Part shown: positions 1 through 64,000 of the stretch, in pieces
Position numbering within the stretch: position 1 is the first letter of the stretch
Layout: the number at the start of each line of letters is the position of its first letter
DNA from: Mesorhizobium sp.
Lineage (GTDB): Bacteria; Pseudomonadota; Alphaproteobacteria; Rhizobiales; Rhizobiaceae
Direction: 5' to 3'
Assembly (NCBI GenBank): GCA_004017535.1
Contig: SAJS01000009.1
Span: forward strand, 184,963 to 248,962
Length of the DNA stretch: 64,000 nucleotides
Made by a program: the position numbers and the translations under genes
The notes under the pieces: model-generated
What the model was told of the DNA's origin: nothing
Databases searched by the model: none
Seen by the model: the letters and a program-made list of their open reading frames with translations, nothing else

Positions 1-917
1 CATCGTGCCAGCCTCTGCAGGGCGCGGATGACCAACACGGTGGCGCCGGCCATCAGCGAGACGATGATCATGGTGGTGACCGAGAGCGCGGCACCCAGCG
101 GCCAGTTCGACGCCTTGCCGAACTGCGCCTGGATGGCATTGGCGATCATGACGCCGTCCTTGCCGCCGACCAGTTTGGGCGTGACATAGTCGCCGACGGT
201 CGGGATCATGACGATCAGCGCCGCCGAGATGACGCCTGGCGCCGACAGCGGCAGCGTGACGCGCAGGAAGGAGCGCAGCGGCCCGTCGCCGAGATCGGTC
301 GCCGCCTCGACCAGGGTTCGGTCGACCTTCTCCAGCGAAACGAAGATCGGCAGGATGGCGAAGGTCGCCCAGGCATGGGTGAGCGTGATGATGACGGCGG
401 TGGAATTGTAGAGCAGCGCGTCCGACGGCTCGCTGATGATGCCAAGGCCCATCAGACCGGAATTCAAGACGCCATTGTAGCCGAGGATCACCTTCCACGA
501 CATCACGCGCAGCAGGTAGCTCGTCCAGAACGGGATGGTGATGAGGAAGAGCCAGAGGCTCTTGTGGCGGCCGCCATGGAAGGAAATGAAGTAGGCGATC
601 GGGTAGGCGAGCGCCACCGTCAGCAGGCTGACCGTCAGCGAGATGTAGAGCGAGCGCCAGAGCAGGTCGCGGTAGATCGGCTCGGTCAGCGCGATCCGGT
701 AGTTCTCCAGCGTGAAGGTGTGGTCGATGGTGAGGTAGTTCTGCGTCCAGAAGGAATGGGCGATGACGACCAGGATCGGCAGGACGAGAAGAATAAGGGC
801 GTAGACGAAGGTGGGACTGATCAGGGCAAAGCCTTGGACGGCTTCCGATTGCAGAAGGGGATTTCGTCTGGCCCCGGCCATGCGCAGCGGGGGCGACCCT
901 TCCGCGGCAACCGTCAT
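1..917 (-). CDS. ABC transporter permease, PotB/PotH type (3' end at window edge)
   Basis: Inner-membrane permease of a spermidine/putrescine-type ABC importer. The reading frame is open on the minus strand from an ATG at 917 to the window edge, about 305 codons, which is full length for the family. It ends in Leu-Ala-Arg followed by TG, so the stop is probably a TGA just outside. A CAT at 1-3 is then the ATG of the next gene, probably the PotC-type permease, in a 4-base overlap. Six hydrophobic segments are visible. The EAA loop that contacts the ATPase reads EAATDLGDGPLRSFLRVTLP, near residue 205. It is divergent from the aminotransferase, and a shared operator lies between them. The substrate cannot be fixed from sequence; polyamine or a related amine is likely given the aminotransferase beside it. 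Confidence 0.85.
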   Translation of the reverse strand, partial: MTVAAEGSPPLRMAGARRNPLLQSEAVQGFALISPTFVYALILLVLPILVVIAHSFWTQNYLTIDHTFTLENYRIALTEPIYRDLLWRSLYISLTVSLLTVALAYPIAYFISFHGGRHKSLWLFLITIPFWTSYLLRVMSWKVILGYNGVLNSGLMGLGIISEPSDALLYNSTAVIITLTHAWATFAILPIFVSLEKVDRTLVEAATDLGDGPLRSFLRVTLPLSAPGVISAALIVMIPTVGDYVTPKLVGGKDGVMIANAIQAQFGKASNWPLGAALSVTTMIIVSLMAGATVLVIRALQRLAR

Positions 918-1103
918 TGCAGCGCTCCGGGCGTGATTTCGGTAGCTGGCTCGGATTGTCCCGCCATGCGGCCTTCCCATTCGCAGCGCCGGCCGCCTGT
1001 TCCCGAATTATGCTTGGAGCATGATCGCTCCCTGGCTTGCCGGCTTTCTTTCATCATGAGCGTATCCGCCGATTGAAATCAAGCGCTATTTCTGCGATAT
1101 TGA

Positions 1104-1119
1104 TTGAACGGATATTCAA
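1104..1119. promoter_or_regulatory. Candidate operator, copy 1 (inverted repeat)
   Basis: TTGAAC-GGAT-ATTCAA lies between the divergent permease operon and aminotransferase gene, 90 bp before the aminotransferase start. With one flanking base it reads ATTGAACGGATATTCAA and matches 14 of 17 bases of the site before the Rieske gene. The size and symmetry fit a dimeric repressor, for example of the TetR family. The regulator itself is not visible in the window. Confidence 0.55.
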
Positions 1120-1209
1120 AATATAGCGGCAGAGAGCCGAGTTTCCATGGTCTTCCATGTCCTTTGATGTCCGGTGAGAATTCGGCAACTCTAGCGATAC
1201 GAGGCGAAG

Positions 1210-2628
1210 ATGGCGGCTCAAAGCAGGATCAAAGCAAGCGAACTGATCGGCCCTGGCGATGACGATGCGGTCGAGCTTGCCAAGCGCCATCTCGTCCAGC
1301 CCTGGCCCTATGCCGGGTCGGTCGGCGCCGAGGCGCGCACGCTGATCGGCGAGGGCGACGGCATCTACATCACCGACGCCTCCGGCAAGCGGCTGATCGA
1401 CGGCCCTGCCGGCATGTGGTGCATCAATGTCGGGCACCGCCGCGAGGAGCTGGCCAAGGTCATGTACGACCAGGCGATGGCGCTCTCCTACAACACCCCG
1501 TGGTACACGATGAACGCCCCCTCGGCCGAGCTTGCACACCGCATTGCCGATGCGGCGCCCGGCGATCTCAGCCACACCTTCTTCACCACCGGCGGATCGT
1601 CGGCGGTGGAGACGGCGCTTCGCTTCATGCAGTTCTACAACAATGTGCGCGGGCGGCCGGAGAAGAAGCTGATCCTCAGCCGCGGCGGCGCCTATCACGG
1701 TTCGACCTATCTCTCAGCCTCGCTCAACGGCCGTCCGCGCGATCACGACTGGATGGACGGCGCAAGCGATCTGGTGATCAAGCTTTCCTCGCCCGATCCG
1801 TTCCGCCGGCCCAATGGCATGAGCGTTGCAGCCTTCACCGATTTCCTGGTCGACCAGTTCCGCGACACGATCGCGCGCGTCGGCGCCGACCGCATCGGTG
1901 CCTTTGTCGGCGAGCCGGTGCAGGCCTCGGGTGGCGTCATCGTGCCGCCGGACGGCTATCTGAAGCGCATCCGCGAGATCTGCCGCGAGAACGATATCCT
2001 CTATGTCTCGGACGAGGTGGTGACCGGCTTCGGACGGCTCGGCCATGTCTTCGCCTCCGGCGACGTGTTCGGCATCGATCCGGATATGATCACCTTCGCC
2101 AAAGGCGTCACCTCAGGCTATTTCCCGCTCGGCGGCGTCATCATCTCCGAGCGGCTGCTCGAGGAGCTGCGCCGCTCCAACCATCCCGACGCATTGTTCG
2201 GCCATGGCCTCACCTACACCAGCCATCCGATCGGCTGCGCGGTGGCGCTGAAGAATCTCGACCTGCTGGAAGAGGGCGTGCTTCAACACACCCGCGAGAT
2301 CGCGCCCTATTTCCAGGCGCGATTGAAGACGCTTGAAGAGCTGCCGCTGGTTGGCGAGGTGCGTGGCGTCGGCCAGATGGCTTGCGTCGAATGCGTGGCT
2401 GATCGCGAAAGCAAGGATCCGCTTCAGCTCGACAAGAATGTCGGCAAACGCATCGACGCGCATTGCCACGAGCTCGGCCTTCTGGTGCGGCCACTGATCA
2501 ACATGTGCGTGATGTCGCCGCCGCTGATCATCACCAAGGAACAGGTCGACGACATGGTGGCGATCCTGCGCGAGGGGATTTCGCGCACGATGGATGATTT
2601 GAGGAAAGAAGGCGTCTGGCGGGGGTGA
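1210..2628 (+). CDS. Class III PLP-dependent aminotransferase (omega-amino acid or polyamine type)
   Basis: Aminotransferase of 472 residues that transfers a terminal amino group to a keto acid using pyridoxal phosphate. Seen in sequence: the cofactor-loop glycines and serines (TTGGSSAVETA, residues 126-136), the ring-stacking Asp of SDEVVTGFGR (Asp268), and the Schiff-base Lys of TFAKGVTSGY (Lys298). Length and motif order match the family that includes beta-alanine:pyruvate and putrescine:pyruvate aminotransferases. It is divergent from a polyamine-type ABC permease and convergent with a Rieske oxygenase, and both enzyme genes share an operator. This suggests a small catabolic unit for an amine or methylated amine. 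The exact substrate is inference only. Confidence 0.85.
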   Translation: MAAQSRIKASELIGPGDDDAVELAKRHLVQPWPYAGSVGAEARTLIGEGDGIYITDASGKRLIDGPAGMWCINVGHRREELAKVMYDQAMALSYNTPWYTMNAPSAELAHRIADAAPGDLSHTFFTTGGSSAVETALRFMQFYNNVRGRPEKKLILSRGGAYHGSTYLSASLNGRPRDHDWMDGASDLVIKLSSPDPFRRPNGMSVAAFTDFLVDQFRDTIARVGADRIGAFVGEPVQASGGVIVPPDGYLKRIREICRENDILYVSDEVVTGFGRLGHVFASGDVFGIDPDMITFAKGVTSGYFPLGGVIISERLLEELRRSNHPDALFGHGLTYTSHPIGCAVALKNLDLLEEGVLQHTREIAPYFQARLKTLEELPLVGEVRGVGQMACVECVADRESKDPLQLDKNVGKRIDAHCHELGLLVRPLINMCVMSPPLIITKEQVDDMVAILREGISRTMDDLRKEGVWRG

Positions 2629-2679
2629 TTGGCCAATCTCCCCCACAAGGGGGGAGATCAGCAGCTTCGGCGCCTCGCC

Positions 2680-3882
2680 CTACCCCCTCGACCGGAGCGC
2701 GTCGTTCAGGCCCCACATGTCCTTTTCCTCGGGCGCCGTCTCCAGGTTCAGCACCGGGACCTGCCTGCGCAAATGGTCGTGGTGGGTGCGCACGCCATAC
2801 TCCAAATCCGACAAGTAGAAGCCTTCAAAAGCCTCAGACAGCATGGATTCGTTCGACCACACCGAAAGCTGCACGTCCTCGTTCATCGTGTCGCGGTCGA
2901 TGCGGTAGGCGAGGTAGCGCGCCGCGGCCTGCTCCCTCGTCTCGTCCTTGTAGCGGTAGATGGCGCCGCGCAGCAGCGTCTCGCCGGTCGACAGCGGGAA
3001 CTCCTGATAGAACTGCACCGATTCCGGCATGATCGACAGCGCGTTGTTGGGAAAGATGCCGTAATAGATCCAGGCCTTGCGCAGATGCTCCGGCAGGTGC
3101 GTCGCCTCGGACGCCAGCTTGATATACTCACGCACGCTCCAGCGCCGGCCGGCATGCGGATTGTAGGTGGCGAAGGAGCGCGACACGCCGTTGATGAAGG
3201 GCTCGTCGAAATAGGTGGCGCCATAGAGGTCCTGCAGCGCCGGATGCGCCATGGCGACGTGGTAGCCCTCATTGTCGACGTCGCGCACCGATTTCCAGTT
3301 GACCGGTGATTTCTGGGTCCAGATGCCCCAGGAGGGCACCATGTCAGCGACATTGTAATGCGCCATCTCGGCTTCGATCGGCTTCAGGAGTTCGGCGACG
3401 GAAGGCTGCGGGCCGCCCTTGCGGAAGCGGATGAAGATGAAGCCCATCCAGATTTCGAGATCGAGCGGCATCAGGCCGAATTCGGTCTTGTCGAGCTCGG
3501 GGAAGGAGCGCGGACGGGCAGCGCCGCGCAGCGTGCCGTCGAGATTGTAGACCCAGCCGTGGAACGGGCACACCAGCGCGTTCTTGCAGCTGCCCTGGCT
3601 GTCGGCGACGACGCGGCTGCCGCGGTGGCGGCACATGTTGTTGAAGGCGCGCACGACGCCGTCCTTGCCGCGCATGATCAGCGCACGCTCGCCGATGACG
3701 TCCATGGTCAGATAGTCGCCTGGATTCGGCACGTCGGAGACATGGCCGGCAATCTGCCAGTGATTGCGGAAGACGTATTCCTTCTCGAGCTCGAGAAGGG
3801 CGTTGGAGTGATAACTCCACCCCGGCAAACCCCGCCGGTCCCAATCATTGGGGATCGCCACGTCACGGAGGTGCGGGTTCAT
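2680..3882 (-). CDS. Rieske non-haem iron oxygenase, alpha subunit
   Basis: Oxygenase component of a ring-hydroxylating or N-demethylating system, 400 residues. The Rieske [2Fe-2S] ligands are Cys84-x-His86 and Cys105-x2-His108. The mononuclear iron site is visible as DNEGYHVAMAHP with His208 and His213. Family members of this size act on aromatic acids, glycine betaine, stachydrine or carnitine, and need a separate reductase. No reductase gene lies in the window. Its promoter carries an operator nearly identical to that of the aminotransferase it faces, so the two are probably co-induced by one nitrogenous substrate. The assignment to a demethylase rather than a true aromatic dioxygenase is inference from this context. 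Confidence 0.85.
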   Translation of the reverse strand: MNPHLRDVAIPNDWDRRGLPGWSYHSNALLELEKEYVFRNHWQIAGHVSDVPNPGDYLTMDVIGERALIMRGKDGVVRAFNNMCRHRGSRVVADSQGSCKNALVCPFHGWVYNLDGTLRGAARPRSFPELDKTEFGLMPLDLEIWMGFIFIRFRKGGPQPSVAELLKPIEAEMAHYNVADMVPSWGIWTQKSPVNWKSVRDVDNEGYHVAMAHPALQDLYGATYFDEPFINGVSRSFATYNPHAGRRWSVREYIKLASEATHLPEHLRKAWIYYGIFPNNALSIMPESVQFYQEFPLSTGETLLRGAIYRYKDETREQAAARYLAYRIDRDTMNEDVQLSVWSNESMLSEAFEGFYLSDLEYGVRTHHDHLRRQVPVLNLETAPEEKDMWGLNDALRSRG

Positions 3883-3901
3883 CGGAATGCTCTTCTTTTT
3901 G

Positions 3902-3917
3902 TTGAATACTCATTCAA
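3902..3917. promoter_or_regulatory. Candidate operator, copy 2 (perfect inverted repeat)
   Basis: TTGAAT-ACTC-ATTCAA, a perfect 6-bp inverted repeat, lies 20 bp upstream of the Rieske start codon. Read on the minus strand with one flanking base it is ATTGAATGAGTATTCAA, against ATTGAACGGATATTCAA before the aminotransferase. Its closeness to the start fits repression by overlap with the promoter or transcript start. Confidence 0.6.
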
Positions 3918-4351
3918 TATAGACATATTTCCCATTGAAATGCAATGATTTGCAGAAATATGTAAATTCCGTGGCGGTGGATTCGACCCCGCCTGAACCG
4001 GAAAAATCCCGGAAAATCCGGGCCTTAATCGAGGAAGCGGAACGGCGGTTGCGGGCGCACACAGCGTTCTCGAAGAAGGCCTGTTCGGGTAGTCTCGGGC
4101 GTGCGGCAAACTGGCGATACGCACGGCTGCGTATGCCTGTGTGATGCCGCTTACAGTCGGCCGGGCGCGATGGGCGCAATATCTGCCAAGCAGCTTCGAT
4201 GGCCGACGGGTGCCGCGGATTGGAAATGCTGTCGCGTCCAGCGTCTGTTTCAATCCTGTTACACAGGCGACCGCCGCCAATATCCGGCTGTTACCTGGTG
4301 CGATTAAGTTCGTTTCATAGCAAAAAAGAAAGATAACGAAGGGAACAACCG
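3918..4351. other. Intergenic stretch without a convincing gene
   Basis: About 430 bases between the divergent Rieske gene and the small exported protein at 4352. Short open frames exist on both strands, but none has a ribosome-binding site together with protein-like composition. The last 40 bases are A-rich and probably hold the promoter and leader of the next gene. No RNA gene was recognised. Confidence 0.5.
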
Positions 4352-4762
4352 ATGTTTGCGAAAGTTCATGCCGCCGATACCAATCGCCGCCAGCATGGCC
4401 CGGAGCGCAATGACCGCCGGCCGAAACTAGCGCTGCGCCAGCGCGCCAGCGACCATCCGATGGCGATGTTCATGCTGATCGGCGCCTGCGCCTTCGTCGG
4501 CATGCTGGCCGCGCCCGCCTCCGGTCCGGCCTTGGCGTCGATCAACCCGCCGGTCAATGTCGTTGAAGGCGCGCAGACCACGCTCAAGACCGCCCGTCTG
4601 CCGGAACCTGCAGTCGACTTTGCCTGCAGGGGCCAGAACTGGGGCGCCGAGAGCGTCGAGTGCCTGCGCGCGATCGCCGAGCAGTCCGGCCAGCACCGCG
4701 AACGCGCTGTGCGCATGATCGCCAACGCCGCGCCGCTCACCAACACGCCGAACGTTTTTTAA
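4352..4762 (+). CDS. Small membrane-anchored or exported protein of unknown function
   Basis: A 136-residue protein. The first 35 residues are basic and polar, then a hydrophobic segment (MAMFMLIGACAFVGMLAA, about residues 37-54) can act as signal anchor or signal peptide with an Ala-rich exit. The mature part has two cysteines about 13 residues apart (DFACRGQNWG and VECLRAIA), which could form a disulfide in the periplasm. I do not recognise a named family; similar short exported proteins are common in Mesorhizobium. A strong terminator follows directly, so it is probably transcribed alone. An A-rich purine leader (AACGAAGGGAAC) precedes the ATG. Confidence 0.6.
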   Translation: MFAKVHAADTNRRQHGPERNDRRPKLALRQRASDHPMAMFMLIGACAFVGMLAAPASGPALASINPPVNVVEGAQTTLKTARLPEPAVDFACRGQNWGAESVECLRAIAEQSGQHRERAVRMIANAAPLTNTPNVF

Positions 4763-4797
4763 GACCTCCCCAGAGCGCTCCCTCCTGCGCTCAAGTC

Positions 4798-4837
4798 AGG
4801 CTCCCGCCGCGAAAATCGGTCGGGAGCCTCTTTTTTT
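4798..4837 (+). terminator. Rho-independent terminator
   Basis: A 9-bp stem (AGGCTCCCG with CGGGAGCCT) and a loop of about 14 bases are followed by CTTTTTTT. It ends the transcript of the small exported protein at 4352-4762. Confidence 0.85.
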
Positions 4838-4851
4838 CCGAATCTTCCGGT

Positions 4852-4969
4852 ATTCAGGTGAAGCTGGCCTGCGAATGGCGGTTCCCTGCGCTTCCGGCGC
4901 TCACGTACTACAAGTACGCTCCGCTCCGGTTCTCGCGAACCACCATTCTCGGCTCGGCTTGACCTGAAT
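4852..4969. repeat. Long imperfect palindrome, RIME-like intergenic element
   Basis: The two halves are imperfect reverse complements over about 58 bases each. Both outer ends read ATTCAGGT, and inner blocks GAATGGYGGTTC and GTACT recur in inverse orientation around a tight centre (GTACTACAAGTAC). The sequence codes for nothing convincing. Size, palindromic form and position just after a terminator resemble the rhizobial intergenic mosaic elements, although family membership was not tested. Such a structure could fold as an RNA hairpin between the two convergent genes. Confidence 0.6.
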
Positions 4970-5043
4970 CTCGGCAGATCCTGCGGCGCGAGCTCAAGCT
5001 CGGCCACGCCTCTTCAGTTGCGATCTTAGCTCAGATGTGGGGC

Positions 5044-7158
5044 TCAGATGTGGGCGCTGTTGTCGGCGGCTGCTGCGGCTTCGTCAGCGACGGTCGACAG
5101 CACGCCACGCACATCGAGCGTCGAGAACGGCTTTTCCAGAATGTGCGGGCGCTGCGGCGGCGGCAGCGCTTCGATCTCCGCCTTAGCGCCGATGAGGTCA
5201 CCGGTCACCAGCACGAAGCGCTTGGCCAGAGCGGGCTGCTGCGAGAGCAGCTCGCGGTAGATCGCGATGCCGCTGATGCCCGGCATGCGCAGGTCGGAAA
5301 AGACAATGTCCGGCGGCATATGGCCCGTGAGCACATCGGCGGCGGACGTCCAGCTTGCCACCACGCGCGACTTGAGCCCCATCAGCTCCAGTATGTCCGA
5401 AAGCGAGCCCGCGACGTCGGGCTCGTCGTCGATGATCAAGGCATGGCGCAACCCGCTCGAGCGCGCCGGCCCTTCACCCGCGCTTGCGGCACCGCCGGCA
5501 ATCGCCGGCAATTGCACGACGAAGCGCGCGCCGGTCGGTTGCACTTCCTCGAACCAGATGTTGCCGTTGTGGCGCTCGACGATCGATTTCGAAATCGACA
5601 GGCCGATGCCGGTGCCAACCCCGACCGGCTTAGTGGTGAAATAGGATTCGAAGATACGTGCGCGGATCGCCTCTGGAATGCCCGGGCCATTGTCCTCGAC
5701 GGAGAAGCCCGGATTGCCGCGCTCGTTGCGGAATGTCCGCACCTTGATGATCCGCTCGCCGGTGATGCCGGCCAGCGCATGCTGGCTGTTAATGAGGAAG
5801 TTCGCCGCCACCTGGGTGATATGGTCGGCGTCGGCCATGGCGAGCAGCGGCCCGGTGGCGAAATCGGTGTCGATGATGATGCCGCTGGAGCGCGCACCAT
5901 AGGCGGTGACTTCGAGCGCCGAGCGCATCACCTGGTTGAGATCGGTCTCGGCCTGCTCGGTCGGGTGCAGCCGCACCATCGACAGGAAGCTCTTGACGAT
6001 GCGGCCGCAGCGCTCGGCGGCCGCGCGCACCTTCTCGGCGCGCACCTTGGTCTGCGGGTCGCCGGCGAATTCGTGCAGCAGCGTCGACTGCGCCACCACC
6101 ACCGCCAGCGGGTTGTTGAGCTCGTGCGAGACCCCGGCGAGCAGCGAGCCCATCGCGGCCATCTTCTCGTTCTGGTGCAGCTTCTCGCGCTGGCGGTTGA
6201 TCTCCTCCTCGGCCTGCAGCTTTTCGCGCAGGTCGCGGATCGAGCCGAAGATCAGGCGGCGGTCGGCAACGCGCATCTCCGTTGCTGTCAGCTCGATCGG
6301 AAAAATCTCGCCCGCGGCGTTCTGGGTGACGGTCTCCAGGCGCTGGCCGACCATCGGCGCGCCGCGGCCGGCCATGTAATCGGCACCCGATGCGTAGCCC
6401 TTGCGATAATATATCGGAACGATGGTATCGAGCAGGTCCTTGCCGAGGATGGCGCTGCGCTGGAAGCCGAACATCTTCTCGGCGGCCGGGTTGAACTCGA
6501 TGATCGAACCCGTCTCATCGATGACGATGATAGCGTCGAGCGAGGCCTGCAGCATGGTGCGGCGGATCACCTCGCTGGCGTGCGCCTCGGATGGCGAGCG
6601 CTCGATGGCGTCGCCGATGGCCAGAGCGATAATGTGCAGCGTCGCCTCTTCCTCATCCGTCCATTCGCGCTCGGCGACGCAGTCGTTGACCGCCAGCGTG
6701 CCCCAGAGGTGGCCATGCGCGAAAACCGAGACGGACAGAAACGACTTGATGCTCTGCTTCTCGAAATCGGCCCGCAAGAAACCGTCGAGGTCGCGCGTGT
6801 GGCCCGAGAAGATCTTGCCCTGCCGCTCGTCTTCCTGCAGCCGCTCCAGCAAGGTATCCGAGTTGATGATCGACTGCATGATCACGGTGGGCGAGGCCAG
6901 GTCGCCGCCGAAGTCGGGGTCGATCCAGTAGGCGGCGACGGACTGCGCAAAACCTTCACCCGGCAATTCACGCAGCCGGAAGAGAATGCCGCGCTGGCAA
7001 TCCATCTTGCGGCACACCGTCTCCAATATGCCGTCCATCTCGCGCTGCCAGTCGCCCGCCTCGCGCAGGCGGCGCACGACATGGACGGCCGCCATCGCGG
7101 CGCCGCCCGGGCGCGAGCCTTGCGTATCGGTGCGTACTGCATCAGCAGTCATGGTCAT
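5044..7158 (-). CDS. Hybrid sensor histidine kinase: GAF-PAS-HisKA-HATPase-REC
   Basis: Cytosolic hybrid kinase of 704 residues with no membrane segment. In order: a GAF-type sensor domain (about 35-185), a PAS domain (about 200-312), HisKA with the phospho-accepting His345 in GVSHELNNPLAVV, an HATPase domain with N box near residue 457, G1 box DNGPGIP (489-495) and [12 protein letters not shown] (516-527), and a C-terminal receiver (572-704) with acidic pair Asp578/Asp579 and phospho-acceptor Asp622 in FSDLRMPG. It lies 143 bp or more downstream of an OmpR-type regulator on the same strand, its likely partner. The signal is unknown. A second ATG two codons in is an equally good start. Confidence 0.9.
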   Translation of the reverse strand: MTMTADAVRTDTQGSRPGGAAMAAVHVVRRLREAGDWQREMDGILETVCRKMDCQRGILFRLRELPGEGFAQSVAAYWIDPDFGGDLASPTVIMQSIINSDTLLERLQEDERQGKIFSGHTRDLDGFLRADFEKQSIKSFLSVSVFAHGHLWGTLAVNDCVAEREWTDEEEATLHIIALAIGDAIERSPSEAHASEVIRRTMLQASLDAIIVIDETGSIIEFNPAAEKMFGFQRSAILGKDLLDTIVPIYYRKGYASGADYMAGRGAPMVGQRLETVTQNAAGEIFPIELTATEMRVADRRLIFGSIRDLREKLQAEEEINRQREKLHQNEKMAAMGSLLAGVSHELNNPLAVVVAQSTLLHEFAGDPQTKVRAEKVRAAAERCGRIVKSFLSMVRLHPTEQAETDLNQVMRSALEVTAYGARSSGIIIDTDFATGPLLAMADADHITQVAANFLINSQHALAGITGERIIKVRTFRNERGNPGFSVEDNGPGIPEAIRARIFESYFTTKPVGVGTGIGLSISKSIVERHNGNIWFEEVQPTGARFVVQLPAIAGGAASAGEGPARSSGLRHALIIDDEPDVAGSLSDILELMGLKSRVVASWTSAADVLTGHMPPDIVFSDLRMPGISGIAIYRELLSQQPALAKRFVLVTGDLIGAKAEIEALPPPQRPHILEKPFSTLDVRGVLSTVADEAAAAADNSAHI

Positions 7159-7232
7159 TCCAGACCCGGGCGTCGGTCATCAGAGCCCCCTCCGTTCCCG
7201 TGAAACGGCGAACCGCTCTATCGCTTTGTTTT

Positions 7233-7299
7233 GACGCAATTCCGGACGGAAGGCTACGGCGAAAGCGCCGAGCCAACCACTCACACTTTCCCGGAACTG
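7233..7299. repeat. Palindromic intergenic repeat, copy 1
   Basis: This begins GACGCAATTCCGGACGGAA and ends CACACTTTCCCGGAACTG. The two ends are imperfect inverted repeats of each other. The same blocks recur at 10279-10326, so this is a dispersed element. It sits between the OmpR-type regulator and the hybrid kinase and may add an RNA hairpin to their transcript. Confidence 0.55.
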
Positions 7300-7301
7300 A
7301 T

Positions 7302-8033
7302 CTAGCTGGCGTCGCCACTCGGCAGCGAGAAAATATAGCCTTCGCCGCGCACCGTGCGCAGGAATTTCGGATTGGCGGGGTCGGCCTCGATCTTCTTGCG
7401 CAACCGCATGATGCGAATGTCGACCGCGCGCGAGGATTCCGGGTCCTCGACGAAGCCGATGGCTTCCGAAATCGCCGCGCGCGTCAGGAGACGGTTGGCG
7501 CGGGTGAGGAAAACCTCGAGCACGTCGAACTCGCTCTTGGCCATCTCGATCACCGCGCCATTGGCGGCGGTGACCATGCGACCGTCGAAATCAGCCTGAA
7601 AGCCGCCGAAATTCATGAAACGCCGATTGCCGGTCTCGGCCTTCGCGGCTTGCGGCTCGGCCGGCTGCGGCACGCGGCGCAGAACGCTGCGCACCCGCGC
7701 CAGCACCTCGCGCAATTCGTACGGCTTGACGATGTAATCGTCTGCGCCGAGCTCCAGCCCGACGATGCGGTCGAGCGCGGTGCCGGCGGCGGTGGCATAG
7801 ATGATGCCGATCGGCGTTTTCGAGCGCAGCCAGCGGCCGAGCGACAGCCCGTCCTCACCGGGCATGGCGATGTCGAGGATGGCGAGGTGAAAGGGCTGCG
7901 ATTCGAACAGCGCGCGCGCCGCCACGGCATTCTCCGCCGTCACGACGTCATAGCCGCTGGCGCCGAGATACTCGGCCACGGCCTCCCTCAGATCCGGTTC
8001 GTCCTCGACGACGATGATGCGTGCCTTCACGAC
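7302..8033 (-). CDS. OmpR/PhoB-family response regulator
   Basis: Two-domain transcription factor: receiver with acidic residues Glu9/Asp10, phospho-acceptor Asp53 in ILDIAMPGEDG and the conserved Lys in IVKPYELRE, then a winged-helix DNA-binding domain (about 135-240) ending FLRTVRGEGYIFSLP. I start it at GTG 8033 because the protein then opens KARIIVVEDEP like its relatives and a GGGAG lies upstream. The frame stays open to ATG codons at 8078 and 8090, and annotation pipelines may choose those. It lies upstream of the hybrid kinase on the same strand and is divergent from an atypical regulator at 8124. It probably takes phosphate from the hybrid kinase, though that is context only. Confidence 0.88.
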   Translation of the reverse strand, partial: VVKARIIVVEDEPDLREAVAEYLGASGYDVVTAENAVAARALFESQPFHLAILDIAMPGEDGLSLGRWLRSKTPIGIIYATAAGTALDRIVGLELGADDYIVKPYELREVLARVRSVLRRVPQPAEPQAAKAETGNRRFMNFGGFQADFDGRMVTAANGAVIEMAKSEFDVLEVFLTRANRLLTRAAISEAIGFVEDPESSRAVDIRIMRLRKKIEADPANPKFLRTVRGEGYIFSLPSGDAS

Positions 8034-8123
8034 GCGCTCGCTCCCGCTTTCAGCGGAAAGTAGATTGGGTATAAACATGATGTCCAGCACTCATCTCGAG
8101 TTGTCTGTGGCGGGGTGGAGAAA

Positions 8124-8825
8124 ATGGCCGCACGATCCGTCATTGCGCTTGTGTCCGTCGCCGAGGTGGTGGCAGGCGATCTCGCCAACCATCTCGAGCG
8201 ACGCGGGCACGACGTGCGTGAGGCGCGCCAGCCCTGGGAGGCGGAGACGCTGCTTTCGGCCGGCGGTATCGATGTCGTGGTGGTCGGCGACGAGGTCACC
8301 CAGGCCGAGGGCCGAGAGCTGCTCAAGCGTTACAGCAGCCAGGGCGGGGGCGGCGAAGGCGGTCCTGATTTCATCCTGATCTGCCGGCCGCGCGATCTCG
8401 TCGACAAGGTGCTGGCGCTTGAGCTCGGGGCCGCCGATGTGGTCGAAAGCCCGCTCAACGTGCGCGAGCTTGCCGCGCGCATCGGCGGCCTGCTGATGAG
8501 ACGCGGCAGGGCCGCTGGGGAACTGATCGTGCTGGAGAATGCCACCGTCGACCTGCGATCGGCCATGGTGATGCATCGCTCGGGGGCAGAGGATCAGCTT
8601 TCGCCGGGGCAGGTGGCGTTGCTTAAGCTGTTCCTGGCGAGCCCGCGCAAGGTGCTGACGCGCGACGACATCATTGCCGCGGCGCCGGCCGAGAATACCG
8701 ACGCTTTCGACCGGTCGATCGATTCGCGCATCGTGCGGCTGCGCCGCAAGCTCGACACCGACACCATCACCACCATCAGGGGCGCCGGCTATCGTTTCGA
8801 TCCGCCGGCGTCGCGCAACGAGTGA
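8124..8825 (+). CDS. OmpR-type regulator with degenerate (pseudo) receiver
   Basis: A 233-residue protein with a receiver-like N-terminus and an intact winged-helix C-terminus (about 140-228; RIVRLRRKLD, then TTIRGAGYRFDPP). The receiver has lost the catalytic set. The acidic pair is replaced (IALVSVAEVV instead of VVDDE), the phospho-Asp position is Gly (DVVVVGDEVTQAEG, with an Asp one residue later), and the conserved Lys is Ser (VVESPLNVREL). It therefore probably works without phosphorylation or binds another ligand. A GGTGGAGAAA ribosome-binding site fits ATG 8124; GTG 8115 is an alternative. It is divergent from the canonical regulator at 7302-8033, with less than 100 bp between them. 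Confidence 0.82.
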   Translation: MAARSVIALVSVAEVVAGDLANHLERRGHDVREARQPWEAETLLSAGGIDVVVVGDEVTQAEGRELLKRYSSQGGGGEGGPDFILICRPRDLVDKVLALELGAADVVESPLNVRELAARIGGLLMRRGRAAGELIVLENATVDLRSAMVMHRSGAEDQLSPGQVALLKLFLASPRKVLTRDDIIAAAPAENTDAFDRSIDSRIVRLRRKLDTDTITTIRGAGYRFDPPASRNE

Positions 8826-8896
8826 ATTCGGGTCGACGAGCCTATCAAGCATCGGATTCCCCAAACCAGCGGTCATCTGGGTCCGGAGCCGGGCGC

Positions 8897-9061
8897 TCAG
8901 CGCACCACGATGATCGAGGGGCCGGATAAAATGTCGGCGCTGGCAGTGGCCTCGGCGTGGGCGCGCTCCTTGAGCAGCACCGTTGCCAGCGCGGCAAAGC
9001 CGAGCAAGCCCTGAGCATAGAGCAGTGCCGAAAGCACCGAGGCAGCAAATGTCGTCTTCAT
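8897..9061 (-). CDS. Very small membrane protein
   Basis: A 54-residue frame from ATG 9061. It has a basic start (MKTTFAAS), one hydrophobic segment of about 20 residues (LLYAQGLLGFAALATVLL) and a short polar tail ending SIIVVR. It is too short to be listed by most gene callers. It follows the small membrane protein at 9096-9428 on the same strand after 34 bp, and AAAGAG lies just before the ATG. The function is unknown; the pair looks like a two-gene unit of membrane proteins. Confidence 0.45.
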   Translation of the reverse strand: MKTTFAASVLSALLYAQGLLGFAALATVLLKERAHAEATASADILSGPSIIVVR

Positions 9062-9095
9062 CTCTTTAAATCCCAATCGCGAAATCGTCGGCGCT

Positions 9096-9428
9096 TCAGG
9101 AAACTCCCGAAGCGCCCGCGCCGCTGACGGAGCCCCCCGCTGCGGCGCGGGCCTTCGGTCCTCTCGGCAGCAAGTAGCCGGAGGGGCCGCGCGTCCTCAT
9201 CAGCCGGAGGCCGACCCGCCAGAGGGCCTTCAGCCGGTGGACGCGCAGGCTGGAGACAATCCAGACCGTGGCGATGAACAGAGCCATGTGCAGTGTCGAA
9301 ACCTCGCCGGACGTCATCGCCGCCAGCGCCGTCACCGGGCTGCCAGCCAACGAGCCGGCGCCGCCGAGCGCGATTGCCGCGATGCTGATCCTGAGAAGCC
9401 AGGAGCGGAGTTTCGATTTCCTGCCCAT
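9096..9428 (-). CDS. Small membrane protein of unknown function
   Basis: A 110-residue protein. It has a basic N-terminus (MGRKSKLRSW), a hydrophobic segment at about 11-37, a second at about 46-60 (LHMALFIATVWIVSSLRVH), then a basic linker and a Gly/Ala/Ser-rich tail. Two membrane spans with both ends on the cytosolic side are likely under the positive-inside rule. I do not recognise the family. It is divergent from the L,D-transpeptidase and upstream of another tiny membrane protein on the same strand. Confidence 0.55.
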   Translation of the reverse strand: MGRKSKLRSWLLRISIAAIALGGAGSLAGSPVTALAAMTSGEVSTLHMALFIATVWIVSSLRVHRLKALWRVGLRLMRTRGPSGYLLPRGPKARAAAGGSVSGAGASGVS

Positions 9429-9777
9429 TTTCGTTTGAAGTTGTCTGTTCCCGTTGCGTCAAATCTGCCGCCGGCCTGTATCCAGATCATGCCGCCGTGG
9501 CTGCACTTTGTTGCAGTTTGGTTTCGAAAGCGGGCGTAAATGTTTCATATACGAATGAAATGAACTTTCGTTTCCGAACCAAGCTCATTGTGTAGCGCCG
9601 ACCCACCGCGCACCGGAAGAGGTGCGATGTAATCGCTGGCCGGAGCTTTTGTTAACTTATGGAAACGAATTCGAAACAGAAACGAGCATCAAGCGAAATA
9701 GCTCGGAAACGGACGGGCACGATAAGAGCCCATCGAAATTGAAGCCGGACACAACGGCAAAAAACAGAGGGACCGTC
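9429..9777. other. Divergent intergenic region
   Basis: About 350 bases between the divergent small membrane protein and L,D-transpeptidase genes. The section 9535-9680 is clearly more AT-rich than its surroundings and likely carries both promoters. An open frame runs into the transpeptidase from 9622, but it lacks protein character before the ATG at 9778. No other feature is seen. Confidence 0.5.
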
Positions 9778-10233
9778 ATGCACACTGCCATTTCCGCCAA
9801 GCTCATCAACATCACCGCCGCCACGCTCACCGGGGCCGCGCTGCTCTTCGGCGCCGGCAATGCCGCTCACGCCAACCAGATCGTCGCCAAGGTCTCGCTG
9901 TCGCAGCAGATCATGGAAGTCACGGTCGACGGCCGCCCGACCTACACCTGGAAGGTGTCGACCGGCGCGAGGGGGCACATCACGCCGACTGGTTCGTTCA
10001 AGCCGACGCGCATGCATGAGATGTGGTATTCGAAGAAATACGACAATGCGCCGATGCCGCATTCAGTGTTCTTCAGCGGTGGTTACGCGGTGCATGCCAC
10101 TTACGCCATCAGCCATCTCGGCCGTCCCGCCTCGCATGGCTGCGTTCGGCTCCATCCCGACGCGGCGGCCGATTTCTATCAGCTCGTCGAGGCCTTCGGC
10201 CCCGCCAACACCAGCATCGTCATCGTCAAATAG
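9778..10233 (+). CDS. L,D-transpeptidase, YkuD domain
   Basis: Periplasmic cell-wall enzyme of 151 residues that makes 3-3 crosslinks in peptidoglycan or attaches proteins to it. A signal peptide covers about residues 1-33 (hydrophobic LINITAATLTGAALLFGAG, ending AAHA). The YkuD catalytic motif is ASHGCVRLH with nucleophile Cys122 and the paired His (YAVHATY) upstream. I chose ATG 9778 because it gives a clean signal peptide and is preceded by AGAGGGACCGTC. A shorter paralogue with the same WYSKKYDxAPMP signature lies at 59048-59473. A palindromic repeat and a terminator follow it. Confidence 0.9.
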   Translation: MHTAISAKLINITAATLTGAALLFGAGNAAHANQIVAKVSLSQQIMEVTVDGRPTYTWKVSTGARGHITPTGSFKPTRMHEMWYSKKYDNAPMPHSVFFSGGYAVHATYAISHLGRPASHGCVRLHPDAAADFYQLVEAFGPANTSIVIVK

Positions 10234-10278
10234 CCGGATCGGGTAGCAGGCCGTTGCCGCCTTCGGCGTAGTTTGTGA

Positions 10279-10326
10279 GACGCAATTCCGGACGGAAAAC
10301 CGTTACACACTTTTCCTGGAATTGCT
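10279..10326. repeat. Palindromic intergenic repeat, copy 2
   Basis: GACGCAATTCCGGACGGAA at the left and TTTTCCTGGAATTGC at the right are imperfect inverted repeats of each other. The same blocks occur at 7233-7299, where the centre is longer. This is a dispersed palindromic unit of the genome. Confidence 0.6.
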
Positions 10327-10351
10327 CAGCCGAAGCCGTGAGGCAACCGCC

Positions 10352-10384
10352 AAAAAAAGAGGCCGGAATTTCCGGCCTCTTTTG
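10352..10384. terminator. Bidirectional rho-independent terminator
   Basis: A near-perfect stem AAAAGAGGCCGGAA with TTCCGGCCTCTTTT has an A-run on one side and a T-run on the other. It sits between the convergent L,D-transpeptidase and RND genes and can stop both transcripts. Confidence 0.88.
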
Positions 10385-10403
10385 GTTTTAGCTGTCGTGC
10401 CGA

Positions 10404-13400
10404 TCAGCTCGGCAACGCCGGCATCAGCTTCGGGTCGGGCTTCTCGGCGAGATGCGGCAGGTCCTTGCTGGCGATGAAGGTGTAGAACATCGGCACGACG
10501 AAGAGCGTGAACATAGTGCCGACCAGGATGCCGGTGAAGATGACCAGGCCCATCGAATAGCGGGCGGCCGCGCCGGCGCCGCTGGAGATGATCAGCGGCA
10601 CGACGCCCAGCGCCATCGCCGCCGTCGTCATCAGGATCGGCCGCAGGCGCACCTTGGCCGAAGCGATGATAGCGTCGCGGCGGCGCATGCCGTGCACTTC
10701 GCGCTGCTGGTTGGCGAACTCCACCAGCAGAATGCCGTGCTTGGTGATCAGGCCGATCAGCGTGATCAGGCCGACCTGGGTGTAGATGTTGAGTGTTCCC
10801 AGGCCGATGTTCAGCGGCACGATGGCGCCGAAGATCGACAGCGGCACGGCCATCATGATGATCAGCGGGTCGCGGAAGCTCTCGAACTGGGCCGCCAACA
10901 CCAGATAGATCACGACCACCGCCGCGGCGAAGGCGATCAGGATGGTGTTCCCCTGCTCCTTCTCCTGCCGCGACTGGCCGGAATAGTCGATGAAGAAGGT
11001 GTCGGGCAGGGTCTCCTTGGCGATATCCTCCAGCACCTTCAAGCCGTCGCCGGTGGTCACGCCGGGCAAAGGCAAGGCCGAGATCGTCGAGGAGTTCAGC
11101 TGGTTGAACTGCTCGATGGCCGCCGGCGAGGCGTTGGTCGAGATCTTCACGACCGCCGATAGCGGCACCATCTTGCCGTCGACGCTGCGAATGAAATACT
11201 CGCCAAGCTTCTCGGGGTTGTCGCGGAATTCCTGCGGCACCTGCGGGATGATGTCGTAGCTGTTGGAATCGCGGTCGAACTGCGCCACCTCGGCGCCGCC
11301 GACCAGCAGCGTCAAGGTGTTGCCGATATCGGCGATCGGCAGGTTCAAGGCTGCCGCGCGCTCGCGGTCAATGGTGACTGTCACCTGCGGCGCATCGTAA
11401 GCCATCGAGTTCTGCACGACGATGAACCGGCCCGAGGCTTGCGCCTTGTTCTTGATTTTCTCGGCCTGATCGAAGACCTCCGAAGGGTCGCCGGTGGAGC
11501 GCACGACCATGGAAATCGGCAGGCCGCCGCCGGAACCGGGCAGCGTCGGCGGCGCGAAGACGAAGGCCTGAACGCCGGCGACCTTGGCGAGCCTTGCGGT
11601 GATGTCGGCCTGCAGTTCCTTCGAATTGCGCTTGCGGTCCGCCCAATCCTTGAAGGCGAAGCCGACGAAGGCACTGTTGGTGGCACCGCCGAAGGCAACG
11701 GCCGAGAACTGCGCCCGGGTCTCAGGGATGTCCTTCACCAGGCCGAGCATCTGGTTGACATAGGTCTCGGTGTAGTCCGACGTCGCATAGCGCGGCGCGG
11801 TCACCAGAGAGAGCAGGAAGCCCTGATCCTCTTCGGGCGCCAGTTCGGTCGAGGTTTTGGTGAACATGAAGCCGGTGAGGGCGACAAGCGCCACGACGAT
11901 GATCAGCGTCACCGGCCGGTTCCTGAGCGAAGCGGTGACGGCCCGTTCATAGACGCGCTCGACGCGGCTGAACGTACCATCGACGATGCGCTGGAAGCGT
12001 CCGTGCTGGCCCGCCTTCAGCAAACGCGCCGACATCATCGGCGTGATCGTCATGGCGATCAGGCCCGACAGCACCACGGAGCCGGCCAGCGTCACCGCGA
12101 ATTCGCGGAACAGCGCGCCGGTCAGGCCTCCGGTGAAGGCAAGCGGGGCGAACACGGCGGCCAGCGTGATGGTCATCGCAACGATGGCCGTCGCGATTTC
12201 GCGCATGCCGTTGAAGGCCGCCTGCATCGGCGACATGTGGTCCTCTTCCATGTGGCGGTGGATGTTTTCCACCACCACGATGGCGTCGTCGACGACGAGG
12301 CCGATCGCCAGCACCATGGCAAGTAGCGACAGAAGGTTGATCGAGTAGCCGACCGCAAACAGGATGAAGCAGACGCCGATCAGCGACAGGGGGATGGTCA
12401 CGATCGGCATCATCACCGAGCGGAACGAGCCGAGGAACAGAAGGATCACCACGATGACGATGGCGACGGCCTCGCCGATGGTCTTGAACACTTCCTCGAT
12501 GGAGGCGCTGATCTGGCCGGTGGCGTCGTAGACGACCTCGATCGTCATGCCTTTCGGCAGCGTTTCCTGAATCGCCGGCACGAGCTTGGTGACCGCGGCC
12601 GCGGTCGTCAGCGGGTTGGCGGCAGGCGTCGGGAAGATGGCAAGGAAAGTGCCGGGCTTGCCGTTGAAGCTCACCCTGGTGTCGGTGCTGGCCGCGCCGA
12701 GCTCGACACGCGCGACATCGCGCAGGCGCACAACCTCGCCGTTCGTGGAGCGGATCGGGAGCTGGGCGAAGGCCTCCGGCGTCTGCAGGGTCGAATGCAC
12801 GGTGATCGAGGAGACCACATACTCGTTCTGGGTGTTGCCGGGCGCCGACAGGAAATTCGAGTTGTTGATGGCGGTCAGCACGTCAACCGCCGTGGCGCCA
12901 CGCGCGGCGAGCCGGATCGGGTCGATCCAGACGCGCATGGAATATTCCTGGGCTCCGAAGATCTGGACGTCGGCGACGCCTTCCACGGTCGAGATGCGGG
13001 GCCGAATGACGCGCTCGATATACTCGGTGAGCTGCTCCTTCGTCATGTTCGGGTTCTGCATCGAGATGTACATCATCGCGAACTGCTGCCCGGTGCCCTT
13101 GACGATCACAGGGTCCTTGGCGGCGTCCGGCAGGGTGCCGCGCACACCCTGGACCTTGGACAGCACCTCGGCGAGCGCGACGTCCGGATTGGAGCCGAGC
13201 TTCATCTGCACCGTGACCGTGCTCGAGGACGGACGGCTGGACGAGGTGACGTAGTCGATGTTTTCGGTCGAGGCGACTGCGCGCGCGATCGGCGCCGAGA
13301 TGAAGCCCTGGATGAGGTCGGCGCTGGCGCCCGGATAGGCCGTGGTGATCGTGATCGCCGTCTCGTCAACCTTGGGATACTGACGGATCGACAGGCCGAA

Positions 13401-13487
13401 GATGCCTTGGAAGCCCAGCAGCAGGATCATGCAGGCCAGCACCGTCGACAAGACGGGCCGGCGAATGAAGAGGTCGGAAAAGCTCAT
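10404..13487 (-). CDS. RND multidrug efflux permease (HAE1/AcrB family)
   Basis: Inner-membrane proton antiporter of a tripartite efflux pump, 1027 residues, full length for AcrB relatives. It opens with the typical MSFSDLFIRRPVLSTVLA. The proton-relay Asp pair is in TM4 (IGLVVDDAIVVVENIHRHME), and the two large periplasmic loops lie in the expected halves. Its start overlaps the stop of the adaptor gene by 4 bases, so the two are translationally coupled. No outer-membrane channel gene is present, so a TolC-type partner must be encoded elsewhere. Regulation is probably by the divergent TetR gene at 14929. The substrate is unknown. Confidence 0.93.
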   Translation of the reverse strand: MSFSDLFIRRPVLSTVLACMILLLGFQGIFGLSIRQYPKVDETAITITTAYPGASADLIQGFISAPIARAVASTENIDYVTSSSRPSSSTVTVQMKLGSNPDVALAEVLSKVQGVRGTLPDAAKDPVIVKGTGQQFAMMYISMQNPNMTKEQLTEYIERVIRPRISTVEGVADVQIFGAQEYSMRVWIDPIRLAARGATAVDVLTAINNSNFLSAPGNTQNEYVVSSITVHSTLQTPEAFAQLPIRSTNGEVVRLRDVARVELGAASTDTRVSFNGKPGTFLAIFPTPAANPLTTAAAVTKLVPAIQETLPKGMTIEVVYDATGQISASIEEVFKTIGEAVAIVIVVILLFLGSFRSVMMPIVTIPLSLIGVCFILFAVGYSINLLSLLAMVLAIGLVVDDAIVVVENIHRHMEEDHMSPMQAAFNGMREIATAIVAMTITLAAVFAPLAFTGGLTGALFREFAVTLAGSVVLSGLIAMTITPMMSARLLKAGQHGRFQRIVDGTFSRVERVYERAVTASLRNRPVTLIIVVALVALTGFMFTKTSTELAPEEDQGFLLSLVTAPRYATSDYTETYVNQMLGLVKDIPETRAQFSAVAFGGATNSAFVGFAFKDWADRKRNSKELQADITARLAKVAGVQAFVFAPPTLPGSGGGLPISMVVRSTGDPSEVFDQAEKIKNKAQASGRFIVVQNSMAYDAPQVTVTIDRERAAALNLPIADIGNTLTLLVGGAEVAQFDRDSNSYDIIPQVPQEFRDNPEKLGEYFIRSVDGKMVPLSAVVKISTNASPAAIEQFNQLNSSTISALPLPGVTTGDGLKVLEDIAKETLPDTFFIDYSGQSRQEKEQGNTILIAFAAAVVVIYLVLAAQFESFRDPLIIMMAVPLSIFGAIVPLNIGLGTLNIYTQVGLITLIGLITKHGILLVEFANQQREVHGMRRRDAIIASAKVRLRPILMTTAAMALGVVPLIISSGAGAAARYSMGLVIFTGILVGTMFTLFVVPMFYTFIASKDLPHLAEKPDPKLMPALPS

Positions 13488-14785
13488 TGCTGAACCTCTT
13501 TGTTCGCCGATTTGCTGGGATCGATGGTGTTGTCGACGGCAACCGACATGCCGTTGAACAGCCGGTTCTGGCCGGCGGTGACGACTTGGTCGCCGTCCTT
13601 GAGGCCCTCGACGATCTCGACCATGCCGTTGTTGCGGCGGCCGAGCTTCACGAAGATCTGCGAGATGGTGAACGCCTGCTGCTGCGCGGCATCGGCCGGC
13701 TTGGCGGCGTCGCCGGCAGCCTTGTCGGCCGGCTTGGCGTCAGCCGGCTTCGTGGCGTTGTCGGCGGGTTTGGACGCGTCCGCCTGCGGCTTGGCGGCAT
13801 CCGCCTTGTCGGTGGCGGCTTTCTGTTCGTCCGGCTTTGCCGGCGTGGCAGCGGCGCCCTCCGCCGGCTTTGCCGGCACGACCACGAAGACATAATCGCC
13901 GTAGAGGCTCGTCGTCACCGCCGTTTGCGGCACCGAGATGACATTGTTTTCCTGCGGCAGCTCGACACGGATCTGGACGAACTGGCCAGGTGTCAGCTTG
14001 CCTTCCGGATTCGCAACCTCGCCGCGGATCGAAACCAGCCGGCTTGCCGGGTCGATCTTGGGGTCGATGCCTCGGATGGAGCCGGCAAAGGACATGTCGG
14101 CGAGGCTGCTGCCGAGCTTAACGGTCTGGCCGATCTTGAGCAGCGGCAGCTGCTGTTCGGGAACCGTGAAGTCGACCCGCATCGTGTCCAGATCCTGGAT
14201 CGTCACCACCGAATTGCCGGGGGCCAGATATTGGCCGATATCGATCTTCGGGATGCCGACCGTGCCGCCGAAGGGCGCGGACAATTGCTTCTGGTTGAGC
14301 ACGGCCTGCAGCTTGTTCACCTGGGCGGCCGAGGCATCCGCGGCGGCGCGCGCGGCGTCGAGCGTCGCGTCCGTGCCGACGCCGCGCCGCTGCAATTCGA
14401 TCGCGCGGGTCAGCGCCGCCTGGTCGGAGGCGGCCTGAGCCTTCTGCGCAACCAGATCGGCCTTCTCGACGGCGTCGTCCAGTTGCAGGAGCACCGCGTC
14501 GGTGGCGACCTTCTGGTTGGCGTGAAAGAGGATGTTCTTGACGATGCCGCTCGTTTCGACGGTGAGGTCGACGCCGCGCACGGCATTGACGGTGCCGATG
14601 GCCTCGACGCCCGGCGTCCATTCCGAAGGCTTGACGACCACTGTCGAGACCGTGGCGGCCGGCGGCTTCATCGTGGCGAAATACTGCTTGATGCCGGCAT
14701 CGCGCATGAAGTTGAAACCAACGATGCCGACGCAGACGAGAGCGAGCAGAATCAGGAAAACAGCGATGATGAAAAAGCGCTTCAC
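13484..14785 (-). CDS. RND efflux periplasmic adaptor (membrane fusion protein)
   Basis: Adaptor linking the RND permease to an outer-membrane channel. It has one N-terminal membrane anchor (KRFFIIAVFLILLALVCVG), a lipoyl/barrel-sandwich domain around a short coiled coil (about 60-190), a beta-barrel (about 190-270) and a membrane-proximal domain. I chose GTG 14785, preceded by GAGGGGAC at good spacing; the frame is open to 14845. An unusual feature is a stretch of about 65 residues rich in Ala, Lys, Pro and Asp with repeated AKPAD units (about 13670-13880), inserted in the C-terminal domain before the last strand. It is not part of the family core. Confidence 0.9.
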   Translation of the reverse strand: MKRFFIIAVFLILLALVCVGIVGFNFMRDAGIKQYFATMKPPAATVSTVVVKPSEWTPGVEAIGTVNAVRGVDLTVETSGIVKNILFHANQKVATDAVLLQLDDAVEKADLVAQKAQAASDQAALTRAIELQRRGVGTDATLDAARAAADASAAQVNKLQAVLNQKQLSAPFGGTVGIPKIDIGQYLAPGNSVVTIQDLDTMRVDFTVPEQQLPLLKIGQTVKLGSSLADMSFAGSIRGIDPKIDPASRLVSIRGEVANPEGKLTPGQFVQIRVELPQENNVISVPQTAVTTSLYGDYVFVVVPAKPAEGAAATPAKPDEQKAATDKADAAKPQADASKPADNATKPADAKPADKAAGDAAKPADAAQQQAFTISQIFVKLGRRNNGMVEIVEGLKDGDQVVTAGQNRLFNGMSVAVDNTIDPSKSANKEVQQ

Positions 14786-14870
14786 GGACAGTCCCCTCGA
14801 GCCGGCAACCGGCAAAACAATCGATGCCGGGACACATATCGACAACAGGTCCCGACTTCAAACGGCGCCT

Positions 14871-14897
14871 TACTGTACCGGCTGGACGGTCTTGTCA
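14871..14897. promoter_or_regulatory. Candidate TetR operator
   Basis: TACTGTACCG-GCTGGA-CGGTCTTGTCA contains the inverted pair ACCG/CGGT, with a left half resembling TetR-type efflux operators. It lies in the 140-bp gap between the divergent RND operon and its TetR gene. The symmetry beyond the four-base core is weak. Confidence 0.35.
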
Positions 14898-14928
14898 ATT
14901 CCGCCTAAGCTAATATAGGGAAGGCGTG

Positions 14929-15462
14929 ATGAGAGCACCCAGGGCAAACTCACGCGAAAAGATACTTGCCGCCGCCGCCGACGTGGCGCGCGAGGCAGGC
15001 CCGGGAAGCTTGTCGCTCGAGGCAGTCGCCAGCCGCGCCGGGGTGTCGAAGGGCGGCCTGCTCTACAACTTCCCGACCAAGGCCAAGCTGATGCAGGGCC
15101 TTGTCGAAAGCTATCTCCGCGACTTCCAGAAGGCGTTGGAAGCACGCACCGCCGAGTCCGGGCACGAAAGCGCCCTCTCGGCCTATATCAAGCTGTCGGC
15201 CGACGACTGCGAGCGACCGAAACCCTCGGCCTCCTGGATCTTCTCGGCGATCGCCGAAGATCCCGATTTCCTGACGCCGATAAAAGCCTTCAAGCACCAA
15301 CTGCTCGAGCGACTGAAGGAAGAGACCAGCGATCTCGGCTCGCTGCTAGTCTGCTTTCTCGCCATCGAGGGGCTGCGCAGCATGAATCTTTTCGATTCCG
15401 ATGTGCTTTCCGAAGACGAGCACAAGCTTCTGGTGGCCTCGCTCCTGAAGATAGCCGGATAG
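14929..15462 (+). CDS. TetR-family repressor, likely of the RND efflux operon
   Basis: A 177-residue regulator. The N-terminal helix-turn-helix is clear (SREKILAAAADVAREAG, then LSLEAVASRAGVSKGGLLYN, about residues 8-48). The C-terminal ligand domain has the sequence pattern of the TetR subgroup that regulates efflux pumps. The divergent arrangement with the RND adaptor gene is the classic layout of a local repressor. GGGAAGG five bases upstream favours ATG 14929 over GTG 14926. The inducer is unknown. Confidence 0.85.
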   Translation: MRAPRANSREKILAAAADVAREAGPGSLSLEAVASRAGVSKGGLLYNFPTKAKLMQGLVESYLRDFQKALEARTAESGHESALSAYIKLSADDCERPKPSASWIFSAIAEDPDFLTPIKAFKHQLLERLKEETSDLGSLLVCFLAIEGLRSMNLFDSDVLSEDEHKLLVASLLKIAG

Positions 15463-15553
15463 GTCTCCAGCCGGCCAAGGCGTCACACCAGCTTCATCCT
15501 AGGGACATAGCGTCCTTCCCGGTTCTTTGCTGCAATGCAAATGGAGTGGGACA

Positions 15554-17164
15554 ATGGTGGACGTAGTTTCCAGTGAGGCGGGGATCCCGAGACCAGATCA
15601 TCCCCTAGAACAATCGGGCGGCGCCAAATGGTTTCTGCCGGCTTTCGGCGTGCTGGTGCTCGTCGGCATCGCCTATGTCGGCTACGCGCTCAGCCAGGAT
15701 CTGGCGATCGCCAAGACGGTGCCCTGGATCCTGCTCGGCATAGCGCTTCTGATTGCGCTGGGCTTCGAATTCGTCAACGGCTTCCACGACACCGCCAACG
15801 CGGTCGCCACCGTCATCTACACGCGCTCGCTGCCGGCCGAATTCGCCGTCATGTGGTCCGGCGTCTTCAACTTCCTCGGTGTCTTGACCTCGAGCGGCGC
15901 GGTGGCGTTCGGCATTCTGTCGCTGCTGCCGGTCGAGCTCATCCTGCAGGTCGGCTCGTCATCCGGCTTCGCCATGGTATTCGCCCTTCTGGTCGCCGCC
16001 ATCCTGTGGAACCTGGGCACGTGGTTCCTCGGCCTGCCTGCTTCGAGCTCGCACACCATGGTCGGTTCGATCATCGGCGTCGGCCTCGCCAACCAGTTCA
16101 TGGCCCCGGCAGGAAGCGCCACCAGCGGCGTCGATTGGGGGCAGGCGACCAATGTCGGCACCACCCTGCTGGTCTCGCCGATCGTCGGGTTCTTCGCCGC
16201 CGCGGTGCTGCTCTATGCGATGAAGCTTCTGGTGCGTAATCCTGCCCTATACGAAGCGCCGAAGGGCAAAACGCCGCCGCCATGGTGGATCCGCGCGCTG
16301 CTGATCTTCACCTGCACCGGCGTCAGCTTCGCGCATGGCTCCAATGACGGACAGAAGGGCATGGGCCTGATCATGCTGATCCTGATCGGCGTGGTGCCGA
16401 CCGCCTATGCGCTCAATCGCACGCCCGACATCAACTATCTCGACGCCTATAAGTCGGCGTCCGTCGCCGTCGAGCAGGCGCTGGGCAAATACGTCAAGGC
16501 CGGCGTCACCGTCGCGGATGCCAATGCTGCAAAGGCCGCTGTGCAGGAAGCCGTGCGCAGCAAGTCGTGGAACGATCAGACGACGCTCGCGCTGCAGAGC
16601 TACATCCACAGCACCACCGCAGGGCTGCAGCCCTACGCCACCGTCGACAACGTTCCGACCGACCTGGTCAGCAACGCGCGCAACGACATCTACCTGACCG
16701 GCGAGGCGCTGAAGCTGATCGACAAGAAGAAGCTGTTGCCGATGCAGGACGCCGACCTGAAGGCGGTCACCGACTATCACAAGGCGGTCGACAACGCGAC
16801 GAAGTTCATCCCGCTGTGGGTGAAGATCGCCGTGGCGCTGGCGCTTGGGCTCGGCACCATGGTCGGCTGGAAGCGCATCGTCGTCACCGTCGGCGAGAAG
16901 ATCGGCAAGAGCCACCTGACCTATGGCCAGGGCGCCGCCGCCGAGCTGGTCGCCATGATCACCATCGGCATGGCCGACCGTCTCGGCCTGCCGGTGTCGA
17001 CCACCCATGTGCTGTCATCCGGTGTCGCCGGCACGATGGCGGCCAACGGCTCCGGCCTGCAGTGGTCGACCGTGCGCAATCTTCTACTGGCTTGGGTGCT
17101 CACGCTGCCCTGCTCGATCGCGCTTGCCTTCGTGCTGTTCGTGATCTTCCGCCACGTTTTCTGA
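15554..17164 (+). CDS. pit: PiT-family inorganic phosphate transporter
   Basis: Low-affinity phosphate/cation symporter of 536 residues in the inner membrane. The two PiT signature repeats are visible: FEFVNGFHDTANAVATVIYT in the first half and GVSFAHGSNDGQKGMGLIM in the second, with VSTTHVLSSGVAGTMAA near the end. A soluble insert of about 130 residues (roughly 295-425) separates the halves, as in the longer bacterial Pit proteins. The start at 15554 has GGAGTGGGAC upstream; an open frame from 15527 lacks a site. No PhoU-like partner gene is adjacent. A strong terminator follows. Confidence 0.92.
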   Translation: MVDVVSSEAGIPRPDHPLEQSGGAKWFLPAFGVLVLVGIAYVGYALSQDLAIAKTVPWILLGIALLIALGFEFVNGFHDTANAVATVIYTRSLPAEFAVMWSGVFNFLGVLTSSGAVAFGILSLLPVELILQVGSSSGFAMVFALLVAAILWNLGTWFLGLPASSSHTMVGSIIGVGLANQFMAPAGSATSGVDWGQATNVGTTLLVSPIVGFFAAAVLLYAMKLLVRNPALYEAPKGKTPPPWWIRALLIFTCTGVSFAHGSNDGQKGMGLIMLILIGVVPTAYALNRTPDINYLDAYKSASVAVEQALGKYVKAGVTVADANAAKAAVQEAVRSKSWNDQTTLALQSYIHSTTAGLQPYATVDNVPTDLVSNARNDIYLTGEALKLIDKKKLLPMQDADLKAVTDYHKAVDNATKFIPLWVKIAVALALGLGTMVGWKRIVVTVGEKIGKSHLTYGQGAAAELVAMITIGMADRLGLPVSTTHVLSSGVAGTMAANGSGLQWSTVRNLLLAWVLTLPCSIALAFVLFVIFRHVF

Positions 17165-17180
17165 GCGGCAGAAGCGTTCC

Positions 17181-17223
17181 CAAGCAAGGCAGCGCCGGTC
17201 GCCGGCGCTGCCTTTTTTGCTTG
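17181..17223 (+). terminator. Rho-independent terminator after pit
   Basis: GGCAGCGCCGG pairs with CCGGCGCTGCC around a TCG loop, followed by TTTTTT. Outer bases (CAAGCAA with TTGCTTG) extend the stem across the T-run, so it may also act on the opposite strand. Confidence 0.88.
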
Positions 17224-17425
17224 GGCAAAACCCATGTTCGAGATCGCGCCTGGCCACGGAATGGATCCTCGTCTCCGCGACGCCGCTTCGCGGCTGCTCC
17301 GCCCCGTCGATGACGACGCGAGGGAGGGTTTCCACAATTCGCAGGGCCGATCCGCTCGATCGACCGACTGGGTTCTCGCGGCCAACGGAAACGATGCCCG
17401 GCGGAAAGCCGCGGCGCAGGGCTGG

Positions 17426-18586
17426 TCAGGTCGGGTCTTCACGGTGCAGGTCGTGGATGGTGACGCCTTCGGCGTTGTCGGGAAGCATCAGCCATTTCTT
17501 GTGGCGCAGCGTGCGCTCGGTGTCTTCCAGCCCCATCTCCCAGTGCTCGCGCATCGAGGTGCCGGAGAACTCATAGTCCTTGGCGTGGCCTTCATAGCCT
17601 TTGTGCTGGTAGATCAGGTGGACGATGTTGACCACGCCGGCGTCGGAATAGTCGGCGATCAGCTCCTTCTCGCCGTCCTTCAGCTGGTCCGGCGGCACAC
17701 GCTTCAGCGCATCGAGCAGCTTCATCTTGAGCGCATGGATGCGCTGGAAATTGTCGGTGTTCTGGCGCGTACGGCTGGAATACATGATGTCCTTGTGGCG
17801 CGACAGGACGTCGGCCATGCCGCGCGGCAGCACGCCGCGCGCGCTGAACAGATCGACCTGGAACACCAGCGAGGAGCGGTCCTCCTCCTGATCGAGCAGA
17901 TATTGCAGCGGCGTGTTGGAGACGATGCCGCCGTCCCAGTAATATTCGCCCTCGATGCGGATCGAGGGGAAGGCCGGCGGCAGGGCGCCGCTCGCCATGA
18001 TGTGCTCCGGCCCGATGCGCACCTTGTCGGTGTCGAAATAGACGAAATTGCCGGTCCGGACATTGACCGCACCGACGCTCAGCCGCTTCCTGCCGTCGTT
18101 CAGCACGTCGAAATCGATCAGGCTTTCCAGCGTGTCCTTGAGCTCGGCGGTGTCGTAGAAGCTGGTGGCGCCTTCGGCGCCCGAGAGCTGGAACCAGGGG
18201 TTGGGGCTGCGCGGCTTGAAGAAGCCGGGCTGGCCCATGGCCATGGTCATGAATGACGAGGTCTGGTTGCGGATGTCGCGATAGATGTCGCCTTCCGGCG
18301 TATAGGCCCAGATCTTGCGGCCCGAGACCGTCTGCCAGAACTGTTCCAGCCGCTGCAAGCGGCGGCTCGGCTCGTTGCCGGCGATGATCGAGGCGTTGAT
18401 GGCGCCGATCGAGACGCCGGAGAGCCAGGTCGGCTCGCAGCCGGCGTCGGCAAGCGCCTGATAGACGCCGGCCTGATAGGCGCCGAGCGCGCCGCCGCCC
18501 TGGAAGACCAAGGCGATGCGGTCATATTGCGCGGTGATTTCAGCGATGGTGGCGGCGGCCGCCTTGTTGCGGGTACGCTCAAGCAC
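17426..18586 (-). CDS. Patatin-like phospholipase
   Basis: Predicted acyl hydrolase of 386 residues. The oxyanion glycines are [11 protein letters not shown] (30-40), the nucleophile is Ser59 in GVSIGAINA, and the dyad Asp is in the DGG of [11 protein letters not shown] start it at GTG 18586, which overlaps the end of the acetoacetate decarboxylase gene by 8 bases and has GGAGAAAG in front; the frame is open to 18646. The two genes are thus coupled, and divergent from 3-hydroxybutyrate dehydrogenase. The same gene trio occurs in other Proteobacteria with polyhydroxybutyrate metabolism (bdhA-patatin pairs are known in Legionella). A role on membrane lipid or polymer granules is inference. Confidence 0.87.
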
Positions 18587-19367
18587 CAGCTTTCTCCAGC
18601 TTGTTCGCGACGGCAGCCGATCGGCCGCGGTCCGCGAGATAATCATGCACGACTTCGCCGAGGCCGAGCGTCAGATCGGCCTTGAAGTGCACGGCCGAAA
18701 CGATGTCGAGCACCGGCAGCTTGGCCACATCGGCCATGACGTGCGGGCGCAGGTCGAGCGCGGCGGGCGCCGTCCAGGCTTCCTTTAGCGTGATGTCGTT
18801 GAGGTAATAGCGGACGAGCTCGCAAATGCGCGGGCTGCCGTCGACATGCGGGATGATCTTGATCAGAAAATTGGGCGCGGCGAGCGAAGCGAGCACCTGA
18901 TGATGATCGGCCTCGCGGTGTTTGTAGCCCATCGTGCCGGTGGCACACAGCACGCTGCCATAATGCAGCGTGCCGACCACTACCTCGCCCTCATGCACGA
19001 TCTTGGGGCTGGCGAGCTTCTTGGGGAAACCCCAGAGCTCGCGGCCGCCGGCGATCGGCGCGTCGTCGTCGAGATACATGGAATGCACATAGCCGCCATG
19101 CTGGCCCTTGTAGCGCACCGGGATGACCTGGCCGGTCTCGGTGTAATCGCCGAAGCCGGTCGAGTCCGGCATGCGGATGAACTCGTACTTGACCAGCGGC
19201 TCGTCGATCTCGAGCGGCGCCGGCACCACGGCTTCCAGCGCCTCGCGCGTCGTGCGGTAGGTGATGATGATGTATTCGCGATCGAAGAAACGATAGGGGC
19301 CGGGCGGGAAGGACGGGTTGGTGAGCGGCATCGCATAGGCGCGCTTCACGACATCGGCGATTTCCAT
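18579..19367 (-). CDS. adc: Acetoacetate decarboxylase
   Basis: Converts acetoacetate to acetone and CO2 by a Schiff-base mechanism; 262 residues, normal for the family. The catalytic Lys116 and the adjacent Lys117 that lowers its pKa are in [15 protein letters not shown], matching Lys115/Lys116 of the clostridial enzyme. The start at 19367 ([14 protein letters not shown]) fits the family N-terminus; the frame is open to 19481 but adds a Cys-rich, unlikely leader. It is coupled to the patatin gene and divergent from bdhA, which produces acetoacetate from 3-hydroxybutyrate, so the two enzymes act in sequence. Confidence 0.92.
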
Positions 19368-19595
19368 ACTGTTCACCCGTCGGTTCAGGAAATGATACGC
19401 GCGAAAGGCGCAGGAGGAGTATGTTGCACGGCACAATGACAGTGCCATGTCAGCCGCATCCAGCGCCAGCTTGGCGGGCATCGGACAGCCTCACAACATT
19501 GTAATCGCTACGACATATGGTCATGGCATTGTCATGCTGCGGCGCACAAACTATGTGCCCCTATAGTTCCCTTCCCTCTTGTCGCGAGATCTCCC

Positions 19596-20384
19596 ATGGG
19601 TTCCCTGTCTTCGAAGAATGCGCTCGTCACGGGCTCGACCAGCGGCATCGGCCTTGCAATCGCCCGCGCCTTCGCCGCCGAGGGCGCCAACGTCACCATC
19701 AACGGCCTGGGCGATGCCGCGGCGATCGAACAGGAGCGGGCCGGCATCGAAAGGGATTTCGGCGTCAAGTGCCGCTATTCGGGCGCCAACATGATGGATG
19801 GTGCCGCCGTCACCGCCATGATCCACGAGGCCGAGGAGGCGTTCGGCAGCCTCGACATCCTGGTCAACAATGCCGGCATCCAGCACGTGGCGCCGATCGA
19901 GGAATTTCCCGACGACAAGTGGGAGGCCATCATCCGCATCAACCTCCTGGCCGCCTTCTACGCCATCAAGGCGGCGGTGCCGGGCATGAAGCAGCGTAAG
20001 TGGGGCCGCATCATCAACACGGCTTCGGCGCATGCGCTGGTCGCCTCGCCGTTCAAGTCGGCCTATGTCTCGGCCAAGCACGGCATTGCCGGCCTAACCA
20101 AGACGGTGGCGCTGGAGGTCGCGCAGGACGGCATCACGGTGAATGCGATCGCGCCCGGCTATGTGTGGACGCCGCTGGTCGAGAAGCAGATCCCTGACAC
20201 GATGAAGGCGCGCGGCATGACCGAGGAGCAGGTCAAGCACGATGTGCTTTTGGCGGCGCAGCCGACCAAGGAATTCGTCACCGTCGAGGAGCTTGCGGCG
20301 CTTGCGCTGTTCCTGTGCACCGACGCCGCCAGGCAGATCACCGGCGCGACCCTGCCGATGGATGGCGGCTGGACCGCGCAGTGA
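19596..20384 (+). CDS. bdhA: 3-hydroxybutyrate dehydrogenase
   Basis: NAD-dependent short-chain dehydrogenase of 262 residues that interconverts 3-hydroxybutyrate and acetoacetate in polyhydroxybutyrate breakdown. Seen: the nucleotide-binding TGSTSGIG (12-19), NNAG (91-94), and the catalytic Ser144, Tyr157 and Lys161 in YVSAKHG. The C-terminus ends in GGWTAQ as in bacterial BdhA proteins. It is divergent from acetoacetate decarboxylase and patatin, sharing a 228-bp promoter region. Together they form a ketone-body unit. Confidence 0.93.
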   Translation: MGSLSSKNALVTGSTSGIGLAIARAFAAEGANVTINGLGDAAAIEQERAGIERDFGVKCRYSGANMMDGAAVTAMIHEAEEAFGSLDILVNNAGIQHVAPIEEFPDDKWEAIIRINLLAAFYAIKAAVPGMKQRKWGRIINTASAHALVASPFKSAYVSAKHGIAGLTKTVALEVAQDGITVNAIAPGYVWTPLVEKQIPDTMKARGMTEEQVKHDVLLAAQPTKEFVTVEELAALALFLCTDAARQITGATLPMDGGWTAQ

Positions 20385-20562
20385 GGGCAAAGGTCGTTTC
20401 AGGGAAGGGCGGAGCGGAGCTCGCGTCCTCCCTGGCAATTTGATTTCTTGACAATCGCCGGGGACCGTTCCAGCATTCCCGCAAGGGGTTCCCCGCGACG
20501 ACCCCGTGAGGCGTCAGCCCAACGATCGCGTCCAGACTCTCTTTGTTCAGGAGGTGGACGCC

Positions 20563-21381
20563 ATGCCGTCAATAACCACAATCACCGTTCCGCAGCTTTC
20601 CCGTCTCGTCGGACTGCCCGACGCGCCTTGCCTGGTCGATGTGCGCACCGACGAGGATTATGAAGCCGACCCGCGCCTTTTGCCGGCTTCGTACCGGCGC
20701 GACTTCAGAACCGTCTCGACCTGGGCGGCCGAGTTCTCCGGAGCAAAAGTCGCCGTCATCTGCCAGAGGGGGCAGAAACTCTCGCAAGGCGTTGCCGCAT
20801 GGCTGCGCCATGAAGGCATTCCGGCGGAGTCGCTGGAAGGCGGCTTCGAGGCCTGGGTCGCCGCCAAGGCGCCGTTGGTCGGCGCCAGCGCGATCCCGCC
20901 GCGCGACGAAAAGGGGCGCACGGTCTGGGTCACGCGTTCGCGGCCGAAGGTCGACCGCATCGCTTGCCCCTGGCTGATCCGCCGCTTCGTCGATCCCGAT
21001 GCGGTTTTCCTGTTCGTCGATCCGGCCGAGGTGCCTCTGGTGGCCGATCGCTTCGGCGCGGTTCCATTCGACATCGAAGGCGTATTCTGGAGCCATCGCG
21101 GCGATCGCTGCAGCTTCGACACGATGATCGAGGAATTCGGCCTGCGCGTCGAGGCGCTCGACCGACTGGCGCTGATCGTGCGGGCCGCCGATACGGCGCG
21201 CCTCGACCTCGTCCCGCAGGCGGCCGGGTTCCTCGCCGCCTCGCTCGGCCTGTCGCGCATGTTCCGCGACGATCTCGAGCAGTTGGAAGCCGGCATGCTC
21301 CTCTACGACGCCTTCTTCCGCTGGTGCCGCGACGCCGCGGACGAGACGCATAACTGGCCGGCCGGAGGCAAGGCGCAATGA
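20563..21381 (+). CDS. Rhodanese-ChrB chromate resistance protein
   Basis: A 272-residue fusion. The N-terminal rhodanese-like domain (1-105) has Cys67 in the active-loop position (AVICQRGQKLS). The C-terminal ChrB domain (about 115-265) opens VWVTRSRPKVDRIACPWLIR. ChrB proteins accompany ChrA and act in chromate sensing or resistance. The start at 20563 has a strong CAGGAGG upstream; the frame is open to 20506. Its stop overlaps the start of chrA (ATGA), so the two are translated together. The rhodanese part may supply sulfane sulfur or reduce chromate, which is inference. Confidence 0.85.
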   Translation: MPSITTITVPQLSRLVGLPDAPCLVDVRTDEDYEADPRLLPASYRRDFRTVSTWAAEFSGAKVAVICQRGQKLSQGVAAWLRHEGIPAESLEGGFEAWVAAKAPLVGASAIPPRDEKGRTVWVTRSRPKVDRIACPWLIRRFVDPDAVFLFVDPAEVPLVADRFGAVPFDIEGVFWSHRGDRCSFDTMIEEFGLRVEALDRLALIVRAADTARLDLVPQAAGFLAASLGLSRMFRDDLEQLEAGMLLYDAFFRWCRDAADETHNWPAGGKAQ

Positions 21382-22766
21382 CCGCGCTCGCCAAGGACAG
21401 CGGCGCGCGTCCGGCCGAGGTGCCGGCCATGCCGAGTTTCCGTGAGGCGACGCGGCTCTGGGCCAAGATCGGCCTGCTGTCCTTCGGCGGGCCGGCCGGG
21501 CAGATCGCGCTGATGCACAAGGAGCTGGTCGAGGAGCGCCGCTGGATCGGCGAGGAGCGTTTCCTGCATGCGCTCAACTATTGCATGCTCCTGCCGGGCC
21601 CGGAGGCGCAGCAGCTTGCCGTCTATATCGGCTGGCTCCTGCACCGGACGGCCGGCGGCCTCGTCGCGGGCACCCTGTTCGTACTGCCCGGCGCCCTGGT
21701 GATGCTTTGCCTGAGCAGCTTCTACATGTTCTACAGCGACGCGCCGGTGGTCGAGGCGCTGTTCTTCGGGGTCAAGGCGGCGGTGCTGGCCGTCGTCGTC
21801 GAGGCGGTGATCCGCATCGGCAAGCGGGCGCTGAAGAACCGCGCCATGATCGCGATCGCGGTGGCGGCCTTCCTGGCGATCTACATCGCTAAGCTGCCGT
21901 TCCCGCTGATCGTGCTTGCGGCAGGCCTCATCGGCTGGATCGGCAGCCGCTTCGCGCCAGGCCTGTTCTCCGGCTCGGCGCATGGCAAGGGTGGGGCCAC
22001 CATCGACAGAATCGGCGTGGTCGACCTGATGTTCGAGCGCGGAGAGCTGGCCCACACCGTGCCAACCAAATGGCACGCGGTCCGCACCATCGCCATCTGG
22101 CTGCCGCTCTGGCTCGGACCGGTGGCGCTGATCGCCGTGCTGGCGGGGCCAGGCAGCGTGTGGGCGCAGATCGGCGGCTTCTTCAGCCTGATGGCCGTCG
22201 TCACCTTCGGCGGCGCCTATGCGGTTCTGGCCTATGTCGCGCAGGCCGCGGTCACTTCGTTCGGCTGGCTTTCGCCCGGCCAGATGGTCGACGGGCTCGG
22301 CCTTGCCGAGACAACGCCCGGGCCGCTGATCCTGGTGCTGCAATTCGTCGGCTTCGCCGCAGCCTATCGCCATGCCGGCCTTGCCAGCCCGCTGCTTGCC
22401 GGATCGCTTGGATCGCTGCTGACGCTCTGGGCGACCTTCGTGCCCTGCTTCTTCTGGATATTTCTGGGCGCCCCCTACATCGAGCAGTTGCGGCAGAACC
22501 GAGCGCTGGCGGCGGCGCTCGGCGCGATCACCGCGGCGGTGGTCGGCGTGATCATGAACCTTGCGCTGTGGTTCGCGCTGCATGTCGTCTTCGGCAAGGT
22601 CGCAAGCGTCGGCTGGGGCGTCGAAGTGCCGATCCTGTCCTCGCTAGATTGGCGCGCCGCGCTGCTGTCGGCGGCGGCGATGGTCGCCATGTTCAGGCTG
22701 AAGGCCGGCATGCTGCCGACGCTGGCGGGGGCGGCGCTGGCCGGGCTTGTGCTGCAGGAGTTGTAA
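21378..22766 (+). CDS. chrA: Chromate transporter
   Basis: CHR-family inner-membrane protein, 462 residues, the usual length of the two-domain form. Both CHR half-domains are visible, the first opening LWAKIGLLSFGGPAGQIALM, the second around VTFGGAYAVLAYVAQAAV. The conserved PGPEAQQLAVYIG and TTPGPLILVLQFVGF motifs occur in equivalent places. It exports chromate from the cytosol. It is translationally coupled to the rhodanese-ChrB gene. Confidence 0.92.
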   Translation: MTALAKDSGARPAEVPAMPSFREATRLWAKIGLLSFGGPAGQIALMHKELVEERRWIGEERFLHALNYCMLLPGPEAQQLAVYIGWLLHRTAGGLVAGTLFVLPGALVMLCLSSFYMFYSDAPVVEALFFGVKAAVLAVVVEAVIRIGKRALKNRAMIAIAVAAFLAIYIAKLPFPLIVLAAGLIGWIGSRFAPGLFSGSAHGKGGATIDRIGVVDLMFERGELAHTVPTKWHAVRTIAIWLPLWLGPVALIAVLAGPGSVWAQIGGFFSLMAVVTFGGAYAVLAYVAQAAVTSFGWLSPGQMVDGLGLAETTPGPLILVLQFVGFAAAYRHAGLASPLLAGSLGSLLTLWATFVPCFFWIFLGAPYIEQLRQNRALAAALGAITAAVVGVIMNLALWFALHVVFGKVASVGWGVEVPILSSLDWRAALLSAAAMVAMFRLKAGMLPTLAGAALAGLVLQEL

Positions 22767-22812
22767 GGCCCGCACGCCATCGGTCACGTTAGCGTGAACG
22801 AAAAAGCCGGCC

Positions 22813-22840
22813 GGGAATAAACAGCCCGGTTCGCCGGTCT
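22813..22840 (+). promoter_or_regulatory. Candidate ECF-type promoter
   Basis: GGGAAT (22813-22818) and CGGTCT (22835-22840) are separated by 16 bp, the usual layout of an ECF sigma promoter. The site is 42 bp before the small frame at 22882 and upstream of the ECF sigma gene, so autoregulation of the sigma operon is plausible. No other promoter of this form was checked. Confidence 0.35.
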
Positions 22841-22881
22841 CCAAGGCATGCGCCCTTTATGCGCAACGGCAGGAGATCATC

Positions 22882-23007
22882 ATGAAACGGCATGAAGACA
22901 AAAGCACAGGGACCGCAGACGGCGAAGGCGTCTACCGCAGCCGTCCCTTGGAGCGCTGGCGCTGGGCGCATCTGTTCCGGGCGATACGGCCACGCCGCCG
23001 GCCCTGA
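22882..23007 (+). CDS. Short basic leader protein upstream of the ECF sigma gene
   Basis: A 41-residue frame with a strong GGCAGGAGATC ribosome-binding site. The product starts MKRHEDKSTGTADGEG and ends in a basic Arg/Pro-rich tail (FRAIRPRRRP). It is the first frame after the candidate ECF promoter. Between it and the sigma gene lies a further open frame of 69 codons (GTG 23011 to 23220) that may or may not be translated. I do not recognise either product. A leader peptide or a small regulator of the sigma factor are possibilities. Confidence 0.4.
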   Translation: MKRHEDKSTGTADGEGVYRSRPLERWRWAHLFRAIRPRRRP

Positions 23008-23236
23008 TCCGTGCCGGTCGCAACCATCGAGATCCACGACCATGACGGCGAGCACCCTGTTGCAGCCAGCGATGCGCCGTCCCCTTGCGAGGCGCCCCTT
23101 GCTTCCGAGACACTTGACTCCGGTGACACCAATGCCCTCTCTTCCCCCGAAGCAGGCGCCATCGCCTGCGGTCGCGATCTTCACGCGCACGAGCAGGGAC
23201 AGATCGTCGCCTCCCGCTGAGGGCGGCGGCAGACCC

Positions 23237-23809
23237 ATGGCGGGAGCGCCCGACGGCGGAACGGTGTTGAGCGAAAAGATGCTGGCCGCGCGTTTTGCCG
23301 AGGTGGTGCTGCCGCATCTCGGCGATGCGCTGTCGCTCGCCCGCTGGCTGACCGGCAATCAAGCCGATGCCGAGGACGTGGTGCAGGAGGCCTGCATCAA
23401 AGCCCATGCAGGTATTGCCGGGTTCGCCGGGGGAAACCCCCGCGCATGGCTGCTCACCATCGTGCGCAACGCCTCCTATACATGGATGGCGAAGAACCGG
23501 CCGCGCAGCGTGGTGGCGGTCGGCGACCTCGCCGATCTCGACGACGTGTCGCCACCGCCCGACAATGACGCCGACAGCCCGGAGGCGGCGCTGATCGCCA
23601 AGGCGAATTCGGCGGCGGTGGAGGCGGCGATCGCGAGGCTGCCGCAAGCCTTCCGCGAAACGCTGGTGTTGCGCGAGATGAACGGTCTCAGCTACCGCGA
23701 GATCGCCGCCATGCTCGGCGTGCCGCAAGGCACGGTGATGTCGCGGCTGGCACGGGCCCGCGGCCTCTTGATGACGGAACTTGGAGGGCGCCACCATGAG
23801 CCCGCATGA
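23237..23809 (+). CDS. ECF-family RNA polymerase sigma factor
   Basis: A 190-residue sigma-70 protein of the extracytoplasmic function class. Region 2 (about 10-80) contains LTGNQADAEDVVQEACIKAH and the conserved NPRAWLLTIVRN. Region 4 (about 125-178) contains the helix-turn-helix LSYREIAAMLGVPQGTVMSR. I start it at ATG 23237 since the frame upstream (to 22892) is low-complexity and unlike a sigma factor. Its end overlaps the anti-sigma gene by 14 bases. The stimulus is unknown. Confidence 0.9.
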   Translation: MAGAPDGGTVLSEKMLAARFAEVVLPHLGDALSLARWLTGNQADAEDVVQEACIKAHAGIAGFAGGNPRAWLLTIVRNASYTWMAKNRPRSVVAVGDLADLDDVSPPPDNDADSPEAALIAKANSAAVEAAIARLPQAFRETLVLREMNGLSYREIAAMLGVPQGTVMSRLARARGLLMTELGGRHHEPA

Positions 23810-24731
23810 AAATCGCCCGCGTGAGGATGGCCCCCGTGAGGATGGATTGCCGCAAGACCCGCAGGATGTGAAGCTGATGATCCACGCCCTTGTCGATGGC
23901 GAGCTCGATGCCGCGGCCGCACTGGCGGTCGAGCGGCGCATGGCCGCCGATCCGGAACTGGCCGCCGAGCATGCGCGGCTTCTGGCGCTGCGCGGCGCTG
24001 TCGCCAACGTGCCGCGCCCGACCCCCAGCGACGATTTTCTGGCGCGTATCGCCGCCATTGCCGAGGTGAAAAGCCCGGAAGAAGCGGAGGCGTCGAAAGC
24101 CGCTTCCGCGAAGGCGGAGCCGCTGCCGCCCCAGCAGCAAGGCAATGTCGTCGCGATGCGGCCGCGCGCGTCACGCTGGTTCAAATCCTTCGACTGGCGC
24201 CAGATGGCGGCTTCGATCGCGCTGACGGCTGTTCTGGCCAGCGGCGCGACGCAGTGGCTTGCGACGGCGGATAACGGGGCCGAAAGTTTCGCCGTGGCCG
24301 TCGCCAACGGCCATCGCCGCAGCCTGCTCGCGGCGACGCCGGTCGACATCGTGTCATCCGACCGCCATACGGTGAAGCCTTGGCTCGACGGCCGTATCGG
24401 CGTGTCGCCGCCGGCGCCCGACATGGCCAAGGACGGCTACGCGCTGCTTGGCGGACGCGTCGAGGTGATCGGCGACAAGCCGATGCCGGCGCTGGTTTAT
24501 CGCCATCACGAACACCTGATCACCCTGGTCGCCGCACCCCGGCAGAACGAGGCCAAATCGGTGCCGGTGGCGGACGACCTCTCGGCGGGGGGCTTCCTCC
24601 TGGTCCACTGGACCGATGACGCCTTCTCCTACTGGGCGATCTCGGATGCCGAACGCCCGGCGCTGGATGATTTCGTCGCCCGCTTCCGGGCCGCGATCAT
24701 CGCCAACCCGGCCGCGGGAAGCCCGGGTTAG
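23796..24731 (+). CDS. Anti-sigma factor, membrane-bound
   Basis: A 311-residue partner of the ECF sigma factor. The N-terminal cytosolic part (about 30-80) has the helical anti-sigma pattern MIHALVDGELDAAAALAVER but lacks the His-x3-Cys-x2-Cys zinc motif. A single membrane span follows at about 142-158 (MAASIALTAVLASGATQW), then a periplasmic domain of about 150 residues. Overlap with the sigma gene indicates coupled synthesis. GGAGGG precedes ATG 23796. The periplasmic part likely senses the signal, as in related pairs. Confidence 0.85.
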   Translation: MSPHENRPREDGPREDGLPQDPQDVKLMIHALVDGELDAAAALAVERRMAADPELAAEHARLLALRGAVANVPRPTPSDDFLARIAAIAEVKSPEEAEASKAASAKAEPLPPQQQGNVVAMRPRASRWFKSFDWRQMAASIALTAVLASGATQWLATADNGAESFAVAVANGHRRSLLAATPVDIVSSDRHTVKPWLDGRIGVSPPAPDMAKDGYALLGGRVEVIGDKPMPALVYRHHEHLITLVAAPRQNEAKSVPVADDLSAGGFLLVHWTDDAFSYWAISDAERPALDDFVARFRAAIIANPAAGSPG

Positions 24732-24926
24732 GGAAATCCTCTTTATCGGCGCTGTTTCTGAGGCCGATAGCCCGTTGGCGGGATGAAGGCAGATGCCTGT
24801 CCGTCCGAGGTAATCGCGCCAACGCGCTTGCCCTGGTTGCGCTAACCCCTTTGGCGCACAAGTGATAAGTCATGGTCGACTTCGGTGTGTTATACACGGC
24901 CGCGTTCTCGGGGCGGATACGAGTCG

Positions 24927-25817
24927 ATGGATCAGGAAAGACTTCTAGCCGCGGTCCTCTTGGCTGATGTCGTGGGCAGCGTGCCGCTCTATGAGCGCAT
25001 CGGCGACGATGCCGCCCTGCGGCAGGTCTCGGATTGCCTCGATGCGATACGCGCGATCGTCGCCCAGCATGGCGGTGATTTCATCTACTCGAAGGGCGAC
25101 GACGTGCTCAGCCTGTTCGGGAGCTCGGAGGCGGCGCTGATGGCCGTCTGCCAAATCAGCCATCAACTATCGAAAGAGCCTTTGATCGCCCGGATCGGAT
25201 TGCACTTCGGCGCGGTCATTCGCGCGCGGGGCGCGGTGTTCGGCGACGTTGTCAATGTCACCGCGAGGTTGTCCGCCACGGCCAACCCCGGGGAGGTCCT
25301 GATCAGCCAGAGCTTCTTCGAAGCGCTTTCCGCCGGCAGCCGCGGCACCTTGCGGCTCCTCGACAAAATGGCCTTCAAGGGAAAGCAGGAACTCTTCGAT
25401 GTCTATACGCTGCGAAGCGACGACGGGGTCCCCAGCACGCACGTCGCCAGCCGGGGCACCTTTGTCGAGAGGCGCTCCGCGCCGCCGCCGCCGATCAATC
25501 TGATCATCCGCTATGAAGATCAGTTGCGATCCTGCGGAAACAACGAATTGGTGACGATCGGCCGATCTGCGGAATGTGACATCGTCATCCAGCGGCCGTG
25601 GGTCTCGAGGCACCACGCAACCTTCACCATTTCGAATGGCAAGGCACGGCTTGTCGAGCGAAGCTCGTCGGGCACATTCGTGTCGATGGGATCCGGCCAA
25701 GAAGTATACGTGCGCCGCGAAGATATTCTCCTCTTCGGCTCCGGCGTTATCTCGCCCGGACGCAGATCGTCCCTCGGCGACGCCCAGATCCTGCACTACG
25801 AAATTGTCTCAGGCTGA
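24927..25817 (+). CDS. Class III nucleotide cyclase fused to an FHA domain
   Basis: A 296-residue protein with no membrane segment. The N-terminal cyclase homology domain (about 5-175) retains both metal-binding Asp residues (Asp14 in LLADVVGS and Asp58 in SKGDDVLSLF) and the Asn/Arg transition-state pair in FGDVVNVTARL, so it is probably active. The C-terminal FHA domain (about 205-290) has the phosphothreonine-binding VTIGRSAECDI and SRHHATF. The combination suggests cAMP synthesis linked to Ser/Thr kinase signalling. The start at 24927 fits the family N-terminus; the frame is open to 24885. Confidence 0.87.
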   Translation: MDQERLLAAVLLADVVGSVPLYERIGDDAALRQVSDCLDAIRAIVAQHGGDFIYSKGDDVLSLFGSSEAALMAVCQISHQLSKEPLIARIGLHFGAVIRARGAVFGDVVNVTARLSATANPGEVLISQSFFEALSAGSRGTLRLLDKMAFKGKQELFDVYTLRSDDGVPSTHVASRGTFVERRSAPPPPINLIIRYEDQLRSCGNNELVTIGRSAECDIVIQRPWVSRHHATFTISNGKARLVERSSSGTFVSMGSGQEVYVRREDILLFGSGVISPGRRSSLGDAQILHYEIVSG

Positions 25818-25927
25818 TCTGGCCGGTTGGCGGGATCGCCGTACCGCCGGCCCGCATTGGTGCCGGTCCTTCTTGTTCTGCGCGAGTTTCATGTCAGCAT
25901 GCAGAACCTCGCTTAAGGACGGTATTC

Positions 25928-26573
25928 ATGCCTGGCACCCTTGAAACCGCTCTGGAAGCGTTCAACCGGAAGGCGCTACCGGGTTGTTCGCAATGCATTG
26001 GGCGAACGACAGCAGCCCATGCCGCTGGCAAATTCATTCCGGGAAAACATCGGAACCGCCATCCAGTGCGAAATCCCCCCAGATGCGTGGTGGGCGATGG
26101 ACTATCACATCGACTGGCGGTTCGGCGCGTTGCTCCACCGCCAGGGCATCCACGGATATTTCGGTCCAAACCCGACCATCTCGAGCGCGGATGCTGAACC
26201 CGAATACGCCATCCAGGGATCCCAGCAGGATTTCGATTTCCTGATCGTCTTCGACTAAACCATCGTCATGATCGAAGCGAAGGCGACCGGCAGCTAGGAT
26301 CGCCGGCAGTACGAAAGCAAATGCAAACGGCTCAGTGCGTTGCAAGACCCGGTCTTCGCAACGCACAATCTCAACCTGTCCTTCATCCTCCTGTCGCCCG
26401 GCTCGCCGCCTCGAAACTGGGATGGGCTTTTGCCGGGCTGCGTCCGGCAAAAGCACGTGGAACTTTGGTTCGATGATCCGACGCGCCACTTCATCTCAAT
26501 TGGGCGCGGGTCGCTCACGGGCAAGGAACGGTGGGTTATTGCGACACTCAAGAAGCCGTCATTGCGCTGTTAG
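25928..26573 (+). pseudogene. Pseudogene of a PD-(D/E)XK nuclease-like protein
   Basis: The reading starts as MPGTLETALEAFNRK at 25928, shifts frame near 25970, and continues as RYRVVRNALGERQQPM. Two in-frame stops follow, at 26256 and 26295. Joined, the middle reads DFDFLIVFD, stop, TIVMIEAKATGS, which fits the D...(D/E)xK metal site of a PD-(D/E)XK nuclease. The rest reads on to a TAG at 26571 (WVIATLKKPSLRC). Three lesions make it a clear pseudogene. A perfect 11-bp hairpin lies inside at 26425-26453. The family guess rests on that motif only. Confidence 0.65.
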
Positions 26574-26673
26574 CAGCACGGCCTTAGCAGGAGCTTCCCC
26601 CAGCATGTGAAGGCCTTCGCCAGACGGCGGCAGACCCGCCGCCGTCCGGCAGCTTCTTCCGCCTCGCAACCGC

Positions 26674-27423
26674 CTACTGAGCGGACTGAGCCGCCTTGGC
26701 AATCACGTCGGCAACCTTGTCCGGCTGGGAAGCAAACACCGCGTGGCTCGCCCCGATCTCGATCGTCTCGCTGCCGGCGCGCTTTGCCATGTCGCGCTCA
26801 AGGTCGGGGTTGATCGAGCGATCTTGCGTCGCAACGATTGCCCAGCTCTTCTTGGTCTGCCACGCCGGTTCGGTGACCTTGCTTGTGAACGCTGCCTTGG
26901 AGGCAAAGACCTGCGATCTCGACAGGAAGGCTGCATCCTCTTTCGGCAGATCGGCTGCGAAGTCGGCCGCGAAATTGGCCGGGTCAAGATAGAGGTAGTT
27001 TCCGTCCTTGGTTTCGCGAATGCTCGTGCCGGCCGCCGGCTTTGAGGATGCCAGGCTGATCAGGCTCTCACCCTTGTCGGGCTCGAACGCCGCGACATAA
27101 ACCAGTCCGGCAACGTTGGCATGGTTGCCGGCCTCGGTGATCACCATGCCGCCATAGCTGTGACCGACCAGGAGCGACGGCCCGTCCTGCAGATCGAGCA
27201 TGCGATTCGTGGCCGCGACATCGTCCTTGAGCGAGGTGATAGGCTCCTGGACGACCGTCACGTTGAAGCCCCGCTGCTGGAGGATCTCGGTGACCTTGCG
27301 CCATCCGGATCCGTCCGCCAACGCGCCGTGGACGATGACCACGTTCTTGATCTCGGCCGCCTGCGCGGCGAATGCGATGCAGCTTGTGGTCAATGCGACT
27401 GCGAAAATGAAGGCACGATGCAT
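26674..27423 (-). CDS. Secreted alpha/beta hydrolase
   Basis: A 249-residue protein with a cleavable signal peptide (MHRAFIFAVALTTSCIAFAA, then QAAE). The alpha/beta-hydrolase signature is the oxyanion HGALADGSGW (32-41), nucleophile Ser89 in VGHSYGGMV, and the catalytic His in GASHAVFASQP. It resembles the EstC/hydroxynitrile-lyase-like group of small esterases. AGGAG lies just before the start. Downstream is the decayed nuclease gene and upstream the dipZ remnant, so it survives in a damaged region. The substrate is unknown. Confidence 0.85.
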   Translation of the reverse strand: MHRAFIFAVALTTSCIAFAAQAAEIKNVVIVHGALADGSGWRKVTEILQQRGFNVTVVQEPITSLKDDVAATNRMLDLQDGPSLLVGHSYGGMVITEAGNHANVAGLVYVAAFEPDKGESLISLASSKPAAGTSIRETKDGNYLYLDPANFAADFAADLPKEDAAFLSRSQVFASKAAFTSKVTEPAWQTKKSWAIVATQDRSINPDLERDMAKRAGSETIEIGASHAVFASQPDKVADVIAKAAQSAQ

Positions 27424-27480
27424 GATAGAACTCCTTTGCTAGATTTGGTTGCGGTAAAAAACTCTTGCAAAAAGGCTGTG

Positions 27481-27953
27481 TCAGCCGAAGGTGAAGGCGT
27501 AGGCTTGGACGCCGGGATCCACGAAGCATCCGCATCAATGTCGGCGCCGTGATTTTCTCCCGGCGCTTGCCGTCCACGGTCACCTTGAAGCGGATTGGCT
27601 TGCCGTCCTGTCCCGGTCCAAGCACGAGATGCAGATCACAGGCGCTGAAGCGATAGGCGATGGCGCCATTCGCCTGGTCGAGCGTGGGCCGCTCCCCGCC
27701 CACGATCCAGTTTCCAGAAAGACCCCAGCGGTCTAAGCGAGGCTCCGCTACGGAATAGTTCCGCGCGATATCGGGCAGCACGGTCTCATTCGAAGCAAAG
27801 GCCGTTGTCTGCTTCTAGCCGACATAGCATCGCCAACGTGCTGCGCACGAAGCTGTGCCAGGCACGGACAAACACGAAGGACGGGATGGGAAGGATGCAG
27901 GGACTGAAGACAGTCAGCACTCCTCCCAGATAGGCTATAGCGATAAGCGTCAT
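27481..27953 (-). pseudogene. dipZ-type gene remnant with internal deletion
   Basis: The first 44 codons from ATG 27953 encode the start of a DipZ/CcdA-type membrane protein (TLIAIAYLGGVLTVFSPCIL, with the conserved Cys). The frame then breaks, and what follows is the C-terminal carbohydrate-binding-like tail of the same protein (RWGLSGNWIVGGERPTLDQA, then DLHLVLGPGQDGKPIRFKV). A further frameshift precedes the natural end DPGVQAYAFTFG and TGA at 27481. The central membrane and thioredoxin parts of about 450 residues are missing. The deletion lies near 27780-27820. DipZ proteins transfer electrons for periplasmic disulfide reduction. Confidence 0.7.
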
Positions 27954-28259
27954 CGTCGTTTCCTTTGGTGGAGTCCCGGGAAGGTGCGGAGGCGCCAGCC
28001 ATGCAGCCAAAAAGACCGCGATGACGTATCCGGGATATGTCCAAATGCGCTGCAAACTGTATTGAAGTGTACAGACTGGCACTGGCGCTACATCGCGACA
28101 CAAATCTGATCGTCGCCAGGGCGCGCGACCTGGCTTTGTAACAGACTGTATCCTGCAAGCCCCAGGCTACATCCGCATTCAATTGCGCCCGCCGTCGGAC
28201 ACACCGGGGATACATCGCTCCGGCTTTTTGCCGGCCTTCACGCAACCCGGAGACAACCG
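27954..28259. other. Intergenic region
   Basis: 306 bases between the dipZ remnant and the Tat-exported hydrolase. The first bases hold AAGGAAA, the old ribosome-binding site of the dipZ start. No other gene, hairpin or FNR-type site is apparent. Confidence 0.5.
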
Positions 28260-29300
28260 ATGTCCAACGAAATCGATCATACCCGCCGACGCTTCCTCGG
28301 CGTCGCCGCGCTTACTGTCGCGACGACCGAGCTTGGCCTCACGACCCTGGCCAATGCACAGTCGGGCTCCGCGACTACGATGGCGAGGAGAGGCGCGTCA
28401 GAGTCTTTCGATGCAATCAAGCAGGTCAAGGCAGGCGTGCTCGAGATCGGTTATGCCGAGATCGGGCACGCCAATGGAACCGTCGTCCTCCTGCTGCACG
28501 GCTGGCCTTACGACATCAACAGTTTCGTCGACGTTGCCCCGATCCTGGCTAAGGCCGGCTTCCGCGTGATCGTTCCACATCTGCGCGGCTACGGAACCAC
28601 CCGCTTCCTGTCGGCCAACACCCCGCGCAATGGACAGCAGTCGGCGCTCGCGGCCGATATGATCAACCTGATGGATGCCCTCAAGATCGAAAAGGCGATT
28701 GTGGCGGGCTATGACTGGGGCGCGCGCACCGCAAACATCATGGCTGTACTCTGGCCGGAGCGCTGCAAGGCGATGGTTTCCGTCAGCGGCTATCTGATCG
28801 GCAATCCAGAGGTCAACAAGAAGCCGCTGCCGCCCAAGGCCGAGCTTGACTGGTGGTACCAGTTCTACTTCGCCACGGAGCGTGGCCGGCTCGGATATGC
28901 GGCCAACACGCATGATTTCGCCAGGCTGATCTGGGAGACGGCTTCTCCGACCTGGAAGTTCGATGACGCCACCTTCAACCGTTCGGCGGCCTCGCTCGAC
29001 AACGCAGATCACGTCGCCATCACCATCCACAATTATCGCTGGCGGCTGGGCCTTGCCGCAGGGGAGGCAAAATACAACGCATTCGAAAAGAAGCTCGCCA
29101 TGGCACCGGCGATCACGATCCCGACGATCACCATGGAAGGCGACGCCAACGGCGCGCCGCATCCCCATCCGTCGGTCTATGCCGACAAGTTCTCGGGAAA
29201 ATACGAGCATCGCAACATCAGCGGCGGCATCGGCCACAATCTGCCGCAAGAGGCCCCGCAGGCTTTCGCCCAGGCAGTGATGGATGTCGCGAAATTCTAG
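28260..29300 (+). CDS. Tat-exported epoxide hydrolase-like alpha/beta hydrolase
   Basis: A 346-residue protein. It has a twin-arginine signal (RRRFLG at 9-14, hydrophobic stretch, cleavage near ANAQ). The catalytic pattern is that of epoxide hydrolases or dehalogenases rather than esterases: HGWPYDINSF as oxyanion loop and an Asp nucleophile in VAGYDWGAR. A C-terminal GGIGHNLPQEAP supplies the His. Tat export suggests folding in the cytosol before transport. A two-component pair follows on the same strand after about 100 bp and may control it. Confidence 0.85.
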   Translation: MSNEIDHTRRRFLGVAALTVATTELGLTTLANAQSGSATTMARRGASESFDAIKQVKAGVLEIGYAEIGHANGTVVLLLHGWPYDINSFVDVAPILAKAGFRVIVPHLRGYGTTRFLSANTPRNGQQSALAADMINLMDALKIEKAIVAGYDWGARTANIMAVLWPERCKAMVSVSGYLIGNPEVNKKPLPPKAELDWWYQFYFATERGRLGYAANTHDFARLIWETASPTWKFDDATFNRSAASLDNADHVAITIHNYRWRLGLAAGEAKYNAFEKKLAMAPAITIPTITMEGDANGAPHPHPSVYADKFSGKYEHRNISGGIGHNLPQEAPQAFAQAVMDVAKF

Positions 29301-29402
29301 GCGACATGACCGTTTGCGGCGAAGATACCGGCTTCGCGGCAGACCATGCTGTCGCTAATGATGATCCGCAGGGCCGCATGCCACGGAGGTCTGGAAGCGA
29401 GA

Positions 29403-30143
29403 ATGGACCATATCGATCACATCCTGATCGTTGATGACGACCGCGAAATCCGGGAGCTGGTGTCGAGCTATCTGGCGAAGAACGGGCTTCGCACCACCGT
29501 TTGCGCCGATGGCCGCCAGATGCGCAGCTTTCTGGACGCAAACACGGTCGATCTGATCGTGCTCGACGTCATGATGCCGGGCGATGATGGCATCGTGCTT
29601 TGTCGCGAATTGCGCTCGGGCAAGCACAAAGCCACGCCTGTGATCATGCTGACGGCGCGCAACGACGAGATAGACCGGATCCTTGGACTGGAAATCGGCG
29701 CCGACGATTATCTGTCAAAGCCTTTCGCCGCGCGCGAACTCCTGGCCCGCATCAAGGCGGTCCTGCGTCGCACCAGGATGCTCCCGCCCAATCTCCAGAT
29801 CAGCGAAGCAGGGCGGATCGTGTCGTTCGGCGATTGGCGGCTGGACACCGTCGGTCGCCAGCTATTGGACAAGGAAGGCGTGACGATCGCGCTTAGCGGC
29901 GCCGAGTACCGGCTGCTGCGCGTCTTTGTCGATCACCCGCAACGCGTCCTGAGCCGGGACCAATTGCTCAATCTTACCCAAGGCCGCGATGCCGAGCTTT
30001 TCGACCGGTCGATCGACCTTCTCGTCAGCAGGGTAAGACAGCGGCTGGGGGATGATGCCCGAGAGCCTGTCTACATCAAGACCGTGCGGGCGGAAGGTTA
30101 TGTTTTCTCGGTGCCGGTCGAGATCACGGAGCCGCTCACGTGA
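29403..30143 (+). CDS. OmpR-family response regulator
   Basis: A 246-residue regulator. The receiver has Asp11/Asp12, phospho-acceptor Asp55 (VLDVMMPGDDG) and the conserved Lys in LSKPFAARE. The winged-helix domain (about 135-240) ends YIKTVRAEGYVFSVP. I start it at ATG 29403, where the family N-terminus begins and GGAAGCGAGA lies upstream; the frame is open to 29346. It overlaps the kinase gene (GTGA), so this is a genuine operon pair of the OmpR/EnvZ type. Confidence 0.9.
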   Translation: MDHIDHILIVDDDREIRELVSSYLAKNGLRTTVCADGRQMRSFLDANTVDLIVLDVMMPGDDGIVLCRELRSGKHKATPVIMLTARNDEIDRILGLEIGADDYLSKPFAARELLARIKAVLRRTRMLPPNLQISEAGRIVSFGDWRLDTVGRQLLDKEGVTIALSGAEYRLLRVFVDHPQRVLSRDQLLNLTQGRDAELFDRSIDLLVSRVRQRLGDDAREPVYIKTVRAEGYVFSVPVEITEPLT

Positions 30144-31480
30144 CCTGGCGGGCCTGGTGGCCGGGCACGTTGCGCGCGCGCCTGTTTGTGATCATGTTCA
30201 CGGGCCTCGCGCTTGCATACGGCCTTTCCTTCGGCCTGCTTTATGCCGAACGCTACGTGTCTGCCAAAGCCATCATGCTCGGCACACTGGAAAGCAACTT
30301 GGCGACCTCGATAGCCGTCCTGGATCGTCTGCCAGCCACGGAGCGGTCGAGCTGGCTCGACCGTCTGAGCCGCGGCAACTACCGGCTCGTGCTCGGCCCG
30401 GGCCAGAAGGGCATACCCGATACCTCGCAACGCGGCGCGGAAATCGCCAAGCGGATCGAGGATGCGGCCGGTCACAAATATCCGCTGCGCATCGAATCCA
30501 TCCCCTCGGGCGGTAACAGGCTCCAGGGCCACCTGATCCTTTCGGACGGCTCGCCGCTCACCATCGATGTCACTCCCACCGGCATCATGCCGCTCGCCCA
30601 GTGGCTTCCCTACGTCTTCATGGTGCAGATGGCGCTTCTGTTGCTGTGTTCCTGGTTAGCCATGCGCCAGGCCGTGCGCCCGCTCGCCGAACTCACTGCC
30701 GCGGCCGATGGGTTGGATCCTACCAGCAAGCGCATTCGGATGAGCGAAAGCGGCCCGCGCGAGGTCACCCACGCAGCTCGTGCATTCAACGCCATGCGCG
30801 ACCGGATCGACCACTACATCGAAGAGCGCGTCCAGATCCTTGCCGCCATCTCGCATGACCTCCAGACTCCGATTACGCGTATGCGGCTGCGCGCCGAGAT
30901 GGCCGAGGACTCTCCGGAGAAGGACAAGCTCGTCAGTGACCTGCAAGAGATCGGGCGCCTGGTGCAGGATGGCATAGCCTATGCCCGCAGTTCGCACAGC
31001 AACGGCGAGAGCTTGTCGCGGATAGATCTTGCCTCCTTCATCGACAGCATTGCCTATGACTATCAGGACACAGGCAGTGCCGTCTCCGTCGTTGGAACCG
31101 TGCACGGCACGGCCACCACGAAGCCGCATGCGCTGCGCCGGATCCTGACCAACTTCATAGACAACGCGATCAAATTCGCCGGGGCGGCCGAGATCAGCGT
31201 GGAGCATCAATCCAACAGCATTGCCATCACAGTGGCCGATCGCGGCCCGGGCATTCCCGAAGCGATGCTGGAGGTCGCGATGCAGCCCTTCTTCAGGCTT
31301 GAGCAATCGCGTAACCGCGAGACCGGAGGCAGCGGGCTCGGCTTGGCGATAGCCCAGCAACTGGCGGGGGCGATCAGCGGATCGGTCAGGCTCTATAACC
31401 GGGCCGGTGGCGGGCTGGCGGCGGAGGTCAGCATCCATGAGCCCGCCATGGCAGGTCGTGGAGCGATGATTAGGCTTTGA
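30140..31480 (+). CDS. EnvZ-type membrane sensor histidine kinase
   Basis: A 446-residue kinase starting with GTG inside the stop of the regulator gene. Two membrane spans (about 10-35 and 153-175) enclose a periplasmic sensor of about 120 residues. Then follow HAMP (about 175-230), HisKA with His239 in AAISHDLQTPITRMR, and HATPase with N box NFIDNAIKFAG, G1 box DRGPGIPEAM and GGSGLGLAIAQQL. It phosphorylates the regulator encoded immediately upstream. The signal is unknown. Confidence 0.9.
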   Translation: MTWRAWWPGTLRARLFVIMFTGLALAYGLSFGLLYAERYVSAKAIMLGTLESNLATSIAVLDRLPATERSSWLDRLSRGNYRLVLGPGQKGIPDTSQRGAEIAKRIEDAAGHKYPLRIESIPSGGNRLQGHLILSDGSPLTIDVTPTGIMPLAQWLPYVFMVQMALLLLCSWLAMRQAVRPLAELTAAADGLDPTSKRIRMSESGPREVTHAARAFNAMRDRIDHYIEERVQILAAISHDLQTPITRMRLRAEMAEDSPEKDKLVSDLQEIGRLVQDGIAYARSSHSNGESLSRIDLASFIDSIAYDYQDTGSAVSVVGTVHGTATTKPHALRRILTNFIDNAIKFAGAAEISVEHQSNSIAITVADRGPGIPEAMLEVAMQPFFRLEQSRNRETGGSGLGLAIAQQLAGAISGSVRLYNRAGGGLAAEVSIHEPAMAGRGAMIRL

Positions 31481-31582
31481 TATATTCGGCCAGTTCCCGG
31501 AAACATCCGCGATATATTGATGACGGATATTGCGAATTGTCCGCCACGGGCGCGGTCCATATCGCAACATCGGGACAGCAAC

Positions 31583-31729
31583 ATGAAGGAGATCGACAAT
31601 ATCGTCTACACCGGCAAGACACACACCACTGGCGGGCGCGAAGGTTTCGCGCGCAGCGACGATGCGCCTATCAGAGCGCTGACCGGGGTATCTCGCTCTG
31701 CGCTGCCCAGCGGTATGCTGCGCATGTGA
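31583..31729 (+). pseudogene. ohr remnant (N-terminal stub)
   Basis: The frame opens MKEIDNIVYTGKTHTTGGRE and GFARSDD, which matches the start of organic hydroperoxide resistance (Ohr/OsmC-family) proteins. After residue 27 it departs from the family and ends after 48 codons. The two catalytic cysteines, which lie later in Ohr, are absent. It is therefore a truncated leftover, not a peroxidase. Its neighbours are the kinase gene and the first FNR-type sites of the island. Confidence 0.55.
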
Positions 31730-32022
31730 GCAAGCAACAATTTCAATGACAAGGGAATTTCTTCTCGAAGACTCAGGCAAACCGGACTATTGGACAAGAA
31801 TTTCTGCCATGGCTGCTTCAGCGATATTTGACCGAGATCAGATTTTTCCAACCAATATTATGGCCTGTCCGCCGAGCCGCATATATTCGCTGCCATCGCC
31901 ACGTATTGAGCGCAGCCGTGTTGCGGCGCTGTTTCTGTCGATTTGATCTTGGACAAATCCATTGCCTTCGCGGAATGCCATCGTATCTCCGTCTATTGTC
32001 AATCCGTCAGGAGTAAAAGCAG
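31730..32022. other. Intergenic region with weak FNR-type sites
   Basis: AT-richer region of 293 bases before the small lipoprotein gene. It holds TTGACCGAGATCAG at 31828-31841 (one mismatch) and TTGATCTTGGACAA at 31943-31956 (two mismatches, 66 bp before the start codon). No convincing gene lies here. Confidence 0.4.
31828..31841. promoter_or_regulatory. FNR/FixK-type site (one mismatch)
   Basis: TTGAC-CGAG-ATCAG lies 181 bp before the lipoprotein gene at 32023. It is further from the gene than the other sites, so its role is less certain. A weaker site at 31943 is better placed. Confidence 0.35.
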
Positions 32023-32226
32023 ATGAAAGTGCTTATCGTCGCTTCGCTAGGCTTGGTGCTTGCCGGCTGCGTCAATGAGAGTCGCTATGTCTCCGCCCCG
32101 GGTCATGCCTACAAGACCGAACCTGGCTGTAAGCGCCATGAAACCCCTTCGAAGTTCGACGCCGACTGCGATTGTCCGAAGAAAGGTTACAAGGGTTTCA
32201 AACAACCGATCCCATGCCCGCTATGA
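32023..32226 (+). CDS. Small lipoprotein, CDxPxxGY family
   Basis: A 67-residue protein with a lipoprotein signal (MKVLIVASLGLVLAGC; lipobox LAGC, lipid-modified Cys16). The mature part is short and Cys/Lys-rich with KFDADCDCPKKGYKGF. The small lipoprotein at 46355-46633 has the related EFDPNCDEPRVGFRNF, so the two belong to one family that I cannot name. AGGAGTAAAAGC precedes the ATG. It is followed by the PRPP synthetase gene after 144 bp. Confidence 0.65.
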   Translation: MKVLIVASLGLVLAGCVNESRYVSAPGHAYKTEPGCKRHETPSKFDADCDCPKKGYKGFKQPIPCPL

Positions 32227-32370
32227 TGCGCGGCGGGAGTCAGGCGAATAATTGCCCGAAACTTCCTCGCATCGGTCTCGTTCGAGATCAGACAGATCGG
32301 CTCCTGGGAAGCGGAGGGCGGGCGTGTCGCGGAGGACGACTCCCATGGCAACCGCATTGGTGAGATAACT

Positions 32371-33348
32371 ATGCGCTTTTTCGCCTTGAAAGGGACAGAT
32401 CAACTGGGTGGAGCTGTCGCGCAAGTCTTGGGCGTTGACCTCGACTCGCATGAAGAACGCGAATTCGAGGATGGCGAGCACAAGGCTCGACCCCTCGTGA
32501 GTGTGTGTGGTGAAGACGTCTATATACTCCATAGCCTCGCAGGCGAGCCCGGGGCGTCCCCTAACGATAAGCTCCTCAGGCTTCTCTTCTTCATCGCGAC
32601 CTGTCGGGAAGACGGCGCTGCGCGCGTCACGGCGATCACGCCCTATCTTGCCTATGCGCGCAAGGAACGGCAGACAAAAGCGCGTGACCCCGTAAGCACG
32701 CGCCACGTGGCGCAGCTGTTCGAGGCGGTTGGCACCGACTGTCTGGTCACGCTCGACGTCCACAATTTCGCGGCGTTTCAAAACGCCTTCCGTTGTCGAA
32801 CGCTCCATCTCGATTCGGGTGCCCTCCTTCAGTCTATGGTGCGCGAACTGGCCGGCGCCGAGCCTATTGTGGTGTTCTCTCCCGATGGCGGCGGCGTGAA
32901 GCGCGCGCAGTTGGTGAAGGAAAGGTGCGAGGCGGCAATGAGCAACGAGGTGGGTTTCGGTTTCATGGAGAAGCGTCGAAGCCGAGGGGTCGTCTCGGGC
33001 GATCTGTTCGCCGGCGATGTGGGCGGGAAAACCGTCTTCCTCGTCGACGATATGATAAGCACAGGCGGCACGATGCTGAGGGCCGCGCGCGCCTGCCGGG
33101 AACGCGACGCCAAGCAAGTCCACGCCGTCGCCACGCACGGTCTGTTCGGCAAGGGTTCCGAAGCACTGTTCACGGACCCGGCCATTGGGCGCATCGTCGT
33201 TACCGACAGCGTGGTGTCGGCATCGAAGGCGGGAACCGGCCGCGAAGCCAAGTTGCAGGTTCTATCAACCGCGCCGCTGATTGCCGAGGCGATCAAGCGC
33301 CTGCATGCGAATGGTTCAATTTCCGAACTGGCCGGGATGGAAAGCTGA
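32371..33348 (+). CDS. Ribose-phosphate pyrophosphokinase paralogue
   Basis: A 325-residue protein of the PRPP synthetase family, which makes phosphoribosyl pyrophosphate from ribose 5-phosphate and ATP. The N-terminal half carries YARKERQTKARDPVSTRHVA, equivalent to the ATP and flexible loop region. The C-terminal half has the PRPP-binding VFLVDDMISTGGTMLRAA. Divergence from the usual YARQDRK motif suggests a second, specialised copy rather than the housekeeping Prs. Its 3' end overlaps the convergent kinase gene by 56 bases. No FNR-type site of its own is seen, so it may be read with the lipoprotein. Confidence 0.85.
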   Translation: MRFFALKGTDQLGGAVAQVLGVDLDSHEEREFEDGEHKARPLVSVCGEDVYILHSLAGEPGASPNDKLLRLLFFIATCREDGAARVTAITPYLAYARKERQTKARDPVSTRHVAQLFEAVGTDCLVTLDVHNFAAFQNAFRCRTLHLDSGALLQSMVRELAGAEPIVVFSPDGGGVKRAQLVKERCEAAMSNEVGFGFMEKRRSRGVVSGDLFAGDVGGKTVFLVDDMISTGGTMLRAARACRERDAKQVHAVATHGLFGKGSEALFTDPAIGRIVVTDSVVSASKAGTGREAKLQVLSTAPLIAEAIKRLHANGSISELAGMES

Positions 33349-34339
33349 ACTCCTCCTTCGCGGCGCCGATGTAGGAGAGCGCCAGGCGCGACCACCTGCT
33401 GGGTTCCCGCACGACCCGGTCGAGCAGATGCGCCAGGCAAAGCCGCGCCCGAAGCAACATCCGGAACGAACCGTAGAAAGCCAGGACCTCATCGTCGGGA
33501 CGGCCGCCTAGGTGCGCCTCGAGCAAATCGAGCAGGACCGGGCGGACCCAGCCTGCTCCCAGCATTGCGCATTCCAGGCCCAGATAGTTGACCTCGTCGT
33601 AGGGATCGATGATCCGTAGGGATCGATCAAACTCGAGGCAGTCTATGACTTGCATCGGCGTGCCGATATACACGTGCTCTGGCCGCAAGTCGCCATGCCC
33701 CTCGACGATGCGGCCTTCCTCGATGCGGGCCTGGATGCGAGGGATTAGCTGCGTAAAGCGCTCGTCGGCGACGTCAAGTACGGGCAGGGCGGCTTCGGAG
33801 ACGCCGAGCCTCGGCTGACCCAGGATGGCTCGAGTGACGGTCTGCTCTCTGATAAGGCTTTCCAGATACAGATTGCCATCCTCGATCTCTGGCGGGGCGG
33901 CCGAGTAAAACTCGGCCATCAGCTCACCCACTTTGCGAATGTCTGCTTCGGTAACAACGCCTTCGCGAAGCCTGATATCCAGCAAGTCGGCCCGAGGCAG
34001 CCGTTTCATCTCGACCAGCCAGTCGACGGTCCGCCCTTGTCCACCAAGATTGAGGCGTCCGTCATGGGTGCATCGCAGCGGAACGACGGAACAATAAGTA
34101 TTGGTCGCAAGCCGCTTGTTCAGCCGCAGTTCCTCTTCGCAGAAGAACCTGCGCCGGTCGAGCGTGCTGAAGTCGAGGAAGGGATATCGGACTGGCTTCT
34201 TCAGTTTGTAGACGCGGTCCTCGGTCAGAAAGACCCAGGACATATGCGTTTGCCGGGCAACAACAAAGGATGCGGCATGAGGATACGATCTTGCATCGCT
34301 CAGGAAGCGTACCTTTGTCGCCAGATCGATCATCGACAA
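33293..34339 (-). CDS. APH-fold kinase, COG2187 type
   Basis: A 348-residue protein with the aminoglycoside-phosphotransferase/protein-kinase fold. The ATP-binding Lys pair is in DRVYKLKKPVRYPFLDF, the catalytic loop is VEGHGDLRPEHVYI, and the metal-binding Asp is in VIDCLEFD. Relatives grouped as COG2187 are often fused to a P-loop kinase domain; here that part is absent. The substrate is unknown, and drug resistance should not be assumed. It is divergent from the helix-hairpin-helix gene with one perfect FNR-type site between them and overlaps prs tail to tail. Confidence 0.8.
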   Translation of the reverse strand: MSMIDLATKVRFLSDARSYPHAASFVVARQTHMSWVFLTEDRVYKLKKPVRYPFLDFSTLDRRRFFCEEELRLNKRLATNTYCSVVPLRCTHDGRLNLGGQGRTVDWLVEMKRLPRADLLDIRLREGVVTEADIRKVGELMAEFYSAAPPEIEDGNLYLESLIREQTVTRAILGQPRLGVSEAALPVLDVADERFTQLIPRIQARIEEGRIVEGHGDLRPEHVYIGTPMQVIDCLEFDRSLRIIDPYDEVNYLGLECAMLGAGWVRPVLLDLLEAHLGGRPDDEVLAFYGSFRMLLRARLCLAHLLDRVVREPSRWSRLALSYIGAAKEEFSFPSRPVRKLNHSHAGA

Positions 34340-34394
34340 TCACTCTTGCAATCGCAATACGTCGAAACAGATCGACCAAACGGCGCGACGCGCC

Positions 34395-34408
34395 TTGATG
34401 CGTATCAA
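34395..34408. promoter_or_regulatory. FNR/FixK-type site (perfect)
   Basis: TTGAT-GCGT-ATCAA matches the consensus fully. It lies 55 bp before the APH-fold kinase start on one strand and 61 bp before the helix-hairpin-helix gene on the other, so it could serve both. Confidence 0.75.
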
Positions 34409-34469
34409 CGAACCCGGCGTTCGTTCGCTTATTTTGCCCTGTCGGACCGATCCGACGAGGTACTTCAGG

Positions 34470-35438
34470 ATGACCATTCAGACCGGCATTCATGCTGTTC
34501 CCGCGCCGACTGTCACTTCCCAAAGCCTGCCGGCCATCAATTTGCTGGTCGCAGGCAGGCTGCGTGACTACGCTGATCTCTTGACCCAGCAAGGCGAGGA
34601 TGGATTTCGCGCCAGAGCCTTTGAGCGCGCAGCCGATGTGATCACGGCTCTCGACCGACCGGTCGATAAGATTCTCTCGCAGGAGGGCCGTGAAGGATTG
34701 ATAGCGCTGCCCGCCGTCGGAACGGGTATCGCCGGCGCGATTGCCGAGATGGTCACCACCGGGCGCTGGTCGCAAATGGACAGGCTGCGGGGAGACCTTG
34801 CGCCGGAGGTTCTGTTCCGGAGCATCCCTGGCATCGGCGCTAAGTTGGCCGGTCGCCTTGCCAAGGATGGCCAGCTGGAGAGCCTGGAGGAGCTCGAATA
34901 CGCCGTTCGGTTCGGCAAGGTTGCTGTGAGGGGCATCGGGCCGCGCCGCCGGCGGATGATCGCCGCAGCCATCGCGGAACGCCTGGGGCGGCCGCTTTTC
35001 GTTTCCGAAAGCACGGTCGCTCGCCCGCCTGTCGCCATGCTTCTGCAGGTGGACCGGATGTATCGCGAGCGCGTGGCCGCGGGGCAGCTGCGCAAGATAG
35101 CGCCGAAGCGTTTCCATCCCACCGGCAGCGCTTGGCTACCCATCCTGCATGCCCGCCATGGCGACTGGCATTTCACCGCTCTGTTCTCAAACACACAGCT
35201 CGCCCACCAACTCAACAAAACGACTGACTGGGTCGTCATCTATTATCACCGGGACGGCGAGCCCGAGGGGCGGTGCACCGTGGTCACGGTCACACGCGGA
35301 CCATCGCTTGGGCAGCGCGTCGTCCGCGGACGAGAAAGTCCCGAAGACGAGGAGGAGATAAGATTAAACGCGGAATCGGAAGTGAGGACGCCGAGACGCC
35401 TGAGCCGGCAATCCCGGTCCGGAAAGTCTGCTTCATAA
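34470..35438 (+). CDS. Orphan polymerase-beta-type helix-hairpin-helix protein
   Basis: A 322-residue protein. Residues about 20-150 match the N-terminal 8-kDa and helix-hairpin-helix part of family X DNA polymerases (LRDYADLLTQQGEDGFRARA, then IPGIGAKLAGRLA and RGIGPRRRRMIAAAIAE). The nucleotidyl-transfer domain with its catalytic Asp residues is missing. A conserved-looking second domain follows (about 190-290, with HARHGDWHFTALFSNTQLAH), then an Arg/Glu/Ser-rich tail that may be frameshifted. It probably binds DNA gaps or ends. The start at 34470 places the FNR-type site at normal promoter distance; the frame is open to 34395. Confidence 0.75.
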   Translation: MTIQTGIHAVPAPTVTSQSLPAINLLVAGRLRDYADLLTQQGEDGFRARAFERAADVITALDRPVDKILSQEGREGLIALPAVGTGIAGAIAEMVTTGRWSQMDRLRGDLAPEVLFRSIPGIGAKLAGRLAKDGQLESLEELEYAVRFGKVAVRGIGPRRRRMIAAAIAERLGRPLFVSESTVARPPVAMLLQVDRMYRERVAAGQLRKIAPKRFHPTGSAWLPILHARHGDWHFTALFSNTQLAHQLNKTTDWVVIYYHRDGEPEGRCTVVTVTRGPSLGQRVVRGRESPEDEEEIRLNAESEVRTPRRLSRQSRSGKSAS

Positions 35439-35773
35439 TCGCCAAGGCACATGAATTCGAGGTCAAGGTGGCCGTCGAGCCGGACGAGGGACGACAACGA
35501 GATTGCGGTTCTCCAGGATCATGATGACGACCCCGTGTGTGAAGAGCTTTGGCTCGCTGATCTCGGTGCTCTCTCTCGACGAGCAGATCGACCTCGTGGC
35601 TTTGCATTGGATCGGCCGGGATGATGGCCAGGCGGGAGATTGGCAAGAAGTTCGTCGGCAGGCCGATGCCCACAACGAACACACGGCTGGCTATCTTTGC
35701 GGCAACCCCTCCTCGGCGATCACCTGGAGGCCGGACTTGATGCTCTCGGCCTGTCTTGCTCCGACTGACCGAC
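35386..35773 (+). pseudogene. DUF3775-type gene with three frameshifts
   Basis: Pieces of one protein are spread over the three forward frames. They are IPVRKVCFIIAKAHEFEVK (about 35415-35480), DNEIAVLQDHDDDPVCEEL (from 35493), SLISVLSLDEQIDLVALHWI running to GYLCGNP (about 35553-35708), and LLGDHLEAGLDALGLSCSD ending at 35773. In that order they reproduce a small DUF3775-type protein of unknown function. Each junction needs a one- or two-base slip; the last is in a run of C. Three lesions favour a real pseudogene over sequencing error. It follows the helix-hairpin-helix gene directly. Confidence 0.6.
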
Positions 35774-35774
35774 C

Positions 35775-35788
35775 TTGATGTGCATCAA
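35775..35788 (+). promoter_or_regulatory. FNR/FixK-type site (perfect)
   Basis: TTGAT-GTGC-ATCAA, a perfect match, ends 52 bp before the universal stress protein gene at 35841. That distance fits a class II activator site with the transcript start about 10 bp upstream of the coding region. Confidence 0.78.
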
Positions 35789-35840
35789 AGCGCGAATTTC
35801 TCGACAGTGCTGATCTACCGGCCTGTCATGGAGTTCAGGC

Positions 35841-36668
35841 ATGATCTACACGACAATATTGGTTCAACTCGACATCGATGCACCGGCAACGCCGAGGCTG
35901 ATATTCGCGCAGGAGATCGCCAGGAAATTCGAGGCAGATCTCATCGCGGTGACGGCAGCCGAAGCTTCCACGCTGATGTCGCCGAGCGAAGACTCGCTGG
36001 CTGCGGCAGAGGTCTTGCGTCAGCGGACCCTCGATATCGAGGATCGTATCAAGCAGCTCAAGGAAGAATTTCTTGCCGTCGTAGGCAACGACGAGCGCGC
36101 ATCATGGCGCGCCGAGCTTGACGATCCCACGAGCGCTGTTGCCCTGCACGCTAGAGCGGCCGATCTGGTGATCACCGGCGCGCCCGCGGCGGCTGCCGCC
36201 GGCAACTTCCAAAGGACAATGGATCCGGGCGCGCTGGTCCTTTCGGCCGGCAGGCCGGTTTTGTTCGCAGCCGATGATCTCCGACCCTTTGGCGGCGAGC
36301 GGATAATCGTTGCCTGGAAGGATTGCCGCGAGTCCCGGCGGGCAGTGGTCGATGCCATGCCCTTCCTGTGCGAGGCCAAGGAGGTGACCGTTTTCAGTGC
36401 TACCGAGGAAGGGACAGTCGCTGCTCGAGAAGGGGCGGCGGACATCGTCCGTTTCCTGATAAAGCACGGTGTGAATGCCCTATCCCAAGTGCTGGAACGC
36501 GGAGGACCCGCCGTTGGTGACACCATCGTCGCCAAGGCCGATGAAATCGGAGCCGATCTCGTCGTGGCCGGCGGCTACGGCCATAGCAGGATTCGCGAAT
36601 GGGCATTCGGAGGCGCGACGCGATCGCTGCTCCATGCCGGCGCCTTGCACAGGCTGCTGTCGAACTGA
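35841..36668 (+). CDS. Universal stress protein, tandem-domain type
   Basis: A 275-residue protein of the UspA superfamily with two Usp-like halves. The second half keeps the nucleotide-loop-like GGYGHSRIREWAFGGATRSL. The first half is divergent (ILVQLDIDAPATPRLIFAQE). Tandem Usp proteins support survival under oxygen or energy limitation. It is the intact member of three usp genes in this island; the others, at 48464 and 59781, are frameshifted. A perfect FNR-type site precedes it. Confidence 0.88.
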   Translation: MIYTTILVQLDIDAPATPRLIFAQEIARKFEADLIAVTAAEASTLMSPSEDSLAAAEVLRQRTLDIEDRIKQLKEEFLAVVGNDERASWRAELDDPTSAVALHARAADLVITGAPAAAAAGNFQRTMDPGALVLSAGRPVLFAADDLRPFGGERIIVAWKDCRESRRAVVDAMPFLCEAKEVTVFSATEEGTVAAREGAADIVRFLIKHGVNALSQVLERGGPAVGDTIVAKADEIGADLVVAGGYGHSRIREWAFGGATRSLLHAGALHRLLSN

Positions 36669-36862
36669 TCAGCGACAACTTGCTCCTGTGCTTGCCGGCG
36701 GTAGACAATCCTTAGCCGAAGCAGTGCCCGACAACATCAAACGAGCCCGAAGACGGCCGATCTGAGATCAAGAACCGCAATGGCTCCGCTTGCAGCCGGC
36801 CGAGTTTCGATCGCAGAGCATCGTCAGATGTAGCTTGGTTGACGTGGATCGGCGCCATTGCC

Positions 36863-36876
36863 TTGACGCAGATCAA
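36863..36876 (+). promoter_or_regulatory. FNR/FixK-type site (TTGAC variant)
   Basis: TTGAC-GCAG-ATCAA ends 79 bp before the chosen start of the HlyD-family gene (36956). It would lie inside the coding region if the earlier possible start at 36839 were used, which argues for the later start. Confidence 0.65.
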
Positions 36877-36955
36877 CGTTCGCCCGCCACATCCGGATGA
36901 GAGTAAAAGCAAGGCGCTGGCGCCCGTCGTCTTCTTGGATAATAGGAATCGACGA

Positions 36956-38077
36956 ATGCCCAACATTGACGTCATCGATGACGGTACTGAGTTGCTCCCT
37001 CCGAATGACCGTTCGACGAGCCGAATGCTCGTGCCGAGCCAGCCGGAACCCAGCCTTCCGGAGACCGTTCCCCCCGCCGTGTATCGAGGGCGCCGGCTAT
37101 GGCTCGCGTTGGCGCTGGTTGCGGTCGCCGGCGCGGCGGCAGGCGGATATTGGTGGCTGCATGCCGCTCCTGGGCTGCCCGCTGGTATCGCCTCGGGCAA
37201 CGGCAGGGTCGAGGCAGACGAGATCGACATCGCGGCCAAGTTCAGCGGTCGTATCGCTGCGCTCCTCGTTGATGAGGGAGATGTCGTTCGCGCCGGCCAG
37301 GTGGTCGCGCGGATGGACACCCAAGACCTTGAGATGTCGCTCCGCAAAGCCGAGGCACAGGTGCTTGGGGCCAATCGGATGCTCGACGAGGCGCGCGCAG
37401 GCGTCGAGCAACAGAAGGCCCAAGCCAAGCTCGCCGAGCAGCAGCTCACCCGCTCGATTGTCCTCGTCGACAAAGGCTATGCGACAGCCGAGATTCTCGA
37501 CCAGCGTCAGCAGCAGATGAGCGCCGCCAATGCCGCGCTGGCTGCAGCCAATGCGCGCGTCGGGCAGGCCGAACAGACGCTGGCGGCCGCCAGCCACGAT
37601 GTCGACCTCTATCGGATCAACATCGCCGACAATTCGCTGGTCACCCCACGCGACGGGCGCGTTCAATATCGCCTCGCCAATGTCGGTGAAGTGATTGGCG
37701 CCGGCGGCAAGGTGTTGACCATGATCGACACAGGCTATGTTTATATGGACATTTTCCTGCCTACGGCGGAAGCGGGCCGCACGACTGTAGGCAGCGTTGC
37801 GCGCATCGTGCTTGACGCGGCACCTCAATCGCCAATCCCGGCCAAGGTCGTCTTTGTCTCCGGAGAGGCGCAGTTCACGCCGAAGACAGTGGAGACCAAG
37901 GCGGAACGCGACAAGCTGATGTTCCGGGTCCGCGTGCGCATTGACCCCGACTATCTGCGCACTCATGCGGCGGAGATGAGCTCCGGGCTTCCCGGGCTCG
38001 CTTACGTTCGCCTCGACGGCGGTGCCGAGTGGCCGACCTTTCTCGCGTTAGGGCGGACCGATGAGCCATCCCGCTGA
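36956..38077 (+). CDS. HlyD-family adaptor of an ABC exporter
   Basis: Membrane fusion protein of 373 residues. It has one membrane anchor ([21 protein letters not shown], about 50-70), a biotinyl-lipoyl-like domain ([20 protein letters not shown]), a coiled-coil hairpin of about 110 residues rich in Ala/Gln, and a beta-barrel domain. It is the first gene of a three-gene exporter with an RbbA-like ATPase and an ABC-2 permease, the YhiI-RbbA-YhhJ arrangement of Escherichia coli. Its 3' end overlaps the ATPase gene by 17 bases. Start: AGGAA upstream of 36956. Confidence 0.87.
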
Positions 38078-40792
38078 TGTCATCGCCGTCGATGGGCTCT
38101 CTCACGCCTATGGTCGCACGCTCGCGCTCCATGGCGTGACCCTCAGGGTCCCGACCGGCGCACTCGTTGGGTTGATCGGCCCGGACGGCGTTGGCAAATC
38201 GACTTTGCTCAGCCTGATCGCCGGTGCCAAACGCATTCAAACCGGCCGCGTGGAGGTTTTCGGCCGCGATATGGCCGACCAACACCATCGTTCCGCCGCG
38301 TGTCCGCGCATCGCCTTTCTGCCGCAGGGGCTCGGCAAGAACCTGTACCCCGATCTCAGCGTCCGAGAGAATATCGATTTCTTCGGACGCCTCTTCGGCG
38401 AGCCGGCCGGCGAGCGCGCCCGTCGCATTCCCGCGTTGCTCGAGGCCACCGGCCTGGCGCCCTTTCCCGACCGCCCAGCCCGGAAACTCTCAGGCGGCAT
38501 GCGGCAAAAGCTCGGCCTTTGCTGCGCGCTCGTTCATGACCCCGACCTACTCATTCTCGACGAGCCGACCACGGGCGTCGATCCGTTGTCTCGCCGGCAA
38601 TTCTGGGAGCTGATCGAAAGTATGAGAGCGAGGCGGGCCGGCATGAGCGTGGTCGTAGCCACTGCCTATATGGAGGAGGCGGAACGCTTCGACGGGCTCA
38701 TCGCAAGAAAGCCGGGCGGATCCTCGCTTCGGGCACGCCGGCTGGACTGAAGCGGCTGACAGGGCAGGGGAGTCTGGAGGAAAGCTTCATTGCGCTTTTG
38801 CCCGAGGCGGTTCGCGCCGGGCGTCGCGCGCTCGTTATTCCGCCGCGGCCGTCTGGCGACCACGAGGCCGTCATCATCACTGATGGTCTCACTCGGCGGT
38901 TCGGCGAATTCACAGCGGTTGATGGCGTGAGCTTCGCCATCGAACGCGGCGAGATCTTCGGCTTCCTCGGCTCGAATGGCTGCGGCAAGACCACTACGAT
39001 GAAGATGCTAACCGGGCTGCTACCGGCCTCCGACGGCAAGGCCTGGCTGTTGGGGCAGCCGATCGATGCCACCAACATGCGCCTGCGCAGGCGTGTCGGC
39101 TACATGTCCCAGTCTTTCTCGCTCTATACGGAACTAACCGTCAGGCAGAACCTCGATCTGCATGCCCGTCTCTTCCATATCGCCGCCGACAAGGCGAAAT
39201 CGCGCATCGCCGCGCTCATCGAGCGGTTCGGGTTCGGCCCCTATGTGGACCAGCGGGCATCGCAGCTGCCCCTCGGCATCCGTCAGCGGCTCTCGCTCGC
39301 CGTTGCCGTGGTGCACGAGCCGGAGCTCCTTATCCTGGACGAGCCCACTTCGGGAGTTGATCCGCTTGCTCGCGACAGCTTCTGGGAGCTTCTCGTCGAG
39401 CTGTCACGGCGGCAAGGCGTCACCATCTTCGTGTCGACCCATTTCATGAACGAGGCGGCGCGTTGCGATCGCGTTGCGCTCATGCATGGCGGCAGGGTGA
39501 TTGTCGCCGGCACGCCGACCGAATTGTCCGAAGCCAAGGGGGCAGCCGATCTGGAAGATGCCTTCATTGCCTATCTCCAATCAGCAGGGGGCGAAAGCTC
39601 GAGCCCGGTCAGCAGCCCACCTGAGCCGGAGCGCGCCGCGACCTCTCCGTACTCGCGCGTGGTACCCAGGGCCGGCTTCAGCCCGGGACGGCTGTTCGCC
39701 TATTCCTGGCGTGAGGCGCTGGAGCTTTGGCGCGATCCGGTGCGACTCGGCTTCGCCCTCCTCGGAACGGCGTTTCTCATGGTCGTCTTCGGGCTCGGCA
39801 TCAATACCGATGTCAATCAGGTGACTTTCGCCGCCCTGGACCGCGACAACACGCCGGAAAGTCGAGCCTATCTGCAGGAGTTCCGCGGATCGCCTTATTT
39901 TGCGGAACGGAAAACGCTGGCCGGCTACGACGATCTCGATCGGGCCCTGCGCAGCGCCGCCTTCGCATTGGCCATAGAGGTGCCGCCGGGCTTCGGTCGG
40001 GATGTCCGGCGCGGGGCGGCGCCCGAGATTGGTGCCTGGGTCGACGGCGCCATGCCTTTCCGTGCCGAAACGGTCCGCGGCTATCTCACTGGCCTGCATC
40101 AGCAATACGTCGCCGATCTCGCGGCCAAGGCGGGCGATCGGCCAGCGTCGCCGGTCGTTGAAACCCGGTTCGTCTACAATCAGGACTTCAAGAGCATCTT
40201 CGCCATGGTGCCGGGGACGATCGCGATGCTACTCGCTTTCATGCCTGCGATGCTGATGGCAGTTGGCGTCGTCAGGGAGAAGGAGCTGGGTTCGATCGTC
40301 AATCTCTACGTCACTCCCGTGACGCGGCTCGAATTTCTCCTGGGCAAGCAATTGCCCTACGTCATCCTTTGCCTGATCAGCTTTCTTACTCTTTTCGTAA
40401 TGGCCGTTTTCCTGTTTGGCGTGACACTGAAAGGAAGCTTCTGGGTGCTGCTTCTCGGCGCGCTGCTTTACGTGACGGCGATGACCGGCTACGGCTTGGT
40501 GATCTCGGCATTCACACGCACCCAGATTGCCGCGCTCTTCGTCGCGGGGATCATGACCTCGCTGCCCGCCGTGCAATTCTCCGGCATGTTGGCGCCCGTC
40601 TCCTCGCTGGCGGGTTTTCCGGCCCTTATGGCCCATACCTTCCCCGCGATGTATTTCCTGCGCATCTCGGTCGGCACCTTCACCAAGGCGCTCGGCCTCC
40701 AGGAACTCGCCGGAAGCCTGTTGGCACTCGCTGTCTTCATTCCCATCCTCATCTTGATCAGCCTGGCGTTCCTGCGCCGCCAGGAGCCATGA
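38061..40792 (+). pseudogene. RbbA-like ATPase-ATPase-permease, split by a frameshift
   Basis: Two frames together encode one RbbA/YhiH-type protein. The first (38061-38750) is an ABC ATPase with Walker [12 protein letters not shown], signature [11 protein letters not shown] and Walker [13 protein letters not shown]. The second, starting by convention near 38798 but open from the break, has a second ATPase ([38 protein letters not shown]) and an ABC-2 permease with six spans. Between 38700 and 38711, at AAGAAAGCC, one base is missing: the following bases read [17 protein letters not shown] in the second frame, the expected continuation. Either the gene is broken, or this is an assembly error or a programmed shift. 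Confidence 0.8.
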
Positions 40793-40796
40793 TGCC

Positions 40797-41921
40797 ATGG
40801 AGCAACTGGCGAACATCTTCTGGCTCGGCACCAAGGAACTCCGCAGCTTCTCGCGCGATTTCGTCCTCTTCGGCTTCGTCATCTACTCCTTCACGTTGGC
40901 AGTCTATGCGCAGGCCGAAAGCCCATCGCAGGAAGCCCACAATTCTTCCGTCGCCATCGTCGACGAGGACCATTCGGCGCTTTCGCGCGCGATTGCCGCG
41001 GCGTTGCTGCCGCCCTATTTCAGCTCCCCGATGGAGGCCGTCGCCGGTCAGGTCGATGAACTGATGGACACGGCCCGCAGCACGTTCGTCCTCGATATTC
41101 CGCCGCATTTCGAGCGCGACATCCTGTCTGGTCGCCAACCGGTCATACAGGTCAATGTCGACGCCACCGCGATGATGCAGGCCGGCATTGGCGCCAGCTA
41201 TCTGCAGGAGATCATCGCTCACGAAATCGCCCGCTCCGCCAGGAGTGCGGAACCTTCGAAGGGCGAACCAGTGGATCTCGCCGTCCGGGTCGCCTTCAAT
41301 CCCAATCTCACCACGCAACTCTTCAATGCGGTCATGGCTATCATCGGCAACGTCAACATGCTGGCGATCATACTTGCCGGCGCGGCGATCATCCGCGAAC
41401 GGGAGCACGGCACGATGGATCATCTGCTGATCATGCCGCTCACGCCTTTTGAAATCGCGGCTGCCAAGGTATGGGCGAACGGCCTGGTGATCACCGTCGC
41501 GGTCGGCCTGTCGCTCTGGCTGGTGATAGAGACGCTGCTCGGAATTCGGATCATCGGCTCCATTCCGCTCTTCATGGCGGGCGTCACGATCTATCTGTTC
41601 TTCGCAACAGCCATCGGCATCTTCCTGGGCACGGTGGCCCGCTCGATGCCGCAGCTTGGGCTCCTGTTTGTCCTGGTTGCTCTGCCAATGAACATCCTGT
41701 CCGGTGGCAACACGCCACTCGACAGCATGCCGGCGTTCTTACGCGCGGTCATGCAGTTATCACCCTCGACCCATTTCGTAAGCTTCGCGCAGGCTATCCT
41801 CTACCGGGGCGCCGGCATTGACGTGGTCTGGCCGCAGTTTGCGATCGTCGGGATCGTCGGCGGCGTATTCTTCGCCCTCTCCATCATGCGTTTCCGCAAG
41901 ATCAGCGCCGCCATGATGTGA
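40797..41921 (+). CDS. ABC-2 type permease (YhhJ-like)
   Basis: Inner-membrane exporter subunit of 374 residues. An N-terminal span (about 20-40) is followed by a periplasmic loop of about 140 residues and five spans toward the C-terminus. The ABC-2 hallmark IIREREHGTMDHLLIMPLTP is present. It starts 4 bp after the RbbA-like frame and belongs to the same operon with the HlyD adaptor. The exported substrate is unknown; related systems handle drugs or are linked to ribosome-associated ATPase activity. Confidence 0.88.
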   Translation: MEQLANIFWLGTKELRSFSRDFVLFGFVIYSFTLAVYAQAESPSQEAHNSSVAIVDEDHSALSRAIAAALLPPYFSSPMEAVAGQVDELMDTARSTFVLDIPPHFERDILSGRQPVIQVNVDATAMMQAGIGASYLQEIIAHEIARSARSAEPSKGEPVDLAVRVAFNPNLTTQLFNAVMAIIGNVNMLAIILAGAAIIREREHGTMDHLLIMPLTPFEIAAAKVWANGLVITVAVGLSLWLVIETLLGIRIIGSIPLFMAGVTIYLFFATAIGIFLGTVARSMPQLGLLFVLVALPMNILSGGNTPLDSMPAFLRAVMQLSPSTHFVSFAQAILYRGAGIDVVWPQFAIVGIVGGVFFALSIMRFRKISAAMM

Positions 41922-42038
41922 GGTCGGCGCAGCCGCGGCAGCGTATGACGTTCATTACCTTGGTCAGGTTTGGGCAAGCACGGGCAGGGCTGTTCGCGGT
42001 CTAGCGACGCCCGCCGACGGGACGTGTTTCGGCTCATC

Positions 42039-42052
42039 TTGACGGGGATCAA
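42039..42052 (+). promoter_or_regulatory. FNR/FixK-type site (TTGAC variant)
   Basis: TTGAC-GGGG-ATCAA ends 53 bp before the start of the PEP synthase gene at 42106, the same spacing as before the intact universal stress protein gene. Confidence 0.72.
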
Positions 42053-42105
42053 AGTCGCCAAAAGCGAGAGGCGGCACAGTGGGCTTTGGTTTCGGAGGTG
42101 AGATC

Positions 42106-44511
42106 ATGGCTGTGCAACCCAATCCACGGATCGTCTGGTTCGAGGACATCGGACGAGATGATGTTGCCCATGTAGGCGGCAAGAACGCGTCGTTGGGCGA
42201 ACTGGTCCGCGCATTGAGTTCGGAGGGTATTCGCGTTCCTCCCGGCTTTGCGACCACGGCCGAGGCCTATTGGGCGTTCGTCCAGGCCAATGGTCTTGAG
42301 GGGGGAATGCGCCGCCTTCTCGCCGGTCTGGACGAAGGCAAAATTTCTCTCGACGAAGCGGGGAAGGCCATTCGAGAGCTGTTCTTGCACGGTGACTGGC
42401 CCGAGCAAATAGCCGACGAAATAACCGCCGCCTATCGGCAACTTTGCCAACGCGCTGGCAGGCCGGAAGTCGATGTCGCGGTCCGTTCCAGTGCAACCGC
42501 CGAAGACCTGCCGGGCGCCAGCTTTGCCGGCCAGCAGGAAACCTTCCTGAACATTCGCGGCGAGAGGGCTCTGCTCGCCGCCTGCCGCCGCTGCTACGCC
42601 TCACTCTTCACCGACCGAGCGATCAGCTACCGCAAGGCGCAGGGCTTCGACCATATGAGCGTTGCCCTCTCGATCGGTGTTCAGCAGATGGTCCGGTCTG
42701 ACATCGGCGGATCGGGCGTGATGTTCTCGATCGACACGGAGACAGGCTTCAAGGATGTGGTGCTGATCGACGCCAGTTGGGGGCTGGGCGAGAACGTCGT
42801 GCAGGGCATCATCGATCCCGATGAGTACCAGGTTTTCAAACCGCTGCTGGTGGATACGGCCGTGGTGCCGATCATCGGCAAGAAGCGCGGCGGCAAGGAG
42901 CAAAAGCTGATCTACGCCGCGGGCGAACAGCCGACGCGCAATGTTCCAACCTCCAAGGCGGAGCGCATGACCTTCGTGCTGGCGGATGCGGAAATCCTAA
43001 CGCTCGCCAGATGGGCTGCCGCGATTGAAGCCCACTATGGCTGCCCGATGGACATGGAATGGGCCAAGGACGGTGAGACGGGGGAGATTTTCATAGTCCA
43101 GGCCAGGCCGGAGACGGTTCAGTCGCGCCGTCAGGCGGCGGCATTCAAATCCTACAGGATCGTCAAGGCCGGGCGGAGGATTCTGAGCGGCCTCGCCGTT
43201 GGCGACGCGGTGGTAGCAGGCCGCGTCTGTTTAATTGAAGACCCCCGCGACATCGGCAACTTTGTCGATGGTTCGGTTCTCGTCACCCGCACTACGGATC
43301 CGGATTGGGTGCCGGTGATGAAGAAAGCCGCCGCGATCATCACCGACCATGGCGGTCGTACGTCGCATGCGGCTATTGTCAGCCGTGAACTGGGGCTGCC
43401 GGCGATTGTCGGCGCCGGCAACGCCACTGCGTTGCTGCATGACGAGCAGGAAGTGACGGTGTCCTGCGCGGAGGGAGACCAGGGCTTTGTCTATGAAGGG
43501 ACGGCAACGTTCGAAGCTGAAACGGTCGAGGTGGGCAACCTCCCGCAGACCCGCACAAAGCTGATGTTGAACCTTGGGAACCCGGCAGCGGCCATGCATT
43601 GGTGGCGCCTGCCGGCGGACGGTGTCGGCCTCGCCCGCATGGAGTTCGTGGTAAGCAACCACATCCGCGTTCATCCGATGGCGCTCCTACGCTACGACGA
43701 GCTCAACGACGAGGCCGCAAGGCGAGAGATTGCCGAGTTGACGGTCGGCTACCCGGACAAGGCCGAGTACTTCGTCGACCGCCTGGCGCGCGGCTTGGCG
43801 CGAATTGCCGCCGCGCTCTACCCCAAACCGGTCATAATTCGCATGAGCGATTTCAAGACGAACGAATATGCCGGGCTGATCGGTGGCGCACAGTTCGAGC
43901 CGAAAGAGGAAAACCCGATGATCGGCTTCAGGGGCGCCGCCCGCTATTACTCGCCGCGCTACCGGGACGGGTTCGCGCTCGAATGCCGTGCTATCCGTCG
44001 TCTACGCAACGACATGGGTTTCCGCAACGTCGTCGTGATGATTCCGTTCTGCCGATCCACGCACGAGGCCGACCGTGTGCTGGAAGTGATGGCCGAGAAC
44101 GGTTTGCGCCGCGGAGAGGATGGGCTCGAGGTCTTCGTCATGTGCGAGGTCCCGTCGAATGTGATCCTGGCGGCCGAGTTCGCAACACGCTTCGACGGAT
44201 TCTCGATCGGCTCGAACGACCTTACGCAACTGACTCTCGGCGTCGACCGGGATTCGGCCGACCTGGCTACGTTGTTCAACGAGCAGGATCTAGCGGTGAA
44301 GTGGATGATTTCCAGCGTCATCGCCGCGGCACGAAAGGCGGGCGCCAAGATCGGTCTCTGCGGTCAGGCGCCCAGCGACCATCCCGAGTTTGCCGCCTTC
44401 CTGGTCGAGTGCGGTATCGATTCTATTTCCGTGAGTCCGGACAGTTTCATTGCGGTAAAACGCCAGATCGCTGCGGCAGAAGCAGCAAGGAAATCGGAGC
44501 AGGCACAATGA
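42106..44511 (+). CDS. ppsA: Phosphoenolpyruvate synthase
   Basis: Converts pyruvate, ATP and water to phosphoenolpyruvate, AMP and phosphate. The protein has 801 residues, full length. The N-terminal ATP-grasp part contains VRSSATAEDLPGASFAGQQE, the swivelling phosphohistidine domain has His421 in GGRTSHAAIVSRELG, and the C-terminal PEP-binding barrel ends with GSNDLTQLTLGVDRDS and IGLCGQAPSDHPEF. GGAGGTGAGATC precedes ATG 42106. The stop overlaps the CBS-BON gene. Placement behind an FNR-type site suggests use when oxygen is low, as for ppsA in the Anr regulon of Pseudomonas. Confidence 0.94.
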   Translation: MAVQPNPRIVWFEDIGRDDVAHVGGKNASLGELVRALSSEGIRVPPGFATTAEAYWAFVQANGLEGGMRRLLAGLDEGKISLDEAGKAIRELFLHGDWPEQIADEITAAYRQLCQRAGRPEVDVAVRSSATAEDLPGASFAGQQETFLNIRGERALLAACRRCYASLFTDRAISYRKAQGFDHMSVALSIGVQQMVRSDIGGSGVMFSIDTETGFKDVVLIDASWGLGENVVQGIIDPDEYQVFKPLLVDTAVVPIIGKKRGGKEQKLIYAAGEQPTRNVPTSKAERMTFVLADAEILTLARWAAAIEAHYGCPMDMEWAKDGETGEIFIVQARPETVQSRRQAAAFKSYRIVKAGRRILSGLAVGDAVVAGRVCLIEDPRDIGNFVDGSVLVTRTTDPDWVPVMKKAAAIITDHGGRTSHAAIVSRELGLPAIVGAGNATALLHDEQEVTVSCAEGDQGFVYEGTATFEAETVEVGNLPQTRTKLMLNLGNPAAAMHWWRLPADGVGLARMEFVVSNHIRVHPMALLRYDELNDEAARREIAELTVGYPDKAEYFVDRLARGLARIAAALYPKPVIIRMSDFKTNEYAGLIGGAQFEPKEENPMIGFRGAARYYSPRYRDGFALECRAIRRLRNDMGFRNVVVMIPFCRSTHEADRVLEVMAENGLRRGEDGLEVFVMCEVPSNVILAAEFATRFDGFSIGSNDLTQLTLGVDRDSADLATLFNEQDLAVKWMISSVIAAARKAGAKIGLCGQAPSDHPEFAAFLVECGIDSISVSPDSFIAVKRQIAAAEAARKSEQAQ

Positions 44512-45188
44512 AAGCCAGCGACATCATGACGATCGGCGCAATAACAGTGCGCCCAGACAGCACCGTCGCCCATGCGGCGCGCCTGATGGTTGAACGCGGG
44601 ATCAGCGGACTGCCGGTCGTGACTGCAAACGGGAAGCTCGTCGGAATGATGACCGAACATGACCTGCTGCACCGCAAGGAACTCGGTACAGCGGACCATC
44701 GCTCGCGTTGGCTCGATCTTTGGCTCGATGCGGACAAGCTGGCGCATCACTATGCGCGCGAGCACGGACGCAAAGTGGAAGACGTGATGAGCCGCGACCT
44801 GGTGAGCGTTGGCCCGGATACCTCTGTCAGAGAGATCGTTGAGATCATGGAAACCAGGGGGATCAAACGGGTGCCCGTCGTTCGGGACGGACAGGTGATC
44901 GGTATGGTGAGCCGCGCCAATCTGTTGTCGACCTTGGCTCGGCTGAAAGGCGAGCCTCCCCAACCAGTCCTGGACGACCTGATAATTCGCAAGAAGATTG
45001 CGGACGAGATTGCGCGACAGCCGTGGGCGCCGGGTGCTTCGGTCGACATTGTCGTTCGCGATGGCGTCGTCACGCTGAACGGGACGGCCAGGGCCCACCA
45101 TGTAAAAGACGCCGTACGGGTGGTCGCCGAGAACGCACCCGGTACAGTTCGAGTTTGGGACAATATTCGCGTCCTCGCGGAATCCTGA
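44508..45188 (+). CDS. CBS-pair protein with BON domain
   Basis: A 226-residue cytosolic protein. Two CBS motifs (about 1-58 and 82-140; DIMTIGAITVRPDSTVAHAA and DVMSRDLVSVGPDTSVREIV) form an adenosine-nucleotide-binding pair. A BON domain (about 152-222; VVRDGVVTLNGTARAHHVKD) follows. BON domains bind membranes or phospholipids. The start overlaps the ppsA stop (ATGA), so the two are made together. The protein may sense the ATP/AMP ratio and tune PEP synthase or the membrane, which is inference. Confidence 0.87.
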   Translation: MKASDIMTIGAITVRPDSTVAHAARLMVERGISGLPVVTANGKLVGMMTEHDLLHRKELGTADHRSRWLDLWLDADKLAHHYAREHGRKVEDVMSRDLVSVGPDTSVREIVEIMETRGIKRVPVVRDGQVIGMVSRANLLSTLARLKGEPPQPVLDDLIIRKKIADEIARQPWAPGASVDIVVRDGVVTLNGTARAHHVKDAVRVVAENAPGTVRVWDNIRVLAES

Positions 45189-45269
45189 CACGTGGCCGGG
45201 GCAAGCGTGAGGCGATTGCGATTTTGGTGTTACTGCCGCATGGCTGCCCACTTGGACTAAGTAGCAGTA

Positions 45270-46358
45270 TCACTGCTCGTTATCATGCTGGGTCGTCCCA
45301 ACCATTTCGCTTCGCATCAGCCAAAGGCCTGGGACCATCGGCAGCCAGAGTGTGAAACCGCGCAGGATCAAGGTGGCGGCGAGACTGCCTTCGATGCCGC
45401 TTCCCATAACGTGGAGCAGGCCTGTGCAGGTTCCCTCGAAAGTGCCCAGGCCGAGGGGGATTGGCGAGAGCGTTGCCACCCCTGAAGCCAGGACGAAGCT
45501 CAGGAATGCGCTGATCGGATCAACGGCGAGCCCGATCGAGCGGGCGGCGATCCATAATGTCGCCGCGTCCAGAAGAAAGACGCCAATCTGCAGAAGGAAC
45601 GCTTCAAGGATGAGTTTTCCGTCGCGCAGCATGTCTGCGCGGGCGCTGGCGAGAATCTGAGCCATCTTCGCCACCGGCGGCCAGCGAAGCGCGGCCTCCG
45701 GGATAATTCGCCCTGGTCGCCGGATCAGGAGGAAGGTGGCGAGGACCAACGCCAGAAGAACGATGACGAAAGCGATCGCAAGCGGAAACCAGGCTGCGCC
45801 GAGGTCGCCGCTGTGCCACAAAATCGCGAAGGCCAATAGACCGACTAGCAGGTAGCTCGCATAGTAGGAGAAGGCGTCAACCAGCAGCGCTGTCATGACC
45901 AGCGATGGGGCCACTCCCCGCCGCGCCAGCCCTTTCGCGACGATCATCGTGCCGCTCAAGCCGCTGGAGGGGAGCGCCTGATTTGCAAAAAGCTGGACGA
46001 CCGCAAGCTTGAACAGGCCAGCAAACGACTGCCGGATTCCGGCACGCGAAAGAATCCTCAACCAGACGGCAGCGGCACAGGCATAGGTGGACATCTGAAA
46101 TGCAACCGCTGCGGCAAGCCAGAGGGGATCGGCGGATTTCAGGGTGGAAAGGAAAACCTGAAGGTCGCCGAAGTGAAGTGCAAAGCTGACAATCACACCC
46201 AAGAGAAGCAGGCCGGACAGCCAGCCGACCGCAATGCCGATGCCCGGAAGCTCGACGTCGGGAAGGCTAGGCACGGATTCGGGATGGATGGCCTGCTCTT
46301 CTCCTTTGCGAGGCTGGGTTGCGTCCTGTCGATGCTGGAGGGAAGTCTCCCCGCTCAA
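45270..46358 (-). CDS. YbhN/UPF0104-family membrane protein (LPG synthase TM-like)
   Basis: A 362-residue inner-membrane protein with about eight hydrophobic segments after a polar 45-residue N-terminus. Conserved features of the flippase-like family are LFANQALPSSGLSGTMIVAK and ASGVATLSPIPLGLGTFEG. Relatives include the membrane domain of lysylphosphatidylglycerol synthase without its catalytic part. The start overlaps the stop of the upstream lipoprotein gene (ATGA), so the two are coupled. A role in lipid translocation or envelope change is plausible but unproven. Confidence 0.83.
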   Translation of the reverse strand: MSGETSLQHRQDATQPRKGEEQAIHPESVPSLPDVELPGIGIAVGWLSGLLLLGVIVSFALHFGDLQVFLSTLKSADPLWLAAAVAFQMSTYACAAAVWLRILSRAGIRQSFAGLFKLAVVQLFANQALPSSGLSGTMIVAKGLARRGVAPSLVMTALLVDAFSYYASYLLVGLLAFAILWHSGDLGAAWFPLAIAFVIVLLALVLATFLLIRRPGRIIPEAALRWPPVAKMAQILASARADMLRDGKLILEAFLLQIGVFLLDAATLWIAARSIGLAVDPISAFLSFVLASGVATLSPIPLGLGTFEGTCTGLLHVMGSGIEGSLAATLILRGFTLWLPMVPGLWLMRSEMVGTTQHDNEQ

Positions 46359-46633
46359 GGGCGCCCAACCCTAGAGGGCGGGAGATAGGTTCGCATCTGA
46401 AAGCCGGTGACGATCGGAGGCGGCGAGAAGTTCCTGAAGCCAACTCGCGGCTCGTCGCAGTTTGGGTCGAATTCGCCGAACGGAACCGAGCGATGACATT
46501 GAGGTACGCTCGGATGTGGGTTGCTGGAGGTTCCAATAGAGCCCGTGGTCTGCGAGCACCCGGCAACCGTCACAAGCAAAACTACCGAGGCAACTAATTT
46601 ACCGCCCGTGCGGACAAGACTTACACTTGACAT
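46355..46633 (-). CDS. Small lipoprotein, CDxPxxGF family
   Basis: A 92-residue protein with a lipoprotein signal peptide (LVASVVLLVTVAGC; lipobox VAGC). The mature part contains EFDPNCDEPRVGFRNF, similar to KFDADCDCPKKGYKGF in the lipoprotein at 32023-32226. GAAGGG lies before the ATG. It is translationally coupled to the YbhN-type gene and has an FNR-type site upstream. Confidence 0.6.
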   Translation of the reverse strand: MSSVSLVRTGGKLVASVVLLVTVAGCSQTTGSIGTSSNPHPSVPQCHRSVPFGEFDPNCDEPRVGFRNFSPPPIVTGFQMRTYLPPSRVGRP

Positions 46634-46941
46634 AGCTACGCCCTTCCCTACTTGAACAAAAGCATTTTGATTAATTATTTACCATGTTCTGTTCAGGGAT
46701 TCTTTGTCTCAGATCAAATCGCGATATGGATTTGAAAACACGGGAGATGGACGCATCGAGCGTCGCATTTTCATGCGGTCCTACAATCCCTCGGCTCTGC
46801 TTTCCGAAGCGGACCCATGATCAGCGGCGGCTTGCACAAACGGATCAACTAGACGGACCTTGACGGGCGTGGTTCAGACTCGGAGACGAAGCTCGCGTGC
46901 CGCTCCATGCCATTGATCGCAAGGTGGAATTGGCACCGGCG
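46634..46941. other. Intergenic region with an FNR-type site
   Basis: 308 bases between the start of the lipoprotein operon and the end of the nitroreductase gene. The part 46640-46720 is AT-rich and holds the promoter site at 46704. No gene or terminator is evident in the rest. Confidence 0.5.
46704..46717 (-). promoter_or_regulatory. FNR/FixK-type site (one mismatch)
   Basis: TTGTC-TCAG-ATCAA ends 70 bp upstream of the lipoprotein start at 46633, in an AT-rich promoter-like stretch. Confidence 0.5.
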
Positions 46942-47520
46942 TCACCGGCACCAAACGATCCTGATCTTCTTGCGAGGTGTCGGCGCCGGGAGAGCCGATG
47001 GATGGCCAAGAACGATCGGCGCAGTCGGGTGCCAGTCGGCGGGGATACCGAGTTCGGCCTTGACGGACGGGTCGTTCAGCCACGCACGTGAAAGGCCGAT
47101 CCAGCATGTGCCCAGGCCTTTCGCATGCGCTGCCAGCATGAAATTTTCGCCGGCCAGGCAGCAATCCTCGGATGACTGCCTTTCGCCGTCGATGGCGCAG
47201 ATGACGACGAGCGCGGCCGCGCCGTGGAATATCTCGAAGGCAGGATCAGCGACATGCGTGGCAAGCGGCGAACCGGCGGGCAGATGCGCCAGCGCGTAGC
47301 GGCTCGCCTCTGCCGACAGCGCATGCAGGTGTTCTGTTCCGCGCACGATGGCAAAGGCCCAAGGCTGAAGATTGATGGCGCTTGGCGCAAGAACGGCCGC
47401 TCCGACAAGCTCTTCAACGGTAATGTCGTCGACAGGCTCGCCCGTGAACACCCGCACCGCACGGCGCGTCCGCAATGCATCCATCAATTCCTTGCCACGC
47501 TCCTCATTTGTATTCACCAA
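46942..47520 (-). CDS. Nitroreductase-family flavoprotein
   Basis: A 192-residue protein of the NAD(P)H-dependent FMN nitroreductase family. Seen: the FMN-phosphate-binding start ALRTRRAVRVFTGEPVDD, the LAPSAINLQPWAF motif and the later GLGTCWIGLSRAW. Natural substrates of such enzymes are often quinones or flavins. It lies 24 bp after the exported protein gene on the same strand and probably shares its FNR-type promoter. A nitroreductase-like gene is also a known member of the mycobacterial DosR regulon. Confidence 0.88.
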   Translation of the reverse strand: MVNTNEERGKELMDALRTRRAVRVFTGEPVDDITVEELVGAAVLAPSAINLQPWAFAIVRGTEHLHALSAEASRYALAHLPAGSPLATHVADPAFEIFHGAAALVVICAIDGERQSSEDCCLAGENFMLAAHAKGLGTCWIGLSRAWLNDPSVKAELGIPADWHPTAPIVLGHPSALPAPTPRKKIRIVWCR

Positions 47521-47544
47521 CGGATGTGCCGTTCCGCGGTTGTG

Positions 47545-48144
47545 TCACAGCGCGATGTAACCGCCCGCTTCATCCAGGAGCGACACGGATGACCGCAGCA
47601 ATTCCTCAAGGCACTTTGCAAAGCCGTTTTGAACCTCGGCCGGTGGGGCTGCGGAGATTTTGTAGGACCACGTGCTTCCCGCGGTCGCCAAGGTCAATTC
47701 GAAGTCCCCGCCGACGAACGCTTGCAGGAAGTTACTGGCTACGACCCGGTCGAGTGTCGCTGCCATGATCCCGCCGTCCTTGTGGACTTCGTAATCCATA
47801 TCGTCCGCGGACCGGAAAGTATGGAATGTGAATGTTGCAGCCGACAGATCCAAGAGCTGGAGCTCTTCCGATAGTGGTTGGTGCGCGGCCATCGTTATGA
47901 AGCCGATTGCGACGGATGCATTCGACTTGTCGTAGCCGGCGAATGCGGTGAACTCGACCAATTCCGGCGTCGCGGGATTTTGCATGTCGAGTGTGATTTC
48001 GCAGATCTTGGCGTCATCGGTCTCGTCAAGATTGTAGGTGTAGCCGATTGCGTCAGGCACGATGGTGCCGGCGACAGCTACCGGCATATTAATCCCGGCC
48101 AAACCAGCGATAAGTGCCGCGCGGGCGAACAGGGACCTCACCAT
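47545..48144 (-). CDS. Exported protein of unknown function
   Basis: A 199-residue protein. The N-terminal signal peptide is MVRSLFARAALIAGLAGINM with cleavage near AVAG. The mature part is acidic and probably beta-rich, with one Cys near each end (AKICEITLDM and GFAKCLEELL) that could pair in the periplasm. I do not recognise the family. GGGGGGC just upstream supports ATG 48144; the frame is open to 48195. It is the first gene of a unit with the nitroreductase, driven by the FNR-type site at 48201. Confidence 0.7.
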   Translation of the reverse strand: MVRSLFARAALIAGLAGINMPVAVAGTIVPDAIGYTYNLDETDDAKICEITLDMQNPATPELVEFTAFAGYDKSNASVAIGFITMAAHQPLSEELQLLDLSAATFTFHTFRSADDMDYEVHKDGGIMAATLDRVVASNFLQAFVGGDFELTLATAGSTWSYKISAAPPAEVQNGFAKCLEELLRSSVSLLDEAGGYIAL

Positions 48145-48200
48145 GCCCCCCTTTTCGTAGAGTAGCTCGGAAAGAATATCCGCGTTCGTCGCCATCTTGA

Positions 48201-48214
48201 TTGATGCGCGTCAA
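48201..48214 (-). promoter_or_regulatory. FNR/FixK-type site (TTGAT/GTCAA)
   Basis: TTGAT-GCGC-GTCAA lies 56 bp upstream of the exported protein start at 48144. One half site is TTGAT and the other, read on the opposite strand, TTGAC; both variants recur across the island. Confidence 0.65.
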
Positions 48215-48347
48215 GAAAGGCAGAAATCAAACCTGCGGTGCTCAGTGTGCGTGACGGAGGTCGGGGCAACGCGTTCGCCTGCGCTGATGTCATGCCGCAG
48301 CTGGTCGGTTGCATTTCAGCAATGAAGATCACCCGGCCATATGCGAC

Positions 48348-48361
48348 TTGACGCTTGTCAA
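48348..48361 (+). promoter_or_regulatory. FNR/FixK-type site (symmetric TTGAC)
   Basis: TTGAC-GCTT-GTCAA is a perfect inverted repeat 102 bp before the frameshifted universal stress protein gene at 48464. The distance is longer than at most other sites. Confidence 0.5.
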
Positions 48362-48463
48362 TGCCGGATCGGCAAATTCCGGAAAAATGCGGCGTTGAGC
48401 TAACCAGAGCAATGGACGCCGACCAGCGGCAATGCTGATCGGGCGCAGGTCGGAGGGCGATTG

Positions 48464-48885
48464 ATGCAGCATATTCTGCTGGCGACGGATGGTTCGAAGA
48501 GCGCGAGCCGGGCAACGAGCGTGGCCGCGAATCTGTCGCGAGCCATGGGCAGCAGGCTGTCCATTCTCACGGTTGGCGAAACCCTATCCGAAGACGTGAA
48601 GCAGTTCGCACGGGCGGAAACGTCGCCGACGCGATCGAAGGGTTTTCTGATCGGCTGCTGCGGCAGGCAAGGACTGTTGCCGAAAGGGCGGGCGTTTCGG
48701 TCGTTCACACCCAATCAGGCTGGGGTGATCCCGCCGAAGTGATCATCGAATTCGCACAGCGGGAGAAGGTGGATGCCATCGTGGTTGGCCGGCGCGGCCG
48801 CGGCAGACTGACCGGATTGCTTATGGGGAGCGTCTCGCAAAAATTGGTGAGCTTGGCGCCTTGCACTGTCGTTGTTGTGCCGTGA
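48464..48885 (+). pseudogene. Universal stress protein gene with one frameshift
   Basis: The frame starts MQHILLATDGSKSASRATSV as in single-domain UspA proteins. It runs to about 48615 (DVKQFARAE) and then needs a one-base shift to continue as DAIEGFSDRLLRQARTVAER, AEVIIEFAQREKVDAIVVG and RRGRGRLTGLLMGSVSQKLV, ending TVVVVP at 48885. The ATP-binding loop is in the second part, so the unshifted product of 92 residues would not function. GGAGGG precedes the start. It is either a recent single-base lesion or a sequencing error. Confidence 0.75.
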
Positions 48886-48936
48886 TGCTGCCGATGCGGG
48901 ATCGGTAATAAGCTGCAGCTTCTGAACAGCGTCGGT

Positions 48937-49964
<1,028 letters not shown>

Positions 49965-49968
<4 letters not shown>

Positions 49969-50441
49969 GGTGCCTCGCTATGCTGCGGAGTTGCGACGCC
50001 GAGGTCGACGATCGCCTTGTGCAATCCTGCGGGGGACAACTTTGTCCAATCCTTCGCAGCTTCCTTTATGACCGCAGCGCTGAGCTTCGGAGAGCGCTTC
50101 TGACGGAGCAGTCCAAGCATTCGCGGTTCTGCCACGATCGCCAGTCTGTCGAACTCATGGGCGGCATGGCGGCGCTCCAGTTGTTCGATCAGCATGTCGG
50201 CAAAGGCCGCCTCCTGCTCACGAACAGGATCTGAATGATACTCCATGGCGGAGCGGCGAGACCCTTCAGAGGCGAAGCTGCGCCCCGGCCGGTCAGCCAT
50301 GATCTCGCGCAACTGCTTCTGGTCGGTCTCGAAAGTCAGATCATGCAGCCTATCTGCGGCGTCACCGGTTGCCTCCAGATTGCGCACGATGCGACCGCGA
50401 GCGCCATCAGCGATCAGTACCCAGGTAGTCGTTGGTTTCAT
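49965..50441 (-). CDS. Host-attachment protein family
   Basis: A 158-residue protein of the family named for attachment to host cells (PF10116 type). It begins TTWVLIADGARGRIVRNLEA, a fold related to archaeal release factor-like domains, and ends with KLSAAVIKEAAKDWTKLSP. The biochemical role is unclear; the release-factor relationship hints at ribosomes rather than adhesion. I start it at ATG 50441, preceded by GGGGAGTTAAC; a longer open frame to 50912 is not protein-like. It lies 29 bp after the hibernation factor gene and overlaps the CheB-type gene. Confidence 0.8.
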
Positions 50442-50470
50442 TGTTAACTCCCCTGTCCGGCGGCTCAGCT

Positions 50471-51025
50471 TTACGAAGCAATGGTCACAGCTGACGCATG
50501 GGGACCCTGTGCGCCGGCGCGCTCCGAAAAGCGAACCTCCACTCCCTTGGTCAACGCAGACCATTGCTTTTCTGACGCCATGCTCTCGCGGCGAAAGAAG
50601 AACTCCCGTCCATCCTGTGCCACAATGAATCCATAACCTTCTTCGGGCACCAGCCGGGCAATCGTGCCGCGTAGCGTTTCGGGATGGGACTTGACCCGAT
50701 AGCCACTGCTTTTGCGGACGTGATCTTCCAACTGGCGTTGTGCCGCGTTGAAGCTGTCCCTGATCGCGACGTAGACATCTTCGTGAGCGCGGTTCTCCTC
50801 GTGTTCCCTGCCGGTCACGATTTCCAGTCCGGGAACAGTGACGTCGACCTGCACACGGTAGATGCGCCCTTTGTGGCCGTGCCTGTGCGGAGCCTCCACC
50901 AGGACCGCACATGACGTTATTCGGTCATGGAAGCGGGTCAGCCTGCCAATCCGTTCGCGAACCACCTCTTCTATCGAGGCTGAGGGTTCCATTCCGCGGA
51001 ACCGTATCTGCGGCTCAATCTGCAT
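50471..51025 (-). CDS. Ribosome hibernation factor-like domain fused to a cold-shock domain
   Basis: A 184-residue protein. Residues about 1-115 match the HPF/RaiA fold that binds the decoding centre of inactive ribosomes (IRFRGMEPSASIEEVVRERI, then VYVAIRDSFNAAQRQLEDHV). Residues about 118-184 are a cold-shock-like domain (RGTIARLVPEEGYGFIVAQD, then REFFFRRESM) with an RNP1-like motif. In ordinary long HPF proteins the C-terminal part is a different dimerisation domain, so this is an alternative architecture. It heads an operon with the host-attachment and CheB-type genes behind an FNR-type site. Confidence 0.85.
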   Translation of the reverse strand: MQIEPQIRFRGMEPSASIEEVVRERIGRLTRFHDRITSCAVLVEAPHRHGHKGRIYRVQVDVTVPGLEIVTGREHEENRAHEDVYVAIRDSFNAAQRQLEDHVRKSSGYRVKSHPETLRGTIARLVPEEGYGFIVAQDGREFFFRRESMASEKQWSALTKGVEVRFSERAGAQGPHASAVTIAS

Positions 51026-51084
51026 GGCAATTCCACACCTGATGAATTGACCCGAAACTTTGCCATGATTGGGGCGCCCGGCAA

Positions 51085-51098
51085 TTGACCGGGATCAA
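51085..51098 (-). promoter_or_regulatory. FNR/FixK-type site (TTGAC variant)
   Basis: TTGAC-CGGG-ATCAA lies 59 bp upstream of the hibernation factor start at 51025. It also faces the plus strand, but the first gene there is more than 500 bp away. Confidence 0.7.
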
Positions 51099-51652
51099 AG
51101 TCGTCGCGACATGCTGGTGCGAGAGGCGTCGATGGGCTGCGGTCGGCGTCGCCTTGCCATTGGCATTGGCAACCGACAGCACGCATCATGCAAGATCCTC
51201 CGGTAAAAGGCAGAATTGGATTATTTTGAACGAGCGAGCAGCGCGCACGCTCGAAGGCCGTGGCTTTCCTGAAAGGCGATCCATACGGCCGAACCAGCGC
51301 GCACGTCGCCCGCATCATCAAGGACATTCAGCTGAGGCCGCAGCCCGGTGAAGGCTTGCCAGGACCTGGCCACCCCGGCGCGGGAGTTCCATGTCGTGGT
51401 GACGACCGCGGATCAATGACCAGTTCGACCACGGCGTAATTGATGGCTACTCGCGCTCGATGCGAGAAGTGGCGAATTCCACCGCGGAAATTTGCCGTTG
51501 TTGGACTGAGGGCGCGACCCAAGGACAATTCGCATGTGCCGCCCATTCGCGCCAGAAGCTTATCTCGAGAGGATTTGCTTCAAATCAATAACGGCCGCTC
51601 AGCAGTTCGCTATCAGTCGATCAGTTTTCGGTGAGCGACTAGGTATAATCCC
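51099..51652. other. Intergenic region, possible decayed YoeB-type toxin
   Basis: About 550 bases with no intact gene. On the plus strand, 51314-51460 gives RIIKDIQ, then GEGLPGPG, then (after a shift and a stop) RINDQFDHGV. This order loosely recalls YoeB toxins, whose pattern is IKDIQR...GKPEPL...WSRRINDEHRLVY. The match is weak and broken. The FNR-type site at 51575 belongs to the next gene. Confidence 0.25.
51575..51588 (+). promoter_or_regulatory. FNR/FixK-type site (one mismatch)
   Basis: TTGCT-TCAA-ATCAA ends 64 bp before the small protein gene at 51653. One position of the left half differs from consensus. Confidence 0.45.
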
Positions 51653-51970
51653 ATGACCAGCTATCGCGTGACGTTCTTCAAGAACCTCCTCAATTCGAAT
51701 GGCCATCAATTCAAGTGCCCGCAAGGCACAGTCGAAATTCGGCGAGCGCGCAATCTGGACCGCGCATTCCAGGCCGCTGAGCGACGGTACGAACGCGCGA
51801 AAAAAATCTGCAACTGGACACTATATGCTGATGTTGCCGAGTTGGAGACAGCGGAGGACAGCGGCAGCTCGCTGCACTTGGTTGAGCCTTCGTCACACGA
51901 GCAATTTACGCCGAACCCCTGCGGGCGGCGTGGCTCGGCCCACGTTGGTCATGCGGTCTCCCACGGCTGA
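51653..51970 (+). CDS. Small cytosolic protein of unknown function
   Basis: A 105-residue protein starting MTSYRVTFFKNLLNSNGHQF and KCPQGTVEIRRARNLDRAFQ. The first 70 residues look like a compact alpha/beta domain (RAFQAAERRYERAKKICNWT, then LYADVAELE) that I have met in short rhizobial hypothetical proteins. The tail after about residue 72 is low-complexity and may be a frameshifted extension. No membrane or signal segment is present. It sits behind an FNR-type site like its neighbours. Confidence 0.55.
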   Translation: MTSYRVTFFKNLLNSNGHQFKCPQGTVEIRRARNLDRAFQAAERRYERAKKICNWTLYADVAELETAEDSGSSLHLVEPSSHEQFTPNPCGRRGSAHVGHAVSHG

Positions 51971-52247
51971 ACGGGCTATTATCGGTCCTGCACATTCCGA
52001 TCGCGCCAATTTCGATCGCGCCGGTGGGTCGGCCGGACATCCAGGCGCACGCCTGTTGGAGCCCATACCTCGGCACTGGCATTCTGATATCATTTCCTTC
52101 CAGTGCGTGGGATTACTTAGGAGAATTGCCTAGGGAAAAAACCGAATTGTTTGAAAGCCCTCTTTGCGTTGAAAGTTGAGACCTGCCGATATCGAAAATC
52201 GAGCGACGGCAACATTCATCGCAACGGCATACTTAAGGAGAGGGCCT
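51971..52247. other. Intergenic region
   Basis: 277 bases without a convincing gene. It is AT-richer toward the right end, where a promoter for the next small gene is likely. No consensus FNR-type site was found in it. Confidence 0.4.
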
Positions 52248-52448
52248 ATGATCCTCTACTTTCATCCCGCATCACGAGGCATCGTAACGACAATCGGCAT
52301 GAGCATATCCTCCGGTCGCGTGTCTGCTGCAGCCGCGCTGCGCAGATTCGTGAGAGACCTGTTCGATCCCTATCGGCCCGAGCTTCACTATATGCGCGGC
52401 CCCGGGCCGAGGTGGCGCGAGAAGAACGACAAGCTGGGCGTAAGGTAG
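52248..52448 (+). CDS. Small basic protein of unknown function
   Basis: A 66-residue frame preceded by a strong AAGGAGAGGGCCT ribosome-binding site. The product begins MILYFHPASRGIVTTIGMSI and has a basic, aromatic middle (ALRRFVRDLFDPYRPELHYM) and a polar tail. No family is recognised. It lies 181 bp before the sugar transporter operon on the same strand. Confidence 0.5.
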   Translation: MILYFHPASRGIVTTIGMSISSGRVSAAAALRRFVRDLFDPYRPELHYMRGPGPRWREKNDKLGVR

Positions 52449-52560
52449 GATACGCGAACGCGCTCGTGAACCACCTTGCTCGGCGCGATTGCTCCGCCTT
52501 CGCACGCCATCCCGTCCGGCAGTCGCCGAACGTTGCTCCGCGCGGCGGCTGGCGCCAAAT

Positions 52561-52574
52561 CTGATTCAAATCAA
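52561..52574 (+). promoter_or_regulatory. FNR/FixK-type site (one mismatch)
   Basis: CTGAT-TCAA-ATCAA ends 55 bp before the sugar-binding protein gene at 52630, which is the normal spacing in this island. Confidence 0.5.
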
Positions 52575-52629
52575 AGAAACGGCCACCGGAGAAGAGCAAT
52601 GTAAAGGCCCACTCGGAGGGAGGAATGAA

Positions 52630-53892
52630 ATGCATCTTCTCAAACAAACTACGGCGATCGCGTTTGGACTTGGCCTCTTGATGGCAACCACGGCCGCCCA
52701 TGCGGGCGGCACCGTCGAGGTGCTTCACTGGTGGACGTCCGGCGGCGAGGCGAAGGCCGTCGGCGAACTGAAGAAATCGTTCGAGAGCCAAGGCGGAACC
52801 TGGATCGACTCGCCGATTGCCGGCGGCGGCGGCGATGCCGCGATGACAGCGCTGCGCGCCCGCGTTGTCGCCGGCAATCCGCCTGCTGCCGTCCAGCTGA
52901 AGGGGCCAGGCATTCAGGAATGGGCACGGCAGGATGTGCTCAACGACGTTGACGAGGTCGCCCAAAAGGAGCAGTGGGACAAGGTCCTGCCGCCGGTTCT
53001 GGCGGCCATCATGAAATATGACGGCAAGTATGTTGCCGCGCCCGTGAATATCCATCGGGTCGATTGGTTCTGGGCCAACCCGGCGGTGCTGGCCAAGGTC
53101 GGCATCAGCGAGATGCCCAAGACATGGGACGAATTCAACGCCGACGCTGACAAGTTGAAGACTGCCGGTATCACGCCTCTGGCCCACGGTGGCCAGCCTT
53201 GGCAAGACGCCACTATCTTCGAGAACGTCGTGCTAGGCATCGGTGGCGCCGACTTCTACCGCAAGGCAATGGTTGAACTCGATCCGAACGCGCTGACGAG
53301 CGATACCATGGTCAAGTCGTTCGACCAACTGCGCAAGCTGCGCGGCTATGTCGACGCGAACTTCTCGGGCCGCGACTGGAACCTCGCCACTGCCATGGTC
53401 ATGCGAGGCGAGGCTGCGTTCCAGATCATGGGCGATTGGGCCAAAGGCGAGTTCCTGGCGGCGGGCAAGAAGCCCGGCGTCGATTTCGTCTGCGCTCCCA
53501 CTCCTGGTGGCGCATTCAACCTGAATGCAGACAGCTTCACCTTCTTCAAGGTGCACGGCGCAGACCGGCTGGAGGGTCAAAAGGTGCTGGCGAGCCTGAT
53601 TATGTCGCCCGGCTTCCAGGAGACATTCAATCTCGCAAAAGGCTCCATTCCGGCGCGCACGGATGTCAGCCTCGACAAGTTCGATGCCTGCGCGGTGAAG
53701 TCGCACGAGGATCTGCTAGCGGCCATCGAGAACAACACGCTTGTTCCGTCGGTTGCACATGAGATGGCGGTGCCGCGCAGCGTGCGCGGCGAGTTCCTCG
53801 ATCTCGTGACGAAGTTCTTCAACTCGGACATGAGCTCGGCGGATGCGGTCAAGGAACTGGCCGCGGCCGTCAAGCGCGCACAGACCGAGTAA
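52630..53892 (+). CDS. ABC sugar transporter, periplasmic binding protein (glucose/mannose type)
   Basis: A 420-residue periplasmic binding protein. A signal peptide (LLKQTTAIAFGLGLLMATTA, cleavage near AHAGG) is followed by the family-1 sugar-binding fold: TVEVLHWWTSGGEAKAVGEL, then GKYVAAPVNIHRVDWFWANP and ETFNLAKGSIPARTDV. It resembles GtsA-type glucose/mannose-binding proteins. GGGAGGAATGAA supports ATG 52630; the frame is open to 52489. It heads an operon with two permeases, an ATPase and a PfkB kinase, with glucokinase facing it from downstream, so glucose is the likely substrate. Confidence 0.9.
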   Translation: MHLLKQTTAIAFGLGLLMATTAAHAGGTVEVLHWWTSGGEAKAVGELKKSFESQGGTWIDSPIAGGGGDAAMTALRARVVAGNPPAAVQLKGPGIQEWARQDVLNDVDEVAQKEQWDKVLPPVLAAIMKYDGKYVAAPVNIHRVDWFWANPAVLAKVGISEMPKTWDEFNADADKLKTAGITPLAHGGQPWQDATIFENVVLGIGGADFYRKAMVELDPNALTSDTMVKSFDQLRKLRGYVDANFSGRDWNLATAMVMRGEAAFQIMGDWAKGEFLAAGKKPGVDFVCAPTPGGAFNLNADSFTFFKVHGADRLEGQKVLASLIMSPGFQETFNLAKGSIPARTDVSLDKFDACAVKSHEDLLAAIENNTLVPSVAHEMAVPRSVRGEFLDLVTKFFNSDMSSADAVKELAAAVKRAQTE

Positions 53893-54018
53893 TGACAGGC
53901 AGGGCTGGGCCGCGGGCGCGGCCCGGTCCTCATGGGCTGCGGCACGATGTCGAAACAACACCGCTGGCGATTGCGTAAAATCGCCGATCGTAAAGCTACC
54001 GAGCGGGGAATTTGAGGA

Positions 54019-54921
54019 ATGTCACAGGCGGCCAAGCGGGGATTGGCGGCGCGTCGTATCCTTGAGCGCCAGTTGCCGAAAATCGTCGTCTCGCCGCTCT
54101 TCGCAGCAAGCCTGTTCTTCGTCTACGGCTTCATCGCGTGGACCGTCTACATCTCCTTCACCCGCTCCGGAGTGCTGCCTAGCTACACGCTTGACGGGCT
54201 CAGCCAGTACATCCGCCTTTGGGCCACGCCGCGCTGGCAAGTGGCACTCAGCAACCTCTTCATCTTCTGCACCTTGTTCATCACGCTCTGCACCGTCATC
54301 GGAGTGCTGCTCGCGATCCTCCTTGACCAGCGCATCCGGATCGAGGGGGTGATCCGGACCGTCTACCTCTATCCGATGGCGCTCTCGTTCATCGTCACGG
54401 GCACCGCGTGGAAGTGGATCCTCAATCCCGGATTGGGCATAGAGCGGCTGATGCACAGCCTGGGATTTGCCAATTTCCATTTCGATTGGCTGGTGAACCC
54501 GCAGATGGCGATCTACACCGTCGTCATCGCCGGCGTCTGGCAGTCCTCGGGTTATGTGATGGCTCTGTTCCTGGCCGGCCTTCGCTCGGTCGACGACGAG
54601 ATCATCAAGGCCGCGGCAATCGATGGCGCCGGTCCGTTGCGCACCTATGCCAGCGTCGTGCTGCCGATCATGCGGCCGGTATTCCTGTCATCCTTCATCA
54701 TCCTGGCCCATCTGGCGATCAAGAGCTTCGACCTTGTCGTCGCGCTCACCGGGGGCGGGCCGGGTTACGCCACCGATATGCCGGCCACCTTCATGTACTC
54801 CTTCGCGTTCCAGCGCAGCGAACTCGGCACCGCCGCGGCAAGCGCCGTCATGATGCTGGCGACGATCCTCGCGGTCATTGTCCCCTACCTCTATTCCGAA
54901 TTGCGGGGGGCCAGCAAATGA
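54019..54921 (+). CDS. ABC sugar transporter permease 1
   Basis: A 300-residue inner-membrane permease with six spans (first at about 24-45, ending ILAVIVPYLYSELRG). The EAA loop reads EIIKAAAIDGAGPLRTYASV, contacting the ATPase. It belongs to the MalF/GtsB-type group. It lies 126 bp after the binding protein gene and overlaps the second permease (ATGA). Confidence 0.92.
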   Translation: MSQAAKRGLAARRILERQLPKIVVSPLFAASLFFVYGFIAWTVYISFTRSGVLPSYTLDGLSQYIRLWATPRWQVALSNLFIFCTLFITLCTVIGVLLAILLDQRIRIEGVIRTVYLYPMALSFIVTGTAWKWILNPGLGIERLMHSLGFANFHFDWLVNPQMAIYTVVIAGVWQSSGYVMALFLAGLRSVDDEIIKAAAIDGAGPLRTYASVVLPIMRPVFLSSFIILAHLAIKSFDLVVALTGGGPGYATDMPATFMYSFAFQRSELGTAAASAVMMLATILAVIVPYLYSELRGASK

Positions 54922-55811
54922 CCCAGCCGGCGCCTGCTGGAATCGTGAGGCCGAAGGGATTGCGTCACCGCTTGATGCGAATCCTTCTGTTTGCGGTGCT
55001 CGGCACCTTCTGCCTCTATTATCTGCTGCCGCTGTTCATCATGATGGCCACCTCGCTGAAGTCGCTCGACGAAATTCGAACCGGGACACTTGTGAGCTTG
55101 CCCAGGCAAATCACCTTCGACGCCTGGCTGAAGGCCTGGGGCTCGGCCTGCGTCGGCGTGCGGTGCGACGGGCTCAAGCCCTATATGTGGAACTCCGTCC
55201 TGATGGTGGTTCCCGCGGTGGCGATCTCGACCGCGCTAGGCGCCGTCAACGGGTACGCGCTGACCAAATGGCGCTTCCCAGGCGCCAACACGATCTTTGC
55301 GCTAATGCTGTTCGGGGCCTTCATTCCGTTCCAGGTGGTGCTGCTGCCGATGGCCCGCACGCTGGGCGTGCTGGGGCTGGCCGGTTCGGTCACTGGGCTC
55401 ATTCTCGTTCACACCGTCTACGGCTTGGCCTTCACGACGCTGTTCTTCCGCAACTTCTTCATGGGGGTATCGGACGGCATCGTGCAGGCCGCCAAGATCG
55501 ACGGCGCCGGATTCTTCGGCATCTTTTCCCAGATCGTGCTGCCCATGGCGCTGCCCGCGATCGTTGTCACGGTCATCTGGCAGTTCACCCAGATATGGAA
55601 TGACTTCCTGTTCGGCGTGGCCTTCACAGTCGGCGACAGCAATCCTGTGACTGTCGCGCTCAACAACGTCGTCAATACCTCAACGGGCGTGAAGGAATAC
55701 AATGTCGACATGGCGGCTGCGATCATCGCAGGGTTGCCGACGCTGCTCGTTTACGTATTGGCCGGCAAGTACTTCGTTCGCGGATTGGCTGCGGGAGCCG
55801 TCAAAGGATAA
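54918..55811 (+). CDS. ABC sugar transporter permease 2
   Basis: A 297-residue MalG/GtsC-type permease with six spans. The EAA loop is GIVQAAKIDGAGFFGIFSQI. I chose ATG 54918, which overlaps the stop of permease 1; the open frame extends to 54408 only as a shadow of the previous gene. The insert CVGVRCDGLKPY carries two Cys residues in the first periplasmic loop. The ATPase gene follows 3 bp later. Confidence 0.92.
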   Translation: MTQPAPAGIVRPKGLRHRLMRILLFAVLGTFCLYYLLPLFIMMATSLKSLDEIRTGTLVSLPRQITFDAWLKAWGSACVGVRCDGLKPYMWNSVLMVVPAVAISTALGAVNGYALTKWRFPGANTIFALMLFGAFIPFQVVLLPMARTLGVLGLAGSVTGLILVHTVYGLAFTTLFFRNFFMGVSDGIVQAAKIDGAGFFGIFSQIVLPMALPAIVVTVIWQFTQIWNDFLFGVAFTVGDSNPVTVALNNVVNTSTGVKEYNVDMAAAIIAGLPTLLVYVLAGKYFVRGLAAGAVKG

Positions 55812-55814
55812 ATC

Positions 55815-56933
55815 ATGGCCAGCATCCGGCTCGACAAGGTATGGAAGAAATTCGGCACGACCGAGGTGATCAAGGGGATCGACATGTCGATCCGCGAGGG
55901 CGAGTTCATCGTGCTGGTGGGCCCCTCGGGATGTGGGAAATCCACGCTGCTCAACCTGATCGCGGGCCTCGAAACTCTGAGCGGCGGTGAGATATTCATC
56001 GGCAGCGATCTGGTCAACGACATCCCGCCTAAAGACAGGGATATCGCGATGGTGTTCCAGTCCTACGCGCTTTATCCGACCAAGTCCGTGCGCGACAACA
56101 TGAACTTCGGCATGGTGACACGTCACGTGCCGCAGAGTGAGCAAACGGTGGCACTTGCCGAAGTGGCCGGGTTGCTCCACATCGAAACCTTGCTCGACCG
56201 CAAGCCGGGCCAGCTTTCCGGCGGCCAGCGCCAGCGGGTCGCGATGGGCCGTGCCCTGGTGCGCAAGCCGGCGGTCTTTTTGTTCGACGAGCCGTTGTCG
56301 AACCTGGATGCCAAGCTGCGCATCGAAATGCGCACCGAGATCAAGCGGCTCCATCAGCGCCTCGGCAAGACGATCGTCTATGTGACCCACGACCAGATCG
56401 AGGCGATGACGCTGGCCTCGCGCATCGCCGTGATGGACAACGGCCATATCCGCCAGTTCGGGTCGCCCGAGGATATTTATGAGAGGCCCGTCGATCTCTT
56501 CGTCGCGGGTTTCGTCGGATCTCCTTCGATGAATCTGTTCAAAGGACGCGTGGTCGAACAGAGCGGCCTCCGGCTACAGGTGGACGATCCGGCGGGAGCA
56601 GTCCACTTTCCAATCCCAAGAAACCTCCATGATGCCGCAAGGCCTTATCTCGGCCGCGAACTCATACTCGGCTTGAGGCCGGAGGCGATGGTTCGAGAGG
56701 GCGCGCACCGGCCTGGATCGGAGACCTTCTCGTTCGACCGGACGATCGACGTCGTCGAACCCACCGGCCCGGATACACTGCTTGTGTTCACCCTGGGCGG
56801 GATCGAGGCGATCGGACGGGTCGATCCGCAAGACAAGATTTCCGTGGGAACCAAATTCCGCTTCGATGTCGATATGGGTCGCGCCAAGATGTTCGATCCG
56901 GTGACAGGTCTTCATTTGGCGAGCGTCCATTGA
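55815..56933 (+). CDS. ABC sugar transporter ATPase (MalK/UgpC type)
   Basis: A 372-residue ATPase that energises the sugar importer. Walker A is [13 protein letters not shown], the signature [14 protein letters not shown], Walker [13 protein letters not shown] and the switch His is in VTHDQIEAM. The C-terminal regulatory part carries the TOBE-like domain typical of CUT1 transporters. It overlaps the PfkB gene, whose TTG start lies inside the stop region. Confidence 0.93.
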
Positions 56934-57877
56934 AGTCGATCCTGACCATAACACTCAATCCGGCGGTCGATATATCGAGCGAGACGGAGACGGTGCGCCC
57001 GGTCCGCAAGGTCAGAACCTCCAATGTCAGGTATGATCCCGGCGGCGGCGGTATCAACGTCGCGCGCGTGATCACAGCTCTGGGAGGAGAGGCCGAAGCC
57101 TATTTTCTGGCGGGAGGAGAAACGGGCTCGCTGTTGACCCGCCTGCTGCAAGCCGAAGGGATAGCCAGTCACCTCATCCCGATCCAAGGTCAGACGAGGA
57201 TCAGCTTTATGGTTCGGGAGCGCAGCACCGGCCTCGAATATCGTTTTGTCCCCGAAGGACCTCCCGTGCAGCCTCGGGAATTGGAGCCTTGTCTGGATCT
57301 CGTTGCATCCCATAAGGGACAGTACGTCATCGCGAGCGGCAGCCTCCCCACGGATGCGCCTCCCGACATCTACGCTCGAATGGCGAAGCTGACATCTGCT
57401 CGCGGCGCGAAATTCATTCTCGACAGTTCCGGCATCGGGCTTCAAACGACGCTGAAGCAGTCGCGGTTGTATCTGGTGAAACCGAGCCTTGGGGAATTGG
57501 AGCAGTTCGTCGGCCGCAAGCTCGACGAGGCCGGTGTTCGCCAGGCTGCATCCGACATCGTGGCCAGCGGCGCGGCCGAGTTGGTTGCGATCACCATGGG
57601 GGTCGACGGCGCGCTCCTCGCCAGTGCCCGGGGTGTCCTGCGTGTGCCTGCGATCCATGTGCGCGTGCGCTCCGCCCTCGGCGCTGGCGACAGCTTCCTT
57701 GGAGCGATGGTTTGGGCACTTTCAGAAGGGCGGACTCCGGAGGAGGCATTCCGCTTGGGCATCGCCGCCGGTGCCGCCGCCGTCATGAAACCGGGCTTTG
57801 AGCTTTGCCGCCGCGAGGAAGTCCTGGCTCTCAACGCGGCCGCCTTATCCGCCGGCAGCGAGGGTCAAACGCGCTGA
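56930..57877 (+). CDS. pfkB: PfkB-family 6-phosphofructokinase
   Basis: A 315-residue sugar kinase of the ribokinase superfamily, close in motif order to Escherichia coli PfkB. It opens with [20 protein letters not shown], then [34 protein letters not shown] lies in the middle and the catalytic Asp is in [15 protein letters not shown] near residue 250. It phosphorylates fructose 6-phosphate, although tagatose 6-phosphate or fructose 1-phosphate are possible. It starts with TTG overlapping the ATPase stop. Rhizobia usually run glucose through the Entner-Doudoroff route and often lack PfkA, so this kinase in a transporter operon is notable. Confidence 0.87.
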
Positions 57878-57905
57878 GTGAGGCGCGCAGCACGTGCCCA
57901 AATTT

Positions 57906-58898
57906 TCAAGACAAGAATTCTGCCCGGGACAATGCGACGGCTGCCCCACGCAGGCCCGCGTCAAGCGCCTTGATCACATAGATCGGTATCGGTGCCAGGA
58001 AGGACGAAAGGCGGCCCTTTGATTGATACTCCCTGTGGAAGAATGCCAGACGGAAAGCCGTCGCTTCCGACGGGTCGAACACTCTTGCGGGGATGCCACC
58101 GCCGAGATAGACGCCGCCGCGCGCGCTGTAGGCAAGGGCCATGTCCCCAGCAAAGCGGCCCAGCCATTTCTCGAGGTAGCCGAGGGACTCAAGCGCGAGA
58201 CGATCCTCGCCGTGCAGCGCCTGTTCCACGATCTCAGGCGCTGACGTCAGTTCCGCCGCGACACCCCGCGTCTCCGCCAATGCCGTGTAAATCCTGACAA
58301 GGGCCGGACCGGAAATCAGACGTTCCGCCGAGATGTGTGCCTCGTCCTTCGCGATGAGCTTGATAAGCGAGAGTTCATCCGCATCTTCGGCTGCGAAGGA
58401 AATGTGGCCGCCTTCGCTGGGAACGGCGATCCACCCCGATGGAGAGAAGACAAGCCCGGCAACTCCAAGGCCAGTGCCTGGTCCAAGCACCACCTTGGGC
58501 GCGTGATCAACCGGGTCTCCTCCCCCGATCTTGAGAAGATCGTGTGGGCCCAGGAAGGGCAGGACAAGCGCGAGCGCTTCGAAATCATTGACCGCGTGGA
58601 CGTATTTCGCGCCAGTCGCCAGGCACAGATCCTTGCGCGAGAAGGACCAGGGCAGGTTGGTCATGCGGATCGTCTCGTCCGACACAGGGCCGGCAATGGC
58701 GAAGCCGGCAAGGGACGGCCGGTGCGGGATGCAATCCAGATAAGCTTTGATCGTGGCTTGGAGCGAAGGAAACATGTCGCACCGGAAGGCGGCGAAATGG
58801 TCGATCGTGAGTTCGTCGATGTCAGCGATCGCAAATCGTGCGTTGGTGCCGCCTATGTCGGCCACAAGGGCGGTGCGGGATTTGATGGTGGAAGCCAT
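57906..58898 (-). CDS. glk: Glucokinase
   Basis: A 330-residue glucokinase that phosphorylates imported glucose. Seen: the phosphate-binding LVADIGGTNARFAIADI near the N-terminus, the sugar-contact TGAKYVHAVNDFEALAL, and the adenosine-side GPGTGLGVAGLVF and VPSEGGHISFA. It is convergent with the transporter-pfkB operon, 28 bp apart, so uptake, phosphorylation and the PFK step are encoded together. A possible FNR-type site lies 108 bp upstream of its start. Confidence 0.92.
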   Translation of the reverse strand: MASTIKSRTALVADIGGTNARFAIADIDELTIDHFAAFRCDMFPSLQATIKAYLDCIPHRPSLAGFAIAGPVSDETIRMTNLPWSFSRKDLCLATGAKYVHAVNDFEALALVLPFLGPHDLLKIGGGDPVDHAPKVVLGPGTGLGVAGLVFSPSGWIAVPSEGGHISFAAEDADELSLIKLIAKDEAHISAERLISGPALVRIYTALAETRGVAAELTSAPEIVEQALHGEDRLALESLGYLEKWLGRFAGDMALAYSARGGVYLGGGIPARVFDPSEATAFRLAFFHREYQSKGRLSSFLAPIPIYVIKALDAGLRGAAVALSRAEFLS

Positions 58899-59006
58899 GA
58901 TTGCCGTGCTCGATCCAAGATTACGGTACGATCAGGCGTTAGAGGCGCGTTTCGCCAAGACACCCGGACCAAAAACAAACGCTTAGCATAGGCGTCCGAC
59001 GCCATC

Positions 59007-59020
59007 TTGATTCATGTCAA
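59007..59020 (-). promoter_or_regulatory. FNR/FixK-type site (TTGAT/GTCAA)
   Basis: TTGAT-TCAT-GTCAA lies 108 bp upstream of the glucokinase start, just beyond the end of the second L,D-transpeptidase gene. The match is good but the distance is long. Confidence 0.45.
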
Positions 59021-59047
59021 AAGGCCATTCGTCCTGCGCGTGCGCCG

Positions 59048-59473
59048 TCAGCGCCTGATCGTTATCACGGTTGATCCCCGGCCATACGATCTCACCAGAC
59101 CAAACAGGATTCGGGCATTGTCTGGATGAAGCCGGACGCATCCGTGTGAAACCGGGCGGCCCAGTCGTCTGATCTCCCAGGTGCCGTGAATTGCATACCC
59201 GCCATAGAAGAAGATCGAGTAGGGCATAGGAGCACTGTCGTATTTGCTTGAATACCAGACCCGCTCAAGCCGGATGGGATGGAATTGCCCGGTTGGGGTA
59301 CGATACCCCCGCCGGGCGGTGGACACCAACCATCTGTAGTTAAAGAGACCGTCGACTTTCACGGTCATGGTTTGCTCGGAGAGATTGATCAGGATGCCAA
59401 GCTGTGCCGCGTGAGCGGCGCGAGGGCACCACATCGCAACCATAAAAACAAGCACGAATGCGGACAGGCGCAC
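59048..59473 (-). CDS. L,D-transpeptidase, YkuD domain, second copy
   Basis: A 141-residue periplasmic enzyme starting at GTG. The signal peptide is MRLSAFVLVFMVAMWCPRAA, then HAAQ. Nucleophile Cys112 is in VSHGCVRLHPDNA, and the catalytic His in YAIHGTWEI. It shares the VWYSSKYDSAPMP signature with the copy at 9778-10233 but is shorter and ends in GSTVITIRR. An FNR-type site lies upstream, unlike the first copy, which suggests cell-wall remodelling under low oxygen. Confidence 0.88.
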   Translation of the reverse strand: MRLSAFVLVFMVAMWCPRAAHAAQLGILINLSEQTMTVKVDGLFNYRWLVSTARRGYRTPTGQFHPIRLERVWYSSKYDSAPMPYSIFFYGGYAIHGTWEIRRLGRPVSHGCVRLHPDNARILFGLVRSYGRGSTVITIRR

Positions 59474-59547
59474 GACGGCAATCCTTCGGCCAGGGAATTC
59501 TGAGAGTAATTTGCCGCAATCGATGACGATCGACGCGGAGTCGCGCC

Positions 59548-59561
59548 TTGATCCAAATCAT
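59548..59561 (-). promoter_or_regulatory. FNR/FixK-type site (one mismatch)
   Basis: TTGAT-CCAA-ATCAT ends 74 bp upstream of the second L,D-transpeptidase gene. Confidence 0.5.
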
Positions 59562-59695
59562 TTTTTGGTTGCAGTGGCGGAAGCGGCGCAAGCACGGAAC
59601 CCTCCGAATGTGCAATACGCTATGTCGGTCTGATCGCCGAGGGGCTGGTTAAGTACCTACCTGAAGTAGCGGGTCGTATGCGCGAATGTAGCGGT

Positions 59696-59709
59696 TTGAT
59701 CCAACTCAA
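59696..59709 (+). promoter_or_regulatory. FNR/FixK-type site (one mismatch)
   Basis: TTGAT-CCAA-CTCAA ends 71 bp before the frameshifted universal stress protein gene at 59781. With the site at 59548 it makes a divergent pair serving the two outward-facing genes. Confidence 0.5.
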
Positions 59710-59780
59710 AGCGCTTCCGCGAGTCTGGCGGTTCAATGCCGGATGCCTCTGAGACGTCTAAAGCGGGATGGGAGCGAGCG

Positions 59781-60561
59781 ATGAGCTACAAGGATATTCT
59801 GGTCTTTCTCGACGGTTCCACCGACAACGACGCGCGAATGGAGTTTGCCTTCTCGCTGGCACGAGCTCATGGCGCAAGGCTGACGGGTGTCGACGTCGAT
59901 GCGGCTGCTGCCTTTGAGGGTGAGTGGGCCGAGCGCGCGAAATCGCTTGCAGGAGACATTCCATGCCGGCGCCAATCGCTCGGACGTGCGCGTCCGATAT
60001 AAAATCGCGGATCGGGATGCGGCGGGATGGAAGGACTTCTACGCGCACTATGCGGATCTGCTGATCGCTACGCAGCCCAACCAGGAGGCTTTTGGCAGAG
60101 TCCTCTCCGGAGTGCCTGAGCAGGTCCTGATCACGGCGGGGGTGCCGATGATCGTGCTGCCGCAAGGATGGAGGCCGCGGCCCATCGGCAAGGAAGTCGT
60201 AATCGCGTGGTCGCCCAGCGCTCAGGCCACGCGCGTGATGCACGATGCCATGCCGATCCTCGCCAGCGCGCAGAAAGTGACAGCGTTTGCATTCGACCCG
60301 CCCGCCGATAGGGAGGACGCGGACCTTGAGATGCTTCGTGAGCATCTGCTTGCCCATGGGGTCAAGATCGATGTCGACAAGTGGTCTAACGCCGGCGACC
60401 TGTCGCCGATCGAGGCATTGTTTGCCTCTCCTGCATTGGAGGAGGCAGATCTTATCGTGGCCGGGGCCTACAGTCATTCTCGGTTCCGCGAAGCCTTGTT
60501 CGGCGGAATGACCAAATCCTTGCTCCAGCAATTCTCACTGCCGGTGCTGGTGTCGCACTGA
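59781..60561 (+). pseudogene. Tandem universal stress protein gene with one frameshift
   Basis: The first part (from ATG 59781) reads MSYKDILVFLDGSTDNDARM and continues to EGEWAERAKS near 59945. There the frame must change by one base to continue as RLQETFHAGANRSDVRVRY, IADRDAAGWKDFYAHYADLL and, at the end, VAGAYSHSRFREALFGGMTK with stop at 60561. Joined, it gives a tandem Usp protein of about 260 residues like the intact one at 35841. Without the shift the product stops after 73 residues. The cause may be a lesion or a sequencing error. Confidence 0.75.
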
Positions 60562-60693
60562 ACGGGTGCAAACCGGGAAACGCAGACTTGGCGACTGCCG
60601 CAGGCACTCGGTTGTTCTGCTCGCGCGATCACATCGATCAGCAGAAAAGAGCAACGGTCCTACAGCGAAGCGGGGATTGAGAATTCGACGAAG

Positions 60694-61320
60694 TCACCCG
60701 CGCTCATCGGGCAAATCCATGGCGATTGCCATCCTTATAAGGTCTGGGAGGCTCTTGGCCTGCATCTTCGACATGACGTTGGCGCGATGAATCTCCACAG
60801 TTCGCGGGTTGATGTCGAGATCATAGGCAATGGTCTTGTTCGACAGTCCCCCGACCAAGCCCGACAGGACTTCACGCTCCCGCTCCGACAATTGCTCGAG
60901 TCGGGACAGAAGTGCTGAAGTGTCATCATCTTCCTTGGCAGTTCCGTCGAAACTGCTTGCCGCGCGTTTGATGGCATCGACCAGCACATCGTCCTCGAAC
61001 GGTTTTTCGATGAAGTCGATGGCACCTGCTCTCATCGCTGCCACGGCCATCGGTACATCGCCGCGACCTGTCACGACGATTGAGGGCATCATTGCCCCCA
61101 TCTCGTTAAGCCGCTCCAGGAGTTCAACACCGTTCATGTCGGGCATGCCCAGATCGGTGACGAGACATGCGTTGCCCGCGCCGGGGGCGGCAGCAAGGAA
61201 ACTTGTCGCTGAATCGTGAACACGCACGTTGAAACCCATCACACTCAGCAGGAATCCGAGGGACCTGCGGACCGGCTCCTCATCGTCCACGATGTGGACC
61301 ACATAGGTGTCAGTTTGCAC
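60694..61320 (-). CDS. fixJ: FixJ-type response regulator
   Basis: A 208-residue regulator. The receiver has Asp12/Asp13, phospho-acceptor Asp56 ([11 protein letters not shown]) and the conserved Lys in [11 protein letters not shown]. The LuxR-type helix-turn-helix domain (about 140-203) contains [20 protein letters not shown] and [19 protein letters not shown]. In rhizobia FixJ, phosphorylated by FixL at low oxygen, activates fixK and nifA. Its start overlaps the 3' end of the kinase gene by 11 bases, so the pair is one operon with fixL first. Neither fixK nor nifA is in the window. Confidence 0.87.
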
Positions 61321-62815
61321 TTGGCGCCTCTTCCGTCGCTATAGGTAGGGACAACCGGAACGTCGCCCCGCCGTTTCCATTTCTGCGAGCCCCTATCTCG
61401 CCGCCGTGCGCCTCGACGATGCGCTTGGAGATTGAAAGCCCGATTCCCATGCCGCTGGCCTTGCTGGTGACGAAAGGCTGGAACAGATTGGCCGCGATGT
61501 CGTTCGAGATTCCCGGTCCGGTGTCCGCCACTTCGATCAACATATGTCCGTCGTCGCGCGTCGTGCGGACAATCAACTCGCGCTTGGCGCTGTCGCGCAT
61601 CGCCTCCATGGCATTGCGCATCAAGTTGATCAAAACCTGTTGGATTTGAACCCGGTCGACCAGAACCTCCCCGGTATCAGGAGCGAATTCGAAGACCGAG
61701 CGCACGCCTTGCTCGCGAGATCCGACGAGCGCCAAAGCACCTGCCTCCTCGATCAGCTTGTGCAGATCCTCGGGCGACCTCTCCGTCTCGCCGCGCGTGA
61801 CGAATTCGCGCAGGTGGCGGATAATACCTCCGGCTCTAAGCGACTGCTTCGCTATCTCCTCGAGCGCGACCGTTAGAGGCTCGGCTCTCGTTTCATCCAG
61901 AGCCTTTAGAAGGCGGACGCAGCCTTGCGAATAGTTTGCAATGGCCGACAGAGGCTGGTTGAGCTCGTGGGCGAGCGTCGAGGCCATTTCGCCAAGTTCG
62001 TTCAGGCGGGCGAGGCGGGCCAGTTCGCTTTGGAGTTCCTGCAACCGCGCTTCAGATTCCTCACGTTCAGTGAGGTCTTGAATGAAGCCGGTGAAGAACC
62101 TCCCCGCGGCGGATTTCATCTCGCCGACAGACAGCTTCATCGGAAAAGTCGATCCATCCTTCCTGCGTCCGACGACCACGCGGTCCACACCAATAATGCG
62201 CTTCTCACCGGTCGCCAGATATCGCTCTATGTAGCCGTCATGCTGGCTTTGATAAGGCTCCGGCATAAGAAGGCGGACATTGCGGTTGAGAACCTCCGCC
62301 TGCGTATAGCCGAACTGTCGAACCGCCGCGGCGCTGAAGGAGGTGATCAGTCCCTTCTCGTCGATCACGACGGTAGCATCGGGAACTGTATCCAAGATCG
62401 ATCTGAGATGGGCTTCTCGCGATATTAGCTCTGCTTCGGTTCTATCAAGCGCCCGGCGCGCATGATGCAACATCTCTCCCATCCAGGCGATCGTGAGCCC
62501 GACTAGTCCGAACACAGCAGCCTGCAACCAACCGACTTGGTCGAAGCCGGTGAAGTAGGCCGCGGAGGCGAAGGAAAGAAGGGCCGCGACCACGCCAGGG
62601 CCGATGCCGCCCAGGATAGCCGCGATCAGGATAGCAGGAATGAAAAGCACGAAGGCAAGCGTAGTCCCGAGGATACTGCTCAATCCGAGCCGAATGACAA
62701 ACACGACGGCCACCACAGCCATCGCAAGCAGATATCCGTTCAGGCTTTCAAAGCGACGCGAAAACGCAGCCTGAAGCAAGCGGCCCTGCAGTCCCGGGAT
62801 GTCCCTCGCTGGCAC
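61310..62815 (-). CDS. fixL: FixL-type oxygen-sensing histidine kinase
   Basis: A 501-residue membrane kinase. Four hydrophobic segments (about 26-110) anchor it. A haem-type PAS domain follows (about 135-255), with His192 in [16 protein letters not shown] at the place of the FixL haem ligand, and Arg198 and Arg212 (RIIGVDR) at the oxygen-contact positions. HisKA contains His283 ([16 protein letters not shown]), and the ATPase domain ends with [16 protein letters not shown]. Conservation of the haem pocket supports true oxygen sensing rather than a generic PAS kinase. Coupled to fixJ, it is the likely top of the control chain for the island. Confidence 0.88.
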
Positions 62816-63068
62816 CGATCTGCCTTTCCGTTAGCAAGCGCGCCGCCGAAGTAGGCGCTTCAATACCGCTTTCGCCAGAATCGCGCGCACCTTATAGGTT
62901 GAGAACGTGAGCGTGTTTGTTCGATGGCAAAGATAATCCACCTTGCACTCACTGCAAGCACTATGGACTACGAGGAGGAGGGGGGGCTTCTTCCGCTCAA
63001 GCTAATCAAATAGTTGCGGGCAATAGCTACGCCGGCATTCGCCGGGATCGCGTTGCTCAAGACCGGGA

Positions 63069-63082
63069 TTGACCCCGATCAA
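63069..63082. promoter_or_regulatory. FNR/FixK-type site without an intact gene
   Basis: TTGAC-CCCG-ATCAA matches well, but no intact gene starts nearby. The decayed segment at 63132 begins 49 bp further on, so the site may have served a lost gene. Confidence 0.4.
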
Positions 63083-63131
63083 CGTATTTGTCCGCAGGAT
63101 CAACTACAGACCGGGACTGGCTAAAGGCCTC

Positions 63132-63420
63132 ATGGCCGGCGATGCCGAATCCGCAGAAACGATGCGGGATTTGATTGAAACAGTGGCGGTGTTTCGCGAT
63201 CCGTTGAGGCCAGGGGGGTCGAAGTCGAAGCCACCGGACGTCTAACCGCACTCCTGGGCGAAAAAGCGTTCCCCAACGGCGTCAGAGCGTCGGGGGGAAG
63301 TGGTAGCGGGAGAGTGCTACCGCCGATGCAGCGTTGCAACCGAATTCGTCTGTTGACCGGACTTCGCAAGCAGGGTGGACAGGTTCAAAATCGTGTTCCC
63401 GCAACCAAATCTATCATAAA
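63132..63420 (+). pseudogene. Possible recombinase C-terminal remnant
   Basis: The frame from 63132 reads AGDAESAETMRDLIETVAVF and RDPLRPGG. After a slip in a run of six G at 63213-63218 it continues VEVEATGRLTALLGEKAFPN and GVRASGGSGSG. This order of helix, charged strand and Gly-rich end reminds me of the tails of rhizobial site-specific recombinases. The judgement is from memory and weak. The position next to a tRNA gene fits an integrase remnant. Confidence 0.3.
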
Positions 63421-63790
63421 TCAATAACCGTTCCGGTCTAAGGCGGTTATTGCGCGCCCGACACCAACGGTGCCCACCAACCGATGCCATCGAAGAGTGT
63501 CCCGCCAAGGGCCGCGCCGTCAGTGATCGCAAGCTGTATCACCGCGACCTGGAGCCCGTCGCCTTCAATCGATCCCGCGCAGATGCCGCAACATATGCGC
63601 AGAGGAATCTAGCTCGCCTGAAACGGCAGCATCACCTCATTGACTGGCCGATACCGGAACGTCCGCTGTCGGCCCTATTTCAGCCGTTCACCGACAAGCT
63701 ATAAGTAGGTCGCTCGATGGCCTGAAGCTTGAAGGTCCGTAAAATTCGCCGAACTTTACGGCGAATTCGAAGCCAAGCCATTGAAAAGCC

Positions 63791-63867
63791 TGGTGATCCC
63801 GACAGGAATCGAACCTGTGACCTACAGATTAGGAATCTGCCGCTCTATCCTACTGAGCTACGGGACC
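63791..63867 (-). tRNA. tRNA-Arg (anticodon CCT)
   Basis: On the minus strand the sequence folds as a 77-base tRNA. The acceptor stem is GGTCCCG with CGGGATC, the D arm is GCTCAGTAGGATAGAGC, the anticodon arm GCAGA-TTCCTAA-TCTGT has anticodon CCT, the T arm is ACAGGTTCGAATCCTGT, and CCA is encoded. All arms pair. It decodes AGG. Its 3' end points toward the island, the side where integrating elements usually insert. Confidence 0.95.
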
Positions 63868-63938
63868 ACGCGGCCCGACACATAAACGCTTCGGACCGGT
63901 TCGCCAAGAGGAGTCTGAAAGCCGTGTCGTAAGCACAT

Positions 63939-64000
63939 GAGTTGTCCGGGTTAGGTAGCACAGGAGTTGTCCGGTTTTATCGCCAGCGAATGGAGGCTGG
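63939..64000. mobile_element. Possible insertion-sequence edge
   Basis: GAGTTGTCCGG occurs twice, at 63939-63949 and 63964-63974, and the second copy runs into TTTTATCGCCAGCGAATGGA at the window end. Short repeated TGTCCGG ends are common at transposon termini. Nothing more can be said without the sequence to the right. Confidence 0.25.

What the first reader, a model, noticed from the sequence alone, without database searches (positions are those of the whole stretch)
31828..62815. A 28-kb low-oxygen survival island: repeated FNR/FixK sites across diverse operons, ending in fixLJ
Sites of form TTGA(T/C)-N4-(A/G)TCAA, or with one mismatch, were read before nearly every unit: 34395, 35775, 36863, 42039, 46704, 48201, 48348, 51085, 51575, 52561, 59007, 59548 and 59696. 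Most end 52-79 bp before the start codon. I noticed none of this quality in the first 31 kb. The genes behind them (Usp, PpsA with CBS-BON, nitroreductase, hibernation factor, PfkB, L,D-transpeptidase, exporter) fit energy-saving dormancy. FixL/FixJ close the cluster. The mix parallels the mycobacterial DosR regulon, which also has Usp, CBS, nitroreductase-like and PfkB genes, but under a different regulator. Co-control by FixLJ-FixK is inference.
Basis: partly seen in the sequence, partly recalled or inferred. Interest (0 to 1): 0.88.

Follow-up and report, generated by a model that had tools for sequence, protein, structure and literature searches.

The report
Mobile low-oxygen survival gene island
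A block of stress and energy-saving genes in a rhizobium-like soil bacterium carries closely spaced, evolutionarily protected switches for the low-oxygen regulators FixK/FNR plus its own oxygen sensor; the type is known from Bradyrhizobium and Burkholderia, and this copy looks transferable and built from shuffled parts.

Summary
The window has 9 perfect TTGAY-N4-RTCAA sites, all between 34395 and 63082; 0.25 are expected in the island from the rest of the genome. None of the nine lies inside a gene. Against a 90-95% identical copy, 0 of 112 fixed site letters changed, versus 11.6% of flanking bases. A -10-like hexamer sits 21-22 bp downstream, the spacing of FNR/FixK-activated promoters. The sites are therefore very probably real FixK/FnrN promoters. 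The gene list and a true FixL/FixJ are confirmed.

The picture must be widened. The transferable unit is about 26.1-63.3 kb, is patchy in its genus and sits in unrelated flanks in another species. The genome has two further site clusters of this type, and genes of one Rhizobium plasmid island are spread over all three. FixK and FnrN are encoded elsewhere, so FixLJ-specific control is unproven.

The kind is known: Bradyrhizobium diazoefficiens bll4644-blr4659 is microoxia-induced, and Burkholderia has the lxa locus. The freshest lead is an operon pairing a hibernation factor (HPF-cold-shock) with a "host attachment" protein whose predicted fold matches Balon. Three genes carry broken frames here.

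The parts
26145..63320 (.). transferable unit: the stretch shared at 90-95% identity with same-genus species G226, which carries it between unrelated flanks; G226 lacks 46836-47526 (nitroreductase) and 48893-49893 (CheB-like) and has about 5.7 kb extra between 56918 and 56939
   Evidence: L173, L153 and L154 collinear from 26145 to 63320; the flanks fetched (4.1 kb left, about 15 kb right) match neither the window nor the 20 kb left of it; GC 60.8% vs 64.2% in 1-26144
32371..33348 (+). ribose-phosphate pyrophosphokinase (PRPS)
   Evidence: Pfam
33293..34333 (-). APH-like kinase partner, convergent and overlapping with PRPS
   Evidence: 47% to the L035 homologue; PRPS and this gene occur in the same 7 of 121 order genomes
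34395..34408 (+). perfect FixK/FNR site before the HHH gene
34470..35438 (+). helix-hairpin-helix (HHH_8) protein
   Evidence: Pfam
35775..35788 (+). perfect FixK/FNR site before Usp1
   Evidence: -10 score only 0.0
35841..36668 (+). universal stress protein (Usp1)
   Evidence: Pfam
36863..36876 (+). perfect FixK/FNR site before the exporter
36956..41921 (+). HlyD / RbbA-type ABC / ABC-2 permease exporter; the RbbA frame is broken near 38.7 kb in this genome, open in the two relatives aligned
42039..42052 (+). perfect FixK/FNR site before ppsA
42106..44511 (+). PEP synthase (PpsA)
   Evidence: Pfam; 74-75% to the best plasmid homologues
44508..45188 (+). CBS-BON protein, overlapping the ppsA stop
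   Evidence: Pfam
46704..46717 (-). one-mismatch site before a small ORF and the LPG-synthase-TM gene (45270-46633)
46942..48144 (-). nitroreductase and an unknown protein (47545-48144)
   Evidence: no Pfam hit for the second
48201..48214 (-). perfect FixK/FNR site before 47545-48144 / nitroreductase
48348..48361 (+). perfect FixK/FNR site before Usp2
48464..48885 (+). Usp2, frame broken in this genome
49965..50441 (-). Host_attach / baeRF family 12 protein; Balon/aeRF1 middle-domain fold
   Evidence: Pfam; model and fold searches
50471..51025 (-). hibernation factor: S30AE plus cold-shock domain
   Evidence: Pfam; PDB 9t0z chain 9
51085..51098 (-). perfect FixK/FNR site before the HPF-CSD / baeRF12 / CheB-like operon
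51575..51588 (+). one-mismatch site before the unknown 51699-52133
52561..52574 (+). one-mismatch site before the sugar ABC transporter operon
   Evidence: -10 score about 0
52630..57877 (+). solute-binding protein, two permeases, ATPase and PfkB sugar kinase
   Evidence: Pfam
57906..58898 (-). glucokinase
   Evidence: Pfam
59007..59020 (-). perfect FixK/FNR site before glucokinase
   Evidence: -10 at this spacing is poor
59048..59473 (-). L,D-transpeptidase (YkuD)
   Evidence: Pfam
59548..59561 (-). one-mismatch site before YkuD
   Evidence: -10 poor
59696..59709 (+). one-mismatch site before Usp3
59781..60561 (+). Usp3, frame broken in this genome
60694..61320 (-). FixJ response regulator
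   Evidence: Pfam; PDB 5xso
61310..62815 (-). FixL heme-PAS histidine kinase with DUF4118 membrane part
   Evidence: Pfam; PDB
63791..63867 (-). tRNA-Arg (CCT) just outside the unit

Best explanation
This is a transferable low-oxygen survival island of about 37 kb (26.1-63.3 kb). Its promoters each carry a FixK/FnrN site at the activating position. When oxygen falls, FixL (heme-PAS) phosphorylates FixJ, which raises FixK; FnrN acts directly at lower oxygen. Either protein then switches on about 13 units at once: ribosome hibernation (HPF-CSD with a Balon-like baeRF12), Usp proteins, PEP/sugar metabolism (PpsA, sugar uptake, PfkB, glucokinase), PRPP supply, export and wall change. Shown by computation: sites, spacing, sequence conservation, gene families, FixL/FixJ identity, and the same unit between other flanks in a second species. 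Inferred: binding, oxygen response, FixJ raising FixK, and the benefit to survival.
For: Site density 36-fold over the rest of the genome. 9 of 9 perfect sites outside genes. 0 of 112 fixed site letters changed against G226 versus 188 of 1615 flanking bases (chance about 1e-6); the five one-mismatch sites compared keep their odd letter. TANNNT hexamers peak at 21-22 bp after the site: 11 of the 23 occurrences found at gaps 8-41 over 55 own perfect sites, and 59 over 228 related (not independent) sites. FixL/FixJ match known structures, and residues aligned with the heme-pocket positions are kept. The same unit lies between unrelated flanks in G226. In B. diazoefficiens the genes of the same annotation bll4644, bll4645, blr4646, blr4652, blr4655, blr4658 and blr4659 are microoxia-induced (PMC6515984, passages read). 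In R. leguminosarum activating anaeroboxes lie at -32 to -34 (PMC7888657, passages read).
Against: No expression or binding data exist for this organism. FixK and FnrN are encoded elsewhere, so control by this FixLJ is only one option. Of the seven B. diazoefficiens genes named, only blr4652 is marked as a FixK2 target in the passages read; PEP synthase, glucokinase, PfkB, Usp, host attachment and CBS genes are not. Three genes (RbbA, Usp2, Usp3) have broken frames here that are open in the relatives aligned: decay or sequencing error. No PF00589 integrase lies in the window and no end repeats were found, so how it moves is unknown. The -10 boxes at 35775, 52561, 59007 and 59548 score 0 or less. 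5 of 22 loci with an island-type FixL show no other gene of the pool. Among 23 loci with the closest PpsA, 13 have no perfect site, and the Methylocystis plasmid locus has none.
Confidence: 0.82

Rival explanations
1. The sites are real but are driven by direct FnrN sensing, with FixLJ merely a neighbour that answers to other genes or to the other FixK branch.
For: FnrN-type proteins with an N-terminal cysteine cluster are present (genes on C11, C10 and C44: L009, L017, L018). FnrN and FixK share one site (PMC4999443, passages read). A second FixL of the common type is present.
Against: 40 of 40 FixL loci examined (22 island-type, 18 of the 75 rows of the common type) hold at least one perfect site, at about 2 per 10 kb, which suggests functional linkage.
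Confidence: 0.35
2. The island is a decaying passenger: the promoters are relics and key genes are already broken.
For: Three frames are broken in this genome but open in the relatives aligned; patchy distribution in the genus.
Against: Sites and most genes are conserved against G226. The short length differences could also be assembly error (the window ends with its contig).
Confidence: 0.15
3. The sites belong to another Crp/FNR member with similar letters (a denitrification-type regulator) rather than FixK/FnrN.
For: The genome has 14 HTH_Crp_2 matches over the Pfam cut-off.
Against: The consensus TTGAT-N4-ATCAA is the anaerobox of FixK/FnrN (PMC7888657), and another site cluster of the same genome holds fixG, a FixK-like and an FnrN-like gene.
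Confidence: 0.1

Closest known systems
Bradyrhizobium diazoefficiens microoxia-induced cluster bll4644-blr4659 (PMC6515984)
   Same: Usp, host attachment protein, CBS protein, nitroreductase, PEP synthase, glucokinase and 1-PfkB kinase genes with neighbouring locus numbers, induced at 0.5% O2; nitroreductase blr4652 and bll4651 are marked FixK2 targets.
   Different: In the passages read the other genes are not marked FixK2 targets, no FixLJ is named inside the cluster and no mobility is described. Sequence orthology to the window was not tested; the match is by annotation.
Burkholderia cenocepacia lxa locus, BCAM0275-BCAM0323 (PMC6127331, PMC9104464)
   Same: A patchy cluster (absent from strain H111) with several Usps, a BON protein and a PfkB kinase, low-oxygen induced, needed for anoxic persistence, already compared with DosR.
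   Different: 50 genes, six Usps, Hsp20 inside; the FixLJ homologues have distant locus numbers (BCAL2210/2211). Its sequences were not compared here.
FnrN/FixK regulon of Rhizobiales (PMC4999443)
   Same: Same site; FixLJ and PHB synthase are listed as targets.
   Different: The main text has no mention of universal stress proteins or phosphoenolpyruvate (0 occurrences each).
DosR/DevR regulon of mycobacteria and OsdR of Streptomyces (PMC5069765)
   Same: Usp, nitroreductase and (OsdR) pyruvate phosphate dikinase genes under a hypoxia-linked two-component system.
   Different: Other regulator and other DNA box; no DevR-like box in the window at <=2 mismatches.
Balon / baeRF ribosome hibernation factors (PMC10901736, PMC6514570)
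   Same: aeRF1-type fold, gene next to an HPF gene, hypoxia link of Rv2629.
   Different: Here only the single middle-type domain (158 aa), in an operon with an HPF-cold-shock fusion behind a FixK/FNR site.

Membership tests
FixL/FixJ oxygen-sensing pair | heme-PAS domain with FixL-type pocket residues, joined to HisKA and HATPase | tested here: met
   the residues aligned with the His of the 'HD.Y' stretch and with the two Arg (replaced by Ala in the chains 2cmn and 1y28) are kept; that these are the heme residues is recalled
FixL/FixJ oxygen-sensing pair | FixJ receiver plus LuxR-type DNA-binding domain, adjacent gene | tested here: met
   60694-61320 overlaps fixL
FixL/FixJ oxygen-sensing pair | oxygen-dependent kinase activity | not testable with these tools
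   needs protein assay
FNR/FixK class II promoters | perfect or near-perfect TTGAY-N4-RTCAA above background | tested here: met
FNR/FixK class II promoters | -10 element 21-22 bp after the site | tested here: met
   as a group; poor at 35775, 52561, 59007 and 59548
FNR/FixK class II promoters | binding and low-oxygen activation | not testable with these tools
   no expression data for this organism
lxa-type low-oxygen locus | several Usps with BON, PfkB and Hsp20 genes in one cluster | tested here: inconclusive
   Usp x3, BON and PfkB in the window; no Hsp20 among the window ORFs scanned; the Hsp20 match of the own genome found here is on C11
lxa-type low-oxygen locus | sequence orthology to BCAM0275-0323 | not tested
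   those sequences were not fetched
DosR/DevR regulon | DevR box before the genes | tested here: not met
   0 boxes at <=2 mismatches in the window; 3 at <=3, against 8 for the reversed control; motif recalled
Integrative genomic island | same unit between different flanks and patchy among relatives | tested here: met
Integrative genomic island | integrase and direct end repeats | tested here: not met
   no PF00589 match in the window (other recombinase families were not searched); no shared word of 11 bases between 25701-26400 and 63151-63900; no repeat of the tRNA gene's end (one 12-base match outside the tRNA)
Balon / baeRF hibernation factor | aeRF1-type middle-domain fold | tested here: met
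Balon / baeRF hibernation factor | three-domain chain that binds the ribosomal A site | tested here: not met
   only one domain is present (158 aa); binding not testable here

The most novel reading that the evidence does not exclude
Low-oxygen dormancy in rhizobia-like bacteria is spread as a mobile, reshuffling pool of genes. The pool is held together only by a shared FixK/FnrN promoter site and often travels with its own FixLJ sensor, so any host with FixK/FnrN can run it at once. Its core includes a hypoxia-switched ribosome-hibernation pair, an HPF-cold-shock fusion and a one-domain Balon-like 'host attachment' protein, the proteobacterial counterpart of Rv0079/Rv2629 in mycobacteria.
Probability: 0.4. 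Interest if true: 0.72.

Novelty: new member of a known kind. Interest (0 to 1): 0.47.

Why it matters
If right, surviving without oxygen is a portable trait: a bacterium that already has FixK or FnrN can gain it by acquiring one island. That gives a simple way to read low-oxygen fitness of soil and nodule bacteria from sequence, by counting class II anaeroboxes around Usp/PpsA/FixLJ clusters. It also makes the function of the 'host attachment protein' (Host_attach) family directly testable as ribosome hibernation.

Tried and rejected
Chance: rejected by shuffles, by the genome rate and by conservation in G226.

DosR-type control: 0 boxes at <=2 mismatches in the window. In six actinobacterial PpsA loci only two weak boxes were found (L054, L075), so a shared DosR-box ancestry has no support. 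A Streptomyces locus (L072) does hold PpsA beside CBS, Hsp20-like and cation-ATPase matches.

Integration at the tRNA-Arg: in G152 the stretch ending at window 24730 adjoins the tRNA directly. In G154 the cyclase-FHA gene (to 25858) lies between, with another insertion. In the five other loci fetched for this question (L168-L172) no tRNA was found in the stretch taken. The place may be an insertion hot spot, but no end repeat or PF00589 integrase was found; tRNA-site integration is not claimed.

RbbA split as programmed frameshifting: rejected, because the two relatives aligned have the frame open.

APH-like protein: no Pfam hit and no useful PDB match. CheB-like 48937-49968: no homologue in the loci searched. 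Rfam: nothing in 25800-64000 besides the tRNA at E <= 0.01. Host_attach genes against sites: 7 of 12 homologues have a <=1-mismatch site within 300 bp of the first start, versus 64 of 199 other genes in the same loci; too weak to claim alone.

Literature: the primary lxa paper (doi 10.1038/ismej.2013.36) was not held. Two narrow searches for an island of this description found no paper; no claim of absence from print is made beyond them.


Full report
1. The sites. The pattern TTGAY-N4-RTCAA occurs perfectly 9 times in the window, at 34395, 35775, 36863, 42039, 48201, 48348, 51085, 59007 and 63069, and 20 times at <=1 mismatch; 100 shuffles gave 3.8 +/- 2.1, largest 10, at <=1 mismatch. The genome of 6.86 Mb has 55 perfect and 643 near sites, against 2 and 168 for the reversed pattern. 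From the rest of the genome, 0.25 perfect sites are expected in 26145-63320 (36-fold excess, P about 9e-12 without correction for choosing the stretch) and 3.4 at <=1 mismatch, where 18 are seen; two of the 18 (37715, 49358) are inside genes.

2. Are they promoters? Three tests say yes. (a) Spacing: counting TANNNT hexamers at 34 possible gaps after the 55 own perfect sites (both directions) gives 5 at 21 bp and 6 at 22 bp, with no other gap above 2. Over 228 sites of relatives (many homologous, so not independent) it is 39 and 20, then 7 at 23 bp and at most 4 elsewhere (first seen). With a scored -10, 23 of 30 island sites and 18 of 25 non-island sites pass at 21-22 bp, against 4-15 of 30 and 1-14 of 25 at control gaps. 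(b) Footprint: against the 90-95% identical copy in G226 (14 sites compared), the eight fixed letters changed 0 of 112 times. The four changes at the Y/R positions all stay within the consensus, while flanking bases, some of them coding, changed 188 of 1615 times (chance about 1e-6). (c) Place: none of the 9 perfect sites lies inside a gene, although genes fill 87% of 32371-63320. The spacing agrees with activating anaeroboxes mapped at -32 to -34 in R. leguminosarum 3841 (PMC7888657, passages read).

3. The genes. Pfam confirms PRPS, HHH_8, Usp, HlyD and ABC exporter parts, PpsA, CBS-BON, LPG-synthase-TM, nitroreductase, HPF (S30AE) fused to a cold-shock domain, Host_attach/baeRF12, CheB-like, a sugar ABC transporter, PfkB, glucokinase, YkuD, FixJ and FixL. 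FixL is closest to solved FixL kinases, and its PAS to S. meliloti and B. japonicum FixL; FixJ to 5xso. Left of the sites the unit also holds two alpha/beta hydrolases and a second two-component system.

4. Not one island but three. 30 of the 55 perfect sites fall in three clusters of about 110 kb in total: this window (9), C8:3.7-37.7 kb (12) and C11:855-903 kb (9). Of the proteins scanned there (a part of each cluster), C8 encodes an amino-acid permease, ornithine carbamoyltransferase, GroEL, cation ATPase, Usp-type proteins, PHB synthase, FtsH and a metal transporter. C11 encodes FixG, cation ATPases, an acyl-CoA-ligase/GNAT protein, a FixK-like and an FnrN-like protein and a second FixL. 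Genes of one Rhizobium leguminosarum plasmid island (L035; 15 perfect sites in 42 kb) have their best matches spread over all three: ppsA, prs, the APH-like gene, the exporter and glk (36%) in the window; GroEL, FtsH, BON-domain, host attachment and PRTase genes on C8; APH-ATPase, MgtA, Hsp20 and the two long Usps on C11. Only these stretches, L007 and C18:1-12000 of the own genome were compared in that call, not the whole genome.

5. Mobility and shuffling. In G226 the stretch 26145-63320 is collinear, apart from two missing pieces (nitroreductase, CheB-like) and about 5.7 kb extra, and is embedded in flanks that match neither the window nor the 20 kb to its left. Other genus members hold the same genes in other orders, with 3-15 perfect sites in the stretches fetched (G124, G130, G146, G127, G224, G125; 1 in a second G130 stretch). 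In 121 genomes of the order PpsA is found in 21 (12 of them at >=62% identity); PRPS and the APH-like gene are found in 7 each, the same 7 including this one, adjacent and convergent in 6 (at the E-value limits set there). Neither of the two genus mates nor the one family mate in that set has any of the three genes. HPF-CSD occurs in 3 of 37 genus genomes including this one (G226 was not in that sample). A FixL of the island type (>=62% identity over nearly the full length) is in 22 of 146 genus genomes (my reading of the rows; 5 rows at 49-56% were left aside). Loci around 22 such copies from 21 other genomes hold 80 perfect sites in 418 kb; 14 of the 22 have two or more other pool genes and 5 have none. 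18 loci of the common FixL type (of 75 rows) hold 73 in 329 kb; the reversed control is 0 in both. Both densities are about 25 times the own-genome mean of 0.08 per 10 kb; the other genomes' own means were not measured. So a link between FixLJ and site-rich stretches is general in the genus rather than special to the window. PpsA of this type is also plasmid-borne in Methylocystis, Burkholderia, Phenylobacterium (there with fixLJ), Cupriavidus and Rhizobium. The four plasmid loci read have 0, 7, 15 and 2 perfect sites (L033-L036), so the Methylocystis one lacks them. Among 80 PpsA loci of genome contigs, the 23 with >=62% identity hold 25 perfect sites in 437 kb, the 57 others 6 in 927 kb (reversed control 0 and 3). 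But the 25 are concentrated: 5 of the 23 loci have two or more and 13 have none, and taxonomy is confounded with identity.

6. Regulators. One FixK-like protein without and three FnrN-type proteins with an N-terminal cysteine cluster were read, all outside the window; other Crp-family members were not classified. FixK and FnrN recognise very similar sites (PMC4999443, passages read). The best model is therefore FixLJ to FixK plus FnrN, but FixJ control of this genome's fixK was not tested.

8. Against the reading. Three frames (RbbA, Usp2, Usp3) are broken in this genome and open in the relatives aligned. Some -10 boxes are poor. No mover gene of the family searched and no end repeats were found. 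No expression data exist for the organism.

9. Prior knowledge. In B. diazoefficiens bll4644 (Usp), bll4645 (host attachment), blr4646 (CBS), blr4652 (nitroreductase), blr4655 (PEP synthase), blr4658 (glucokinase) and blr4659 (PfkB type) are up at 0.5% O2; of these seven only blr4652 is marked a FixK2 target (PMC6515984, passages of Table 2 read). The lxa locus of B. cenocepacia is the betaproteobacterial case, and its likeness to DosR was already noted (PMC6127331, passages read). So the kind is known. The additions here are the three-cluster layout, the transferable unit with a FixLJ, the spacing and footprint evidence, and the hibernation pair.

Noticed in passing
window 38.7 kb, 48.6 kb, 59.9 kb: RbbA, Usp2 and Usp3 frames are broken in this genome while the relatives aligned keep them open: early decay or assembly error.
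   Followed up: partly
window 32371-34333: PRPS and an APH-like kinase form a convergent pair found in exactly the same 7 of 121 genomes of the order; a PRTase gene lies beside them in 4 of 6 relatives fetched. Function unknown.
   Followed up: partly
window 20480-20565: chrB-a cis-regulatory RNA before a chrB and chromate transporter pair.
   Followed up: no
window 24.7-26.1 kb and 63.8 kb: Possible insertion hot spot beside tRNA-Arg(CCT): G152 has no island there, G154 has a different insert.
   Followed up: partly
C8:3.7-37.7 kb (L005, L006) and C11:855-903 kb (L008-L010): Two further site-dense low-oxygen clusters in the same genome.
   Followed up: partly
L035 (R. leguminosarum pRL22b4): 15 perfect sites in 42 kb around Usp, GroEL, FtsH, MgtA, Hsp20, ppsA and prs genes.
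   Followed up: partly
L072 (Streptomyces nymphaeiformis): A PpsA at 61% identity beside several CBS-domain matches, an Hsp20-like and a cation-ATPase match; no DevR-like box at <=2 mismatches.
   Followed up: no
window 48937-49968: A stand-alone CheB-like methylesterase behind the hibernation genes, with no homologue in the related loci searched.
   Followed up: no
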